In this document: positions 1-64,000 of the stretch, in pieces
Numbering within the stretch: position 1 is the first letter of the stretch
How the letters are laid out: every line of letters starts with the position of its first letter
Source: Narthecium ossifragum
Taxonomy: Eukaryota; Streptophyta; Magnoliopsida; Dioscoreales; Nartheciaceae
NCBI GenBank assembly: GCA_963920575.1
Contig: OY986968.1
Span: 8,983,485 to 9,047,484 of the forward strand
Length of the DNA: 64,000 nt
Reading direction: 5' to 3'
Made by a program: the position numbers and the translations under genes
The notes under the pieces: generated by a model
The model's database searches: none
The model's input: only the letters and a program-made list of their open reading frames with translations
Told to the model about the DNA's origin: nothing

Positions 1-1001
1 AAGAAATTGAAGAATAGAAGATCGGTCTTTCTCATATCAAAGGATCGATCCTTTGTTGACGGAAGATAAAATTAAAGGCCTAGATCTAATCCGAGTTTCT
101 TAACTTTTGGAGGCTATAAATAGAAAACCTAGGGATAGTAAAAGGGGAGTTCTTGGATGTTTTTGGAGGACTTTTTCTGACCTTTTCTGAAGGAAGAAGA
201 TGAAGACATCTCCATCCATGGCCAAGTAATCCGTAGGCATGGTGGACGGATGACCTAGCGAGGATTAGGGTTTCTTTTTAATCATGGTTCATAGTTTTAA
301 TCTTTATTGTTAAACTCTTTTCTATGTATTGAATCTTCAAAGATTATTTTCATATTATAGAATTCTATGTGGATTATTAATATTAGGAATCCAATCATGC
401 TTCTTTCATGATCTTATAATCCCATAGTTTTATCTATTGTTTACCTACTTTATCTCGTGACATCTTTGCTATGCATAGCCGATTGTGATAGTTGGTATTG
501 TGTATTTTTAAAGATATGGTAAGATAAAGTTAGGGCTTTGTCCCGATGAACTTTTGCTATACGTTGCCTATAGTGACAACCAGTATCGTATATTCTTAGG
601 TTTTGGTTGGATGAAGTTAGAGCTATAAAAGGAAGAATCATTTGTGGGAAGAGACATTTATCTATTTTGTTAGGTTTATACTTCCATATCTTCCGGTTAA
701 GGTGATTGGGATTTGAATCACTTGACAGAGTAGTATTGTATGAACCATTGAGAGGAGAAGAACCTAAATCCGAGTGAAGTGATTTCTGATGCCTAGCCTT
801 ATTAAAATCCTGATATCTTTAGTTAATTTTAGGTATAATCAAATCCTTTGATCAAATTCAGTTAATTTTTAATTTCTCATTTGTCTTTAATTCATTGTTA
901 TTTACGTGTTGGATGTTTTCTTCTTGTCTCTCTGTGGGTTCGACCTCTCTTATGTTATGCTACACCGCGACCGCTGTGTGAGACACATTTGAGTGATATC
1001 A
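1..1001 (+). repeat. Left (5') LTR of Athila, truncated
   Basis: It matches 8377-9377 nearly base for base, with no net length change. It ends in TGATATCA, followed after 5 bases by the primer-binding site. The first ~490 bases, including most of the palindrome cluster, lie outside the window. Confidence 0.9.
115..122 (+). promoter_or_regulatory. TATA box of Athila 5' LTR
   Basis: TATAAATA follows GGAGGC, the same context as in the 3' LTR at 8491. One GATCGATC palindrome lies about 65 bases upstream. Confidence 0.65.
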
Positions 1002-1006
1002 AAATT

Positions 1007-1024
1007 TGGCCTCATTGCCGGGGA
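1007..1024 (+). other. Primer-binding site, tRNA-Asp type, mutated
   Basis: TGGCCTCATTGCCGGGGA resembles the usual Athila primer site TGGCGCCGTTGCCGGGGA, complementary to the 3' end of plant tRNA-Asp. Three bases differ, in the first half. It starts 5 bases after the LTR end. Confidence 0.8.
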
Positions 1025-1253
1025 GACGGTTCAGAAAAGCGCCAGAATCATATTACAGTGATTGTAAACATCAAAAGTGGTAACTTCCTTCATTTTCTTT
1101 AGTCTTTATTTTTTTACTTCGGCATTGATTTTCCTTCTTTATTAGGATTGTTTTCTTTTATTCGATTTTAGTTAATTAGCTTAGTTTCTATTATTGTTTT
1201 TTCTTATTTTCTTTTGTTAGTGTGCATCGTTTGGATTGCGTGACTATTGGTGT

Positions 1254-2380
1254 ATGCCTCAGTATAGAGACGAACTAGGAAGATTTGCTAGGCGCCCAGA
1301 GGGTGATTCTGAAACTTCTGATAGTGAGATTTATATTATTGACCTTTTTAAGGCATACGCAGAGTCACAAACTTCACATCATACTTTCATTATAGATGAG
1401 CACGAGGAACAACAAGCTCCTAGGAGTTTGCAAGAATATTTGCATCCCACATGCACTGCTACACCTTCATGCATCATGTTTCTCCCTAATGCAACACATG
1501 TTGAATTTAAGCCTGGCATGATTCAGTTGCTTCCTACCTTTCATGGGTTGGAAAATGAAAATCCATATGTGCATATTAGGGAGTTTGAGGAAGTAGTAGC
1601 GACCTTTCATGGCCAACCAGGTGCACTAGATATCATCAGACTTAAGTTCTTTCCCTTCTCACAGAAGGATAGAGCGAAGAGTTGGTTATATTCCTTGAGG
1701 CCACGATCTATAGGATCTTGGGCTGAAATGACACAGATATTTTTCAACAAGTATTTCCCACAGCACAAGACCAATGCACTTAAGAGACAAATTTCGACCT
1801 TCGCACAGAAGGGATAGTGAAACCTTGTATCGGGCGTGGGAACGATTTAAAGATATGTTGAATTTATGTACTCATCATGGATATGAAAGTTGGCGTCTTG
1901 TTAGTTATTTTTATGATGGCTTAACTGTTAGAGAACGCCAATTTGTTGAGATGATGTGTAATGGTGATTTTTTGCAAAAAGATCTTGATGCAACAATTGA
2001 ATATTTGACTGAGCTTGCTGAGAAACCTCATACATGGACTAGACCGAGTGCAATAGAATGTACAAGCAGGGCCAGACCACCACCGCAGCAACAAATTGGA
2101 GGAATTTATCAGCTACGAGAGGAGGATGCACTCAAGGCTAAAATGGAGAGCCTGACAAGGGAGCTGGAGCTACTAAAGACCAAATATATGATGGCTGCCC
2201 GGACTTCTCCATACAACGAACCTACGAGGCCGGCTAGGTCGTGTGCGATCTGTCAGGGCATGGACCACTAAATTGACGGTTGCTCTACTTATGTTGAGTT
2301 GAGGGGTGTGCACGACGAGCATTTCAACGCTATAGGAGGATTCAGGAGGCACGTACACCCCTTACTTCGAAATGTATAAT
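1254..2380 (+). pseudogene. gag: Athila gag (capsid/nucleocapsid), broken
   Basis: This is the structural protein of the virus-like particle. The retrotransposon gag domain is visible at about 1530-1990: KFFPFSQKDRAKSWLYSL, then FFNKYFPQHK, then RAWERFKDMLNLC. The ATG at 1254 (MPQYRDELGRF) is preferred to an upstream non-ATG opening at 1236. One surplus base near 1811-1814 shifts the frame. A CCHC zinc knuckle begins at 2242 (CAICQGMDH), but a TAA at 2269 lies between its His and its last Cys at 2281. The 1025-1253 leader is AT-rich and shows nothing else. The product cannot be made intact. Confidence 0.85.
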
Positions 2381-2689
2381 CCAGGATGGCGAGAGCATCC
2401 GAACTTTAGCTGAAAGTCGAACACTCCACAAAGCAACGAGCATCATCAACCGCCATCAAATAAACCTTTTTCTAACCCTCCTTATAATACATCTGGTTTT
2501 CCTAGGCCTATATTTAATGACAGTTTACAGGAACTAGAATCTATGATTGTGTAGGAATCTAAGGAAAGAAAGGATGATGTTCAAGAGATCAAGAGCCAGA
2601 TCATGAAGCTGATCAACTCTTTGCGCGTGCATGAACGAGGGTAGTTCCCAGCTCAATCTCAACAGACTCAGGTATCTAGTGCTGAGCAG

Positions 2690-3480
2690 AATACTGTGAA
2701 GGACATGAACGCTATAACTACACGAAGCGGGAAAACAACAAAAAGCTCTTCAAAAGAGCTCACCGAACCTCTTATTACTGTTGAAGAAGAGAACCGGACT
2801 GAGGAGAACCATGTAGAGGCCGATCATCCAGATGGCCCTCCGCCAGGTGACTTTAAGGTATGTGTCCCCTTCCCTTAGGCATTGAAATCCACTAAATTGG
2901 CTATGGAGCCCAACAACGATGTTTTGGAGCATCTTCGGCAGGTTAAGGTAAACCTTCCTCTTTTGCATGTTATTAAACAAATTCCTACATATGCTAAAGT
3001 GATTAAAGATTTAAGCACTATGAAGAGACGACATCATGTTAAGAAAACTACCTTTTTAACAGAGCAGGTTAGTGCATTACTTCAGCATAGGATTCCTCCG
3101 AAATATAAGAATCTTGGCTGTCCTACTGTGTCTTGTTTCATTGGAGAGCATGAAGTAGGACAAGCTTTATTAGATCTTGGTGCAAGTGTCAATTTAATGC
3201 CATATTCTGTTTACTTTGAACTTGGTTTAGGACAGATTAAGTCGACATCTTTGGTTTTGCAGCTAGAAGATAGATCCACGAAGATTCCACGAGGAGTAGT
3301 AGAGGATGTGCTTGTTCAAATAGACAAATTTTATTATCCTGTTGATTTCTTAGTCTTGGATAATTAGGCTGTTGTTACTGCTGATTTTAGGATTCCCATT
3401 ATTTTAGGTAGACCGTTTCTTGCTACTACTAATGCTATAATTAATTACATGAATGGATTAATGAAGTTAATTTTGAGAAT
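2690..3480 (+). pseudogene. Athila gag-pol linker and aspartic protease
   Basis: The linker has the family signature MNAITTRSGK. The protease follows in the same frame; its active site is DLGASVNLMP with the Asp codon at 3173, and its flap end is PIILGRPFLATT near 3390-3425. Athila proteases normally use D-L-G-A rather than DTG/DSG, so the site itself is not damaged. In-frame TAG codons at 2876 and 3365 interrupt it. The 2381-2689 stretch is a degenerate gag tail with further stops. Confidence 0.85.
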
Positions 3481-5331
3481 ATGAGTTCAGAAATTAATGT
3501 TTTTAATTTTACTAAGCAGCCTGATGAGAATGATGAATGCCAGCAGACTTACCAGATTGATTCGATCACTGAAGAGGAGCTTACTGCAACTAAAATTAAT
3601 TCTCTTGAATTAGATTTGGCTGAAAATGCTGATGTTGATGGTATGTGCGAAAATTCAGAACATTGTTCTTTTGCAGGTCCATGGCATCCAAAGTTTGAAG
3701 AACGGACAGAAAGAGGACAGCGACCAACGCCATCAGCAGTAGAGCCGCCAAAGCTGGACCTAAAGCCACTACCTCAAGGTTTAAAGCACGTCTATCTTGG
3801 TCCAGGTGATACATACCCAGTTATTATTTCCTCAGCATTAACTGCAGATCAAGGTGAGCAATTAGTTAGAGTTTTGAATGAGCATAAATCAGCTATTGGT
3901 TGGAGTATAGCAGATTTGAAAGGTATTAGTCCTTTGATTTGTTCCCATATGATTAATCTTGAACATGGGGTTGTACCTTATAGGGATCCTCAGCGTAGGT
4001 TGAACCCTACAATAAAGGAGGTAGTAAGAAATGAAGTATTGAAATTATTAGATGAAGGGATTATCTATCCCATTGCTGATAGCAAGTGGGTGAGCCCTAC
4101 ATAAGTTGTGCCTAAAAAATCTGGTGTCACCGTTGTTACCAATGAAAGTGGAGACTTTGTCCCCACTAAATTGGTGACAGGATGGCGTATGTGTATAGAC
4201 TATAGGAAACTAAATGCTGCCACTCATAAGGATCACTTTCTATTACCTTTCTTAGACCAGATTTTAGAGAGAGTAGATGGACATCCTTTTAATTATTTTC
4301 TTGATGGTTATTCTGGATATTATCAGATTGAGATTGCATTAGAAGATCAGGAAAAAATAACTTTTACATGTCCTTTTGGTACTTATGCTTTTCGAAGAAT
4401 GTCATTTGGATTGTGCAACGCTCCTGCTACTTTTCAACGTTTTATGATGAGTTTGTTTGCTGATATCATCGAGGAATGCATGAAAGTATATATGGATAAT
4501 TTGACTGTGTTTGGTAATACTTTTAATGCATGCTTGCAAAACTTAAAACGAGTCTTGGTCAGGTGTGAAGAGAAGCACCTTGTGCTTAATTGGGAAAAGT
4601 GTCAATCCATGGTGCCCTTGGACATTGTGTTGGGCCATATTGTCTCTTCCAGAGGCATTGAGGTAGATCGATCAAAAATCGATTTCATCTCAAAGCTTCC
4701 TGTACCTAAGACTGTTAAAGATGTTAGATCATTTTTAGGGCATGCTGGGTTTTACAGGAGATTTATTCAGAATTTTTCTGCTATTGCTCGACCTTTGTGT
4801 AATCTTTTGATAAATGACACCTCTTTTGAGTGGACTGTTGATTGTCAGAAGGCTTTTCAGGCTTTGATTGATAAACTAACTTCTGCACCTATTGTACAAT
4901 CATCTGATTGTGCCTTCCTTTTGAATTGATATGTGATGCTAGTGATTTTGCTGTAGGAGCTGTTTTAAGGCAGCGAAAAGATGGTAAATCTCATGTTATT
5001 CATTATGCTAGCCGAACCTTAAAATAATGCACAGATGAATTATTCTACCACCGAGAAAGAACTATTAGCTATAGTCTTTGCAATAGACAAGTTTCGTGTC
5101 TATTTGATTGGTTCTCCTATCACTATTTTCACTGATCATGCCGCGCTTAAGTACCTTCTCACAAAGCAGGATGCCAAAGCACGCCTAATTCGTTGGATTC
5201 TAATCTTACATGAATTTGATATCTCTATAAAAGATAAAAAGGGTTTGGAGAATGTTGTCGCTGATCACCTATTCAGGTTGATCGTGGAAGTAGCTGTCGA
5301 TGAGCCACCTATTGTGGATGATTTCTTTTAA
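3481..5331 (+). pseudogene. Athila reverse transcriptase and RNase H
   Basis: The enzyme would copy element RNA to DNA and degrade the template. RT signatures run in order: WRMCIDYRKLNAATHKDHF, FLDGYSGYYQI, FGLCNAPATFQRFMM, the catalytic box at 4489, then VLGHIVSSRGIEV and RSFLGHAGFYRRFI. The box reads YMDN where the family has YMDD or FMDD; codon 4498 is AAT, so one metal-binding Asp is lost. A TAA sits at 4102. Frameshifts near 4912 and 5030 separate the RNase H part ([40 protein letters not shown]). Confidence 0.9.
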
Positions 5332-5386
5332 TGAGCAGCTCTTTATGGTTGCACGACTACCCTGGTATGCGCATATTGTTAATTAC

Positions 5387-6657
5387 TTAGCGACAGGTGA
5401 GATCCCTTCCTTTTGGACTGCGCAGGATAAGCGTAGATTTTTTGTTGAGGTAAAGAAATTTTATTAGGATGATCCCTGTTTGTTTAAGTATTGCCCTGAC
5501 CAGATTATGCGCCGTTGTGTCCCTGATTATGAAATAGAAAGCATCATTACATTCTGTCACTCTCTTGCATGTGGAGGCCATTTTTCGGTGAAAAAGATTG
5601 CTGCTAAAATTCTTCAATGTGGTTTTTGCTGGCCTACCATGTTTCATGATGTTAATATTTTCTGCACATCCTGTGATAGATGCCTAACAATATGAACATT
5701 ATATAGGAGACATATGATGTCATTGAGCCCCATTCAAGCTATAGAGATTTTTGATTGTTGGGGTATAGACTTTATGGGACCCTTTCCTTATTCTTTTGGC
5801 TATTTATATATATTGTTGGTTGTGGAATACGTGTCTAAGTGGGTGGAGGCCATTACATCTAGGAATAATGATCATTTCCCTATCATCAAGTTTCTTAAAG
5901 AGCATGTTTTGTCAAGATTTGGTACACCTAGGGTTATTATTAGTGACCAAGGATCGCATTTTTGTAACCATTCTTTTGAGGCTTTGATGCACGGGTATGG
6001 AGTCACACATAAGTTTCCTCTGCTTATCATCCACAAACGAATGGCCAAACTGAATTGGCCAATAGGGAGATAAAAGAAATCCTGGAAAAGACAGTGAGCC
6101 CTAACAAAACAAACTGGTCCTTGAGGCTATTAGACGCATTGTGGGCCTATCGTACCGCCTAAGAGACTACCATGGGGATGTCGCTGTTTCACCTAGTCTA
6201 TGGCAAACCATGCCATCTTAAAGTAGAATTAGAACATAATGCATATTGGGCTATTAAGTCACTAAATTTTACTTTGGATGCTGCAGGTCAGGAACGGAAA
6301 CTCCAGCTGTCTGAGCTGGAAGAACTTCGGAAGGATGTTTATGAGTGTTCCAGGATATTCAAGGAAAAAACAAAGGCCTACCACGACAAGCGGATCCTGA
6401 TGAGGTAAACGTTTCAAGAAGGACAGCAAGTATACCTATATGACGCACGGCTGCACCTACATCCTGGGAAGCTGCGATCACGATAGACCGGCCCCTTTAA
6501 CGTTAGCAGAATATTTGAGAATGGAGTTGTGGAGATTGAAGACCCGAAGGATGGGCGGCTGTTCAAAGTCAATGGACAGGGACTGAAGCCTATTCCAGAG
6601 AAGGCGGCCACTGATGAGAATCATGTTCCTCTCATAGACCCTGTCTACGAGGGATAA
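5387..6657 (+). pseudogene. Athila integrase
   Basis: The zinc-binding N-terminus shows HSLACGGHFS and CTSCDRC (5560-5685). The catalytic core shows GIDFMGPFP (first Asp) and ISDQGSHF (second Asp), then [10 protein letters not shown] with the Glu in a shifted frame near 6060. The C-terminal part at 6172-6408 has FHLVYGKPCHLKVELEHNAYWA, continuing to a GRLFKVNGQGLKPI tail that ends near 6655. At least two frameshifts and several stops break it. Confidence 0.85.
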
Positions 6658-7870
6658 CCGCTCTACTATCTATCATTTCCCTTTTTGATTAGATTAGGTT
6701 GTTTTAGTTTGTTTATTTTCGTTCTCATTTGCTTTTGTTTGCTATGTTATTTTTTTAGGATGATTGGACCACCGTCTGCCTAGCTTGAGAAATTCGACCA
6801 CTATTCCGCAAATGAGAAATTTGGCCACCATGAGGAGCCTTGGGCAAGACTTCAGCTATTTTGTCAGGTCGCCTCGCTCCTATATCGATTTCTAATTCTT
6901 ATCTATTTTATTTGACATTTAAACCTGCACCCTGTTTTATTCTGTTGCCATACTTAGCATACATTAAGGACAATGTGAATTTCAGGTTGGAGGTGTAGGC
7001 ATGCATGACTTAATGCATACTACTTTGTGGGTTTAATAGTCTTGAATTGAGCATGTTACTAGAAATTATATATGAGCTGAAATTTTTATGCTTATTATAC
7101 ATGTTGCTTTCATATGGATTGGCCTATACAGTGATTGCATGCGTGATAACCTGAAGGTAGAACATCATGTGATTCACACACGAACACTTTATGTGCAGTG
7201 GCAATTATACTCACCAGAGGAATGAGCATGCTATTGTTAATCTAGACCATGATTTCAACTTTAGCTAGTGTTGAGTATTGCACGCTGAGAAAAAAAAAAG
7301 TTCTGGAGCTTGATCAAGCTATCCCTAAACGACTATTAAGTGATCTACTAAGTAACCGGGTGTTCTTGCCTCTGGAAGTGGAGATCTAGCGTAAAACGGT
7401 AGAACCACTAATAGCTAAAAAAGAAACTATTAAGTGTTTTGCTAAGTAACCGGGTCTCTGCGCCTCAAGAAGCGGAGAGTGCTAGCGTAAAAAGGCAAAG
7501 TGTCTAATAGTTGAAGAAAAACAGAAAAAAAGAGCATGTTGTACTTAAATGTGCGAGGGTTGGATGATTGGTCATGAAGATAGTAGTGTGTTTGGACTAA
7601 TAGTGGGTAGAAGTTGCTTCTGTACGTAATATTTATTTGTCACGTTACATGTGTTCTTCTGGATGGTGATTAGCATGTTTGAAATGTAGAAGTTAATTTC
7701 ATATGTTGGTAGTATGTGTATGAGTATTAGAAGTTTTCATCCTCTGTACTGTATAGAACACAATTGAATTGATAAGGCAGGATAGTTATCATGTATGTCT
7801 ACAGCTTTGAACCGTTAGTGTGCTTAATTATATTTTATGCGCTTTGAATTGCTAGAGACTAGCAATAAGC
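6658..7870 (+). other. Athila 3' non-coding region
   Basis: About 1.2 kb lies between integrase and the polypurine tract, where Athila elements may carry an env-like frame. No frame of useful length or membrane-protein character is visible. It contains a short imperfect duplication, listed separately. Confidence 0.6.
7324..7515 (+). repeat. Imperfect ~100-bp tandem duplication
   Basis: Two units share ACTATTAAGTG, then CTAAGTAACCGGGT, then a purine-rich GAAGxGGAGA block, then TAGCGTAAAA. The first copy spans roughly 7331-7420 and the second 7430-7515. No function is evident. Confidence 0.6.
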
Positions 7871-7883
7871 TGGTTGAGGGGTG
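7871..7883 (+). other. Polypurine tract of Athila
   Basis: A purine-biased GGTTGAGGGGTG run ends directly at the TGATGAG start of the 3' LTR, the expected site of plus-strand priming. Confidence 0.6.
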
Positions 7884-8200
7884 TGATGAGTGCATGAAAG
7901 TGCATGCTGAACATGACTAAAAGCAGCTTATTTGCTGACTTTTCATGATTAATATAAATGATTTCGTGTGTATATGTTGCTTCACAAAGTTATTTGCATT
8001 ATGTAGGAAATTGAAGCAAAGATGGGTCTTTAACACAAAAACTGTACCTTCTCGGAATGAACCAGATGATGTGCTATATATGGTTGGAAAGCTCTGGAAG
8101 TTTAGTTTCCGGGAGTTTCCTAGATGAAGATATGCTATTTTTAGTACGAAAGGTGCAGACAAAGCAGTTACGGAAGAAGAAGATCATCTGATGCTCAAAC

Positions 8201-8426
8201 GATCGATCTTCACCAAAGGAGAGATCAATCTTTTAAGTGCATTTAATCCTGACAGAGAGCATACTTTCAAAGGATCGATCTCCTAAGTGAATTTAATCCT
8301 GACAGAGGGCATACTTTCAAAGGATCAATCTTACTCTATCAAAGGATCGATCTTCCTCGGGCGTAGCCAGAAACTCAAGAAATTGAAGAATAGAAGATCG
8401 ATCTTTCTCATATCAAAGGATCGATC
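8201..8426 (+). repeat. GATCGATC palindrome cluster in Athila U3
   Basis: GATCGATC cores start at 8201, 8273, 8345, 8396 and 8419, with degenerate relatives (GATCAATC) between. The last two form a near-perfect hairpin with arms GATCGATCTTT and AAAGGATCGATC. The cluster ends 65 bases before the TATA box. Confidence 0.85.
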
Positions 8427-8490
8427 CTTGGTTTATGGAAGAGAAAATTAAAGGCCCAAATCTAATCCGAGCTTCTTAACTTTTGGAGGC

Positions 8491-8498
8491 TATAAATA
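8491..8498 (+). promoter_or_regulatory. TATA box of Athila 3' LTR
   Basis: TATAAATA in the context GGAGGC-TATAAATAGG, matching the left LTR copy. Confidence 0.65.
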
Positions 8499-9377
8499 GG
8501 AAACCTAGGGTTAGAAAAAGGGGAGTTCTTGGACGTTTTTAGAGGACTTTTTTGACCTTTTCTGAAGGAAGAAGATGAAGACATCTCCATCCATGGCCGA
8601 GTAATCCGCGGGCATGGCGGACGGATGACCTAGCGAGAATTAGGGTTTCGTCTTCATCATGGTTCATAGTTTTAATCTTTATTGTTAAACTCTTTTCTAT
8701 GTATTGAATCATCAAAGATTATTTTTCGATTATAGAATTCTATGTGGATGATTAATATTATGAATCCAGACATGCTTCTTTCATGATCTTATAATCCCAT
8801 AGTTTTATCTATTGTTTACCTACTTTATCTCGTGACATCTTTGCTATGCTTTGCCGATTGTGAGAGTTGCTATTGTGTATTCTTAGAGATCTGGTAAGAT
8901 AAATTTAGGGCTTTGTCCTCATAAACTTTTGCTATACGTTGCCTGTAGTGACAGCCGGTATCGTGTATTCTTAGGTTTTGGTTGGATGAAGTTAGAGCTA
9001 GAAAAGGAAGAATCAATCGTAGGAAGATACATTTATCTATTTTGTTAGGTTTATAGTTCCATATCTTCCGGTTAAGGTGATTGGGATGTGAATCCCTTGA
9101 CTGAGTAGTATTGTATGAACCATTGAGAGGAGAAGAACTTAAATCCGAGTGAAGTGATTCTTGATGCCTAGCCTTATTAAAATCCTGATATCTTTAGTTA
9201 ATCTTAGGTATAATCAAATCCTTTGATCTAATTCAGTTAATTCTTAAGTTCTCATTTGTCATCAATTAATTGTTATTTGCGTGTTGAATGTTTTCTTCTT
9301 GTCTCTCTGTGGGTTCGACCTCTCTTATGTTGTGCTGCACCGCGACCACTGTGCGAGACACATTTGAGTTGATATGA

Positions 9378-10461
9378 CCCGTTTGGTAAAACTTGGTCGA
9401 CCATTTCCCATATTTAGGGCCATTTCGATCTATAGGTAAAATCGTCTTCCAAACTAAGTCTCTGTCTTGAAAATTTCTAGTCATGACCCTTTTATTATAG
9501 ATATCGTCCACTTTCAATTTCGTGTTTCAATATTTTCCAAGGCAATCACTCCTTGTTCATCGAGCTCCAAAAAATTATACATAGCCTCTTGATACTTTTC
9601 ATTAGTTAAGCCATCATGTCCTAAAACGCTGGGTGATAGAATATTTATTTTAGCAGGTAAAACTACTTCTTGACCATATACCAAGTGAAAAGGTGTGACT
9701 TTAGTACTAGACTTAGATGTAGTCCTATGTGCCCATAATGCTCTTAATAACCCTTCATGCCATTGTCTTGGGTTATCGTCCATCATTTTTCTCATGATCG
9801 ACTTGATTGTTTTATTGGATGCTTCAGCTTGTCCATTAGATTGAGCATAATATAGTGTAGAATTAGCCATGTTAATTTTATACTCGGCCAGAAAACTCTT
9901 GACCTTAGTACTGACAAACATTGTCGCTTGATCAGACACTATTGTTTGTGGGATACCAAATCCACAAATGATATGTTCCCAAATAAAGTTTATGACCTAA
10001 TTATCGGACACCGTTTTCAATGGGATAGCTTCTACCCATTTTGTAAAGTAATCTGTCGCCACAATAACAAACTTGTGCAGCATAGATGATGGGGGATACA
10101 TTTTCCCTATATTGTCAATCACCCAACATCTAAATGGTCAAGGTTTAATTATGATCAACTTATCATTGGATGATGCTCTATGCAATGGGTCATATATTTG
10201 AAAAGACTCACATCCTTTTGCATATTGAGCACACTCCTCCCCCATGCACGGCCAATAATAGCCACTGCGTATGATTTGCCATCGCATTTTAATCCCTGAC
10301 TGGTGTGCACCACAAACAACATTATGTATCTCGCCCATGACTAGTTGTGCCTCATTTGGACTTAGACATCTTAATAAAATTCCTTCTGGTCGACGTTTAT
10401 ATAAGATATCATTTTGTAGAAAATAATAGATCGCTTTGAGGCGAACTTTTCTATCAGTCAT
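9378..10461 (-). pseudogene. Tat integrase, truncated
   Basis: The N-terminal zinc module shows EIHNVVCGAHQSG and CAQYAKGCESFQIYDP (10138-10461). The core shows MSDQATMF (second Asp) and YYAQSNGQAEASNKTI (catalytic Glu) at 9750-9939. The C-terminus (NRGPKYGKWSTKF type) ends abruptly where Athila begins. Stops and a frameshift lie around 9940-10137. Confidence 0.85.
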
Positions 10462-10749
10462 GGCCGGTGTATTTTTAAAAAATAATTTGATTGGGGTGTG
10501 CCAATCATGTCATTCACTTATTTCATCGATCTCTATTGATCGAGAGCATCGCTCTACAGCAGAACGAATCATGCCATATTTAAAATCGGTCATGCCCTCC
10601 AAGTGTTTTAACACTTTATAGCCAGATGTTATTTGGGCTAATGCATTGGCTTCATCGTTCTGTAATCTTGGCACAGAAATTGTTTCAAAATCGTCGAATC
10701 GATTTAATAATTGTAAAGCGATCTGATGAAATGGAATTAGTATATCGCT

Positions 10750-11112
10750 CTAACACTTGTAATAGCCAAGTATATGGTTTATCACCAATTGTGAGTCACC
10801 TCTGATTTCTACATTGGTCACTCCTAAATCTAATAATATCTCTAGGCCGATGATTAATGCTTCATACTCGGCCTGGTTATTTGTGCACAATTGTTCAAAG
10901 GTGTAGGAAAAGTTGTATTGGCAACCAACGGGCGATAGAATTGAGATTCCAAGGCCTGCTCCATTAATTGTTTTAGAACCATCAAAGTACATCGTCCAAG
11001 GAGTGAGCGATTGCATATTAATTTCTCGCTCTAATTCTTTTGGGATGTCTACACAAGGATGGTCAGCTAAGAAATCGGCCAATACTTGGCCCTTAACAGC
11101 CTTTTGAGACAC
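10750..11112 (-). pseudogene. Archaeal-type RNase H of Tat
   Basis: The 120-residue frame shows WTMYFDGSKTINGAGLGI, then NNQAEYEALIIGLEILLDLG, then IRGDSQLVINHILG, the aRNH fold found as a second RNase H in Tat/Ogre elements. Active-site Asp, Glu and Asp are all present. The 10462-10749 stretch is the broken linker to integrase. Confidence 0.88.
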
Positions 11113-11200
11113 AAATTGAATATCAAATTCAGCTAAAGTTAAAACCCAATAAACAATACGCTGATGTCAAATTGGTCAAGAAAACAAAAACTTCATTACA

Positions 11201-12536
11201 TTAAACTTGGATACAAGATAAATAGTTATATGCTTTAAATAAGCCCTTAACTTGGTACACATGAAATACAAGACCAAACACAATTTTTTCTATAACTGAG
11301 TATTTTTGTTCATAAGGCAGCAACTGTCTACTTAGATAATAGACTACTCTCTCTATACCATCTTTGCCATCTTGCGCCAAGAGATCTCTTATCGATCGGT
11401 CTGCTAAAGCGATGTAAAGCTTTATAGGATCGTTCACTCTTGGCGATGCCATAACTGGTAGCGTTGCCAAATAAGTCTTCAAGCATTCAAATGCTTGTTG
11501 ATGTTGTTCTTCCCAAACAAAATCGTCTTCGTTCTTCAATCGTAAGAGCGATGAGAACACTTGGGTTTTCTCTGCACAACTAGAAATAAACCTCCTTAAA
11601 AAGTTCACTTGACCAAGTAACTTCTGTAGTTCTTTCTTAGTCTTTAGAGGCTTGGCGTCAATAATTGATTTTGCTTTGTTTTAGTCAAGCTCAATACCAC
11701 GCTGATGAACAAGAAAACTAAGAAACTTTTCTACTTGCACTCCAAATGCATATTTTAAGGGATTTAATTTTAACTGGTACTCCCTCATTCGCTCAAAGGT
11801 TTGAACTAATTGATTAAAATGATCGGCCACAATTGGTGATTTAACCACAATGTCATTAACATAAACCTCTACAAATTGGTCGATCATGTCATGAAAAATC
11901 ATATTCATCGCTCTTTGGTAAGTAGCACCAGCATTTTTCAATCCAAAGGGCTTTACAACCCACTCATAGCTACCAATCGCTCCTGGACATGTAAACGCTG
12001 TTTTATGGACGTCCTTCTCAGCGATATAGATTTGATTATACCCCGAATAACCGTCCATGAAGGAGTAAATTTCATGTCTAGCTGTTGAATCAACCAAATT
12101 GTCTACTGATGGCATAGGATACTCATCCTTTGGTGTTGACAAGTTTAAATTTCTAAAATCAATACAGACTCTAAGTTTGCCATTTTTCTTATACTATATT
12201 TGAAAGCCATTCTACATATCTGGTTGTTCTTATAAAATTTGCATTCAATAATCGTTCAATTTCCTTCTTAACTCCTGGGATTATAATAGAAGCAAAACGC
12301 CTTGGCGCTTGTTTATATGGGTTAAAATTTGGTCGAGTGGGAAGTTCATGCTCGACTATATTTCTATCTAAGCCAGGCTTTTCTTTATAATCCCATGCAA
12401 AGCAATCCTTGTAGTAACGTAAGATAGCGATGAGTTCATATTTTACATCTTGGTCGAGAAGCTTGCTGATGAAGGTTGGATGATGTTCCTCTCCATCGCC
12501 GATGTTGACTTCCTCCAATGGATCTTGAGCTTGCAT
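11201..12536 (-). pseudogene. Tat reverse transcriptase and first RNase H
   Basis: The N-terminal segment (12189-12536) contains CFAWDYKEKPGLD and RPNFNPYKQAPRRF. The palm (11681-12142) contains FMDGYSGYNQI, FGLKNAGATYQRAMN and VYVNDIVVKS. The catalytic box is YVND where the lineage has YVDD, an Asp-to-Asn loss. The RNase H segment (11201-11608) has MNFLRRFISSCAEKT and YYLSRQLLPYEQKYSVIEK. Stops and frame changes separate the three pieces. Confidence 0.88.
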
Positions 12537-12607
12537 GTTTCAACGCTTGCCATGAGAAACTTCTTCTTCTTCTTTTTGTGGGATTTATTTTAAGCAATCA
12601 ACATCGT

Positions 12608-13777
12608 TCATTTTGGAAACCTTTTGGCCGATGATCGGCAAAACTTTGGAGCAAAGACCACAGTGGTTGCTCTTGCAGGATCAAAAATCTCCGCTACGCA
12701 GTTCTTCATTACCTCACAGTTCTTAGACACTACCCTCATGGAATTGTTCACTTCCATGAACTGCAACGAACCATAATTACAATCATAGAATGAGGCTTCT
12801 ACTGCATGTGTTTCTTCTTTATATGACATATAATCGGCCATGACAGATTCCACTCCCCCTTTCGCATTCCACAGGAAAAGACATTGGTGTAAGGATGATG
12901 GTACACACCTACTACCATGGATCCAATCTCGACCAGGTAGCACATTATAACTTGTTGGTGAGTCCATCACAAAGAACGTTGTCATTCTGATAACACTTCC
13001 GACCTTGATATCCAAAGGCAAGATCCCTTTAGATGGTGTTGGTACTCCACTAAACCCTGTCAGTGTGATATCAACTGGGATTAAATCGGATTCCGCCTTG
13101 CCAAGCCGCTTGAGCATCTTGATCGGGATAACATTGATTGTTGCTCCCGTATTGATCAAAACTCTATTCACCGGGATACCATTTATCTCGGTCGTGATAT
13201 GAAGAGGATGAAGATGACGCGTCATCGCTTCTGGTGGCTTATCGAACATCACTTTGTCATCTGGAACATTATTCTTCTTCTGACGTTTGGCCGATGACGC
13301 CATTTCTCCCTGAATTGCTCTCCCTTTTACTTTGGCATCGATTTTATTGACTTGCACATCATTCACTTGAGGTTCTTGTTCATCGCCCCATCCAATAGGG
13401 ACAATTTCTTGTAATTTTGGCCGATAAGTATACTTAGCCAAGCCATCTTTTGTACCCGCTTTATACAACTCGAGGATAAGCTTCTCCTGTGATATGCTTC
13501 TTCTTGCCGCTTCTTCTTCGATCTTGATTGGTACCTCAACCCCTACTAGCTCAGTCTCTTCCTCTGGTGCTAAAGGTAATGGCTCTTCTTCATCGCCCCA
13601 AGCAGTTGGGACAATTGGTTCTGGCGCAGCTGGAACAATCTGAGTGACAACTTCTATCCTCTTGACCAGACGCTTAACATTTACATATCTATAGGCTCTC
13701 AGATAATCATATCGTCCACTTGGCTGCCCGCCTGGTCCTCCTGCTGGATCACCTTCGTCATAAAGTTGTTGTAGCAA
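12608..13777 (-). pseudogene. Tat protease region (389-codon open frame)
   Basis: The C-terminal half carries the aspartic protease: GIPVNRVLINTGATINVIP, then LTGFSGVPTPSKGILPL, then NVLPGRDWIHGSRCVPSSLH. The active-site triad reads NTG where DTG is expected, so the catalytic Asp is lost. The N-terminal half is acidic and low-complexity. It is the longest frame left in this element but could not encode an active protease. Confidence 0.85.
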
Positions 13778-14490
13778 TCACTCAGTATATATACCCCTCC
13801 TCCGGGCATCTTCTTTGATGTCAATCCTCTCTTCAACCTCTACATACTCTTCCTCTTCTTGATCAGTCACCAAGACCGCTGGTGATTGGTCGACGCCATA
13901 GTCGATCAAAGAGGCTCACGCTTCATGCTCATCGGCCATATCAAATATATCAGAATCACCCTCAACTGGACACTGTTGTCCAAGTCTGCTTGGAAGGATG
14001 TAATTGTTGATAATAACTGACAGTAATGTACCCAACTAAATCATATGATTACCTTCATCCCATTGTCATCGTCCTTCTTTGGATGACAAAACCTAATCTT
14101 TGAAGTTCCTTCTACCTCAGAACCAGCGGTGTTCTCCTCAAACTCCTCCACAGTATTGTCAGTCTGCTCCTAGCTACTGTCTTGAACTTGCTTAGCTCTC
14201 ATCATCTGACCATACTTCTTCTGGTATCGCCGGTATTGAGTCCGAGTCATCTCCTCAACATGCATCTGTCGACGAGTGGTAAAGCTGTAGTTGTACCATC
14301 TGTTCGGTGCATACGGTTGGGGTAAAAAACTTCTTGAAGCCATCGGCTGATAAAATTGTGGCCTAACCCTGGGTACTACTGGATGATTAATGTCCTTCTA
14401 GCATCTTGGACATAGGTGTTGTCCCATCTCTAAAGGCCCCTTACCCTTATTCTGGCCAAGTCTTGTGAACACTCCTGGACGATCATCGTC
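13778..14490 (-). pseudogene. Tat gag C-terminus / linker, degenerate
   Basis: Fragments such as KGPLEMGQHLCPRC and MTRTQYRRYQKKYG are readable on the minus strand but separated by stops. They match the conserved gag-to-protease spacer of Tat elements. Confidence 0.55.
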
Positions 14491-15750
14491 CTAAGTCTCA
14501 TCGATCACAATCTTAAACTTTGGAAATTTAAAGTTTGCCACATCAGTTAAGACCATCGTGGCTTCCACTTTCTTTGGAAAGGGATCGGTGTCAACCCACA
14601 TACCCTTGTCCTGAATCCTGCCAGAATCAATAGCATCCTGCAAGACATTACGAAAAATCAAACAACCATTAGTGTGATGAGACCAAGCATTATGCCATTT
14701 ACAATATCCTTTACCATTAATTTGATAAGTGTTTGGCATAATGTGTCTATACTTCAGTTTGATTTGTTTATCTTTCAATAGTTGATCAAAAATTTGATCG
14801 GCTTTTGAAATATCAAATGAAAACTTTCTTAATTGATGTTTATCATCCTTAGCTACTTCCTTACTCTTAAGCTCTCGCTCAAGCCTTGCAAGTGCCTTTC
14901 AAGTATATGATCGGCCTTTTAACAACTCAGCCAAACAAACATCGTCCATATATGGACATTCTTTACCAGTTTCCTCGACCTGATGAACATCATAGTTCAA
15001 ATCTTTGTAATATGTTTCTCGTGAGGATGATTTCAGTTGATCCTCTTCTCTTAATAATTGCTCATAGCGTATGGCGCTAGTTTGCAATTGAAAGAGGTCG
15101 ATAAAATCTCTATCTTGGAATTTTTTCTTAAGTTCAAAGGCTAATCCACTTTGAGCTATTTTAACAAACTCCCTCTCAAGTAAAGGGATAAAGCATTGAC
15201 TCCTCGCTCTCTTAAACCTTTGTAAGAACGATTCTACATCCTTATCTGGCCGCTGTCTCAATTGAGCTAAATCGGTCATTGTGATTTCTAGTTCTGTCTT
15301 TATAAAATTGTGAATGGAAAGCATGTTCCATTTGTTGCCAATTCTGTATGAAATTGGACGGCAACTTAATGAACCATGAATAGCCTACTCTAGAAAAAGA
15401 GCTGGGGAATAACCTTCGTTTGACATAATCATTCACTTCTCCACATTGCATGGAAAATCTCCCTATATGTTCAATGGTTGACGTCTCGTCTACACCATAG
15501 AGCATAGTGAACTCTGGAACTTTATAGTTCCAAGGAAATGGATACATCTGATCAACCCAATCAGGATAAAGTTTTCTATAAGTTGGACGAGTAGCTGGTC
15601 ATCCTAAAACCATTTGTTCTTGTAATATCTCGGCCACTTGCTCTCTTAGAACATCGACTGGGTTATAAAGAGGATTATTATACACTTGTTCATATTGATC
15701 ATTCACCGGTCGAGCATTATATTGAGGTCCATCATGTGGTCAATAATAAT
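14491..15750 (-). pseudogene. gag: Tat gag core, fragmented
   Basis: Three overlapping frames hold one gag. 15242-15547 has PWNYKVPEFTMLYGVDET and GYSWFIKLPSNFIQNWQQM. 14899-15324 has LAQLRQRPDKDVESFLQRF. 14491-14778 has the zinc-finger-like YCKWHNAWSHHTNGC and IQDKGMWVDTDPFP. Frameshifts near 15300 and 14800 separate them. Confidence 0.8.
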
Positions 15751-15753
15751 TTG

Positions 15754-16689
15754 CTAAGGGATATCGCCCATTCTCGGGTCGTTGAAATTATTTCCCATTG
15801 GCCTAGGATCCTGCCCACCTACTTGGCCAAAATTATTTTGTCCATTCCATGGTCCATTATTTTGACCACCTAACTTACTGTTTTGGCCGATATTTTGGCC
15901 ATTAAAAGGGCCATTATTTGGACCATTAAGAGGAAGAGGATTAGTTGGATTGTTAAGAGGTGCACCACTAATTGGTATCCCCATCAGTGAAAATACGTCA
16001 CCTTGTACAGGTGGTGGATTTGGCGATGTATATGATCCAGGTGTTTGACCGATGACTATCGGTCTTGGTCCATTGTCAATCGTTATTGGTCGATGTTGGT
16101 TAGAACTATTCTGACCAATTTGGCTATTTTGACCAACTGCATTTTGGCTAGTCGATGGATTGGTCAAAAGCACAACTCCAGAATTGTTTTCAGGCCCAAT
16201 TATGGTATTTGACGGAAACACATGACCGATACCATTATTTTGAGTAGGATTTTGACCGATAGGAATAACTGGTATGGTCGGCCTAACAACGTTTTGCTCA
16301 TGATTCATGTAAGGCAAGGTCGTGTTTATAATGTTCTTCATGGTGTCCATGAAAAGCCTTAAAGCTAGGGCGATATGGTTGGCCATTTGTTGATTGTTAG
16401 CATGCAAAGGTTCTTCAACCATAACATTGGCAGTCCTAGCAGTTATAGTTTCATGATCAGGAAAGTTTCTAGTCGATGGTTCTCCTCGCTCAATAGAGCG
16501 ATATACAACCCTATCGCGATATTCTATTTGAGGTTGTTCAATGGGTGATGGATTGACCTGTTCATTTCCACTAACTGAATTTTGAACATGTAGGGCATCA
16601 CCGTGATCAGCGTTTCCTCCACTGCTATGAGTGTCTAGTCCAGTACGAGTGATGACCATACCATCTGGTCCAACTTGACCAATTTCCAT
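15754..16689 (-). pseudogene. gag: Tat gag N-terminal region, 311 codons
   Basis: The frame opens with ATG at 16689, 16 bases after the primer-site motif. The first half is polar. The second half is rich in Asn, Gln, Gly and Pro with short repeats of the NGxNxGQNN type. It is likely the disordered N-terminal arm of gag. It ends at a stop just before the core gag frame. Confidence 0.65.
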
Positions 16690-16704
16690 GAAAACTTACA
16701 CAGG

Positions 16705-16718
16705 GTCCCACCGGGCAT
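16705..16718 (-). other. Primer-binding-site motif of Tat
   Basis: On the minus strand the sequence reads TGCCCGGTGGGACC, close to the ACGCCCGGTGGGAC motif that follows the 5' LTR in Tat elements. Confidence 0.55.
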
Positions 16719-17816
16719 GCAAAAAAATATTAGCATGGAAATCTGACCGTTGACTGGTCAAATGGTCAAGGTAAAAATTACCTAACACTCAAGAAATCAT
16801 GAGATTGTGATATGGATAAACTCCTTCAAACTTTGTTCAAACAGAGGTGTCAAGTTATACAGAAACCTGGATTGAACCTAATTTAATAATCTAATAAACA
16901 CTAATTATCAAAATCAAACCTAAATTAATCTTAAATTAATCTACTGAAAACGGGAAAATTATCTAAAATTGTTAAGTTAATCTAGAAAGTAGTAAAGATC
17001 ATCCTAAATTACTAAACCAAGGAAAAGATAAGTTAAACCTACTGTTAAAATTAATCTAGTTTAAAGTACGAAAGCTCTTAAATTAAATTAATCTAAAGAA
17101 AATAGTAAAGAAAGCATCATAAAGATCTAATCCTACGGAATTTAGCTAAGAACAATAATAAAAACTACATTATGCGAAGAGAAAGAATAAAGATTAGAAG
17201 AAACGTACTCATTTCATTAAACAAATTAAAGTAACTTACATGAATAAGAAACATATTGAAAAAAGACATCATGCTTATAGGCTCTGGATTTGATTTGCGA
17301 GAGAGATCACAGTGAAAGAGAGGACTATTTATACTAAAGCGGTTAAACTATCTGGTAACTCCCGCTCAGCACGTTATCCACTATCTTCCATCTTTCACTC
17401 TTGATAAGCCATGTGTCCCATGTTCTCCGACCTTTTCACATTTCACCGTGTGCCCCATGTTCTTCGACGTTTCCACATTTCACCGCGTGTCCCATGTTCG
17501 ACGTTTCCACATTTCTCCACGTCACGGTTTGATCGATGACGGTTGCATCTGGGCGATGAGCTTTCCTTGTGTTGCCAGGTCCTAATTTTGGTCAATGATC
17601 GTTCTTAAGTTGCCATGTCATTCTTCTTGGCCAATGCTTCTTTTGTGTAAATCATCATCGCCCATGATCGATGTTTCTCTTATCTCTCTTCATTTGGTCG
17701 ATGGCTTCCTACATATTATTTCATATAATCGTCCAGTTAGATTAGAAAAATCATCGACCATTTTTATTAAGGTAACGTGTCAACCATTGATTGGTTAACC
17801 ATTATTTTGACGAACA
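16719..17816 (-). repeat. 5' LTR of the Tat element, ~1.1 kb
   Basis: On the minus strand it begins TGTTCGTCAAAATAATGG at 17816 and ends next to the primer site. A minus-strand TATA box lies at 17326. Boundaries are inferred from TG..CA ends and the primer site because the partner LTR is outside the window. No GATCGATC cluster is present. Confidence 0.65.
17326..17333 (-). promoter_or_regulatory. TATA box of Tat 5' LTR
   Basis: The minus strand reads TATAAATA within an AT-poor stretch, about 640 bases before gag. Confidence 0.5.
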
Positions 17817-17867
17817 CCTACCATTCTAGATTTTAGGCATTGAGAAGTTACATAGCACTTCATTTTA

Positions 17868-18453
17868 GAGCCTGTTTGGTTGCTGAGAAGTGAGCTGAAA
17901 TGGAGTGACTTTTTGGGGAGTGATTTCACTAGAGTGACTTTCTAGGGAGTGACTTTCTGGGATTTTCTGAGTTCTAGCATTTGATTAGTGCTTGAAGTGG
18001 AGATATGGTCACCCCCAACTGTGGGCAATTTCAGGAATTTTTAATAATTTAATTTTTATTTTAATATTTTAATAATTAAAATATTAAAATAATATTTAAA
18101 ATTAAATTATTAATATTTTAATAATTTTTAAATTAAAATGTTAAAATAATATTAATTTGGATGATGTGGACCAATCACGAGGTGACACGTGACATGTGGA
18201 GACCCACTTATATTAATATTTTATTACAATACGATATTATTAATATTATTTGTCACTTCCCGGCGAGCCAATTCAACGACTTCGGATAAAAATCGCCCGA
18301 AGTCAAATCCAAAAGTGGAAGTTAAATTTACCTTGAGGTGAAATAGGTTGAAGTGACTTTAATCTCATTTCAATGTCACAAAACAACCGAAGTGGTTGGA
18401 GTCATTTCAAAAAAAAGTGACATCAGTTTCATCTCAAGCCAACCAAACACACC
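17868..18453. mobile_element. MITE-like non-autonomous DNA element
   Basis: The left end GCCTGTTTGGTTGCTGAGA is matched in inverted form at 18431-18453 (TCTCAAGCCAACCAAACAC), giving an imperfect ~20-bp terminal inverted repeat. Length is about 590 bp, there is no coding capacity, and the centre is extremely AT-rich (18040-18160). Target duplication is not clear. Ends rich in TGTTTGGTT are common in Tourist- and hAT-like plant MITEs; the superfamily is uncertain. Confidence 0.6.
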
Positions 18454-18458
18454 GTGTT

Positions 18459-18541
18459 GGAAAAGATCCATATGCTTCAAGTCAAAAGTCAAATGTGATG
18501 GAAAAGATGGATATGCTTCAAGTCAAAAGTCAAATGCGACA
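18459..18541. repeat. Direct duplication of 41 bp
   Basis: GGAAAAGATCCATATGCTTC followed by AAGTCAAAAGTCAAATG occurs twice back to back, with two or three differences. It lies just right of the MITE. Confidence 0.8.
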
Positions 18542-18639
18542 AACCTGTAGACTGAGAATTAAATAGTCTATACACCTTTGTCTTCTCGTTTCCTTTCTTA
18601 GAAGCACTATCCCTTCTTAGTTCTTAGAAACAATAACAT

Positions 18640-19055
18640 AAAGGTAGCTGGGAAATTATCAAAATGGGGTGGAACCTGACTTGCTTTGGCTGACCGTGTG
18701 ACCCTCGTCAAACATGTCCTCCAAGCACTTGTGGTTTTGACCATGTCTGCCACCCATATTCCGAAGGCCGTGATGGAAAAGATCGATATGCTTGGCCAGT
18801 CGTTCCTGTGGGCCGGGCAATGATGAGTGACCTCTGTTCTTAAGTGGAGCAAGTAAGGACCCAGATGGCTGATGGAGGGCTGTCAATCCGGGATGTTGCG
18901 ACTTGGCAAGAATCACTCAGGATGCAACGCGTATTCTGCCTTCTTCCTCAACACGAGTCGCTTTGGAAACAGGTGGTCCGAGCAAAGTACAGATGGCAAG
19001 GGATATTGCCCTCCTTTGTACCGAGCAAAGCGTCCTCTTCTTGGACGGCGAGATT
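18640..19055 (+). pseudogene. LINE ORF2 fragment: end of reverse transcriptase
   Basis: The readable protein includes LALADRVTLVKHVLQAL, then KAVMEKIDMLGQSFLWAG, then DGGLSIRDVATWQESLRM, then LWKQVVRAKYRWQGILP. This follows the plant L1 order 'LAGRVTLIxSVL ... FLWxG ... GGLGIRDL ... LWxxVxxxKY'. Stops and frameshifts are present. The last 30 bases run into the copia LTR. Confidence 0.8.
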
Positions 19056-19333
19056 GTTGAAAAACTGAAGATGAATCGGATCACCTTGAATCCACTTGTG
19101 ATGGTGAACACAATACAAGACAACAAGAAAGAAGAAAGCACACACACACAAAAACACATCAGGATTTATGTGGAAAATCACTCGGTAAAATACCGAGAGT
19201 AAAACCCACGGGCGGAGTAGGAGTGTTTCACTAAGAATCAAGGACTACAAAGCTTTTCATCTAGAGGAGAACAAGACCTCTCCCTCTAGTGATTTTGTTA
19301 TCAAAGACCATGATTAGGGTTACACACCAACCC

Positions 19334-19341
19334 TATTTATA
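19334..19341 (-). promoter_or_regulatory. TATA box, copia 3' LTR
   Basis: TATAAATA on the minus strand, conserved at 36043-36050 in the other LTR. The nearest GATCGATC hairpin begins 58 bases upstream in the element's sense. Confidence 0.6.
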
Positions 19342-19399
19342 TCCACTAATTAACCCACACTCAGATCAATCTGGACCACTAATTTTACCCCGGATGCGC

Positions 19400-19700
19400 A
19401 AAGGATCGATCTTCTTGGATAGAAAGATCGATCCTTTCATTCCGTAGAATTGGCCGCCCCGACAAAGATCGATCCTCTTGAGTATGAGGATCGATAATCC
19501 AAAAACATGCTCTCTATCATGGAAAAAATCGTTTGAGAGGATCGATTCTTATAGGGCATAAGATCGATCCTTTTCAACACAACTCTCTGTCATGGGATCC
19601 GGACTGAGAGATCGATCCTTATAGGGAAGAGGAACGATCCTTTCCAGCACAGCTCTCAGTCATGGGAAGAGGATCATTCCTTTCCAAGCAATGGATCGAT
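19400..19700 (-). repeat. GATCGATC hairpin cluster, copia 3' LTR
   Basis: The first unit has perfect 14-bp arms, AAAGGATCGATCTT (19400-19413) and its reverse complement (19424-19437), with a 10-base loop. At least three more pairs follow up to about 19700, some decayed. The cluster lies wholly upstream of the minus-strand TATA box. Confidence 0.85.
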
Positions 19701-19830
19701 CCTTTGTCTTCCTGCACCTTATTTGTCTCCTTCTTCTCCTTCTTTCGCCGTACCCAGTTGCTTCAATCAACTGGGTTTGTTTGTTGAGGCCTCATGAGGA
19801 TAGAACCCCAACAAACTCCCCCTTCTCGAC

Positions 19831-20503
19831 TCAGGAGGACTCCATTCCAGCTATTTCCCTGCATAGCTGGAGCTTTTCCTTTGGCAGTGGTTTAGTCATC
19901 ATATCTGACGGATTTTCGTCTGTATGGATTTTCTGAATCTGCAAATGCTTCTCTTCAAGTGTTTCACGAATCCTGTGATATCTGACATCAATATGCTTGG
20001 ACCACGCATGAAAGCTTGAGTTCTTTGACAAGTGGATGGCAATCTAACTGTCGCAGTGAACTGTATAGACATCTTGCTTCAAACCAAGTTCCATAGTGAA
20101 CTTCTTCATCCATATCATTTCTTTGCAGACTTCTGTAGCAGCAATGAATTCAACCTCTGTAGTTGACAAAGCCACACACTTCTGCAGTCTTGATTGCCAT
20201 GCAACTGCACCTCCTACGAATGTGATGAAGTAGCCTGACACCGACTTTCTTGTATCTACATCCCTAACCATGTCAGCATCTGTGTAGCCATCTGCACAGG
20301 TTGTCTACCTCGAAAGCATAGACAGAGTTTAGAGGTTCCTCGAAGATACCTGAATATCCACTTTGCTGCTTCCCAATGTTTGCGTCCCAGATTTGAGATG
20401 AATCTGCTAATAACTCCAACAGCATGTGCTATATCAGGCCTCGTGCACACCATCGCATACATCAGACTTCCCACGGCTAATGCATATGGAATTCGGCTCA
20501 TCT
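19831..20503 (-). pseudogene. Copia RNase H and end of pol
   Basis: Minus-strand pieces show SRIPYALAVGSLMYAMVCTR and PDIAHAVGVISRFISN (20256-20501), then VDTRKSVSGYFITFVGGAVA with WQSRLQKCVALSTTEVEFIA (20044-20271), then IRETLEEKHLQIQKIHTDEN with PSDMMTKPLPKEKLQLCREI (19831-20031). This is the standard copia RNase H ending. One frameshift (20260) and a stop (20042) break it. Confidence 0.88.
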
Positions 20504-20516
20504 ACTTCTTGCTTTT

Positions 20517-21948
20517 GATGAGTCAATAAATATTCATAATTAAACCCCTTAATTTACCTTTGTTAGGCTTAGAGTGTTTGTATTTGATAGTTTGTTAGTT
20601 GATTTCTGGTTTAATGAAGTTTCAAGTTAGAAAGTACAAAAAAGGCTTAATATGTTGAAATACACTGCTCTGTCGACTGTTAGCATAATATTCACCAGAA
20701 ATTATTCTTAGGTCCAAATATTCTGACATTTGGGTGACATCTAGAAGACATCAAGATGTACAACTTCCATGTTGGACACTTTCAGAGATTCCTGATGGAT
20801 TGATAGCAGTTTTGAAGAAGATGAAGATATTTAGCTGTTGGAAGACTGGTCCGTCGACGCCTAGGAGAATATTTGCCAAATATTCTAGATAAGTCCAAAT
20901 GTTGTCAAATATTCGGGATCTGACAGAAGACTTCCAAATCTACATCTTTCGTGTTGGACTCGTTCTCAAATTCTGGACGGGGTGAACCCAGTCGCGACTG
21001 GAAGAAGCTGTCAGGTTCGAACCAGGAAATCCGAGTTCACTAGAGGTCTAACTCAACCCTAAAACCCTAATCCGGGAATTAAGATATAAAAAGGGTTTTG
21101 TGGCTGGAAAACGGGGAGCCTCCATAGAGAGAAAAAGAGACATTCAGATTGGAGAAGAAGACGGAGATGCGGTGTGGATCCCTAACCTTCTTCATCGAAA
21201 ACATGGCTCTCATTCAAGAGATGAGTGGCTAATCTCTTTACTTAGGGATCTCATGAAGCTTTAGTGTAGCTTCTTTGTATTTTCTAATTTGATTCTTGTT
21301 ATCTTTTCAAAGACATGATCCTATGAATATGGTTTTATTTTATAAAGAGTTGAGGGAACAGAGTTCCTCGACGTACATTCAGACCTACTTGATTGCTGTG
21401 CTTGATGGTAGAGATTCGTAGGATGGTTTTTATGTTGCTTTTGTGTATGCCTTTGAGATAATCTATGCTAGATGAAGATAGGTTGTACTCAGATTAAGTT
21501 CGAAGACAATCTATGCTAAGTTTGGATAGGTTATGCCTTAGGGAAGCAATAGCATTATTTTAGGGATTCATGTAAGCTTAAGAAGCTATGAATCCATAAT
21601 GTCGAGATAAGAAAACAAGAGGATAGCTAGAGAATACAGGAAGTGAAACTAAAGTGGATTAAGTAATCCCAAGGTTTTCTCTCAGTGATCTACTTCAATT
21701 TCATTAATTGCTTTCTTAATTAGTTTTAATTAATCAGTTCCTAAAAATCCCAAATCAATCCTTTTTCGCTTTAGGATAAGAGTGTTGAGAGTTAATTCTG
21801 GTGTTTCTTGTTAGTCAAAGTTTTCCCTGAGGACCGACCCCGTATTTCACCATTATTCTATCTTATTAATTTAGTGTTGAAAGAAAGGTTTATAAATTTT
21901 TAAATTGCGTTTTGCATACGTTTTAACGACGACGTTTGTGAGCGATCA
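20517..21948 (+). mobile_element. Solo LTR, Ty3-like, inside copia pol
   Basis: It begins TGATGAGTCAATAAATATTC and ends GAGCGATCA. It is flanked by GCTTT and ACTTT (4 of 5 bases match) and splits the copia frame between QSPKDDES and SRIPYALAVG. The TGATGAG start, a TATAAAAA box at 21085 and a GAGGACCGACCCCG block near the end resemble Athila/Tat LTRs. It has no internal region and no GATCGATC cluster. Confidence 0.78.
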
Positions 21949-22250
21949 ACTTTCATCATCCTTGGGACTCTGCTCCTTGCTCAATCTGTGATGAGCTGCG
22001 AGCGGTGTTCCGACAGGCTTTGCATCAGTCATCCGAAAGCGTTCCAATACCCTTTCGATGTACTCCTCCTGTGATATCCATAGCTTCTTCAAGTCTCTGT
22101 CACGAATGATCTTCATCCCTAAGAACTTCCTAGCCTGTCCCAAATTCTTCATAGCAAAGGATTTGTACATCTCCTGTTTCAGCTTCTGTATCTTCTTCTT
22201 GTCCTTTCCAACAATAAGCATGTCATCAACATCGAGAAGAAGAATGAGAA
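21949..22250 (-). pseudogene. Copia RT C-terminal part
   Basis: The minus strand reads LLLDVDDMLIVGKDKKKIQK and FAMKNLGQARKFLGMKIIRD. The catalytic box is DVDD where copia elements have YVDD; both Asp are kept but the Tyr is lost. It is bounded by the solo LTR on one side and the Tekay LTR on the other. Confidence 0.85.
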
Positions 22251-24282
22251 TGTGAGGACCCGTCCCTCTACTCATGTGGTTCGCTGTGGGCCGCAAGGGC
22301 AATTTGGTAAATTGCGCCTTGTCGGCTTGTTTCATACTCGCGTGTGTACACACTTACCATGTTTGTGGTAATGTTGGGCTAGAATGGTTAGTGGGACCCA
22401 GGATCGAAAGATCCGGGCTTGGGCTTGAGTTCTTTCCCAAGTCTAGCTTTTTGGGCAAATCGGATCGATCTTCTCTAGCTAAGAGATCGATCTTCTTGTG
22501 CCAGAAAGTCAAGCTGAGTTCGTCATGAGAGATCGATCTCTTTTGAGGAGAGATCGATCCCTCATAGGTCAGTTCGTCCTCCCATAAAGCAGACTCAGCG
22601 GATTTTCTTAAATCCCTTTTGAAATCCGTGGATCTAGAGCTCAAATCTGCCGATTTTGAAGGAGTTTAAGGAAGATCCAAGGCCTAGCTGCTTGGATTTA
22701 AGCTGCTTTTGCTTAGGTAGGGATTCCTACCTACAATCTTTTCGGGTTTTTGGTTTTTCCGGTTTGATTATGTTCTTATGCTTAGATCTCTTAATATGCA
22801 TGTTGGTTTTCCGTGATTTCACCGATTTTGGACTCGTGGGATCTTGATTTATCAGATTCCAGAGTTTTGATAAGTTTGGATGTATTTTCCGACCGTATTT
22901 CTCGCTGGAAGTACGCCGGAGAACCTATCCCGATCGATCCTTCTGGGTTGGTCATGCTGCGCCCGATGAAGGATCGATCCTCTGCTTGGAGAAAATCGAT
23001 CCTGGGTCTTGGGTAGCATGGTTACCCTGCGTCGCGAGGAAGATCGATCTTCCTATGACGAAGGATCAGTATGCCGGTTTTTCTTACCGCTTTATACCTT
23101 GTACATATGTTTAAGCATATTAGCCCTATAATAGGGGCAGTGGTGAACCGGGGGAGTGATGACTCCCAGGATGTTTAGAATAAACAGGCGGGTAGCCCTA
23201 CAGCTTTTCCTAGCCTTGCATGCCGGCATGCGCCGAGGGCTTTATCTGTGATATATGTGAGTTGTTGTTTACGGGTTTGCTTCCTGATGCAGGTACTGTG
23301 TTGGACTGCTGACAGTTGATGGTGGTACCACTGTAGCAGCTCCTAGACCTTTCATACATGTTCACCACCCCGGGGCAGTAGGGTACCGTGCCCATACCTT
23401 GTTATGTATATCATAACCTATTGTTGCATGTTTATCTATATTATCCTGCGCATGTTCATAGCATGCATTGTGTTGTGCATTAGTTGCATCTGTGTAGGGC
23501 ATTGCCGATCCAGGGTTTTCGGGTAGCCCGGATCTAGCTCTAGGACCGTTGCGGGTAGCTTGGTCCAGGACTCGATTTGTAGTATTCAGTCGATTTCGAT
23601 GATAGGGTTAGGTGACCTGAATACATGTTGTTTGATGTTTAGAGGTCCTGTCCTTTCCAAGTCGTATCCGAGGTGTAGCCGGAGTCCGGTGTTCTTAAAC
23701 TCTTGGGAGGATGAGTGCCTGCCCAGCAGTGTCCTGGCCCGCCAAACAGTGTTCTGTGTCTTGTTGAGAGTATGCAGTGTTTTGGGCCTGCGTTCACGGA
23801 CTATTGGTAGGGTTATAGGACCCTTGTATACACTTAGGGTAGACTTGGGGGCGACACTGTTGTGTTCCCTCCCTTGTGAGTGTCGTAGTGTAGTATCCCT
23901 GCTGAGCTTAGTGCTCACTCCTACCCGGGCTGCGTTTTGCAGGTGCTGGCGCTAGTTCTTCTTCGGTCGCCCCTACCGGGCTGGTGTTTGGTGACGTGGC
24001 GGCGTCTGGCGGTGCTTGAGGAGCGGTGATCCCAGTCTTACCTTTTGTTATAAATAGTCTCCTATGGGAGTGATAAATGTATAATTTCCCTGTTTGAGGA
24101 TTTTGTATTATATATCAGTTTCTGTCTTTGAGGTTTGTAATTGTATGTTAATACAGGATCAATATGAATTGCTAGGGTAATCACTACGATTAGAGGGAAA
24201 CCTCGCCAAAATTTCCGCAGTAGGTTAGGTTCCGCTTCGCGTCGCCCGGCCCGGTTGGGCCTATGCGGGTCGGGGCGCGACA
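22251..24282 (+). repeat. 5' LTR of Tekay, 2032 bp
   Basis: It starts TGTGAGGACCCGTCCC and ends GGGGCGCGACA. Compared with the 3' LTR it keeps a ~49-bp block at about 22275-22323, which holds the GCAATTT-GGT-AAATTGC hairpin at 22299-22315, but lacks about 170 bp of the downstream GATCGATC array (partner region about 30053-30247). Palindromes remain at 22460-22560 and 22930-23055. Confidence 0.92.
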
Positions 24283-24285
24283 ACT

Positions 24286-24297
24286 TGGTATCAGAGC
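24286..24297 (+). other. Primer-binding site, tRNA-iMet
   Basis: TGGTATCAGAGC is a perfect 12-base match to the complement of the plant initiator tRNA-Met 3' end, 3 bases after the LTR. Confidence 0.95.
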
Positions 24298-24485
24298 ATA
24301 AGCTGTAGATCCCATGGAGTTAGGATTAGGTTCGGTTGAGATTGAGCGTGGAATGGGTAAGTTCTATGTCTAGAACATCCATGCATGCTCTCCTTGTGAT
24401 GTGTTATGTCTTCCGCGTTATTGTTCTAATGTTTGTTTTGCCGTTTTGACGAGTGAAAGCTCGTTTGCTGTTGGTGATCGTGCAG

Positions 24486-25690
24486 ATGTCGGGAGCTCGC
24501 GGCCGACCTCCGGTTGCTGGTCGGGGTGGGGCACGACCTGGTCGACCCGTCCGACCGGACAGGACTGCTCCTGTCATGGTGGTCCGGGCTTGACGGACTG
24601 TACCATCACCAGCGGTGATTTCGGTCGAGCAGGCAGAGGTCTTCCTCGCCAAGGGGGCCCCTGTTCCTATCGACGGGCGGGCCTCGGTGGCTATCACGAT
24701 GGCTTTCCAGTGGCTGAACCCGCCCAGCTCAGCAATAGGTCTGGAGATCCGACCACGGCGGACGACTGGCACGACGGAGTCTCGCGCGTCCTGGATGCTC
24801 TCTTCGTCGAGGACGACCGGGTTCGGGTCACCCTCGCAGCGTTCCAGCTCGATGGAGACGCTCATGACTGGTTGCGCACCGCCCAGCACACCAGTGATGG
24901 AGAGGTGCCACTGTGGGAGGAGTTCAGGGCGATCTTGAACGTGCACTCCCCAGCGAGTGCGCGTGACGCCCTGACCCGTGAGTACCAATCCCTCTTGCAG
25001 GGTACTCGCTCCGTTCAGCAGTATGCCTCTAGGTTCACGCACCTTGTTCGGTTTGCGGGGACAGTTGCAGCAGATCAGACAGCCAGGGTGCGGCAGTTCG
25101 AGTGGGGACTTCGGCCAGAGATCCGGCGGCAGACTAACTCACACTGCTTCCAGTCATACTCAGCGATCCTGAACTGCGTCTTGTTAGTAGAGGCTCAGTT
25201 GCGGGACGACAGGTGTCGGGCAGTTCCACCGGCACCCTTCAACAGCACGCAGTAGCGACCCCAGGGCAGAGGGGGGTTCGGTAGGGGGCAGCCGCGGCGT
25301 CAGCGACCCTTTCAGCAGCAGCCGCAACGTGCACTGCAGTACCCACAGCCACTACCGAGCCCACCAGCCCCGTTTCTACTAACGACCGGGCCATCTGGGC
25401 AGGCCTCGTCAGGGGGAGGCCAGGGTCGGCAGCCTGGCGGCGCGTCGCCTGCTTGCTTCCAGTGCGGGCAGCCGGGGCACTACCGTAGAGACTGTCATTC
25501 GCGAGGAGCGCAGAGCGCTATGCCGGAAGGCAGTAGAGGCGGAGGGTCCGGTGCCTGGCAGGGGAGCGGGGGTGGACGCGGGCCAGGGCATCCCAGAGGT
25601 GGAGGCGGCCATCGGGGGCAGGTGTTTGCCCTCCCAGTTCGCGAGCAGCAGGACTCCGTTCAGCTGTATCAGCCGCCACCGCAGTACTAG
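24486..25690 (+). pseudogene. gag: Tekay gag
   Basis: The ATG at 24486 opens MSGARGRPPVAGRGG, a basic Gly/Arg/Pro-rich start. A TGA at 24591 and a one-base frame change near 24725 break the N-terminus. The gag domain then reads VRVTLAAFQLDGDAHDWL, ARDALTREYQSLLQGTRSV and QQYASRFTHLVRFAG. The zinc knuckle CFQCGQPGHYRRDC is intact near 25465. The tail is Gln/Pro-rich. In-frame TAG codons are at 25253 and 25688. It would package element RNA in the cytoplasm. Confidence 0.9.
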
Positions 25691-27637
25691 CAGCCGTTAC
25701 AGTGCCAGCAGCCGCAGCAGTACCCGCAGCCGCAGCAGTACCAGCGGGCCACGACAGAGCCATCCGTCCTCAGAGGTATCTTTCAGCTTTCTAGTTCCTT
25801 AGTAGATGTGCTGATAGATTCAGGGGCGTCTCACTCCTACATTGCTAGCATGTGCATGGCATCGCTAGGGTTAGAGACGAGTCGGCTAGAGGTTGCACAG
25901 TCGGTAGACTCACCGATCGGCGGGACAGTCAGGGTGGACCGGGTCTGCAGATCGTGTTCGTTGGAGGTTGGAGGCCTCCGGGTCTGTCTAGACCTGCGGG
26001 TGCTAGACATGACCGGCTATGACGTGATACTCGGTATGGACTGGTTGACAGCATACCGGGGCGTCATCGACTGTGGTCCCCGGAGGGTGGTTGCTTGGAC
26101 ACCCGACGGGACACGGTTTGTGTTGTTGGGGGATTGGTTCTCCGCCGATTCCTTTGCTTCTGGTGTGGGGAGGCATGACAGCGAGCTCTTAGCCTTGTTG
26201 GCCAGCCTGTCCCTGTCCGGTTTTGAGGGAGTGCAGCAGAGCAGTTTTCCCAGGATCGTGTGCGACTACACTGACGTGTTTCCCGATGTGTTGCCAGAGC
26301 TTCCACCGCCCAAAGAGGTTGATTTTGAGATCGACCTAGTACCAGGTACTGCACCGATCTCTCTCCCAGCTTTCAGGATGGCACCAGCAGAGCAGAGCGA
26401 ATTGAGGACCCAGCTAGACGAGCTGACCAGCAGAGGCTTCATCCGTCCCAGCATGTCTCCCTGGGGGGCGCCAGTGTTGTTCGCAAAGAAGAAGGATGGT
26501 ACCATTCGACTTTGCATAGACTACAGGCGGCTCAACAGGGTGATGGTGAAGAACATGTATCCGATGCCGCGGATCGACGACATGTTTGACCAGTTGCGAG
26601 GATCTTCAGTATTCTTGAAGATCGACCTCCGCACCGGCTACCACCAGTTGAGGGTTCGGGATTGCGACATCCCGAAGACAGCATTCCGGACTCGGTACGG
26701 CCTGTACGAGTTCGTGGTGATGTCGTTTGGGCTGACGAACGCACCAGCAGCGTTCATGGATCTCATGCAGAGGATCTTCCGGCCTTTCCTAGACGAGTTC
26801 GTGGTTGTGTTCGACGACGACATTCTCATCTACTCTCGGTCAGAGGCGGAGCACGAGCGACACTTGGCGACAGTGTTGCAGCTACTTAGGGAGCATCGGC
26901 TTTATGCCAAGGCTTCCAAGTGTGAGTTCTGGCTTGCACAGGTGGGGTTCCTTGGATACGTGGTGTCGGCAACAGGGATCTCAGTCGACCCCGCCAAGGT
27001 CGAGGCAGTGGTACAGTGGCAGAGACCGAGGACAGTGTTCGAGGTCCGCAGTTTCCTGGGCTTGGCGGGGTACTACAGGTGGTTCGTGCTGGACTTCTCC
27101 AGAGTTGCCGGACCGTTGACCAGACTAACACAGAAGGTCGTCCCGTTCGTGTGGGATGATGCTTGTGAGCGAGCCTTCGTGGAGCTGAGGACCAGGTTGA
27201 CCAGTGCACTGGTGCTGATCGTCCCCGAGCGAAGCATTGGTTACAGTGTCTACTGCGACGCCAGCGGTGAGGGTTTGGGGTGTGTCCTCATGCAGGAGGG
27301 CCACGCAGTTTCCTATGGTTCTCGTTAGCTGAAGAACCATGAGAGGAACTACCCGACCCATGACTTGGAGCTAGCAGCAGTGGTCTTCGCCCTGAAGACC
27401 TAGCGGCACTACCTCTATGGCGAGAAGTTTTCTGTCTTCTCAGACCATAAGAGCTTGAGGCACGTTTTCACTCAACGTGACCTCAACCTGAGGCAGCGAC
27501 GCTTGATGGAGCTACTGGAGGACTACAACTTTGAGTTGCATTACCATCCTGGTAAGGCCAACGTCGTAGCAGACGCGCTGAGCAGACAGGTGAGAGACAC
27601 CAGAGCAGCAGTTGCAGGGTTGTCAGCGCGGCAGTAG
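25691..27637 (+). pseudogene. Tekay protease, reverse transcriptase, RNase H
   Basis: Protease: [12 protein letters not shown], active-site Asp codon at 25817, then [75 protein letters not shown], and [20 protein letters not shown]. The catalytic box at 26810 reads FDDD (usual FIDD), with both Asp kept. RNase [21 protein letters not shown] and YPTHDLELAAVVFALK. TAG codons lie at 27326 (where relatives have Gln), 27401 (where relatives have Trp) and 27635. A 506-codon stretch is uninterrupted. Confidence 0.92.
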
Positions 27638-29185
27638 CAGGCTCTAGATATGGCGGGCCAGTTGGGGCTCGAGTTTAAGGATCGGGGATCCAGCAGTTCC
27701 CTCTACGCAGTGCAGAGTATGCCGGCAATCTTAGCCAGAGTGTTAGAGGCACAGCATAGTGACCCAGAGCTCGAGGAGTTACGCACAGCAGCGGGCACAG
27801 AGGGCGCAGACAGAGACTGGACAGTATCTCCAGACGGAGGGCTACGGTTCCGAGGCAGAGTAGCCATTCCAGCAGATCCGGCTCTTCGAGACGACGTCCT
27901 ACGAGAGTTCCACCACTCTCGCTTTGTAGTTCATCCCGGCGGCACCAAGATGTACCAGGATCTTCGGCGACAGTTCTGGTGGCGCGGGATGAACAGGGCA
28001 GTGACGGAGTTCGTATTACGCTGCCTTACCTGTCAGAAGGTCAAGGCAGAGCACCAGTGGACTCCGGGGTTACTTCAGCCGCTTCCACTAGCTGAGTGGA
28101 AGTGGGAGCACATCACGATGGACTTCGTGACCGAGCTACCGAGATCCCCTAGGGGAAATGACGCGATTTGGGTCATCGTTGATCGATTGACCAAATCGGC
28201 GCACTTCCTGCCTATGCGGACGACAGACTCGACTGACAGGTTGGGCAGTTTGTACGTCCGAGAGGTAGTCAGACTACACGGGGTTCCAGTTTCTATCGTG
28301 TCAAACCGCGAGCCCATGTTCACCAGCAGGTTCTGGCGGGGCTTCCAAGAGGCAGTGGTCACACTTCTGACGTTCAGTACGGCGTTTCATCCGCAGACAG
28401 ACGAACAGTCAGAGCGGACGATCTAGATCTTGGAGGACATGCTGAGAACATGTGTCCTCGACGTAGGAGGCAGCTGGGAGGAGCACGTTCCCTTGGTAGA
28501 GTTCGCCTACAACAACAGCTACCAGTCCAGTCTTGGAGTTGCACCTTTCGAGGCATTGTACGGTAGGCCGTGTCGTTCCCGAGTGTGCTGGACAGAGGTT
28601 GGAGAGTCTTCACTCACCGGTCCAGACATCGTCAGGAGGTCATCCGAGAGGTTAGTGTAGATCAGGCAGAGGCTTCTGACGGCTCATAGCCGGCAGAAGA
28701 GCTATGCAGATCAGTGGCGACGACCGCTTGAGTTCGCAGTTGGCGACAGTGTGTTCCGGCGGACAGCACCGTACAGAGGGTCCGTCAGGTTTGGCAGCGG
28801 GGGCAAGTTGGCTCCGAGGTTCGTCGGGCCGTTTGAGATCCTAGAGAGGGTCGGCGTGGTAGCCTATCGCTTGGACCTTCCTCAGCACATGTCTGCTGTG
28901 CACCCGACCTTTCACGTGTCGATGCTGAGGAAGTACCAGCCCGACCCGTCGCATGTCATCAGAGTGGATGACATCGAGCTTTAGTCAAACGCGACGTTCG
29001 TTGAGCAGCCTGTTCGAGTACTTGACAGGAGGGATCAGGTCTTGCGGGGCAAGATGATTCCCTTGGTCAAGGTACTGTGGAGGCACAGAGGCGTCGAGGA
29101 GATGACCAGGGAGCGCGAGGCGCGCATGCGGTAGGAGTATCCGCACTTGTTCCCTTCTCGAGGTAACTTTTGTCCTATCTTCTAG
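27638..29185 (+). pseudogene. Tekay integrase with C-terminal chromodomain
   Basis: Zinc module: FHHSRFVVHPGGTKMYQDLR and CLTCQK. Core: ITMDFVTELP (first Asp), VSNREPMFTSRFW (second Asp replaced by Asn at codon 28304; relatives read SDR), and HPQTDEQSERTI (Glu kept). The C-terminal part has [16 protein letters not shown] and the chromodomain-like block GKMIPLVKVLWRHRGVEE near 29055. TAG codons are at 28424, 28658, 28982 and 29132; the natural stop is probably 29183. The chromodomain would steer insertion to particular chromatin. Its product could not integrate DNA because of the lost Asp. Confidence 0.9.
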
Positions 29186-29426
29186 TGTAGCTGTTTCTTT
29201 TGTTTCCGAGCCCTACCCTTATCGAATCTCGGGACGAGATTTCCGTTAAGGGCATTAGGATGTGAGGACCCGTCCCTATACTCCTGTAGCTTGTTTCACA
29301 CTCGCGTGTGCACACACTGACCATGTTTGTGGTAATGTTGGGCTAGAATGGTTAGTGGGACCCGGGATCGAAAGATCCGGACTTGGGCTTGAGTTCTTGC
29401 CCAAGTCTAGCTTTTTGGAAAAATCG

Positions 29427-29523
29427 GATCGATCTTCTCTAGCTAAGAGATCGATCTTCTTGTGCCAGAAAGTCAAGCTGAGTTCATCATGAGAGATCGA
29501 TCTCTTTTGAGAAGAGATCGATC
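29427..29523 (+). repeat. GATCGATC hairpins upstream of Tekay TATA
   Basis: Cores start at 29427, 29449, 29495 and 29516, forming two hairpin pairs. The last core ends 23 bases before the TATA box at 29547. Confidence 0.88.
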
Positions 29524-29546
29524 CCTCATAGGTCGGTTCGTCCACC

Positions 29547-29553
29547 TATAAAG
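29547..29553 (+). promoter_or_regulatory. TATA box of Tekay 3' LTR
   Basis: TATAAAG in CACCTATAAAGCAGACTC. The corresponding site of the 5' LTR (near 22583) reads CATAAAG, a weakened version. Confidence 0.6.
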
Positions 29554-29894
29554 CAGACTCAACGGATTTTCTTAAATCCCTTTTGAAATCCGTGGATTTG
29601 GAGCTCAAATCTGCCGATTTTGAAGAAGTTTAAGGAAGATCCAAGGCCTAGCTGCTTGGATTTAAGCTGCTTTTGCTTAGGTAGGGATTCCTACCTACAA
29701 TCTTTTCAGGTTTTTGGCTTTTCCGGTTTGATTATGTTCTTATGCTTAGATTTCTTAATATGCATGTTGGTTTTCCGTGATTTAACCGGTTTTGGACTCG
29801 TGGGATCTTGATCAATCAGATCCCAGAGTTTTGATAAGTTTCGATGTATTTTCCGGCCGTATTTCTCGTCGGAAGTACGCCGGAGAACCCATCC

Positions 29895-30199
29895 GAATCG
29901 ATCCTTCTTAAGGAAGGATCGATCCCTCTGGGTTGGTCATGTTGCGCCCAATGAAGGATCAATCCTCTGCTCGGAGAAGATCGATCCTGGGTCTTGGGTA
30001 GCATGGTTACCCTGCATCGCGAGGAAGATCGATCTTCCTGGGAGGAAGGATCTATCTTTCTTGGAGCGACAAGAAGGGTGCCCTCTGTCTCGAGGAAGAT
30101 CGATCCTCCTAGGAGGAAGGATCGATCCTTTTAGCTCGACAGTGAGGGGAGGCTCATTGTTACTTAAAAGATCGATCTTTTCTTAGGAAAAGATCGATC
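29895..30199 (+). repeat. GATCGATC hairpin array downstream of Tekay TATA
   Basis: At least eight cores or near-cores occur. The clearest pair has perfect 13-bp arms at 30170-30182 and 30187-30199 with a 4-base loop TTAG. Another, at about 29896-29922, has 11-bp arms ATCGATCCTTC / GAAGGATCGAT around TTAAG. Confidence 0.88.
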
Positions 30200-31464
30200 C
30201 TTTAGTAGCAGAGAGGAATTTTCATAGTTTTTGCCCGCGGGGCTTGGTATGCCGGTTTTCCTTACCGCTTTATACCTTATACATATGTTTAAGCATGTTA
30301 GCCCTATAATAGGAGCAGTGGTGAACCGGGGGAGTGATGACTCCCGGGATGTTTAGAATAAACGGGCGGGTAGCCCTACAGCTTTTCCTAGCCTTGCATG
30401 TCGGCGTGCGCCGAGGGCTTTATCTGTGATATATGTGAGCTGTTGTTTGCGGGGCTGCTTCCCGATGCAGGTACTGTGTTGGACTGCTGACAGTTGGTGG
30501 TGGTACCACTGTAGCAGCTCCTAAACCTTTCGTACATGTTCACCACCCCAGGCCAGTAGGGTGCCGTGCCCAGACCTTGTTATGTATATCATCACATACT
30601 GTTGCATGTTTATCTGTATTATCCTGCGCATGTTTATAGCATGCATTGTGTTGTGCATTAGTTGCATCTGTGTAGGGCGTTGCCGATCCAGGGTTTTCGG
30701 GTAGCCCGGATCTAGCTCTAAAACTGTTGCGGGTAGCTTGGTCCAGGACTCGATTTGGAGTATTCAGTCGATTTCGATGATAAGGTTAGATGTCCTGAAT
30801 ACATGTTGTTTGATGTTTAGAGGTCGTGTCGTTTTCAAGTCGTATCCGAGGTGTAGCCGGAGTCCGGTGTTCTTAAACTCTTGGGAGGAGGATGCCTGCC
30901 CAGCGGTGTCCTGGCCCGCCAAACAGTGTTATGTGTCCTGTTGAGAGTATGCAGTATTTTGGGCCTGCGTTCACGGACTATTGGTAGGGTTATAGGACCC
31001 TTGTATACACTTAGGGTAGACTTGGGGGCGACACTGTTGTGTTCCCTCCCTTGTGAGTGTCGTAGTGTAGTGTCCTTGCTGAGCTTAGTGCTCACTCCTA
31101 CCCGGGCTGCGTTTTGCAGGTGCTGGCGCTAGCTCTTCTTCGGTCGCCCCTACCGGGCCGGTGTTTGATGATGTGGCGGCGTCTGGCGGTGCTTGAGGAG
31201 CGGCGATCCCAATCTTACCTTTTGTTATAGATAGTTTCCTACGGGAGTGATAATTGTATAATTTCCCTGTTTGAGGATTTTGTATTATATATCAGTTTCT
31301 GTCTTTGAGGTTTGTAATTGTATGTTAATACAGGATGATTATGAATTGCTAGGGTAACCACTACGATTAGAGGGAAACCTCGTCAAAATTTCCGCAATAG
31401 GTTAGGTTCCGCTTCGCGTCGCCCGGCCAGGTTGGGCCTACGCGGGTTGGGGCGCGATAGAGAA

Positions 31465-32362
31465 AGTCAGAGTCATCAAACCTCTGGTTGTAGACACAGT
31501 GATCCGAGGTCATCCTTTGGTATCCATGTTGAAGCATGAATGAATCAAATTTCATGTACCATTGTCTCGGTGCTTGCTTGAGACCATACAAACTTTTCTT
31601 CAATCGGCATACCAAGTTCTCCTTCCCTCTGACTTTGAAACCTTCACGCTACTCCATGTAAATCTCCTCCTCCAAATCCCCATGAAGGAAAGCAGTCTTC
31701 ACATCTAGTTGTTCGATCTCCAAGTTCAAACTATCAGCTAGCCCAAGAATTACTCTGATAGAGGACATTTTAACAACATGAGAAAATATTTCTTCGAAAT
31801 CAATACCTGCTCTTTGCATAAATCCTTTCACCACCAATCTAGCTTTGTACCTTGGCTGGTTGGACTTCTCTTCTACCTTCAGTCTGAACACCCACTTGTT
31901 CTTCTGTGCCTTTCTCCCCTATGGTAGCTCTACCAACTCATATGTTGTGTTCTCATGTAATGATTTCAACTCCTCTTGCATGGCTTTCATCCACTCACCT
32001 TTCTTCTTATTGTTGACAGCTTCTTCATAGCACTCAGGCTCTCCCCCGTCTGTCAGTAAAGTATACTGCGAGGCTGGATATCTAGTAGATGGTATTGGAA
32101 CTCTGGAAGAGCGACGTAACTGAGGTTCAGGTGGTGCTGGTGAGGATGTTTGATTTTGTTGCTCTGCATCTTCACCATCGTCAGTTTCAGCTTCTTCCTG
32201 CTCAGGCTCTCCTAGTGTAGACTGATCCTCTCCCCCGTCATCAACATGATTAGAGGGGAGTTCTTGAGATAGGGGATTGTCTATCCCTGTTGGAGTCGGA
32301 GGCTTTTGATGCGACTTCCCTGCATCTTGTACATGTAGATCCTCTGAAAAGACCACATCTCG
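31465..32362 (-). pseudogene. Copia RT N-terminal part and pol linker
   Basis: The minus strand reads RSSRVPIPSTRYPASQYTLL, WMKAMQEELKSLHENTTYEL, QPRYKARLVVKGFMQRAGID and IEQLDVKTAFLHGDLEEEIY, then CRLKKSLYGLKQAPRQWYMK. Frame breaks lie near 31620 and 31900. The left end stops at the Tekay target site and the right end at the solo LTR. Confidence 0.88.
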
Positions 32363-33604
32363 TGATATGAGTCGATCCGACTCGACCAACTGGACCCGAA
32401 CCCAGAAGAGGAACAAAGCTGGTTAAACCTCTTTCCTAGTTTGACTTGGACTTCCCTAGTTCAAACTAGAGTATTTAATTAGTATTTATCATTAGTTTTT
32501 TATTGAGTCCTAGTTGATTGTTAGGAATTAATTAAGAGTCCCCTTATTACTTGCTAATTAAGCAAGGGGGTTTTCTAGTGGATTAGGACTCTGTCAAGGT
32601 CTCTATAAAAGGACCTCATTAGTTTGTATTAGGTTATGATGATGCATGAGATGAATGATAAAGTAATTAGTAGAATATCATAGGAGTAGAATATCATAGG
32701 AGTAGAGATAATATAGCTTCCACCAGTTATCCACCATAGATCCACCTTCTTCCCCGTCGGTCATCTTCTCCGCAGCCGGCATCACCTCCACCAGAATCTC
32801 TCTCTCCCCGTCACTTTCTCTCTCCTCCACGTCAGCACCCTCTCTCCTTGTCACCTGCCACGTCATCGTCTTCTTCCTTCCCTCTCTTCTCTCCCGTACC
32901 CTAGCATCCGCCGACCACCGCCGTTCTCTCCTCCCCGGCCACCCCCGTCGCCACCTAAACCCTCCATCGTCTTTCCCTAAGCCTCACGACTCCGGACAGC
33001 ACCCTTACCGCCTCCTTCACCGTCTCCGGCGCCTTCCCCGGCAAACCCGACCTTCATCCTCACTGCCATCACCCGCGTCCGTCCCAGATATCACTCATAA
33101 CCCATCCTAAACCTTCCTCGTCTCCCCACGACCCTTTCCCGACCATCTTCTCGACGTCCCAAGCCCCAGCCGAGCTTCCCGTCATCCCCGACGCCGGTTA
33201 ACCCAACCCACCGCCGTCGACCTCCCAGATCCGGCCGATCCGCCACCCATCTCCCCGATCCGAACCGTTGGATCTCTTCCCCATCAATCCACGAGCCTTC
33301 CTGCCACTATCCCTACAGCCACCGCCGCCCTTACGCGGGCGATGTACTCCGGCGACTCCTCAATCGTCAGATCTTCCCAGCCGATCTTGACCAATTCAGC
33401 CATCGGATCAAGTCCGGTTCAGCCAAGCCGAGCCACTTAGCCCAATCAAGTCAAGCCTGACCCAATTCCTTGAGCTAGATTCAATCCAACTAGTCAAATC
33501 AGCCAGTTGGACTCAATCAAGCCCGATTAGACTCGATTCTGATCGATTGGAGCAGTAGAGACCCATTACGAGAGGATCAAGAGTAGACCGCTCGTAACAT
33601 CTCG
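32358..33604 (+). mobile_element. Solo LTR of the non-autonomous (LARD) family, TSD TCTCG
   Basis: The LTR is 32363-33599 (1237 bp), flanked by TCTCG at 32358-32362 and 33600-33604. It begins TGATATGAGTCGATCC and ends CTCGTAACA, the reverse complement of the LTRs at 55707 and 58810. A TATAAAAG box lies at 32604-32611 in its sense. It interrupts the copia pol between the integrase C-terminus and RDVVFSED. Absence of any internal region shows LTR-LTR recombination after insertion. Confidence 0.93.
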
Positions 33605-34489
33605 ACTCCTTATCAACTTTCCCGCTACTGGATCCCATAGTCTGTATCCTAGTTCATCTTCTGCATAACCCAAAAATATGCAACACTTCGCTTTCTAATC
33701 CAGCTTGGTTCTATCCACTTTCGGTATGTGTACTGAGGCCTTACAACCGAAAATTCTGAGATGTGCATAAGAGACTTCTTTATTCTTCCAGACCTGTTCA
33801 GGGATGTTGTCGTCCAATGGGATTGATGGGGATCTGTTAATTAAATAACATGCTATCTTAACTGCTTCTCCCCAAAAGTGCTTCGGCAGCTTCGCCATTG
33901 ACAGCAAACTTCGAGTCTTCTCCATAATGGTCCGGTTCATCCTTTCAGCTACCCCGCTCTGTTGAGGTATAAGAGAAACTATCCTCACATGCCTAATGTC
34001 GCACTCCCTACAATAGTTTGTAAAGTTCTTGGAGGTGTACTCTTCCCCATTATCAGTGCACAGACATCTCAATGATTTTCCAGTCTCACGTTCTACTCTA
34101 GCAAGAAAGGACTGAAAGGTTTTAAAAGCATCAGACTTATTACTGATTATATAAGCCCATACCTTCCTCGAAGCATCGTCTATGAAGGTGATGAAATACG
34201 CGTTGCCGCCCATGGACTCCACCTCCATAGGTCCACAGATGTCGGAGTGAACAAGCTCCAGCAAATTTCTTTTCCTTCTAGCAGCGGTTCTGGCAAAAGA
34301 CACCCTATGTTGTCTTCCAAACAAGCAATTATCACAAGGTGTCTGGGGAGTACATGTGACGTTGGATAGAATCTTCTTCGTTGCCAGGATCTTCAGCCCC
34401 TTTTCATTGATGTGGCCGAGCCTTTTATGCCATAGTAGGGAAGTATCTTTATGCTCCACTGCTAGTGCTGAGCCTATCTGTGTAGTCAC
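33605..34489 (-). pseudogene. Copia integrase
   Basis: From about 34450 the minus strand shows the zinc module LLWHKRLGHINEKGLKIL and CDNCLFGRQHRVSF. The catalytic triad follows: LVHSDICGPM (Asp), CTDNGEEYTS (Asp) and SGVAERMNRTIMEK (Glu), all intact. The domain end LRIFGCKASVHIPK is followed by a stop at 33692 and a continuing fragment up to the solo LTR. The best preserved copia domain here. Confidence 0.9.
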
Positions 34490-34555
34490 TCTTGTTCAAT
34501 AGAGAGAGCAGCACTTCTTACCACTTGCGATCACTAGGGATCCTTTGGTCAGCTT

Positions 34556-35729
34556 TCAAGTACCTCGACCAAAACTGGGCATGTATCCTTCATCGTCCAG
34601 GCATCCTGGTGAGATCAAGTTGAGGCGAAGGTTGTTGATGTGACGAACGTCTTGAAGTACCATCTTCAAGCCAATGTTCGTCACAATCTGAATGTCGCCT
34701 CTCCCAATGATCTGCGACGTATAACCATTGCCCATCTTCACAGCACCAAAGTTTCCTGCCTTGTAGTTTGTGAAGAATTGCTGATGCGATGTTGCATGGA
34801 TTGAGGCTCCCGTGTCAACAATCCAGTCGGCATGAGGGGGATCGACAACATTGATGCAGCTCTCCTTGCAGCATCCCAAGATGGTAACATCGTTGTCCAG
34901 CTCCACAACTGAAGTATCTTTGCCTCCCCTGTTACCTGTGGCCTTGCCTTCCTGTAGATCTCTTTTCAACTTCCTGCAATCTCTCTTGAAATGTCCCTTC
35001 TTCTTGCAGTAGTAGCACTGCACATCTTTTCTGGTCCTTGACTTGCTTCGGGATTTGAATCTATCACCAAGATCCCGGTTCGTCCCTCTGCCTCTAGCGT
35101 CAGACTCTAAACGATCTCTGAACTGTCTCTTCTCCGCCAGATGTGCTTCTGAGACATCATCTTCAGTAGTTTTCCTTCTCATCTCATTAGAAAGAAGAGC
35201 CGACATGACTTATTCTATTTCTAATGTCTCTTTCCCGTACAAAAGGGTAGTCACCAAGTGCTCGTATGAAGCAGGTAAAGAAGCTAGAAGGAGTAGTGCA
35301 TTATCTTCATCTTCTACCTTAATATCCAAATTGAGCAGCTGACTATGAAGTTTGTTGTAGGTGTTGATGTGCTCCATCAGATTGGATCCTTCCTTCATCC
35401 TCAGAGTATAAAGTTGTCGTTTGAGAAACAACGTGTTTGTGAGCGAATTGGTCATGAAAAGGCTCTCTAGTTTCAACCATAGATTCATGGCTCCCTTTTC
35501 ATTGATCACGTTATACATGATCTCATCTGCCAGAAATGGTGCTCCTTGCCTTCATGCATGTATCCTCCCAGTCTCCATCTGTCATACCTTCTGGCTTCTT
35601 CCCCTCAATGGCTCTGTAGGTGCCCTGTTGCACCAGGATATCTTTGACTCTTTATTGCCATAGACCGAAGTTGGTCTTCCCGTCAAACTTCTCAACATCA
35701 AACCAAGAGATTGACGCCTTGCCTGCCAT
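34556..35729 (-). pseudogene. gag: Copia gag and protease
   Basis: The minus-strand ATG at 35729 opens MAGKASISWFDVEKFDGK, close to the Tork-group gag start. A broken stretch (35520-35650) precedes MYNVINEKGAMNLWLKLESL (35210-35518). Next come the zinc knuckle CYYCKKKGHFKRDC and the protease DWIVDTGASIHATSHQQFF with intact DTG. The frame ends near 34556 after NLISPGCLDDEGYMP. A stop at 35207 and frame changes break gag. Confidence 0.88.
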
Positions 35730-35747
35730 CACAACCGATGTAACCTT

Positions 35748-35759
35748 GCTCTGGTATCA
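35748..35759 (-). other. Primer-binding site of copia, altered
   Basis: The minus strand reads TGATACCAGAGC, two bases from the iMet primer site TGGTATCAGAGC. It lies 2 bases from the 5' LTR. Confidence 0.7.
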
Positions 35760-35761
35760 CT

Positions 35762-36517
35762 TGTTGGGAAGCTGGAGGTGAATCGGATCACCCTGAACCC
35801 ACTTGTGATGGCGAACACAAGACAAGAGAACAAGAAAGGAGAAAGCACACACACACACAAGAACACACCAGGATTTACGTGGAAAACCACTCGGCAAAAT
35901 ACCGAGAGTAAAAACCACGAGCGGAGTAGGAGGGTTTCACTAAGAATCAAGGAGTACAAAGCTTTTCATCTAGAGGAGAACAAGAACTCTCCCTCTAGGG
36001 TTTTCGTTATCAAAGACCATGATTAGGGTTACACACCAACCCTATTTATATCCACTAATTAACCCACACTCGGATTAATCTGGACCACTAATTTTACCCT
36101 GGATGCCGCAAAGGATCGATCTTCTTGGATAGAAAAATCGATCCTTTCATTCCGTAGAATTGGATGCCTTGACAAAGATCGATCCTCTTGAGTATGAGGA
36201 TCGATTATCCAAAAACATACTCTCTGTCATGGGAAAAATCATCTGAGAGGATCGATCCTTATAGGGCATAAGATCGATCCATTCCAACACAGCTCTCTGA
36301 CATGAGATCCGGACTGAGAGGATCGATCCTTATAGGGAAGAGGACCGATCCTTTCCAGCACAACTCTCTGTCATGGGAAGAGGATCGATCCTTTCCAAGC
36401 AAAGGATCGATCCTTCCTACACCTTGTTTGTCTTCTTCTTCTCCTTCTTTCGCCGTACCAGTTGCTTCGATCAACTGGGTTTGTTTGTTAAGGCCTCATG
36501 AGGAGAGAAACCCAACA
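35762..36517 (-). repeat. 5' LTR of the Tork-like copia
   Basis: It starts TGTTGGGAAGCTGG and ends AACCCAACA, 756 bp, matching 19056-19813. The minus-strand TATA box is at 36043-36050. Confidence 0.88.
36110..36415 (-). repeat. GATCGATC hairpin cluster, copia 5' LTR
   Basis: The same layout as 19400-19700: four to five pairs of palindromes, the first starting 60 bases upstream of the minus-strand TATA box. Some arms that are mutated in one LTR are intact in the other (for example the 36126 arm is altered while 19426 is perfect). Confidence 0.85.
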
Positions 36518-36732
36518 AATATGTCGTCCTACCTTCCATGTTCGGGCTGGACTGCGTTGGGTTCCTGGAGCACACAGCCGACTCCACCTCTTGCGGTACT
36601 AGTAGCTGGCGGACCTACCTATCTGTGCTAAGCCTACTTTTATTAATGTTAACCTTTTATCAGATCGAGCCTTGGTGAGACGCCTTCAGAATGCTGATGG
36701 GAGTTGAAACCGGGATCTGGCGTAACCACTGG
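36518..36732 (+). pseudogene. LINE ORF2 fragment continuing after the copia
   Basis: Readable pieces are GLRWVPGAHS, LADLPICAKPTFINVNLLSD and RALVRRLQNADGSWN. They match the L1 region after the RT, which typically has a WLADxP motif and a 'vxdLIdxxxxxWN' motif. Several stops are present. Confidence 0.65.
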
Positions 36733-37118
36733 CGGATCCACATATTGAGGTGGGGGGCAGGCGCCCTCCTAGCAAAAAAAACCTACCTAATATATATATA
36801 TGGAATATTTAATTGCCCCCCCCTCCCAAATTAGATTTGACCCCCCTAATAATTTACTGATTGCTTAGAGAAAGAAATATTTGACGATGTCCTAATGAAG
36901 ATATTATGCAATACTATTGAAGTATGAAAACTCGGATGAAACAATTGTAATTATTTACTTTTATAGCTATGGTATTGTAATAATATGCTTATTTTGATTT
37001 TTTTTTTAATTAATTATTTATATATTTTCTTCTATAGTAAATTTTTTCTATTAAAGTCGTCCCCCTTCATATAAATCCTGGATGTGCCGCCCCTTCATAT
37101 AAATCCTGGATGTGCCGC
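36733..37118. mobile_element. MITE-like insertion in the LINE
   Basis: The left end CACTGGCGGATCCACAT is loosely matched in inverted form at the right end (GGATGTGCCGCTA). It has AT-rich non-coding DNA and G/C runs near each end. The right terminal 28-30 bp is tandemly duplicated (37061-37090 and 37091-37118, TTCATATAAATCCTGGATGT in each). Superfamily is not determined. Confidence 0.45.
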
Positions 37119-37119
37119 T

Positions 37120-37510
37120 AACGTGTCTTTCATCCATGTCTTGCTGATCATATCCTGAAGCTTGCGGAGGAGGAGGACAAGGCTGTTTGGATGCATGACA
37201 TGGTATGATTACTTCGAAGTCTTTCTATTTCCTCTTGTATGAGAAATAAAAAAAGCAATGTCCTTCGGAGGAAGACGAGTTTAGATGGGAATCTATTTGG
37301 ATGGGGCTGTTTGGGCCGAGAGTTACAACATTCCCGTAGAAAGCTGTGCATGGGAAGATTGCAACGAGAGATGTTCTGCAGCGGATCGGTGTCATCCTGA
37401 ATTCAATCTGTCCTCGATGGAACGGCGATCTAAAATCCTTACTTCACTTGTTCCTCACCTGCCCGTTTGCAGGTCTAAAGTGTTTTGGCGCGACGAGGGA
37501 GGGTCTCTGA
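37120..37510 (+). pseudogene. LINE ORF2 fragment: zinc-finger region
   Basis: Readable pieces include AEEEDKAVWMHDM, KLCMGRLQREMFCSG and HLFLTCPFAGLKCFG. The 'HLFxxCPFA' motif is characteristic of the Cys-His region of plant L1 RTs. Frames change several times. Confidence 0.6.
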
Positions 37511-37514
37511 TTCC

Positions 37515-38872
37515 GAAATTGGCCTTGAACAATATATTAATCCCGGTATACTAATTCTAGAAATCTCTAAACCGCAATAGTCTATTCCGCAACTAAACGC
37601 CACCAAAGAGAATTGAAATAAATTGGAATTGGGCAATTCCAGTTTCCTAAACCTACTGACAACCCCACTTGATATGGAGTGGGTAGTGGGGTTCGACATC
37701 ACCATTATCCACCCTTCATATCTTTCTCTCACACATCAATCTTATAAGGAGTAATAACGGTTTCAATCGTTTCCCTTATATTACTTTATTTACATGTATA
37801 TTTTCCTAAGTTAACTTTGTATATTTTTATCATATTCCCTGGGTTAGTTTTAAATATACATCAACCTTATAAGGAGCAAAAACGGTTATGCATAACCGCC
37901 CCCTTATAATGTTAACCTTATATGATATCCATACTAATCTATTAATCAAATTCGATTTTTATAACTGAATCATCCATTAATCTGATGGTTACCCTGCCAG
38001 GTGGCAGGGGTCCAACCTAGTATATATATATGCAATAAGGAGCTGACAAGTATCAACTCCTCATATCTCTATCCTTTTATTTCATATATAACATTTTCTT
38101 TTTAACTTCAACGTAATATATGTGAAATTAAGAAAGTATATTATTATTTTTATTTTAGGTTAATATCATATTGTATTCTCAATTTTGTTTTAAAACACTC
38201 ATTACATGGTTCTCAATACACTAGTAAAAAAGACATCAATATTATTCAATTTTTCATATATATACAACACAAGGGTAGTTTTGACATTTTACCTTCAAAA
38301 CTATAATTTCTATCCTTATTTCATATTTTTTACATCCAAACACTATTTTTTATTCCAAACAATCCTTATAAATTTATTTTAAAATATCAAACCCAAAATT
38401 GGTTGTGGGAGTGGGGCAACCAATCTTGAAATTGATTGCACCAAATCCGGAATTGCAGCCAAACAGTTTTATTCCAGAGGTTGGAATAAAACTCGAAATA
38501 AGCTAAGGTGAATATATGCATTATAATATTAGTAGTACGAAATTGAAATATTATTAATTATATGTATTATAATATTATTAAGTATGAAAGTCAAGAAGAA
38601 TATTATATATATTATAATATTATTAATTAAACCAAAATATATCCAATATAAATGCCTATTTGGAATTTACTTTACAAACTTCACCGATCCCTATCAGTAT
38701 TCTAGCTTTTTTATCCAAACACCATTTCATTATTTCAATAAATTATTACTGATTTATCGCTACTTTTCAACCAAACACTACAAATGGAATAACTTTATCC
38801 CACTACGTATCCCACCATATTAATCCAGAAATCTCTAAATCCCGAATAGCCTATCCTACAACCAAACGCCAC
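37515..38872. mobile_element. Composite of MITE-like DNA in the LINE
   Basis: AT-rich, non-coding. A ~65-bp block with AGAAATCTCTAAA, then AATAGxCTATxC, then AACxAAACGCCAC occurs near 37540-37606 and again near 38805-38872 in the same orientation. Two other related 55-bp blocks (CTTATAAGGAG ... AACGGTT) lie at 37739 and 37869. This suggests two copies of one MITE family, one inside the other. No coding sequence is seen. Confidence 0.45.
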
Positions 38873-39564
38873 TTGGGATTCGAAGCTGCACAGGGATGAA
38901 TCCTAAGGGAAGAATGTTACGCTTTGTTCTTCATCTGCAAATGATATTTGCCTTTGAAAATTAAAGTTGGGCTACACTATATGGCTCCTTTGGAAAGATC
39001 CAAACAAACTGGTCTTCGAGGGAGAGAGAAGCGGAACGGAGGTGTTGGCCAAATCTGCTATTTGGATGGCGAGGGAGTGGCGATTATCAAGAGGAGGGTG
39101 CTCGATGTTGTCTCCAATCAGAAGCATCTTTTTGGAATGGTGTAGCCGGGATTGGTGCTCGATGTTGTCTCCAGCCAAGAGTCTTAGAGTGGATGATTGC
39201 TGAAAAGGCCCAGGCAACGACTAGATATAGAGGAAGCAGAGTTATTGGAACTCTTGAAGGGACTCAATGAAGCAGCAGCAAGAGGTTACCAAAGAATCAT
39301 TTTTTAGTGTGAAAGCAAGTTGATTTTAGATTGTTTGCATGGTGGTCGTTCTTTAGCCTTTTGGATAGCTGCAAAGTTACGTGAGGTTTTCTTTTTCTTT
39401 ATTCAGCGAAATTGTAATGGCATCGCGGACCGCCTTGCCTGGTTCGGGAGGCGTGCCCTGGTGCTATTTTTTGGTGTAGGGACTCTGGATCTCCTCCCAT
39501 AGAGGGACTAGCATGGTATAGTGCTGCAGTATTAGCCTTGAGTCAATTTGTCAAAAAAAAAAAT
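38873..39564 (+). pseudogene. LINE ORF2 C-terminal RNase H and poly(A) tail
   Basis: Text: WLLWKDPNKLVFEGERSGTE, then ELLKGLNEAAARGYQRIIF, then CESKLILDCLHGGRSLAFW, then FIQRNCNGIADRLAWFGRRA. This is the plant L1 RNase H domain (usual order 'ALxxGLxxA ... vExDsxxxv ... REaNxxAD.LA'). The frame ends at 39500. An A-run at 39553-39564 marks the LINE's 3' end. A ~30-bp repeat (GGTGCTCGATGTTGTCTCCA) occurs at about 39088 and 39150. Confidence 0.8.
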
Positions 39565-39594
39565 AAAGAAATTAAAGAACGGGGGAGAATAAGG

Positions 39595-40325
39595 TGTTGG
39601 GGATCTGAGGGGTCCCAGTGATGCCGGAGATGCACCAGATAGAGACGGGGATGTCGCAGCGGAAGAGAAACAACCAAACCACAAAGAAAAGGAAAAAGTG
39701 GAGACAAGGATTTACGTGGAAAAACCTACCAGCAACAACTGAAAGGAAAAAACCACGGGTAGCAAAGGAAATCTTCACTATGAGAGAGAGATTACAAAAC
39801 TCAAACCCTAGCAGAGACAAAGAGATCTCTCTCTAGAGTTGCCTACTCTCACACCTCTCACAATACTCCTCTCAACCATATCTCTACCACACAAAAGAAA
39901 CCTTAGAAGCACTCTATTTATAGCCTCCAAAGAGTACAAATCTGGATTAGATCTGAGCCGTCGGATTTGCCCATCCAATAAGGAAGGATCGATCCTACTC
40001 AAGGGAATGATCGATCCTTGTATGCACGAGATCGATGGATTCCAAAAATCCCGAAGAAGATCGATCCTAATGTATAGGAGAGATCGATCCTTTGTACCCG
40101 AACGTCCTCAACATCTCAGCATTCCGAAGAGGATCGATCCTACGATCGATCCTTCATTGACCAATACAAACATGTGCTCTCTGTCTCTTTTGTTTACAAC
40201 ATAGGATCGATCCCCTTGGAGAGAAAGATCGAGCCTCTGATAAAGTGCAAAGGAAGATCGATCCTTCTCTTAAAGAATGATCGATCCTATTGCTGTCGTC
40301 ATCCTCATTGGAGGAAAAGTCAACA
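39595..40325 (-). repeat. 3' LTR of gag-only copia, 731 bp
   Basis: It starts TGTTGGGGATCTGAGG and ends AGTCAACA. A minus-strand TATAAATA box is at 39915-39922. A GATCGATC cluster runs from 39987 to about 40290, with arms AAGGATCGATC (39984-39994) and its complement (40009-40019). The polypurine tract (GGACGGGGGAGTT, minus) adjoins at 40326. Confidence 0.92.
39984..40290 (-). repeat. GATCGATC cluster, gag-only copia 3' LTR
   Basis: About ten cores or near-cores are spaced in pairs. The first core is 65 bases upstream of the minus-strand TATA box. The same array is repeated at about 45197-45500 in the 5' LTR. Confidence 0.85.
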
Positions 40326-40578
40326 AACTCCCCCGTCCGACACATGAGGATAAGCCGTCGAACTCGGATACTCCATCAAGCTCGGAAACTCCATCAAACT
40401 CGGATTGCCATCGAATTCAGATTGCGCAGCCGTCATGCCACCTCCAATGCTGCCAGCTATCCACTTTTATGTTGCCGTCGAAGTTGGATGACACCATCAA
40501 CCTCAAATCTGTCATTGAACTCCAGATCTCCTATCGGATTCAGATCACCATCATCGAGAACTATCCACCAAAAACTTG

Positions 40579-43500
40579 GATGTTGTTACGCCCCGACCCA
40601 AAAAACCCATCCAGATCGAGTTATGAGCCACCTAAACCTGTTTAGGTCATCAATTGGCGCACAAGTATATACTGCTATGAATTTAAACAATTTAGTCCTC
40701 AAATTCATAAAAATTTTGGCAAAATCTCCTTTGTAATTATAGCAAAATAAACCTGTAAATTGTACAATTTTACAATTTGAACATCGTCACATTCCTCAAC
40801 ATCCACACTAAAAATATTACAATATTTCTCAAATACAACTGAATTAATAATCATACAATTTTGTTCTAGGATACATCCAATTATACATCAATTTGTACAT
40901 CATTGATTAAAAATGTAAATTAACTGCAGAAGAACTACTTGAAGCTCCAAGTCCTTGATCACCTCGAGATCTGCGCCATCTTCTAAAGGAACACCTGAAA
41001 GAAGGAACTGCATCGACCTGCATCGCCAATGCAGCCCAGGTAGGGTGAGCAACAATGCCCAGTAAGGTTCTACTCTACGTCACACTCAAGGAAAGGGAAA
41101 CCACAACAGTATTGTCCTTCATCCCCAGTCTAAGGTGCCACTGGAATCATCACACCTCGTCGATCCAGAATGGGCCCCTAAATAGGGTCACCCTCACCCA
41201 AGCAGCGAAACAAGGAGGACGGCCAACACGAGCCCGGACCCAGGGTCGGTGCATCGCCGCTGCACTCACCGCCGGAGCTCTCACCGTACACCACCCTTTG
41301 CACGGGAACATACGTCATGGACATCGACATCCACACTTAGGCCCTTGGGACAAACAGACAATACGACCTCTATTCCTCAATAACAATATAATATTCCAGT
41401 CCGACTACATAACAATCCTGGAATGATATCAAATATAATCATTGATGATAATCACGTCCTAATCCTCGACTACCCAAACCCCGGTCCTAGGGCTAGATCC
41501 GGGCTACTCGAGAACCCCGGATCGGCGATCGAAACCATCGCCTATCACCTAGCCTTAATACTTCTAATGCATACAACACGCATGAGCCTATTCAACCAAC
41601 TAGGCCTAGGTGCCTCTACATGCCAAACCATCAATCAATTGTCCAACAGAATATAAAATAACTATAGAATAGATTTAGCATTAAAGAACTAACATGAGGC
41701 ACCCATGGCATTCACGCATCCAAACCAGGCATAATCACTCAACACACAAGGCACACCTTCGGCCCAAAGCAAGAGTATAATATAAGAGTACATAATGGAT
41801 ATTTAACAGGAGATCATAAGAATTGTGAGGTTAACGTTAATTCACAGGAATTGATCAGAGAAAGAAACATGCTACAATAATGTGCAGTTGACATGGTCGA
41901 CTTACATACACCATGATCACCGGAACTATAGCCATGATTAAACGATAGCCTAGCATTTCAACAACCAACTACATGACAAATCATAAGATCAATTAGGCTA
42001 GAGAGTTAGGAAGAAGAACTAAGAATCTAAAGAGAAGAAATATCATCAGGAATCTATCAGCATCCAAAGATTCAAGCTACTACCGTAAAGAAGAGAAAGG
42101 AACATAAATTAGAAGACACGAGCTTAACAGGGAAGTCAGGAATCCAAAGATCAATCGGAACAGAGGAACCAGCAAACCAACCACCCTCAAACTATATGAT
42201 CAGACCGACGAAACACAGCCGGCAAGTAAAGCAACCTCCAGTTTACATGATATGAATTTTGGGCTGCAAGACTGGAAACGACACGGCACTCCTACTAAAC
42301 ATAGCTAATAACGCAGCTACGAAGTCCAAACGGTAGCTAAGAGCTTCCACCAGACAGCCCAACCCCACCCTCTGCCTAGTTACCGATCATCAACTTCCCT
42401 GCCGATCGGTAATCTGAACAGAGGATGGTGAGCCTTCAGGAAAAGTCAAGATATGGCACACCGTGACCATCAACTGGTCTAACTGTCAAACCAAGGACAG
42501 GGTTCACGAAGGCAACCATGGCAGTAGGGAAATGAAGAGCAAAACAGGGGGAAGAGAAAGCAATCCACCCAGAACAGAGTAAGAGAACAAGGCATGTCGT
42601 AGCATTAAAGAGTGGGAATAGAACATCAACAGCAATCGCTAGGTCCGAGCTACAACATCGGAATCCAATCAAATGCAAACCACTCGAGCAAACCATAGCA
42701 GCAAGTGGAGAAACAGAGATCCACATCCATGCAGATCCAAGAGGGGAGACAAACCCAAAAGAAGCAAGGAAAAATCCGATGAATGCCCAACAATAGCTGA
42801 CGGCAAGAAATCCAAGAAGGGAAACCAAACCCAAGTCACAAATCCGAAACACAATCACCACATCTAGCATCAACCATGGCAGCAAGGAAAGGACGAAGGA
42901 AGTATCGTATCTAAATCCATGGCAGCAAGGAGTAGTTCAACAGAATCCGGCAAACCAATAGCTTAGCATCGATACAACTCATCCAGCAACAAGTAACTAA
43001 ACATTGCATTGTATAGCATGGCCACAAGGGGAAGAGGAAGAGCACCATCACAGTCGAGAATGGAAACAGAGAAGAAGAGAAAAACAGAGCATCAACCCAT
43101 CCTAGGATCCTAATCAAGGAGCAGGGTAGATCCCCTACCTCTGGATCGTCGAGATCTTCTCCTATTCCAGCCGCGTCGTCGTCCCTGAGCTCCAAGTTCT
43201 CCACCAGTCACGATCTCCTCCGGTCATGGGTCGCCTACGGCTTGCTGTCGCCCAACCGCAGTCGCCGTAGCCAAGGTCTCTGTCCTCGCCCTCGTCGCCG
43301 ACGTCGTCTCTCTCCGCCTCCGATGAGAGGAACTCCGCCGCCGTCGCTGTCTTTCCCCTCTCTCTCTCTGGTTGCGGATCGCCGCCTCACTTCTCTCCCT
43401 CCCGATCTCTCTCACAACAGTAACCTAACGGGTGAAAAGGGTTTAGGAGGGTTTAGACTTAATCGAGTAGTGATTAAGTCTCATGACCCCTTGATCAACC

Positions 43501-43784
43501 AGATTCAATCACGGCCGCCCAAATCTCGATCAGTATAATCGGACTTAGATCCTCAGATCTGGGGTACTCCTAATGGTCTAACCAAGCACATACATCATTA
43601 CAAGGCCGTGTGTGCGCTTCGCGTGTGTGAAACCAACTCCGTCAAGGGTAATTTACCAAATTACCCCCGGGGCCACAACGATCAAAGGAGATCACGAAGC
43701 AAGGCCAACCGAGCCAAACCAACCGAACCATACCCTTGACCGACGCGGTCGGACTGGGTTGGAGGTACGGGTCCTCACAGATGT
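40579..43784 (-). mobile_element. Large Tekay-family solo LTR (3196 bp), TSD GATGT
   Basis: The LTR is 40584-43779, flanked by GATGT at 40579-40583 and 43780-43784. On the minus strand it begins TGTGAGGACCCGTACC and ends GGGGCGTAACA, as in the Tekay LTRs. Blocks around 41050-41600 align with the Tekay-family LTR at 51028-53278. A perfect 8-bp-arm hairpin, GGTAATTT-ACC-AAATTACC, sits at 43647-43665. Open frames within it (for example 42436-42885) match no family. It has no GATCGATC cluster. Confidence 0.88.
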
Positions 43785-43940
43785 TGCCGTCAAGTCTTGA
43801 TCTTCTCGGTTGCTTTCTTACCTTCAAGTCACAGTACATCCCGGGCTTGTAACTCAGATATCCTCGGCCGCTTCAATCGATCGGATACACCTCCTCTTGT
43901 TCCTAGCATGAAAGCTCCCCTGTCACAGGATATCCACGTC

Positions 43941-44714
43941 TCACGTGACGATCGCGGTGCTCCCATCTTCACCATCATCAACCTTGCCATCTCTGACGTC
44001 CTTCTTGTACTTCATGCACTGCTTCTTTACATGGCCTGCTTTGCCACAGTAATAGCAAGTGATACTTTTTCTTCTGCCTTGGTTCACTGCCACCATAGAC
44101 TTTGAATCTATCTGGCTTGCTCCAGCAGCCTTCCATTTGGTCTCTTCGTTCAGCAAACAGCCTGTAACTTGGCTCAGAGATACTGCTCCGTTAGGCGCTG
44201 AGTTGTTGAGCGATACTGCCAGGCTCTCCCAAGAATCTGACAAAGAACTAAGCAGGAGTGATGCCTTCAGGTCGTCATCCAAAACCATCTTTATGGTAGC
44301 AAGTTGATTGACGATACTATGAAACTCATTCAGGTGCTCGGTTATCGACCCTCCATCCTGGTACTTCAGATTCACAAGCCGTCGAATCAAGAAAGTTTTG
44401 TTTCCAACAGACTTTCTCTCGTAAAGCTCGTGAAGCTTGTCCCAAAGATCTTTGGTTGTCATCGTCGTCGACACGTGGTGGTAGACGCAATCTTTCAAAC
44501 ACTGTCGGATAGTTGCCAAGGCCTTCCTGTCAAGCTTGTTCCATTCTCCTTCCTCCATCTCCTTAGGCTTCTTTTCTATTCCATGCAGAGGCTTGTAGAG
44601 ATCACTGCAGAATAAAAGATCCTCCATCTTTGTCTTCCATGGGTTCCAGTTGTTTCCGTTGAGTAAAACCATCCGTCCAACATTAACGTCCATCTCGCTT
44701 CTGCCAGAATCCAA
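43941..44714 (-). CDS. gag: Gag polyprotein of the gag-only copia, 257 aa, intact
   Basis: The minus-strand ATG at 44714 is 77 bases after the primer site. The protein has the copia gag (UBN2-like) order: LLNGNNWNPWKTKMEDLLF, then KALATIRQCLKDCVYHHVS, then TTKDLWDKLHELYERKSVGN, then LKASLLLSSLSDSWESLAVS. The nucleocapsid zinc knuckle is CYYCGKAGHVKKQC near residue 220. It ends at 43941 with an acidic tail and has no protease motif. It would form virus-like particles and bind element RNA; replication would need enzymes from an autonomous copia. The intact frame suggests recent activity or selection on gag. Confidence 0.88.
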   Translation of the reverse strand: MDSGRSEMDVNVGRMVLLNGNNWNPWKTKMEDLLFCSDLYKPLHGIEKKPKEMEEGEWNKLDRKALATIRQCLKDCVYHHVSTTMTTKDLWDKLHELYERKSVGNKTFLIRRLVNLKYQDGGSITEHLNEFHSIVNQLATIKMVLDDDLKASLLLSSLSDSWESLAVSLNNSAPNGAVSLSQVTGCLLNEETKWKAAGASQIDSKSMVAVNQGRRKSITCYYCGKAGHVKKQCMKYKKDVRDGKVDDGEDGSTAIVT

Positions 44715-44790
44715 CCCAGATGCTTCAGATCTTGATTAGGGACTTAGAATCTTGATCAGGGATTTGAATCCCCCTAATCTCGGAACCTCG

Positions 44791-44802
44791 GCTCTGATAC
44801 CA
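44791..44802 (-). other. Primer-binding site of gag-only copia, tRNA-iMet
   Basis: The minus strand reads TGGTATCAGAGC, a perfect 12-base match, 2 bases from the LTR. Confidence 0.93.
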
Positions 44803-44804
44803 CT

Positions 44805-45535
44805 TGTTGGTGATCTGAGGGGTGCCGGCGATGCCGCAGATGCGCCAGATAGAGACGGGGATGTCGCAGCGGAAGAGAAACAACCAAACCACAAAGAAAA
44901 GGAAAAAGTGAAGACAAGAATTTACGTGGAAAAACCTACCAGCAACAACTGGAAGGAAAAAACCACGGGCGGCAGAGGAAATCTTCGCTATAAGAAAGAG
45001 ATTACAAAGCCCAAACCCTAGCAGAGACAAAGAGATCTCTCTCTAGGGTTGCCTACTCTCACACCTCTCACAATACTCCTCTCAACCACATCTCTACCAC
45101 ACAAAAGAAACCATAGAAGCACTCTATTAATAGCCTCCAAAGTGTACAAATCTGAATTAGATCTGAGCCGTCGAATTTGCCCATCCAATAGGGAAGGATC
45201 GATCCTACTCAAGGGAATGATCAATCCTTGTATGCACGAGATCGATGGATTCCAAAAATCCCGAAGAAGATCGATCCTAATGTATAGGAGAGATCGATCC
45301 TTTGTACCCGAACGTCCTCAAAATCTCAGCATCCCGAAGAGGATCGATCCTAAGATCGATCCTACATTGACCTTTACAAACATGTGCTCTCTGTCTCTTT
45401 TGTTTACAACGTAGGATCGATCCCCTTGGAGAGAAGGATCGATCCTCTGATAAAGTGCAAAGGAAGATCGATCCTTCTCTTAAAGAAGGATCGATTCTAT
45501 TGCTGCCGTCATCCTCATGGGAGGAAAAGTCAACA
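44805..45535 (-). repeat. 5' LTR of gag-only copia, 731 bp
   Basis: The same length as the 3' LTR with a few percent of differences. The TATA site at 45125 reads TATTAATA, weaker than in the other LTR. The GATCGATC array lies at about 45197-45500. Confidence 0.92.
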
Positions 45536-45692
45536 AACTCCCCCGTCCAACACATGAGGATAAGCCGTCGAACTCAGATACTCTATCAAGCTCGGAAACT
45601 CCATCAAACTCAAATTGCCATCGAATTCGGATTGCGCCGCCGTCATGCCACCTCCAGTGCTGCCGCCATCCTCATGGGAGGAAAAGTCAACA
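45536..45692 (-). repeat. Extra internal-end segment plus 33-bp LTR tip
   Basis: 45536-45659 repeats the internal region found next to the 3' LTR (compare 40326-40455: AACTCCCCCGTCC, ATGAGGATAAGCCGTCGAAC). 45660-45692 repeats the last 33 bases of the LTR (compare 45503-45535). TAAGG, the target duplication, follows. Thus the true outer end of the insertion is 45692, not 45535. The joint lies at a TGCTGCC shared by both source sequences. Confidence 0.88.
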
Positions 45693-45697
45693 TAAGG

Positions 45698-47058
45698 AAA
45701 GTCTAAAATACGAGTCCTTTACTTGATCATTGAACATTTACTTTCACAAATTCAACTCAAATATAGGAGTAGTTGTTTCATACTTTCATGATAAGTTGAT
45801 AACAGCTCAAGCTCACAAGCCATTTCAAATTCAAGATGAGAGGAATTGTTCTATTTGTTCATAAAAAGAAGGATCTTGGTCCTGTCTTGGATACATCAAA
45901 TGCTAGAAACATGGGTACAGCATTGCAAGAATTTTGACCACGTCAGAAAAAGAGTTTGAGAAACATGCCATTGTGCTGAAAGGAAAAGACCATCATGACA
46001 AAACCAGCTGCAGAAGAATCAGATGTTGTAGTCTCATGTACTGTTTTAGAACTAAAGAAAGAAATTATTCTTCATATAGTTATTGGCATAATGTTTCCCT
46101 TCTTTAATCATAGGCGAAAGTTTATTGCATTTTCCCTCCATTCTACCTGTACACCAAGTTTTTATACCTTTTGTTGATGGTAATTTCATAAATAGATGAA
46201 ATTATCATAAAATTATCATCTTTCGACTCTCACATGGTCGGAGCATTTTGACCATAACTTCCACATACGGCCTCCAAATAAGCTGTTTTAACTTTCGTTC
46301 GAAAGATTATTCGAAGACCTACAAATTTGCTAGCGACAACTTCTCTATATTCCAATGTTTAGTATACAAAATCTACAATAGAAGCAAGCGATGGCAAAAT
46401 GGTAAATACATGGCTAAAACTATTTTCCTCCGTATATTTTTGGCCATATCTCCTTTCGCGGTCATGTATTTTCGTGCATTCCCCCTTTTGTTGATAACAT
46501 TTTGATGCATTCCCTTTTGTGATAAGGCAAAGGTTTTCCGACCATATTTTCCTCATTCAGTGTCCAAATTAGACAATTCTTGGACCGTTGTAAAGAGGGT
46601 TCGAAAAGCTACAATATGACACTATGGATGAATATAGTGGAACATTGGACAAAATCGTCCGATGATCCATCTCTTGATCATCAACGCAGTGAGGGTATTT
46701 TCCCCACAACTTTGTCATCTGTTATCCAAATGAAGTGATTCTTAGATCGATAGAAAGGTCATTTGAAGAGTTACAATTTTTGTTCTTAGAGTTTTAGTAA
46801 ATTCAAAGGTTATCATACACCGAAATGCAAAAGTTGGAAAAAAATCATCCATGGATGAGTTCGTCCATCTTAACTTCCAGCACAGTTAGAGTATTTTGAT
46901 CATAACGTTTTTATACGATATCCAAATGAGCTGATTCTTCGACCATTAGAAAGATAAGTCATTGATCTACAACTTTTGTTCCGAGGTTTTGCCAAAATCA
47001 AATTCTATGATGGACCAAAATGCGATTAAATTCTAAATTCTAGTGGTAATTTCGTTAA
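45698..47058. other. Unclassified non-coding DNA with decayed repeats
   Basis: 45698-46220 shows no recognisable gene; the longest frame (45995-46177) has no known motif. From about 46225 there are at least four diverged units of roughly 170-195 bp sharing GTATTTTGATCATAAC-like, ATCCAAATGAGCTGATTCTT-like and GAAAGATCATT..ACAACTTTTGTT-like blocks (46230, 46540, 46690, 46885). Such arrays are common in U3 or spacer regions of old Ty3 elements. Confidence 0.5.
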
Positions 47059-47206
47059 TGTGAGAACGCATTCCTCTACCCTAGCTCGACTGCGTAGGTC
47101 GAAGGCCGTGTCCTATTGGTCTGTTTCCGCGTCGGATGTGATTAGTCAATCACATTGTTAATTTTGAACCCCAAGGGCAAGTTGGTAAATTGCGTATTGT
47201 CGGTCG

Positions 47207-49439
47207 GTTTCTGTTCGTGGATAAAACGTTGATTTTGAACGAGATTTCTATTTTATTTCCGAGCAAATCATTTTTAATTTCGTATAAGGAAATTGCAGGC
47301 ACTACACCCCTGGATCGCCAAGTCGGCAAATCCATCATTTACATCCCCGTAGGGAACACCTCCGATTCTAGATCTAGTAAAATAAAGCATTTTTCTATAA
47401 CAATAAAATAAGAAAAAGAAAATAAATGACGTGAGGTCTTGGACCACCACCTTCATTGCCATGCACGCCATCTTTGTCGCCGATGCTTCAAGTCCGCTGG
47501 GCTTGGGAGAGTTGTCATCCAAGTATTGGGAACGCCGTCCAATAGGATCCGATCTCCGTCATTGTGGGAGGACGGGAACTGGGCTTGATGAAGTCGGCTA
47601 GGACTAGAGAAGCCTGAGCTGGAACAGAGGGATGCACCTGCTGGAACAGAGGATGTGCGACGAGCGGCTGGGGGCTAAAGCTTTTGTCACCGTAACGGCC
47701 TTGGGAAGACGATGGCGGACGTCCTTCTTCGGAGTAGGTTTGTGTTCCTGCGTCGTTGGACCGCCGAGGAGATGGAGAAGAGTCAGCTGGAACAGAGGAA
47801 GCAGGGGAAACGTTGCCCTTCGAAGCCGCCGGAGACGAGAGAGGGAGTGTGTCTAGGTCCGATCTCCGTGCGCGTCGAGATAGTGAGCTGGAGCACCTTG
47901 CTGGAGGTATGGGCGGAGCAGCGAGCGGAGGGGTGGAGCTGAGCCGCAGGATCGACGAAGCTTCTTGCAGCGGCAACCCAAAGACGCGAGCTCTGGATGG
48001 GTTCCGGCTACGTCGACGAGACCGGCGTCGTCTGGTGGTACACAACGTTGGAGCGCTAACAGAACCTCTCCGTCTTCAAGCCTCCAAGCTCTCTATGTCT
48101 CCGACGTGAGCATCCCGGCGGCAACCTTCCAGAACTTCGAACTTCACTGTCTTCCTCCGGGTGTCTAGCGCAGCCTCCCAACGTTTCCACCAGACTTCAC
48201 CGTCCTGTTTTCACCCCACAACTCCACTATTTATAGTCATGAGAAGTGCATGTGATTATATGGAACGGGATCATGGTCCCTAATCAAAGGGATGCTGATT
48301 GCATTAGAGGAGGCTAATCCTTTTATATAAGGATAACTACCATGCAACCCAGCTGTGATTGCTGTTGATTTTATTTTATTCTTTATATGGTATGGGATGA
48401 CTGACCATGCAATCCGATTGGAGATGGCTTCTAAGTGTTCTGGCGGATTCTCTTTTGAAATTCGAAAGTGATGTTCAAATTTCAAATTTATCATGATTTG
48501 AATATTTTTCTCATGTCCATTATTATTTGAATATTTGTCTAGCTTTAATAAGACATTTGTGAATATTTACTCCCGTACAGAATATTTATCTGAATTCTAA
48601 ATATTTACAGGAATTTTATCAAAAATATCCTCAGTGGTCATATATGTTGGACCAAAATATTTCAAATAATTATATCCCCGAGGGTGTGAACTAACTAAGA
48701 TACCCCTCAAGGCTAAGGGTTGAGGTAAGATTACCAAAATACCCCTAGGGCTAAATGTCCGAAATACCCCTTTGGTTATGGCTCATGTGTTGTCCAAATA
48801 TATATTTTGGACGAAAATACCCCCCGAGGTGGACGGGACGTTGAAGGTTGATGTGTGGATGTGAGAGTTGCAGATGACCAAAGTACCCTTATCATGGGTG
48901 ATTTGGAGAGTTACCCTAGATTTGAAGGTTTATGTGAGATACTGTCAAAGCCATCAAAGGGTCGATGAAAGAATTCTGAAATATCTGAATTTATGTGCTC
49001 TTTATCAAAATTCCAAAAAATACCCTGAAGGCTATAATTACCAAAATACCCCTCTATGTGTGTAGAATGATGTCAAAATCATAAAGGGTTAATTTGGAGT
49101 GTTATTGGGAGTTTAGGTCTATATTTTGACCAAAATACCCGAAATACCCTACAGGGCTGAAAATTATCGAAACGTCCCTTGGTTTATATAGGATGCCATC
49201 AAAACCATGTAGGATGAATCAAGATGTGTTAGGGAGTTTAACCATGTATATTTAGTCAAAGTTTCCAAAATTCCCTCTGTCATTTCTAAAGTCGAGAAGG
49301 CATGTTTAGAGCATTTTAAGTATGTTTTCGAATGTTGTCATGCCTTTGTAAAACGTCTAAAGCATGCATGTATGTAACAAAGGTAATTTCGTAAATATTA
49401 TGAATTCTACCCTTTGTCAAAATCGGTGTCAACAGTTTC
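47207..49439 (-). mobile_element. Solo LTR, Tat-like, TSD GTTTC
   Basis: The LTR is 47212-49434 (2223 bp), flanked by GTTTC at 47207-47211 and 49435-49439. On the minus strand it starts TGTTGACACCGATTTTG and ends CCACGAACA; TGTTGACACC starts are usual for Tat-lineage LTRs. A minus-strand TATAAATA box is at 48228-48235. A 176-codon Pro/Ser/Arg-rich frame (47515-48045) lies in the presumed leader but resembles no family, so I do not call it a gene. Confidence 0.85.
48640..49300 (-). repeat. Degenerate short-unit repeats in the Tat-like LTR
   Basis: ACCAAAATACCCCT-like motifs recur at least seven times (about 48650, 48750, 48765, 48815, 49015, 49035, 49130) with irregular spacing, in the upstream half of the LTR relative to its TATA box. 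Confidence 0.6.
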
Positions 49440-49703
49440 ACACCCGCGTAATACACACACGGCCTCATGAGTGATGAATGTATTTGTTAGAACCCTAGGC
49501 GAGCTTCGGATTGAAAGATCCGAGCTCGGGCGTGAAAGCTTGTCTTTAGGACAACTTTGAGCCCTATAGCGATCGATCGGCCCTTGCAACGTTAGATCAG
49601 CTTCGAGAGCAAGCGCCAAGGCTGAGGTGTCAGCCGATCAACTGACCTTGTGCGATCGATCGCTACTTTAGGCAATTGATCGGACACTGCTGGTATAAGT
49701 AGT

Positions 49704-52700
49704 CACCATGTGAGGACCTGTCCCTCTACTCCTAGGTCGACCGTCTAGGTCGGGCCCGTGGCTCGTTGTGGACCGCAAGGGCAATTTGATAAATTACACC
49801 TTGTCGGTTGGTTTGACACCCGCGTGCACACACTGATCGTGTTTGTGTTAATGTTTATTAAGAACAGTTAGGTGGACCCGAGATCGAAAGATCCGGGCTT
49901 GGGCTTATGTTTTAGCCCAAGTCTGGCTTTATGAGCGAAAGGGATCGATCTTCTCTTACTAAGAAGATCGATCGTTTAGCGTCAGAAAGTTAAGTCGGTT
50001 CGTCATGAAAGATCAATCTTTTCTTGAGGAAAGATCAATCTCTCATAAGGCGGTCCTTCCGTCTATAAAATGCACGCGATCCCTTCTTTGATCCGGCTGG
50101 ATTTGGAGGAGATGGAGGACAATCCAAGGCTTAGCAGCTCGGATTGAAGCTGTTCTAGTCTAGGTAGGGATCCTAGCTACTTGAGTTCCCAGTTTTTGAA
50201 GGTTTTGATTTTGTTTTGTGATCTTTTGCTTAGATCTGCTAATATACATGTTTGTTTTCAATGAAAGCATCGGTTTTGGACTCGTTGTCCTTCGTACTAC
50301 TATATCCTAAGGTTTTGTGGGATTTGGTGGAGTTTTCCGATGCTATTTCTCACCAGCAGTTCACCATTTGTGGGACGTCATGCTTAGCCCGTGCATGATC
50401 AATCTTCTGGTGGAGAAGATCGATCTTTTCTTGGATGGCGTAGACGGGGTCCCGGGTCACAAGGAAGATCGATCCTTCTGATGGAGAAGAACGATCCCTT
50501 ACGGCTTGACCGGGATGGGGACTTCCAAACGCTAAGCAGATCGATCTTCTTTGGTGGAGAAGATCGATCCCTTTAGTGGCTGAGAAGCGTTTTCAATGGT
50601 TTTTTTTCCCACGAGGCTTCGCATGTACGAATTTTCTTTATCGCTTTATACCATGCACATATTGTTAAGCATGTTATCCCCATAATAAAGGATAGTGCTG
50701 AACCGAGAGAGTGATGACTCCGGGGATGTGTAGATAGCATGTTGTATTGTTAGCGGTGTTTTCCAGGGTTGCTTCTCATGGCATGCTGTTCTTTTGTGAA
50801 CTAGTTGCAGTTGGTGGTGTTACCACTGCAGCAGTTCCTTGACTTACTTATCTGTTCACCACCCCAGGCCGGCAGGGTGCCGATCCCAAACCTTGTTTAT
50901 TATATCATCACAGGTGTTGCATGCTTACTTGCTTATCTGCGTGTGTTCATAGTATGCATCTGATTGTGCATTAGTTGCATAAGGTTAGGGCGTAGGCGAT
51001 GGGTTGATCCCCAATCCGGGGCTTTCGTGTCACGCCCCAACCCGTGAAAGCCCAACCGGGCCGAGAGACGCGAACCGGAACCTAACGAAACGCAGAAAAT
51101 TTGGCGAGGGTTCCCTCTAACCTATTGTTCTCCCTAGAAAGTTCACCAAAAACACCCTCAATTTAAAATACAATAATTTAAGCAAACCTCGAACCAAAGA
51201 TTACAATCCCAAAAGTGTTTAATATACAAATTCTCGAAGAGGGGAAGATCCAAATACAACAGTTTACTCACTAGGAGACTAACTAACAAATGTTTAAAGC
51301 AGTAAAAGATCGCCACCTCTCAGACTCCGCCTGGCGCCGCCGCACCGCCGACCAACTTCCCGGTAGGGGCCACTGAAAAGGAGCTAGCGCATGCATCTGC
51401 AAAACACAGCTCGGGTAGGAGTGAGCAACTAAGCTCTGCAGGGAAACTGCACTACAACACACAGAAGGAAGAGGGAAACGCAACAGTGTCACCTCTAAGT
51501 AAAATCTGGATGTATACAGAGGACCCATAACCCCACCGCGTGTCCCTAAGGCCCACGATCATGGTCTTTCAGAAGAACTGGTCACATGATGGGTCACGCT
51601 CAGTAAGCAGGAAACAACACTGCTGGCTCACAAGCAGGGAACGACACTGCAGGCGGGAAATGGCACCGCTGAGTAGGTAACCCCTCTACTCAAGAGTCAA
51701 CACAGTGGGACACCGGCTACACTTCAACATCCGACTCGAGACCGACACGACCTCTACAATCACCAAGCAACAGGTGTACCAGTCATCTAGGCCTATCATC
51801 GACTTTGACTGTACACCACAATTCAAATATGATCCAAACTACCCAACCCCGGTCCTATGGCTAAATCCGAGCTTCCAGCCTCGGGGAGGCGACCCACAGA
51901 TCGCCCACACCCTAACCATGCAACTAATGCACAACAGAGATGCATGCGATGAACATACGCATATAAGCAGTTAAGCATGCATCAGGATGTGATGATAACA
52001 TAACAAGGTCTGGGCTCGACACTCTGCCGGCCCAGGGTGGTGAACATATATTTAAGGTTTGAAACTGTTGCAGTGGTACACCACCAACTACCAGCCAGTT
52101 CACCGGCAACCGGCATCGGGAAGCAGCCCCGCAAACAACAGAGACAAACCACGCAGGTAAAAGCCCTCGGCGCACGCCGGCATGCAAGGCTATGGAAAGC
52201 AGTAGGGCTACCCTCCCACTTATTCTAAACATTCCATGAGTCATCACTCTCCTGGTTCACCACTACCCTAATATGGGGCTAGCATGCTTAAGAGTATGTA
52301 CAAGATATAAAGCTATAAGACTGTACATACAAAGCCCCGCGGGCAAACCTATTGAAAAAGGCCCTCAACCACTAAGAGATCGATCTCTCTCCCAGAGAAG
52401 ATTGATCTTCTTAGTGCTTGGGAGAAAACTTGTCCCTGTCAACCGGAAGAGATCGATCTTCTCCACCAGAAGGATCGATCTTCCTCATGACACGGATCCC
52501 GCCATACCAGCCAAGCAAGGATCGATCTTCTCCAACAGAAGGATCGATCCCTCTCGGGCTGGGCATGACGCTCCACAAGAGATCGATCTTTCCTCAAGAG
52601 AGATCGATCCCAATGGGTTCACCGGCAAACCGCCGGTGAGAAATACAGTCGGAAAACTCCACCAAATCCCACAAAACTCTGGGATCTGGTAGTACGAAGG

Positions 52701-54113
52701 ACCACGAGTCCAAAACCGAAGATTTCATTGAAAACAAACTTGTATTTTAACATATCTAAGCAAAACAAACATTAATCGAACTCAATCTCACAAATTCGAA
52801 AAAACAAGTAGGTAGGAATCCCTACCTAGGCAATAGCTGCTTCAATCCCAGCTGCTAGGCCTTGGATCGTCCTCAAACTCAATCAAATCCAGCAAGAACA
52901 CAACTCAAGACGCGGATTTGCCAAAAAAATCAAAGAAAAGGGATTTCGTTCGTTTTATAGATGAACGAATCGACTCAAGAGAGCTCGATCTTTTTTAGAA
53001 AGAGATCGATCTTCCTTGACAAGCCGGGTTGACTTTCTGGCACTAAAAGATCGATCTTCTAGCAATGACGATCGATCCCTTAGGTGCAGAAAACTAAAGC
53101 TCAAGCCCAAGCCCGGATCTTTCGATCCCGGGTCCACCTAACCTTTCTAATCAAACACTAACACAAACATGGTCAGTATGTACACACGCGGGTGTGGAAC
53201 AAATCGACAAGGCTCAATTTACCAAATTGCCCTTACGGTCTACAACGAGCCACTGGGGTAGAGGGGCAGGTCCTCACATTTCAGGTAACTCGGATTTAGC
53301 TCTAAGACCGTGGCTGGGTAGCGTGGTCCAGGTTTAAATGGTAGTATTTCTGTCGATCTTGATGATAGGCTTAGATGACTGGAATACTCTTGTTGATCGA
53401 GGTTTAAAGCTCGTGTCGGCCTCGAGCCGGGTTCTGAGGTGTAGCCGGTGTCCGGTTTCTACGACTCTTGAGTAGAGGGTGTGCCTACTCCGCGGTGCCA
53501 TTTTCTGCCAGCAGTGTCGGTTTTCTGCTTGTGAGTCAGCAGTGTTGGTTTCCTGCTTACTGAGTATAACCCAGCATGTGACCAGTTCTTCTGGAAGACC
53601 ATGACTGTGGACCTCAGGGACACGCGGTGAAATTATGGAGCCCCTATGTACACCCAAGCTTTGTTTGAAGGTGACACTATTGTGTGTCCACCTTCTTTGT
53701 GTGAATCGTAGTGTAGTTTCCCTGCTATGCTTAGTTGCTCATTCCTATCCATGCTGCGTTTTGCAGGTGCATGCATTAGCTCCTCTTCGATGGCCCCTAC
53801 CGGGCAGGTGTTTAGCAGCGCGGCGACGCCTGCCGAAGTTTGAGGAGCGGTGATCCCCCTTTTTTGTTACAGTTATTCTCCTACGGGAGTGTGATGTATA
53901 ATTTACCCTTTTTGAAGAGTTTGATGAAATGAATTGTTTTACTACATCTGCTGAGATTTCTTTAATTATTACTTTAATAAGGGTGTTTTGAGGATTTTTT
54001 AGGGAGACTAGTAGATTAGAGGGAACCCTCACCAAAATTTTTGTAGTTAGTTAGGTCCCGGTTCGCGTCGCCCAGCCCGGTTGGGCCTACGCGGGTCGGG
54101 GCGCGACACACCA
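49704..54113 (+). mobile_element. Tekay-family solo LTR, TSD CACCA, split by a second one
   Basis: The LTR is 49709-54108, flanked by CACCA at 49704-49708 and 54109-54113. It begins TGTGAGGACCTGTCCC and ends GGGGCGCGACA. Without the insertion at 51028-53278 it is about 2.14 kb. It carries GATCGATC hairpins at about 49944-50045 upstream of a TATAAAA box (50064-50070) and again at 50396-50575. The target site is 3-7 bases downstream of the TATA element of the older LTR it entered. Confidence 0.92.
51023..53283 (-). mobile_element. Nested Tekay-family solo LTR, reverse orientation
   Basis: The LTR is 51028-53278 (2251 bp), flanked by TTTCG (51023-51027) and TTTCA (53279-53283), a duplication with one G-to-A change. 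On the minus strand it starts TGTGAGGACCTGCCCC and ends GGGGCGTGACA. Palindrome hairpins lie at 52980-53085, upstream of the minus-strand TATAAAA (52953-52959), and at 52378-52610 downstream. Confidence 0.92.
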
Positions 54114-55706
54114 GCTCCCCTGTTTTCTTTTCTTTCTCTTCTTCTACGCCATTCTTAGGGTTTCGCGAGAGAGAGAGAGTGTGTGTGTGTGTTCTCCAGT
54201 GGCTTCGAGGCGGCGACGGTGAGGGGGAAGGCTAACGAAGATCACCCTTGGTCGGATTAAGAAGGATTAGCTGTGGATTAGTGAGTTTGAGGTAGGGTTC
54301 TTGATCTAAACCCTTGTTTAAGTGTTCTTAAGTTGTTTAACCATTGGTTTGTTGATTTCTCTCATCTACATTGTTCTTCTATCTTTATTCTTCAACTGAT
54401 TGAAGTTCCATACAATTTGCTAGTGATTTAATTGATATTTATGCATCTTTTTCTGGGATTTTTCTCGAATTTTTGTTTTTATCTGAAACTGGTATGTTTA
54501 AGCTCGAATTCAGTCTTGTACGTGCATAATCTTGGCTAATCTTTATCATGAAAGTTGTATATCTCTGAGTCTACATTCAAATCTCACTGATTTCATAATT
54601 TGTAGATTTTGACACGAATGTCAGTGAATTTTCTTCTAAACTATGACGAAACAGAACCTTTGGAAAAAGTTAGGAAACTCATCAATTTTTTTACTTCAAT
54701 TCGATCCAATTCTTGGACATGTTGCCGCTAACATGTCTTTCTATATCTGACCATATTTTCATCGTTTCTAACTTTTTGGTTACTGTAGCATTCCGAAAAT
54801 AGGTGTTTTCATGGATTTTGGTGGAAACATCGTAAATGATGGAATTGATGTTTAATTCATCGTAAATCATGGAATTGATGTTTCTAATGATATTTAGGAT
54901 TAGCATGTTCAATTTGGTAGGCTTTTGGATGATTTAAATATTTGAACATCGGCATGTTAGCTATTTACTAACTCCCTTGTTCAATAAGTGATAAATTGAG
55001 AATCATGCTAAATGTATATGTGTAGTATATGTATATGTGTAGTATATGTATATGTGTAGTATATTTATATATCTAGGCCCTATGCGTGACCAAGCCCTAT
55101 GTGAGACTCGTGGATGAACGAAGGGAATCATGTCTTTTGAGAATGTATAGAATAAATAGGCCGAATGTGTGCCTTTGCTTGCGTAGAATAAACGGGCCAA
55201 ATGTGTGCCCTGTATTATCATGTTATATAATATGTTGTTTGTTGATTGGTTGTCGGCGTTGCGCCGAGAGTAGTATAATCTAGATATACTCCATATTGGA
55301 CTATTAATTTTCATGTGGCATATACTGAAACTTAGGCTAGATGTTTGTATAGGTCCATGCATTTGATTGCATTAGAAGCATAAGGATAGGACGTGGGTGA
55401 ATAGGAGTTTCACCGATCAGAGGGCTCATGCAGCTCGGATCTAACTCTAGGATCGAGGTTGGGTAGCAAGGTTTAGGGTGTAATTGTATTGTTGAAATCT
55501 CTGTGTTTTCGAGGTTAATGTCTAGTTGGCCACAATTGTGCTTTGTTGAAGTTGAGAGGTTGTGTCGATTCTCCAAGGCCAAGTGCTAAGGATGGTTGTC
55601 GATGTATTCCCGATGTGGTCCCCATGCACGGGAATCCTGCTTGGGTAAGGGTGATCCTACATATTACTGTTCCGCTGCCTCTTGGTAATATGTTCAAAAG
55701 AGACGT

Positions 55707-56981
55707 TGTTACGAGCGGTCTACTCGTGATCCTCTCGTAATGGGTCTCTACTGCTCCAATCGATCAGAATCGCCCTGATCGGACTTGATTGAGTCCAATT
55801 GGATGATCTAGCTGAATCTGGATCGAATTTGGCTCAAGGAATTGGATCAGGCTTGACTGGATTGGGCTGGATTGAGTCTGATCGAAATTAGACTTGATTG
55901 GATCAAGTCTGATTGGGTTAAGTGGTTGGAGGGCTAAGTGGCTGGTTGAACCGGATTGGATCCAAGGGCTGTGGTTCGCCGGAGTGGATCGCCGGCGTAG
56001 AGACGATGGTGGCGGTCGGGATACGTCCAGGAAGGGTCGCCTGGAGGTGGGGGTGAGATCCACCGGCTCGGATCGGTGAGGTAGGTGGCGGATCGGCCGG
56101 ATCTGGGAGATGGACGGCGGGGGTTTGGGTTCACCGGCGTCGGGGACGACGGGGAGGCTTCTGCGGGCTTTGGGACGTTGTAGAAGACCGGGATCTGGCC
56201 TAGGGAGGTCGGCGGCGTACTTTGGAGGTAAGATATGGGTCGAACGCGGCTTGCCAGTGATGGGGACGGAGATCGGGTTCGCCGAGGACGGCGCCGAAGG
56301 CGATGGAAGACGGCAGGGAAGGGCTGGCCCGAGTCGTGGGAGGTAGGGGAAGAGATTGGCGGTCTTAGGTGGCGACGGGGGTGGCCGGAGAGGCTGGACG
56401 GAGGTATGGCCGGCGGTAGGGTAGGGTTTGACCACGGAAGAGGAGAGAGGAGGAAGAAGGAGGTGACGTGGCGCTGACGTGGCGGTGGGGTTGCTGACGT
56501 GGCGGAGAGAGAAAGTGACGGGGAGAAAGAAGATGAAGGTGAAGGCGATGCCGGCTGCGGAGAAGATGACCGACGAGGAAGAAGGTGGATCTATGGTGGA
56601 TTTCTGGTGAAATCTATATTACTTCTGCTCCTATGATATTCTACTCCTAAGATATTCTACTAATTACTTTATCATTCATCTCATCATGCATAACCTAATA
56701 CAAACTACTAAGGTCCTTTTATAGAGACCTTAACAGAGTCCTAATCCAACTAGAAAACCCCCTTGCTTAATTAGTAAGTAATAAGGTTTCAAACTCAACT
56801 CAACTTCCTAACTCAAATATCAACTAGGACTCAATTAAATATAAAAGGCTAATGATAAATACTAATTAAATACTCTAGTTTGAACTAGGGAAGTCCAAGT
56901 CAAACTAGGAAAGAGGTTGAACCAGCTTGGTTCCTCTTCTGGGTTTGGATCCAGTTGGTCGAGTCGGATCGACTCGTATCA
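55707..56981 (-). repeat. 3' LTR of the LARD element, 1275 bp
   Basis: It starts TGTTACGAGCGGTC and ends ACTCGTATCA on the plus strand. A minus-strand TATAAAAG box is at 56716-56723. A 223-codon Pro/Arg-rich minus-strand frame (55764-56435) lies downstream of the TATA in the presumed leader and is shared with the other LTR. Confidence 0.93.
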
Positions 56982-58443
56982 TCCCCCCTTCCTTCAAAAT
57001 TGGCCTTGTCCTCAAGGCCAGAGTTAAGTCAGGTAGGATGGCTCTATGTGGCTGGACCGAATCAACTTGCTTTTGTAGCTCTGGACTCGGTGGGGAGAAA
57101 CCAGGTCGATCCCATGACGGGTCCAGGGGTAGCAGGGCCAGTGCTGAAGGAGCATCTGGGGGTCGATCTGACGGCTCAGGTAGCTCCAGAAATATGATCT
57201 TCAATGGCTCTCCTGGATCATCCTCATCATGTCCCATCAGTAGTGTTGCCCATGACCATAGGATGGGATCTGATCTCCATGGTCTGATCAACTGTGCATA
57301 GACTTGGCTTGAATCTGGGTCAAGCTGGCTTTGGTCCAATCTGAAGTGAAGATGGCTGAACCATGCTTCTGCTGCACTAGTCTGGACTAAAAGTTGGTTG
57401 AACCAAGTTGAATTTTCAACTGTGCTGAGTCGTACTCTGGTCCAAACCTGTCTGACTTGGTTGGCTCTACCGGTGTCAATCTGGACTTGAGTCAGTTGAG
57501 CCAAACCGGTGTTACCATCATAATCAGATCTCATCAGATTGAAGGAGACATTGGAATAAGGAGGGTAGCTCTTTTGATGGCTCATATCAAACTTTGAATG
57601 CTTGATCAACGGCTGAGGATGCATCTGGATCACTTGGAGTTGATCTGGATGGTCCTGATTGCTGGGGACTCTTGGATCAGGTTCAGATCGAAGATCGGAA
57701 CCACTGGATCGAAGATCAGGCTGATCAAACGGCTGGATCAAGTTGCAGTCTTGATCGGACGGCTGAGAAGCTGCCGGATCTGGATCACCGGCGAAACAAG
57801 GTTGCCGAAGTGTGGCAATGTCACAGGAAGCTTCGCAGGGACGTGGGGATTCCATCCGTACGGTTTGATCGACGGATTGGGCTGCGGATGCACCGGATCT
57901 GAAGGTGGCGGCGCGGTGGATGTCGTCGCCGGTGATCGTCGGTGATCTAGGCCGCGACGGGGCTCGAGCTCGTCGGGAACAGGTACGGGAAGGTCTTGGG
58001 ACCTTTCTCGTGAGGTTTGATCGAAGGATCAACCTCGGATCTTGGTGGAGTGGAGGAGGCCGGAACAGGGGATTTCGCCGGCGTTGGATGTCGGTGAACC
58101 AGGCCTCAATCGTCGACGTGGTTGGCCACGGTGGCTTCGGGGAAGGTCGCCGATGATTCCCCGATGGATGGGCGAAGAGGAAGACACCGGAGAGCGGCCT
58201 GGGGGTGGCAGCTCGGGGACGAGCCGATGGGTGTCGGTTGTGAGCCGGAACGATGAGCCGATCCCAAGGTAGGGGATGAGCCGATGGTGAGCCGCGGCTA
58301 GAGCCAGGGGCGAGCCGATTCCGTGGAGGAGAGAGAAAATCAGGGGAAATTTCGGGAAAATATGGAAAAATAGGAAAAATTCCGGAAAAATCATGAGAAT
58401 GTGGTAGAAAGTGTTCACTCTGATCTGGCAGAGGAGGTTGCAA
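56905..58443 (-). CDS. 512-codon open frame of the LARD element, function unknown
   Basis: A single minus-strand frame opens at 58443, about 350 bases after the primer site, and runs through the internal region into the 3' LTR. It is rich in Pro, Ser, Arg and Asp. I see no catalytic motif, zinc knuckle, membrane segment or signal peptide. The start is low-complexity (HDFSGIFPIFPYFPEISPDF, from a GGAAAAAT-rich stretch). It may be only a by-product of base composition, although its length in a recently mobile element is notable. Solo-LTR relatives cannot test it because they lack this region. Confidence 0.35.
   Translation of the reverse strand: MQPPLPDQSEHFLPHSHDFSGIFPIFPYFPEISPDFLSPPRNRLAPGSSRGSPSAHPLPWDRLIVPAHNRHPSARPRAATPRPLSGVFLFAHPSGNHRRPSPKPPWPTTSTIEAWFTDIQRRRNPLFRPPPLHQDPRLILRSNLTRKVPRPSRTCSRRARAPSRPRSPTITGDDIHRAATFRSGASAAQSVDQTVRMESPRPCEASCDIATLRQPCFAGDPDPAASQPSDQDCNLIQPFDQPDLRSSGSDLRSEPDPRVPSNQDHPDQLQVIQMHPQPLIKHSKFDMSHQKSYPPYSNVSFNLMRSDYDGNTGLAQLTQVQIDTGRANQVRQVWTRVRLSTVENSTWFNQLLVQTSAAEAWFSHLHFRLDQSQLDPDSSQVYAQLIRPWRSDPILWSWATLLMGHDEDDPGEPLKIIFLELPEPSDRPPDAPSALALLPLDPSWDRPGFSPPSPELQKQVDSVQPHRAILPDLTLALRTRPILKEGGMIRVDPTRPTGSKPRRGTKLVQPLS
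56982..56996 (-). other. Polypurine tract of the LARD element
   Basis: The minus strand reads GAAGGAAGGGGGGA directly before the 3' LTR. Confidence 0.85.
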
Positions 58444-58550
58444 CAGCAGGTGCTCCAGTTCGATCTGAGAATCGGACGGTTGTCGCTCCTCAACTAGCTT
58501 CTAGATCTCTTCTCCCTTACTGATTGCTGGTGTCTCAGTCAGACTCGAAA

Positions 58551-58745
58551 TTACAACCGAGTCATAATCTGAGTTGGCTCAGGCTCAGGTTCTGCAATCA
58601 TTATCCTCGGTGCTATAGTTGACCACCTACGAGAGATCTGCTCCATGTTTCTGCTTTGGTGTTCCACTAAAGTTGAAACAAGATTTACCTCGGCCTGCAG
58701 ACTCTTAATTTGATGTTCCCACCACTCCTGGGATACTCCGTACAT
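58551..58745 (-). CDS. Short gag-like N-terminal frame, 64 codons
   Basis: The minus-strand ATG at 58745 lies 50 bases after the primer site, where gag should begin. The sequence WWEHQIKSLQAEVNLVSTL with VEHQSRNMEQISRRWSTI has a heptad-like pattern suited to a short coiled coil, as in the N-terminus of several Ty3 gags. A stop at 58551 ends it before any capsid motif. It may be a remnant of gag. Confidence 0.4.
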   Translation of the reverse strand: MYGVSQEWWEHQIKSLQAEVNLVSTLVEHQSRNMEQISRRWSTIAPRIMIAEPEPEPTQIMTRL

Positions 58746-58794
58746 GATGGTGAAGTTTCCAGTAGGGTCTGAACCGCACAGTCGGTGGAACGGA

Positions 58795-58806
58795 GCTCTG
58801 ATACCA
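58795..58806 (-). other. Primer-binding site of LARD, tRNA-iMet
   Basis: The minus strand reads TGGTATCAGAGC, a perfect match, 3 bases from the 5' LTR. Confidence 0.94.
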
Positions 58807-58809
58807 AGT

Positions 58810-60084
58810 TATTACGAACGGTCTACTCGTGATCCTTTCGTAATGGGTCTCTATTGCTCCAATCGATCAGAATCGCCCTGATCGGACTTGATTGAGTCAA
58901 ATTGGCTGATCTAGCTGAATCTGGATCGAATTTGGCTCAAGGAATTGGATCAGGCTTGACTGGATTGGGCTGGATTGAGTCTGATCGAAATTAGACTTGA
59001 TTGGATCAAGTCTGATTGGGTTAAGTGGTTGGAGGGCTAAGTGGCTGGTTGAACCAGATTGGATCCAAGGGATGTGGTTCGCCGGAGTGGATCGCCGGCG
59101 TAGGGACGGCGGCGGCGGTCGGGATACGTCCAGGAAGAGTCGCCTGGAGGTGGGGGTGAGATCCGCCGGCTCGGATCGGTGAGGTAGGTGGCGGATCGGC
59201 AGGATTTGGGAGATGGACGGTGGGGGTTTGGGTTCACCGGCGTCGGGGACGACAAGGAGGCTTCTGCGGGCTTTGGGACGTCGTAGAAGACCGGGATCTG
59301 GCCTAGGGAGGTCGGCGGCGTACTTTGGAGGTAAGATATGGGTCGGACGCGGCTTGCCAGTGATGGGGACGGAGATCGGGTTCGCCGAGGACGGCGCCGA
59401 AGGCGATGGAAGACGACGGGGAAGGGCTGGCCCGAGTCGTGGGAGGTAGGGGAAGAGATTGGCGGTCTTAGGTGGCGACGGGGGTGGCCGGAGAGGCTGG
59501 ATGGAGGTATGGCCGGCGATAGGGTAGGGTTTGACCACGGAAGAGGAGAGAGGAGGAAGAAGGAGGTGACGTGGCGCTGACGTGGTGGTGGGGTCGCTGA
59601 CGTGGCGGAGAGAGAAAGTGACGGGGAGAAAGAAGATGAAGGTGAAGGCGATGCCGGCTGCGGAGAAGATGACCGACGAGGAAGAAGGTGGATCTATGGT
59701 GGATTTCTGGTGAAATCTATATTACTTCTACTCCTATGATATTCTACTCCTAAGATATTCTACTAATTACTTTATCATTCATCTCATCATGCATAACCTA
59801 ATACAAACTACTAAGGTCCTTTTATAGAGACCTTAACAGAGTCCTAATCCAACTAGAAAACCCCCTTGCTTAATTAGCAAGTAATAAGGTTTCAAACTCA
59901 ACTCAACTTCCTAACTCAAATATCAACTAGGACTCAATTAAATATAAAAGGCTAATGATAAATACTAATTAAATACTCTAGTTTGAACTAGGGAAGTCCA
60001 AGTCAAACTAGGAAAGAGGTTGAACCAGCTTGGTTCCTCTTCTGGGTTCGGATCCAGTTGGTCGAGTCGGATCGACTCGTATCA
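58810..60084 (-). repeat. 5' LTR of the LARD element, 1275 bp
   Basis: The same length as 55707-56981. Scattered substitutions only (for example TATTACGAAC against TGTTACGAGC at one end). The minus-strand TATAAAAG box is at 59819-59826. A 213-codon frame equivalent to that of the other LTR is present at 58897-59538. Confidence 0.93.
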
Positions 60085-60283
60085 GACGTTTAATGACAGG
60101 AGCCCGTGGAACATCGATGGGGTTATGAGACCTTTGGCATAGCTTAGACTTAGGCGGAGAAGTGACACTATTATTGTTTCCTCATTTTAGTGTGGCATAG
60201 AGTAGAACCCTACCGAGCTTATTGCTCACTACTATCCAGCTCTTCTTCTCTAGCACCAGCTGGATAGGCTTTTGACAACGCGT

Positions 60284-60930
60284 CGACCTCTCGAGGTGTC
60301 TGAGGATTTGGGGTCTAGTTTATCTTGATAGATTATATAAATGTATAATTTTCCTCTTTGGGGATTTTGATATCTATGTATGCATGTCTATTTGAGAATT
60401 AATTTGTATCAGTAAACTTTGTATTTTATTTAGATATATAAATTGAATTTGTGATCATCAGTAAATTGTTAGAATTACAATTTTGACCCTAGCTTAAATT
60501 GTTCAAATTAGTCGTGATTTTTGTTACATAAATGCGCCAGAATTGTAGTGAACATGTTTTCTGGCAAGCACACAATATTGTCTGCTTTTGGCTAATCCAC
60601 AGAAACCGGGAACACTTCCCAGTTTCTCACCCATCCCGGGCGTTTGGCGGCACATCGACCTCTGAAGGTGTATGAGGATTTGGGCTTTTCTTGATAGATT
60701 GTATAAATGTCAATTCGTATCAGTAAAAATTATATTTTATTTAGATGTAAAAATTGAATTTGTGATTATCAGTAAATTATAAGAATTACAATTTTGATCG
60801 AACTTAAATTTTTCAAATTAGTCATGATTTTTGTTATATAAATGCGCCAGAGTTGAAATGAATAGGTTTTCTGGCAAGCACACAATATTGTTCGCTTTTG
60901 GCCAGGAGTACTTCCCAGTAGGTCACCCAA
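60284..60930. repeat. Two-unit tandem repeat, ~370 bp and ~275 bp
   Basis: Unit 1 (60284-60655) and unit 2 (60656 to about 60930) share CGACCTCT, AGGTGT, TGAGGATTTGGG, then AAATTGAATTTGTGAT, then AAATGCGCCAGA and TTTTCTGGCAAGCACACAAT. Unit 2 lacks about 60 bp near its start. Each ends with a CACTTCCCAGT/TACTTCCCAGT ... TCACCCA block resembling 5S rDNA on the minus strand. Confidence 0.75.
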
Positions 60931-61000
60931 GCGATGTGAGATTGCTTACTCGGCCATCCGACTCTGTCAGAGGAAAACACGCTTAACCTGGATTTTCTGG
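60903..61000 (-). other. 5S rRNA-like segment (possible Cassandra-type or 5S-derived element)
   Basis: On the minus strand GGTGACCTACTGGGAAGTACTC matches the box C region of plant 5S rRNA closely, and AGGTTAAGCGTG upstream matches the conserved GTTAAGCGTG block. Between them an unrelated ~40-base stretch (GGATGGCCGAGTAAGCAATC...) replaces normal 5S sequence, so this is not a functional 5S gene. Cassandra TRIMs carry 5S promoters in their LTRs, which is one explanation. Confidence 0.4.
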
Positions 61001-61480
61001 TGAAATCACTGCCATGATGACTTTAAAACGCGTTGTGTTATAGAAGGCGATTAACATACATATAGATTTGTCCCGGATCCACATCCAAGCGTTGTGGGAT
61101 TGCTTACTCGGCCATCCGACTCAGTCATACGCCTCTAAGGCGAATACAACAGTCAAGATGTTGGATCCACACAATCCACCTCCTTTGGGGGATTCTCACA
61201 GGCAAAATTGCAAAAAACTGGAACATAAAGAAGCAGAGATCATGAATGTGTGGATCATGGGCTTAAGTATCAGGCGGTTGAAGGAAGGTATGGGACTTGT
61301 GGCGCGATTGAAGCAATCAAACGATATCACGGGAGTAGTTTGAAGATCATGGGAGTAGTTGCATGGAAGTTATCTCAAGCCAAGTACAAAAGTGAAGCAA
61401 TGAAGATGAAAGAAACTCTAAAGTTTTTGTTAAATTGGACCAGTGATGTTCCCTTTTGGCAGAATGAGACCCCTCCTCAA
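61001..61480. other. Unclassified stretch
   Basis: A 40-bp block seen at 60929 (GATTGCTTACTCGGCCATCC) recurs at 61095. An 81-codon frame (about 61100-61343, with EAEIMNVWIMGLSIRRLKEG) matches nothing I recognise. ATCATGGGAGTAGTT-like words repeat at 61310-61360. Confidence 0.35.
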
Positions 61481-62112
61481 GTTTTTTTGCAACAGAGGAC
61501 CCCTAACCATATAAATCCCGATTTTACCCCTCCCCTCCCATGCCATGGATGGCCATGCCAAGTATCATGCTTCACACATTTAATGCATCTTCTGATTTTA
61601 GTTAAAAAAATCACAAAAAATGCGACGGGATGTGTCTTCTTCCCAAAGCTTTTTCTTCCCGAATCCTCTTCCTCCCTCCCGCCGGGCATGGCTCCTCCCG
61701 CCATCTTCTATTCTTCCTCTCCACTGCCTCCTCTTCTCTTCTCCCTAACCACTCTTCTCATTTATTCTTTCATCTCTCATCCTTTTCCACTGTCTCCACT
61801 TCTCTACTTTTGTCAAAATAGTTCACCGGAGAGAGCTCTCCACACATGCAAGGCATCCCACACCAAAGAGAGCTCTCACAGGTCCAATTTGGCTAAAACT
61901 GAAGAATAAGGTAGTTTTCTCGCCTTCTAACGCATCCCACACTATCTAAGTTCGAACAGGGACGTCTCACTGTTAGAACCAGCAACTATTCTCCACATAT
62001 TGGGTGGCACTGATCTGAACACACCCCTTGAACCATGTCCCAGTGAAGACAAAGAACTAGCTCAACTGGTCCAAGAGATGACGATTAAGGAACACACACC
62101 ACAGGGCGAGGG

Positions 62113-62362
62113 GTAAGTTATAGAAGCACGGGTACAATTATCAGATGTGTGTGTATAAAATTCAACATACATGTCTGAACTTATGTTCACGAGTATTTAT
62201 AGGCTACGCACGTGTACACAATTTATAAACGTGTACGCGGTTTACATGTTTTTCGTGTGTATTCCTAGCTCACACGTGTTCATGCACGCGTATAAATCGG
62301 AACACATGTATGTTTTTTTGTCCTTTTACGAGTACTGATTTTTGAACTCCTTGTACACGCAG
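62113..62362 (+). other. Intron of MULE copy A
   Basis: The donor is G/GTAAGT at 62113 and the acceptor TACACGCAG/T at 62362. The interior is full of ACGTGT/ACACGT words (for example ACGCACGTGTACAC and CTCACACGTG). Copies B and C have the same donor and interior. Confidence 0.65.
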
Positions 62363-62786
62363 TCATGAAGATGGGTCTGCTTTCGACACATATGACCCAT
62401 ACGAGGAAATATATTTTGCGAATGACTGGGTAGCTGGTAGCGACTGCGAGGAGCTATCGGAGATGTTTGACTGTGACGAGATAGATGAGTACGTTCTCAA
62501 CTTCGAAACACCGGAAGCTCAAGCAACCTACTTTTTGAATGCCACCGAGCCATATGTTGGAGAGAGGTACCCACAAGGCAAACCTTAAGCTGTCGCTCGC
62601 AAGATACGCACCAGGAAGAGAAGGTTGCCGTCTCAAGACGAGGCATAGTCGAGAACAATGCAGAGATGTTCGAGATGTAAGGTACTTGGGAACAACAAGA
62701 AGATTTGTAGAGCACTCATTCATCATGATGCACCCATACGTCTTGTAGTTGTGCCCGGTACAGCACCAGCTCCGTCCGCTGCATGA
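62363..62786 (+). pseudogene. MULE copy A second exon: acidic N-region fused to zinc-finger tail
   Basis: One frame runs from the acceptor to TGA at 62784. It reads HEDGSAFDTYDPYEEIYFAN, then CEELSEMFDCDEIDEYVLNF, then YVGERYPQGKP. A TAA (62587) then leads straight to KIRTRKRRLPSQ, a TAG, and the tail CSRCKVLGNNKKIC. The tail matches the plant MULE C-terminal knuckle (CxxCxxxGHNxxTC), but its His has become Asn. The DDE transposase and SWIM domains that should lie between are absent. Confidence 0.6.
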
Positions 62787-63039
62787 TGTTGCGTCTATCT
62801 TGTGTATATTGTATGGTGCAGCTAGTGTAGTACACCTTTTGATGTAATGTAAAAACCAGTCATTTTGGCGCTACGTGTATTTTTTATGATGATATGTGTA
62901 TTTTTTTATGACGATACGTGTATTGTTTAAAAAATGCGTGTCTCAACTTCTTTTCACGAGTATCTTCAGGATACACACGTGTATAATATTGATGAATGTG
63001 TACGAGGTTTGTTGCATATCACCCAAACAATATCAAGGC

Positions 63040-63763
63040 ATGGCTCCTCCCGCCATCTTCTCTTCTCACTCTCCCCTACCTCCTCTTCTCTTCTTCCTCT
63101 CCACTCTTATCCCATATTCTTTCATCTCTCCTCCCTTTCCACTGCCTCCACTTCTCTACATTCCCAAAATAGTTCATCGGAGAGAGCTTTTCACACATGC
63201 AAGGCAATGAGAAGCGTTCCGCTGCGTTGCCACTTCAATGGACATGCTATAAATCATAAACGAAATCCATATTATTTGGGGGGTACTTCTACTATCGACG
63301 AGTTCTCATCGGACCTTACTCTTGCTCAACTGAAGGCTCACTTTCATGTTCTCAGCAATCTATCTCCTATTGATGTTGAGTTGTTCTTAACATACGAGAT
63401 ACCCGACAATCCATATAGACCATATAGCCTTCTAGACATTGATCTGAACACTCGTTGTTAGAGCCAGCAACTATTCCCCACATACTGGGTGGTATTGATC
63501 TGAACACACCTTTCAAACCATGTCCAAGCGGAGACGAAGAATTAGCTCAACTGGTGGAAGAGATAACAATTAACGGACTCCCACCGGAGGCCGAGGGGTA
63601 AGTTATAGAAGCGCGGGTATAATTCTAATATGTGTGTGTATAAAATTCATCATATGTGTCTGAACATCTTTTCATGAGTATTAATATGCTACGCGCGTGT
63701 ACAAAATTTATGAACGTGTACGAGGTCTATGTGCTTTTCACGTGTATTACTAGCTCACACACG
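63040..63763 (+). pseudogene. MULE copy B, first exon and start of intron
   Basis: The ATG at 63207 opens an 84-codon frame with VPLRCHFNGHAINHKRNPYY, LGGTSTIDEFSSDL and LSPIDVELFLTYEIPDN, consistent with a MuDR-type N-terminal domain. After a TAG (63459) the text continues in another frame as ILGGIDLNTPFKPCPSGDEE and ends at a GTAAGT donor (63598). The intron is cut at 63763, where an inverted copy begins. The upstream pyrimidine-rich stretch (63040-63180) is shared with copy A and may be promoter or leader. Confidence 0.55.
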
Positions 63764-64000
63764 TAAAAGGACCAAAATATACACGTGTTTCGATTTATAC
63801 GCGTGCATGAACGCGTGTGTGAGCTAGTAATACACACGAAAAGCAGGTAAATCGCGTACACGTTCATAAATTTTGTACATGTGCGTAGCATATACATACT
63901 CGTAGAGATAATTTTAGACACGTATGTAGAATTTTATACACATACATCTTATAATTATACACGTGCTTCTATAACTTACCCATCGGCCTCCGGCGTGAGT
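63577..64000. repeat. Inverted repeat: MULE copies B and C face each other
   Basis: The left arm 63577-63763 and right arm 63814-64000 are reverse complements, each 187 bases in the window, with a 50-base spacer. Shared blocks include GGTAAGTTATAGAAGC, ACAAAATTTATGAACGTGTA and TATTACTAGCTCACACACG. The arms differ at perhaps one base in six. The right arm is a minus-strand MULE (copy C) whose exon enters at the window edge; its intron continues through the spacer as in copy A. Confidence 0.85.

Follow-up and report, generated by a model that had tools for sequence, protein, structure and literature searches.

Paired palindromic sites at set distances from the TATA box in Ty1 and Ty3 retrotransposon LTRs of Narthecium ossifragum

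Introduction

The closest known system to the one described here is that of the palindromic repeats of Sirevirus (Ty1/copia), whose LTRs, according to the passage in PMC2829016, carry repeated palindromic motifs with a CGG-CCG core and a proposed cis-regulatory role; the same repeated motifs appear in Bousios et al. 2016, as cited in PMC10760457. Like these, the arrays of the palindromic 8-mer GATCGATC that we analyse are high-copy palindromic boxes lying 5′ of a conserved TATA box. Their core is, however, a different sequence, and whereas the description of the Sirevirus motif confines it to a single genus of Ty1, GATCGATC is found in both Ty1 and Ty3 lineages, with a rule for the spacing of pairs and set distances to TATA that set it apart from Sirevirus as described in that passage. 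In the VANDAL elements of Arabidopsis, the arrays bound by VANC likewise consist of a short motif packed densely into non-coding element DNA, and motif density matters for binding (PMC5735166). They differ from the GATCGATC arrays in that the VANC motifs are presented there as lying in a single orientation via tandem repeats, as family-specific and as serving an anti-silencing factor owned by the element. Arrayed, sometimes palindromic repeats in the cis-regulatory regions of several element families (PMC10760457) resemble the present arrays in being repeated cis elements in control regions, but they are treated per family, and the passage concerned gives neither a word nor a spacing rule that crosses superfamilies. 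Among the matches listed for literature queries on the word together with retrotransposons or plant transcription factors, and on palindromic LTR repeats, titles and the openings of abstracts mention no such module.

Results

The window, by which we mean the whole 64,000-base stretch of DNA analysed, contains 73 copies of GATCGATC against 1.24 expected from a first-order Markov model, and the runner-up palindromic 8-mer reaches 9 copies. The original prediction had listed clusters of the word in a series of LTRs, and all of them were found where it had placed them, Table 1. Pfam domains are gag and RVT_1 in the Athila-like element, gag, protease, RVT_1, RNase H and integrase (H2C2) in Tekay, Pol_BBD, gag_pre-integrs and rve in the Tork-like element, and Retrotran_gag_2 in the gag-only copia; the arrays are common to Ty3 (Athila-like, Tekay) and Ty1 elements. 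Universality of the module among LTRs is rejected by the LARD-like LTRs of the window, where all three copies examined have no GATCGATC.

Table 1 Arrays, promoter boxes and coding regions located in the window
Feature	Position	Strand	Details
Athila-like Ty3 3′ LTR, 5 GATCGATC plus variants in pair slots	8201..8426	+	Spacings 72, 72, 51, 23
Athila LTR pair	1-999 / 8377-9375		92.9% identical
Athila 5′ LTR GATCGATC	43-50		Counterpart of site 8419
Athila 3′ LTR GATCTAATCC-type box, one base changed	8453..8467	+	26 bp past last GATCGATC
5′ LTR counterpart of Athila GATCTAATCC-type box	77		
Athila 3′ LTR TATA box	8491..8498	+	64 bp past last GATCGATC
Tork-like copia 3′ LTR (repeat 19054-19815), 6 sites	19404..19701	-	TATA ~19341-19334
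Tork-like copia 5′ LTR (repeat 35761-36519), 7 sites	36114..36412	-	Same element as 19404..19701 array
Tork-like copia 5′ LTR, GATCTAATCC-type box	36086-36073	-	TATA ~36050-36043
Tork-like copia coding region	33698-35209	-	Copia domains
Tekay 5′ LTR promoter-proximal array, 4 sites	22463..22559	+	Spacings 22, 46, 21
Tekay 5′ LTR second array	22932..23049	+	3′ of promoter
Tekay coding region	24374-28423		Ty3 gag, protease, RT, RNaseH, integrase
Tekay 3′ LTR promoter-proximal array, 4 sites	29427..29523	+	TATA 29547, 23 bp past last site
Tekay 3′ LTR second array, 7 sites	29917..30199	+	3′ of TATA
Gag-only copia 3′ LTR (repeat 39595-40462), 9 sites	39987..40286	-	
Gag-only copia 3′ LTR, box	39959-39945	-	TATA ~39922-39915, 64 bp
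Gag-only copia 5′ LTR (repeat 44805-45671), 8 sites	45197..45473	-	
Gag-only copia 5′ LTR, box	45169-45155	-	TATA-like TATTAATA ~45132-45125, 64 bp
Copia gag of gag-only copia	43944-44735		
Tekay relative, promoter-proximal pair	49943..49973	+	TATA 50064; two more slots occupied by GATCAATC (50011, 50033)
Same Tekay relative, second array, 4 sites	50418..50569	+	
Minus-strand Tekay relative, second array, 7 sites	52378..52609	-	
Minus-strand Tekay relative, promoter-proximal array, 3 sites plus 1 degenerate	53004..53077	-	TATA ~52959

Across 20 sampled 10-kb stretches the density is 881 copies per Mb, and 172 of the 176 copies fall within 30 arrays. The four singletons outside arrays correspond to about 21 per Mb, against 3.5 copies expected by chance in 199,800 bases; the density outside arrays, named beforehand as a point on which the prediction could fail, is thus near chance in these stretches. 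The sites are also conserved against a diverged background: in alignments less than 75% identical, which overlap one another and are possibly anchored on the motif, 642 of 782 sites were retained (0.82), versus 450 of 3,624 CpG-centred 8-mers (0.124).

The sites follow a spacing grammar. Genome-wide there are 33,313 pairs of GATCGATC at a spacing of 22 bp versus 121 at 16 bp, and adjacent spacings in the 20 sampled stretches are 21 bp (6 cases), 22 bp (32) and 23 bp (24), with 4 cases at 24-38 bp. One-mismatch variants of the word are commonest in the slots at ±22, and most pairs are flanked by a purine on the left and a pyrimidine on the right. Between one 21-23 bp pair and the next, the favoured linkers measure about 40 and 50 bp. 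When 137 non-redundant linkers are considered, they group at 38-41, 48-51, 59-64, 71-73 and 83-85 bp, classes that are not independent, since linkers of 61, 72 and 84 bp arise in part by decay of a middle site, which adds 22 bp to 39-50 bp; the observed periodicity was matched by none of 2,000 jittered sets. Spacings between neighbouring sites lie close to whole helical turns, the exceptions being linkers of 44-47 bp, which in Tekay fall off the one-turn ladder. The spectrum of all pairwise distances is best near 10.2-10.3 bp, with an R of ~0.35, and is weaker than the adjacent-linker test.

The last site stands at two main distances from TATA. GATCGATC occurs 41-71 bp before TATAAATA in 7,753 genome matches versus 35 for the reversed pattern, and 10-40 bp before TATAAA in 4,354 matches versus 337. 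In the first 100 places listed for each pattern, all situated in the initial portion of contig C1, the gap is 63-65 bp in 95 of the longer-range cases, while 46 of the shorter-range ones fall at 23 bp, the main short-range class (Tekay), and the other 54 are scattered from 10 to 40 bp, in part because TATAAA at those places is not the promoter. The distance of 63-65 bp is kept in 17 of 19 core types whose mutual identity is below 75%. Within the window we measured 64 bp for Athila, 62 and 63 bp for Tork, 64 bp for gag-only copia and 23 bp for Tekay, in agreement with earlier estimates of about 65, 60, 65 and 23. The anticipated preference for a position relative to TATA therefore holds for the 63-65 bp class, but for 29 of 37 Tekay-cluster arrays, some of them downstream arrays, a search over 110 bp gave no TATA match. 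Similarly, a location just upstream of TATA describes the promoter-proximal arrays, but Tekay-type LTRs hold a second array about 0.35-0.65 kb 3′ of TATA (Table 1), by which a restriction of the arrays to U3 upstream of TATA is rejected. For the distance to TATA, helical phasing is no more than suggestive, with R 0.94 (p 0.007) over five classes (11, 23, 53, 64 and 75 bp) but R 0.65 (p 0.057) once the observed 44, 78 and 90 bp are added.

The Ty1 and Ty3 lineages had been assumed to share no LTR sequence by descent. This stands for Tekay, which has only the sites and their spacing in common with Athila-type and copia LTRs, and for which no promoter comparison outside its own group reached z > 5 once the sites were masked. 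Between the Athila cluster and copia, complete independence is rejected: their promoters, masked in the same way, gave z > 5 in 15 of 20 comparisons, so that exchange of a promoter segment between them appears likely; the recombination of one LTR segment, put forward at the outset as evidence that would count against the prediction, thus meets with a mixed answer. Tork-like and gag-only promoters, compared with each other, gave z > 5 in none of 6 masked comparisons. The Athila cassette of the window reaches a similarity of 0.69-0.70 with gag-only copia, 0.59-0.67 with Tork-like and 0.47-0.62 with other Ty3 cassettes, and TGACAGAG occurs in the linkers of three clusters. Athila-type (Ty3) and copia (Ty1) LTRs have a common core promoter, in which a GATCTAATCC-type box lies between the last site and TATA, 26-27 bp after GATCGATC and 22-23 bp before TATA (13 of 13 window matches; 44 loci), as located by a regular expression that was built from some of the sequences it matched and that misses variants of the box. 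For four exact-letter forms of this box, the titles among the literature matches listed look unrelated.

Discussion

On balance, we think it somewhat more likely than not that the arrays constitute an enhancer or promoter grammar of the LTRs, read by a putative DNA-binding protein and spread by promoter exchange, convergence or both. The arrays would be the transcriptional control region of the LTRs carrying GATCGATC, and the word a putative binding site for a sequence-specific protein, which is probably a transcription factor of the host that acts in dimeric form. The members of a bound couple would be separated by 21-23 bp, or about two turns of the helix. Linkers of 39-41 or 48-51 bp, roughly one turn different in length, would position these couples, and the last site would be fixed mainly at 23 or 63-65 bp from TATA; where an LTR belongs to the Athila cluster or to copia, the factor may cooperate with the GATCTAATCC-type box. 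A protein reader, its approach from one face of the helix, the activation of transcription and the factor's belonging to the host are what we infer from this arrangement. The sharing would be due to exchange of promoter segments between the Athila side and copia, and to a separate gain in Tekay, with retention by selection. The broader proposition, that a large share of this genome's LTR promoters in both superfamilies obeys one code, with a single factor and cassettes exchanged between Ty1 and Ty3, is one that we put forward tentatively and would not bet on.

The original prediction of a shared cis target recognised by the host survives in its occurrence in several families, its density far above background and its preference relative to TATA, but not in the hairpin as the thing recognised. 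The perfect arms it reported were recounted at 14 bp (19400/19424), 13 bp (30170/30187, a hairpin of the Tekay second array, 3′ of TATA) and 11 bp (39984/40009). However, 9 of 21 close pairs and 14 of the 31 remaining adjacent pairs have arms of at least 11 bp, so that such arms are equally common in both, and with arms no longer in close pairs than between other neighbours the hairpin is disfavoured as a selected unit and is largely automatic. That neighbouring palindromes fold, as RNA or extruded DNA, and are recognised in this form, for instance as a small-RNA trigger in the manner proposed for maize Sirevirus, therefore seems to us rather improbable. As RNA, three single pairs do fold well (z -3.8 to -5.6), inner-arm complementarity at positions 1-4 is 0.62, 0.68, 0.48 and 0.57 in 79 non-redundant pairs against 0.42, 0.48, 0.37 and 0.44 in within-family shuffles, and at positions 5-6 G.T mismatches on the sense strand outnumber A.C mismatches (32 vs 11). 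Yet the two mismatches are equal at positions 1-4 (32 and 35), positions 5-6 have no excess pairing, and set distances to TATA are unexpected for an RNA signal. The agreement within sites and of direct-repeat flanks is likewise above shuffles, and much of the arm pairing therefore follows from the common purine-site-pyrimidine flank.

Alternatively, a host silencing or heterochromatin factor could recognise GATCGATC, making the arrays targets that the elements cannot shed. The arrays are indeed dense and genome-wide, and CpG transitions account for 21 of 53 one-mismatch variants in pair slots, as expected with methylated DNA; but any silenced element should show CpG decay, a purely harmful target should disappear rather than be kept at 0.82 of sites amid divergence, and the sites stand at set distances from TATA, so we regard this as unlikely. 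That the arrays are bound by a protein which the elements themselves encode, and which shields many families from silencing as VANC does for VANDAL elements, is quite improbable: the high density of a short motif in non-coding element DNA fits VANC targets (PMC5735166), but those are described as family-specific while GATCGATC is common to Ty1 and Ty3. Moreover, a Pfam scan of 36 frames turned up domains of retroelements, zinc knuckles and integrase among them, and a single host frame of kinase type, but no transcription-factor-type domain, a weak negative given that 14 frames had no match at all. Recombination among the families may simply have passed round one LTR segment of shared ancestry, on which GATCGATC hitchhiked without function. 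The masked Athila-cluster and copia comparisons, the greater nearness of the Athila cassette to both copia types than to other Ty3 cassettes and the sharing of TGACAGAG all favour this, but function-free descent would retain neither the sites nor the 63-65 bp distance at below 75% identity, and the masked similarity is absent for Tekay outside its group and between Tork-like and gag-only promoters; we consider it very unlikely. Finally, GATCGATC is identical to the DpnII/MboI Hi-C ligation junction, and chimeric Hi-C reads in the assembly could in principle produce it. This is hardly credible, as the two LTRs of an element, and also diverged copies, carry sites at corresponding positions, spaced 21-23 bp apart, and the same slots hold one-mismatch relatives of the word.

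The control regions of retrotransposons are usually thought to evolve one family at a time. If the reading of a single code is true, much of the community of retrotransposons would be turned on or off jointly by one trans-acting protein: with a single word at ~880 copies per Mb of the sampled stretches, in strict spacing and across Ty1 and Ty3, that community would largely depend on one factor. The genome also offers a natural experiment: its pairs, whose geometry is known, number in the tens of thousands (33,313 with 22-bp spacing) and can be used to test the rules of binding, the exchange of promoters and the conflict between host and elements. Because the word coincides with the DpnII Hi-C junction, trimming reads at GATCGATC would remove real sequence in such a genome. 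In IMG/VR viral contigs we also encountered 34 stretches with one spacing-22 pair apiece, which we read as chance.

Abundance, conservation and carriers of the sites

The palindromic word GATCGATC is far more common than expected in the window (C6:8983485-9047484, within a 379.4-Mb genome assembled in 150 contigs), with 73 sites against 1.24 expected. A genome sample of 20 stretches of 10 kb, placed at round-number coordinates on eight contigs and comprising 199,800 readable bases, contained 176 sites against 3.5 expected (881 per Mb), with at least one in 16 of the 20 stretches. These sites are almost entirely confined to arrays: 172 of the 176 lie inside 30 arrays spanning 5,946 bases, and 4 fall outside them, about 21 per Mb. 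Although the alignments used to assess conservation overlap and may be anchored on GATCGATC, the gap in retention is large: below 75% identity, the word is kept in 642/782 cases (0.82), as compared with 450/3,624 (0.124) for CpG-centred 8-mers and 5,436/43,517 (0.125) for other 8-mers, followed by 624/736 against 978/3,672 at 75-82% identity, 250/304 against 692/1,468 at 82-90%, and 132/150 against 634/932 at 90% or above.

By sequence, 23 of the 30 sampled arrays cluster with a member sitting in a recognised LTR (Tekay 14, third Ty3 6, Athila 2, Tork 1); one of the remaining seven belongs to an unclassified two-member cluster and six are unclustered. The Tekay cluster takes up 37 of the 73 arrays in the clustering, and GATCGATC itself may partly hold it together. 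Athila, Tork and Tekay as lineage names come from the original prediction; Pfam backs the superfamily only, and other loci were assigned to each cluster by DNA similarity. Frames in the window match gag and RVT_1 in the Athila-like element, and gag, protease, RVT_1, RNase H and integrase in Tekay. The third Ty3 group falls on the Athila side, since its reverse transcriptase (L008 and L018 compared) is 61-63% identical to the Athila-like enzyme and about 35% to that of Tekay. At its locus L020, both arrays overlap a 98% direct repeat, with gag and protease frames between the repeats. Members of this group (L008, L015, L018, L020, L024) have the same core word in other flanks, often with GTCC before or GGAC after it, pairs at 23 bp, and TATA at 53 or 63-64 bp. 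The LARD-like LTRs of the window flank an open frame of 531 amino acids, which is 69% identical to a 663-residue frame in another copy; this element class may therefore encode a conserved protein or have an internal sequence that is conserved.

Carriers and neighbouring features (window positions, except L handles, which denote genome loci)
Feature	Position	Strand	Observation
Ty1 elements	33698-35209; 43944-44735		Ty1 domains (Pfam)
Third Ty3 group	L008, L015, L018, L020		Assigned from coding frames
LARD-like LTRs	55705-56981; 58808-60084; 32363-33599		Zero GATCGATC
LARD-like frame, 531 aa	56908-58500	-	No Pfam match
LARD-like frame, 663 aa	L012:2880-4868	+	
Two GATCGATC sites, 83 bp apart	49571; 49654		Upstream of Tekay-relative LTR; unusual flanks; in no array cluster

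Spacing and distance to TATA

Between neighbouring sites of the 20 stretches the spacing is 21 bp (6), 22 bp (32) or 23 bp (24), with only four cases at 24-38 bp (24 once, 31 twice, 38 once), and longer spacings peak at 39-40, 48-49, 61 and 72 bp. Genome-wide, 33,313 pairs occur at exactly 22 bp, compared with 121 at 16 bp. Larger families show the same spacing clusters in a set of 137 non-redundant linkers (30-110 bp), in which the observed periodicity near 11 bp was reached by none of 2,000 jittered sets. Spacings outside this grammar are found in Tekay promoter arrays (44-47 bp) and, at 16, 19, 20 or 24 bp, in some arrays. Loci L002-L004 and other listed places repeat a pair at 16 bp, in place of the usual 22 bp, whose 8-base spacer is constant (GGTGGGTT or its complement). 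Because one-mismatch forms are most frequent in slots 22 bp away, and 21 of the 53 variants in 21-23 bp slots are CpG transitions, the sequences indicate that the arrays were formerly more regular and were probably methylated in the past.

Distances from the last site to TATA, found by regular expression, are 64-65 bp in five Athila-cluster arrays, 62-63 bp in five of the Tork cluster, 64 bp in one gag-only copia array, and 53 (three arrays), 63 and 64 bp in the third Ty3 cluster. In the Tekay cluster the distance is 23 bp in six arrays, and two relatives with degenerate last slots have TATA at 44 and 90 bp; 29 of its 37 arrays gave no match to the expression, some of them being downstream arrays. 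Further loci show 63-65 bp (five), 11 and 78 bp, and one other array has 75 bp to TATATAA. Across the genome, GATCGATC followed by TATAAATA after a gap of 41-71 bp gives 7,753 matches, as against 35 for the reversed pattern, and the first 100 places, all on contig C1, fall at 63 bp (20), 64 bp (53) and 65 bp (22), the other five at 53 (two), 60 and 62 bp (two). With TATAAA after 10-40 bp there are 4,354 matches against 337, the first 100 comprising 46 at 23 bp, 10 at 10-11 bp, five each at 22 and 16 bp, and 34 scattered. For the TATA distances, helical phasing at 10.5 bp is no more than suggestive: p is 0.007 with 11, 23, 53, 64 and 75 bp, and 0.057 once 44, 78 and 90 are included.

Hairpin or protein-bound DNA

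The original prediction described the arrays as hairpin modules. Long arms are indeed present and the pairs fold well as RNA, but such arms are not special to close pairs: they reach 11 bp or more in 9/21 close pairs, 14/31 other adjacent pairs, 43/129 non-adjacent pairs up to 400 bp apart and 637/2,290 pairs more than 3 kb apart, since palindromic sites always pair mutually. The inner arms of 79 oriented, non-redundant pairs are more complementary at positions 1-4 than shuffles made within families; the flanks within a site, and those of direct copies, likewise agree better than shuffles at positions 1-2, in one direct comparison at 1-4. After these comparisons the inner arm keeps a somewhat higher value at positions 3-4, which a symmetric protein complex would equally produce. 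Sense-strand mismatches number 32 G.T and 35 A.C at positions 1-4, and 32 and 11 at positions 5-6, where there is no pairing excess. Taken together with the spacing rules, the arm and flank comparisons favour arrays that are read as DNA by a putative protein, although folding may still play a role.

Most likely, a putative dimeric DNA-binding protein would sit on couples of GATCGATC two turns apart and, together with the TATA complex, raise LTR transcription; the second Tekay array, downstream of the TATA box, could be a further candidate enhancer. Plant GATA and GARP-type factors bind GATC-containing sites, and may provide a lead to the putative GATCGATC factor.

Repeats of the same kind have been described: in Sirevirus LTRs a conserved TATA box is preceded by symmetric repeats in high copy number, with a CGG-CCG core (PMC2829016), and a maize paper, which discusses a cis-regulatory role, reports a palindrome in Helitrons as well as in 42.9% of Copia structured regions (PMC10760457). 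What sets the present arrays apart is their sequence, their spacing rules and their presence in both Ty1 and Ty3 elements. VANC-bound arrays are a functional parallel only (PMC5735166). No report of the GATCGATC module was found among the titles and abstract openings listed in literature searches on the word, palindromic LTR repeats and the second box.

A core promoter shared between Ty1 and Ty3

To compare promoters, GATCGATC and its one-mismatch forms were masked and local alignments were scored against 60 dinucleotide shuffles, with pairs of z > 5 reported. Athila-cluster promoters exceed this value with copia in 15/20 pairs (5.0-17.0) and with the third Ty3 cluster in 6/12, as do copia and third Ty3 promoters in 3/15; Tork-like and gag-only copia promoters do so in 0/6, and the Tekay promoter with its own relative only. 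The feature common to the similar promoters is a GATCTAATCC-type box, for which a regular expression built from the compared sequences, and overlooking variant boxes, hits 13 places in the window and, with L001-L004 left out, 44 loci in the genome. All 13 window boxes lie 26-27 bp downstream of a GATCGATC and 22-23 bp upstream of TATA. When 53 strings from the 41-71 bp matches on C1 were reduced to 19 core types of less than 75% mutual identity, 17 retained 63-65 bp and 12 had TAATCC in the box position.

This resemblance is suggestive, without being proof, of promoter exchange between Ty1 and Ty3; convergence driven by a single host factor would give a similar picture. The Athila cassette of the window is 0.69-0.70 identical to gag-only copia, 0.59-0.67 to Tork-like and 0.47-0.62 to other Ty3 cassettes; between the Tork-like and gag-only copia cassettes identity is just 0.50-0.58 (shuffled baseline 0.49). 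As the nearest relative of the four other Ty3 cassettes is another Ty3 cassette (0.72), the crossing rests mainly on one 64-bp cassette.

TGACAGAG is common to linkers of three clusters. Between the pairs, this word or its relative GACAGAGAG reappears in arrays of Athila, Tork, gag-only copia and the third Ty3 group, as a possible further binding site.
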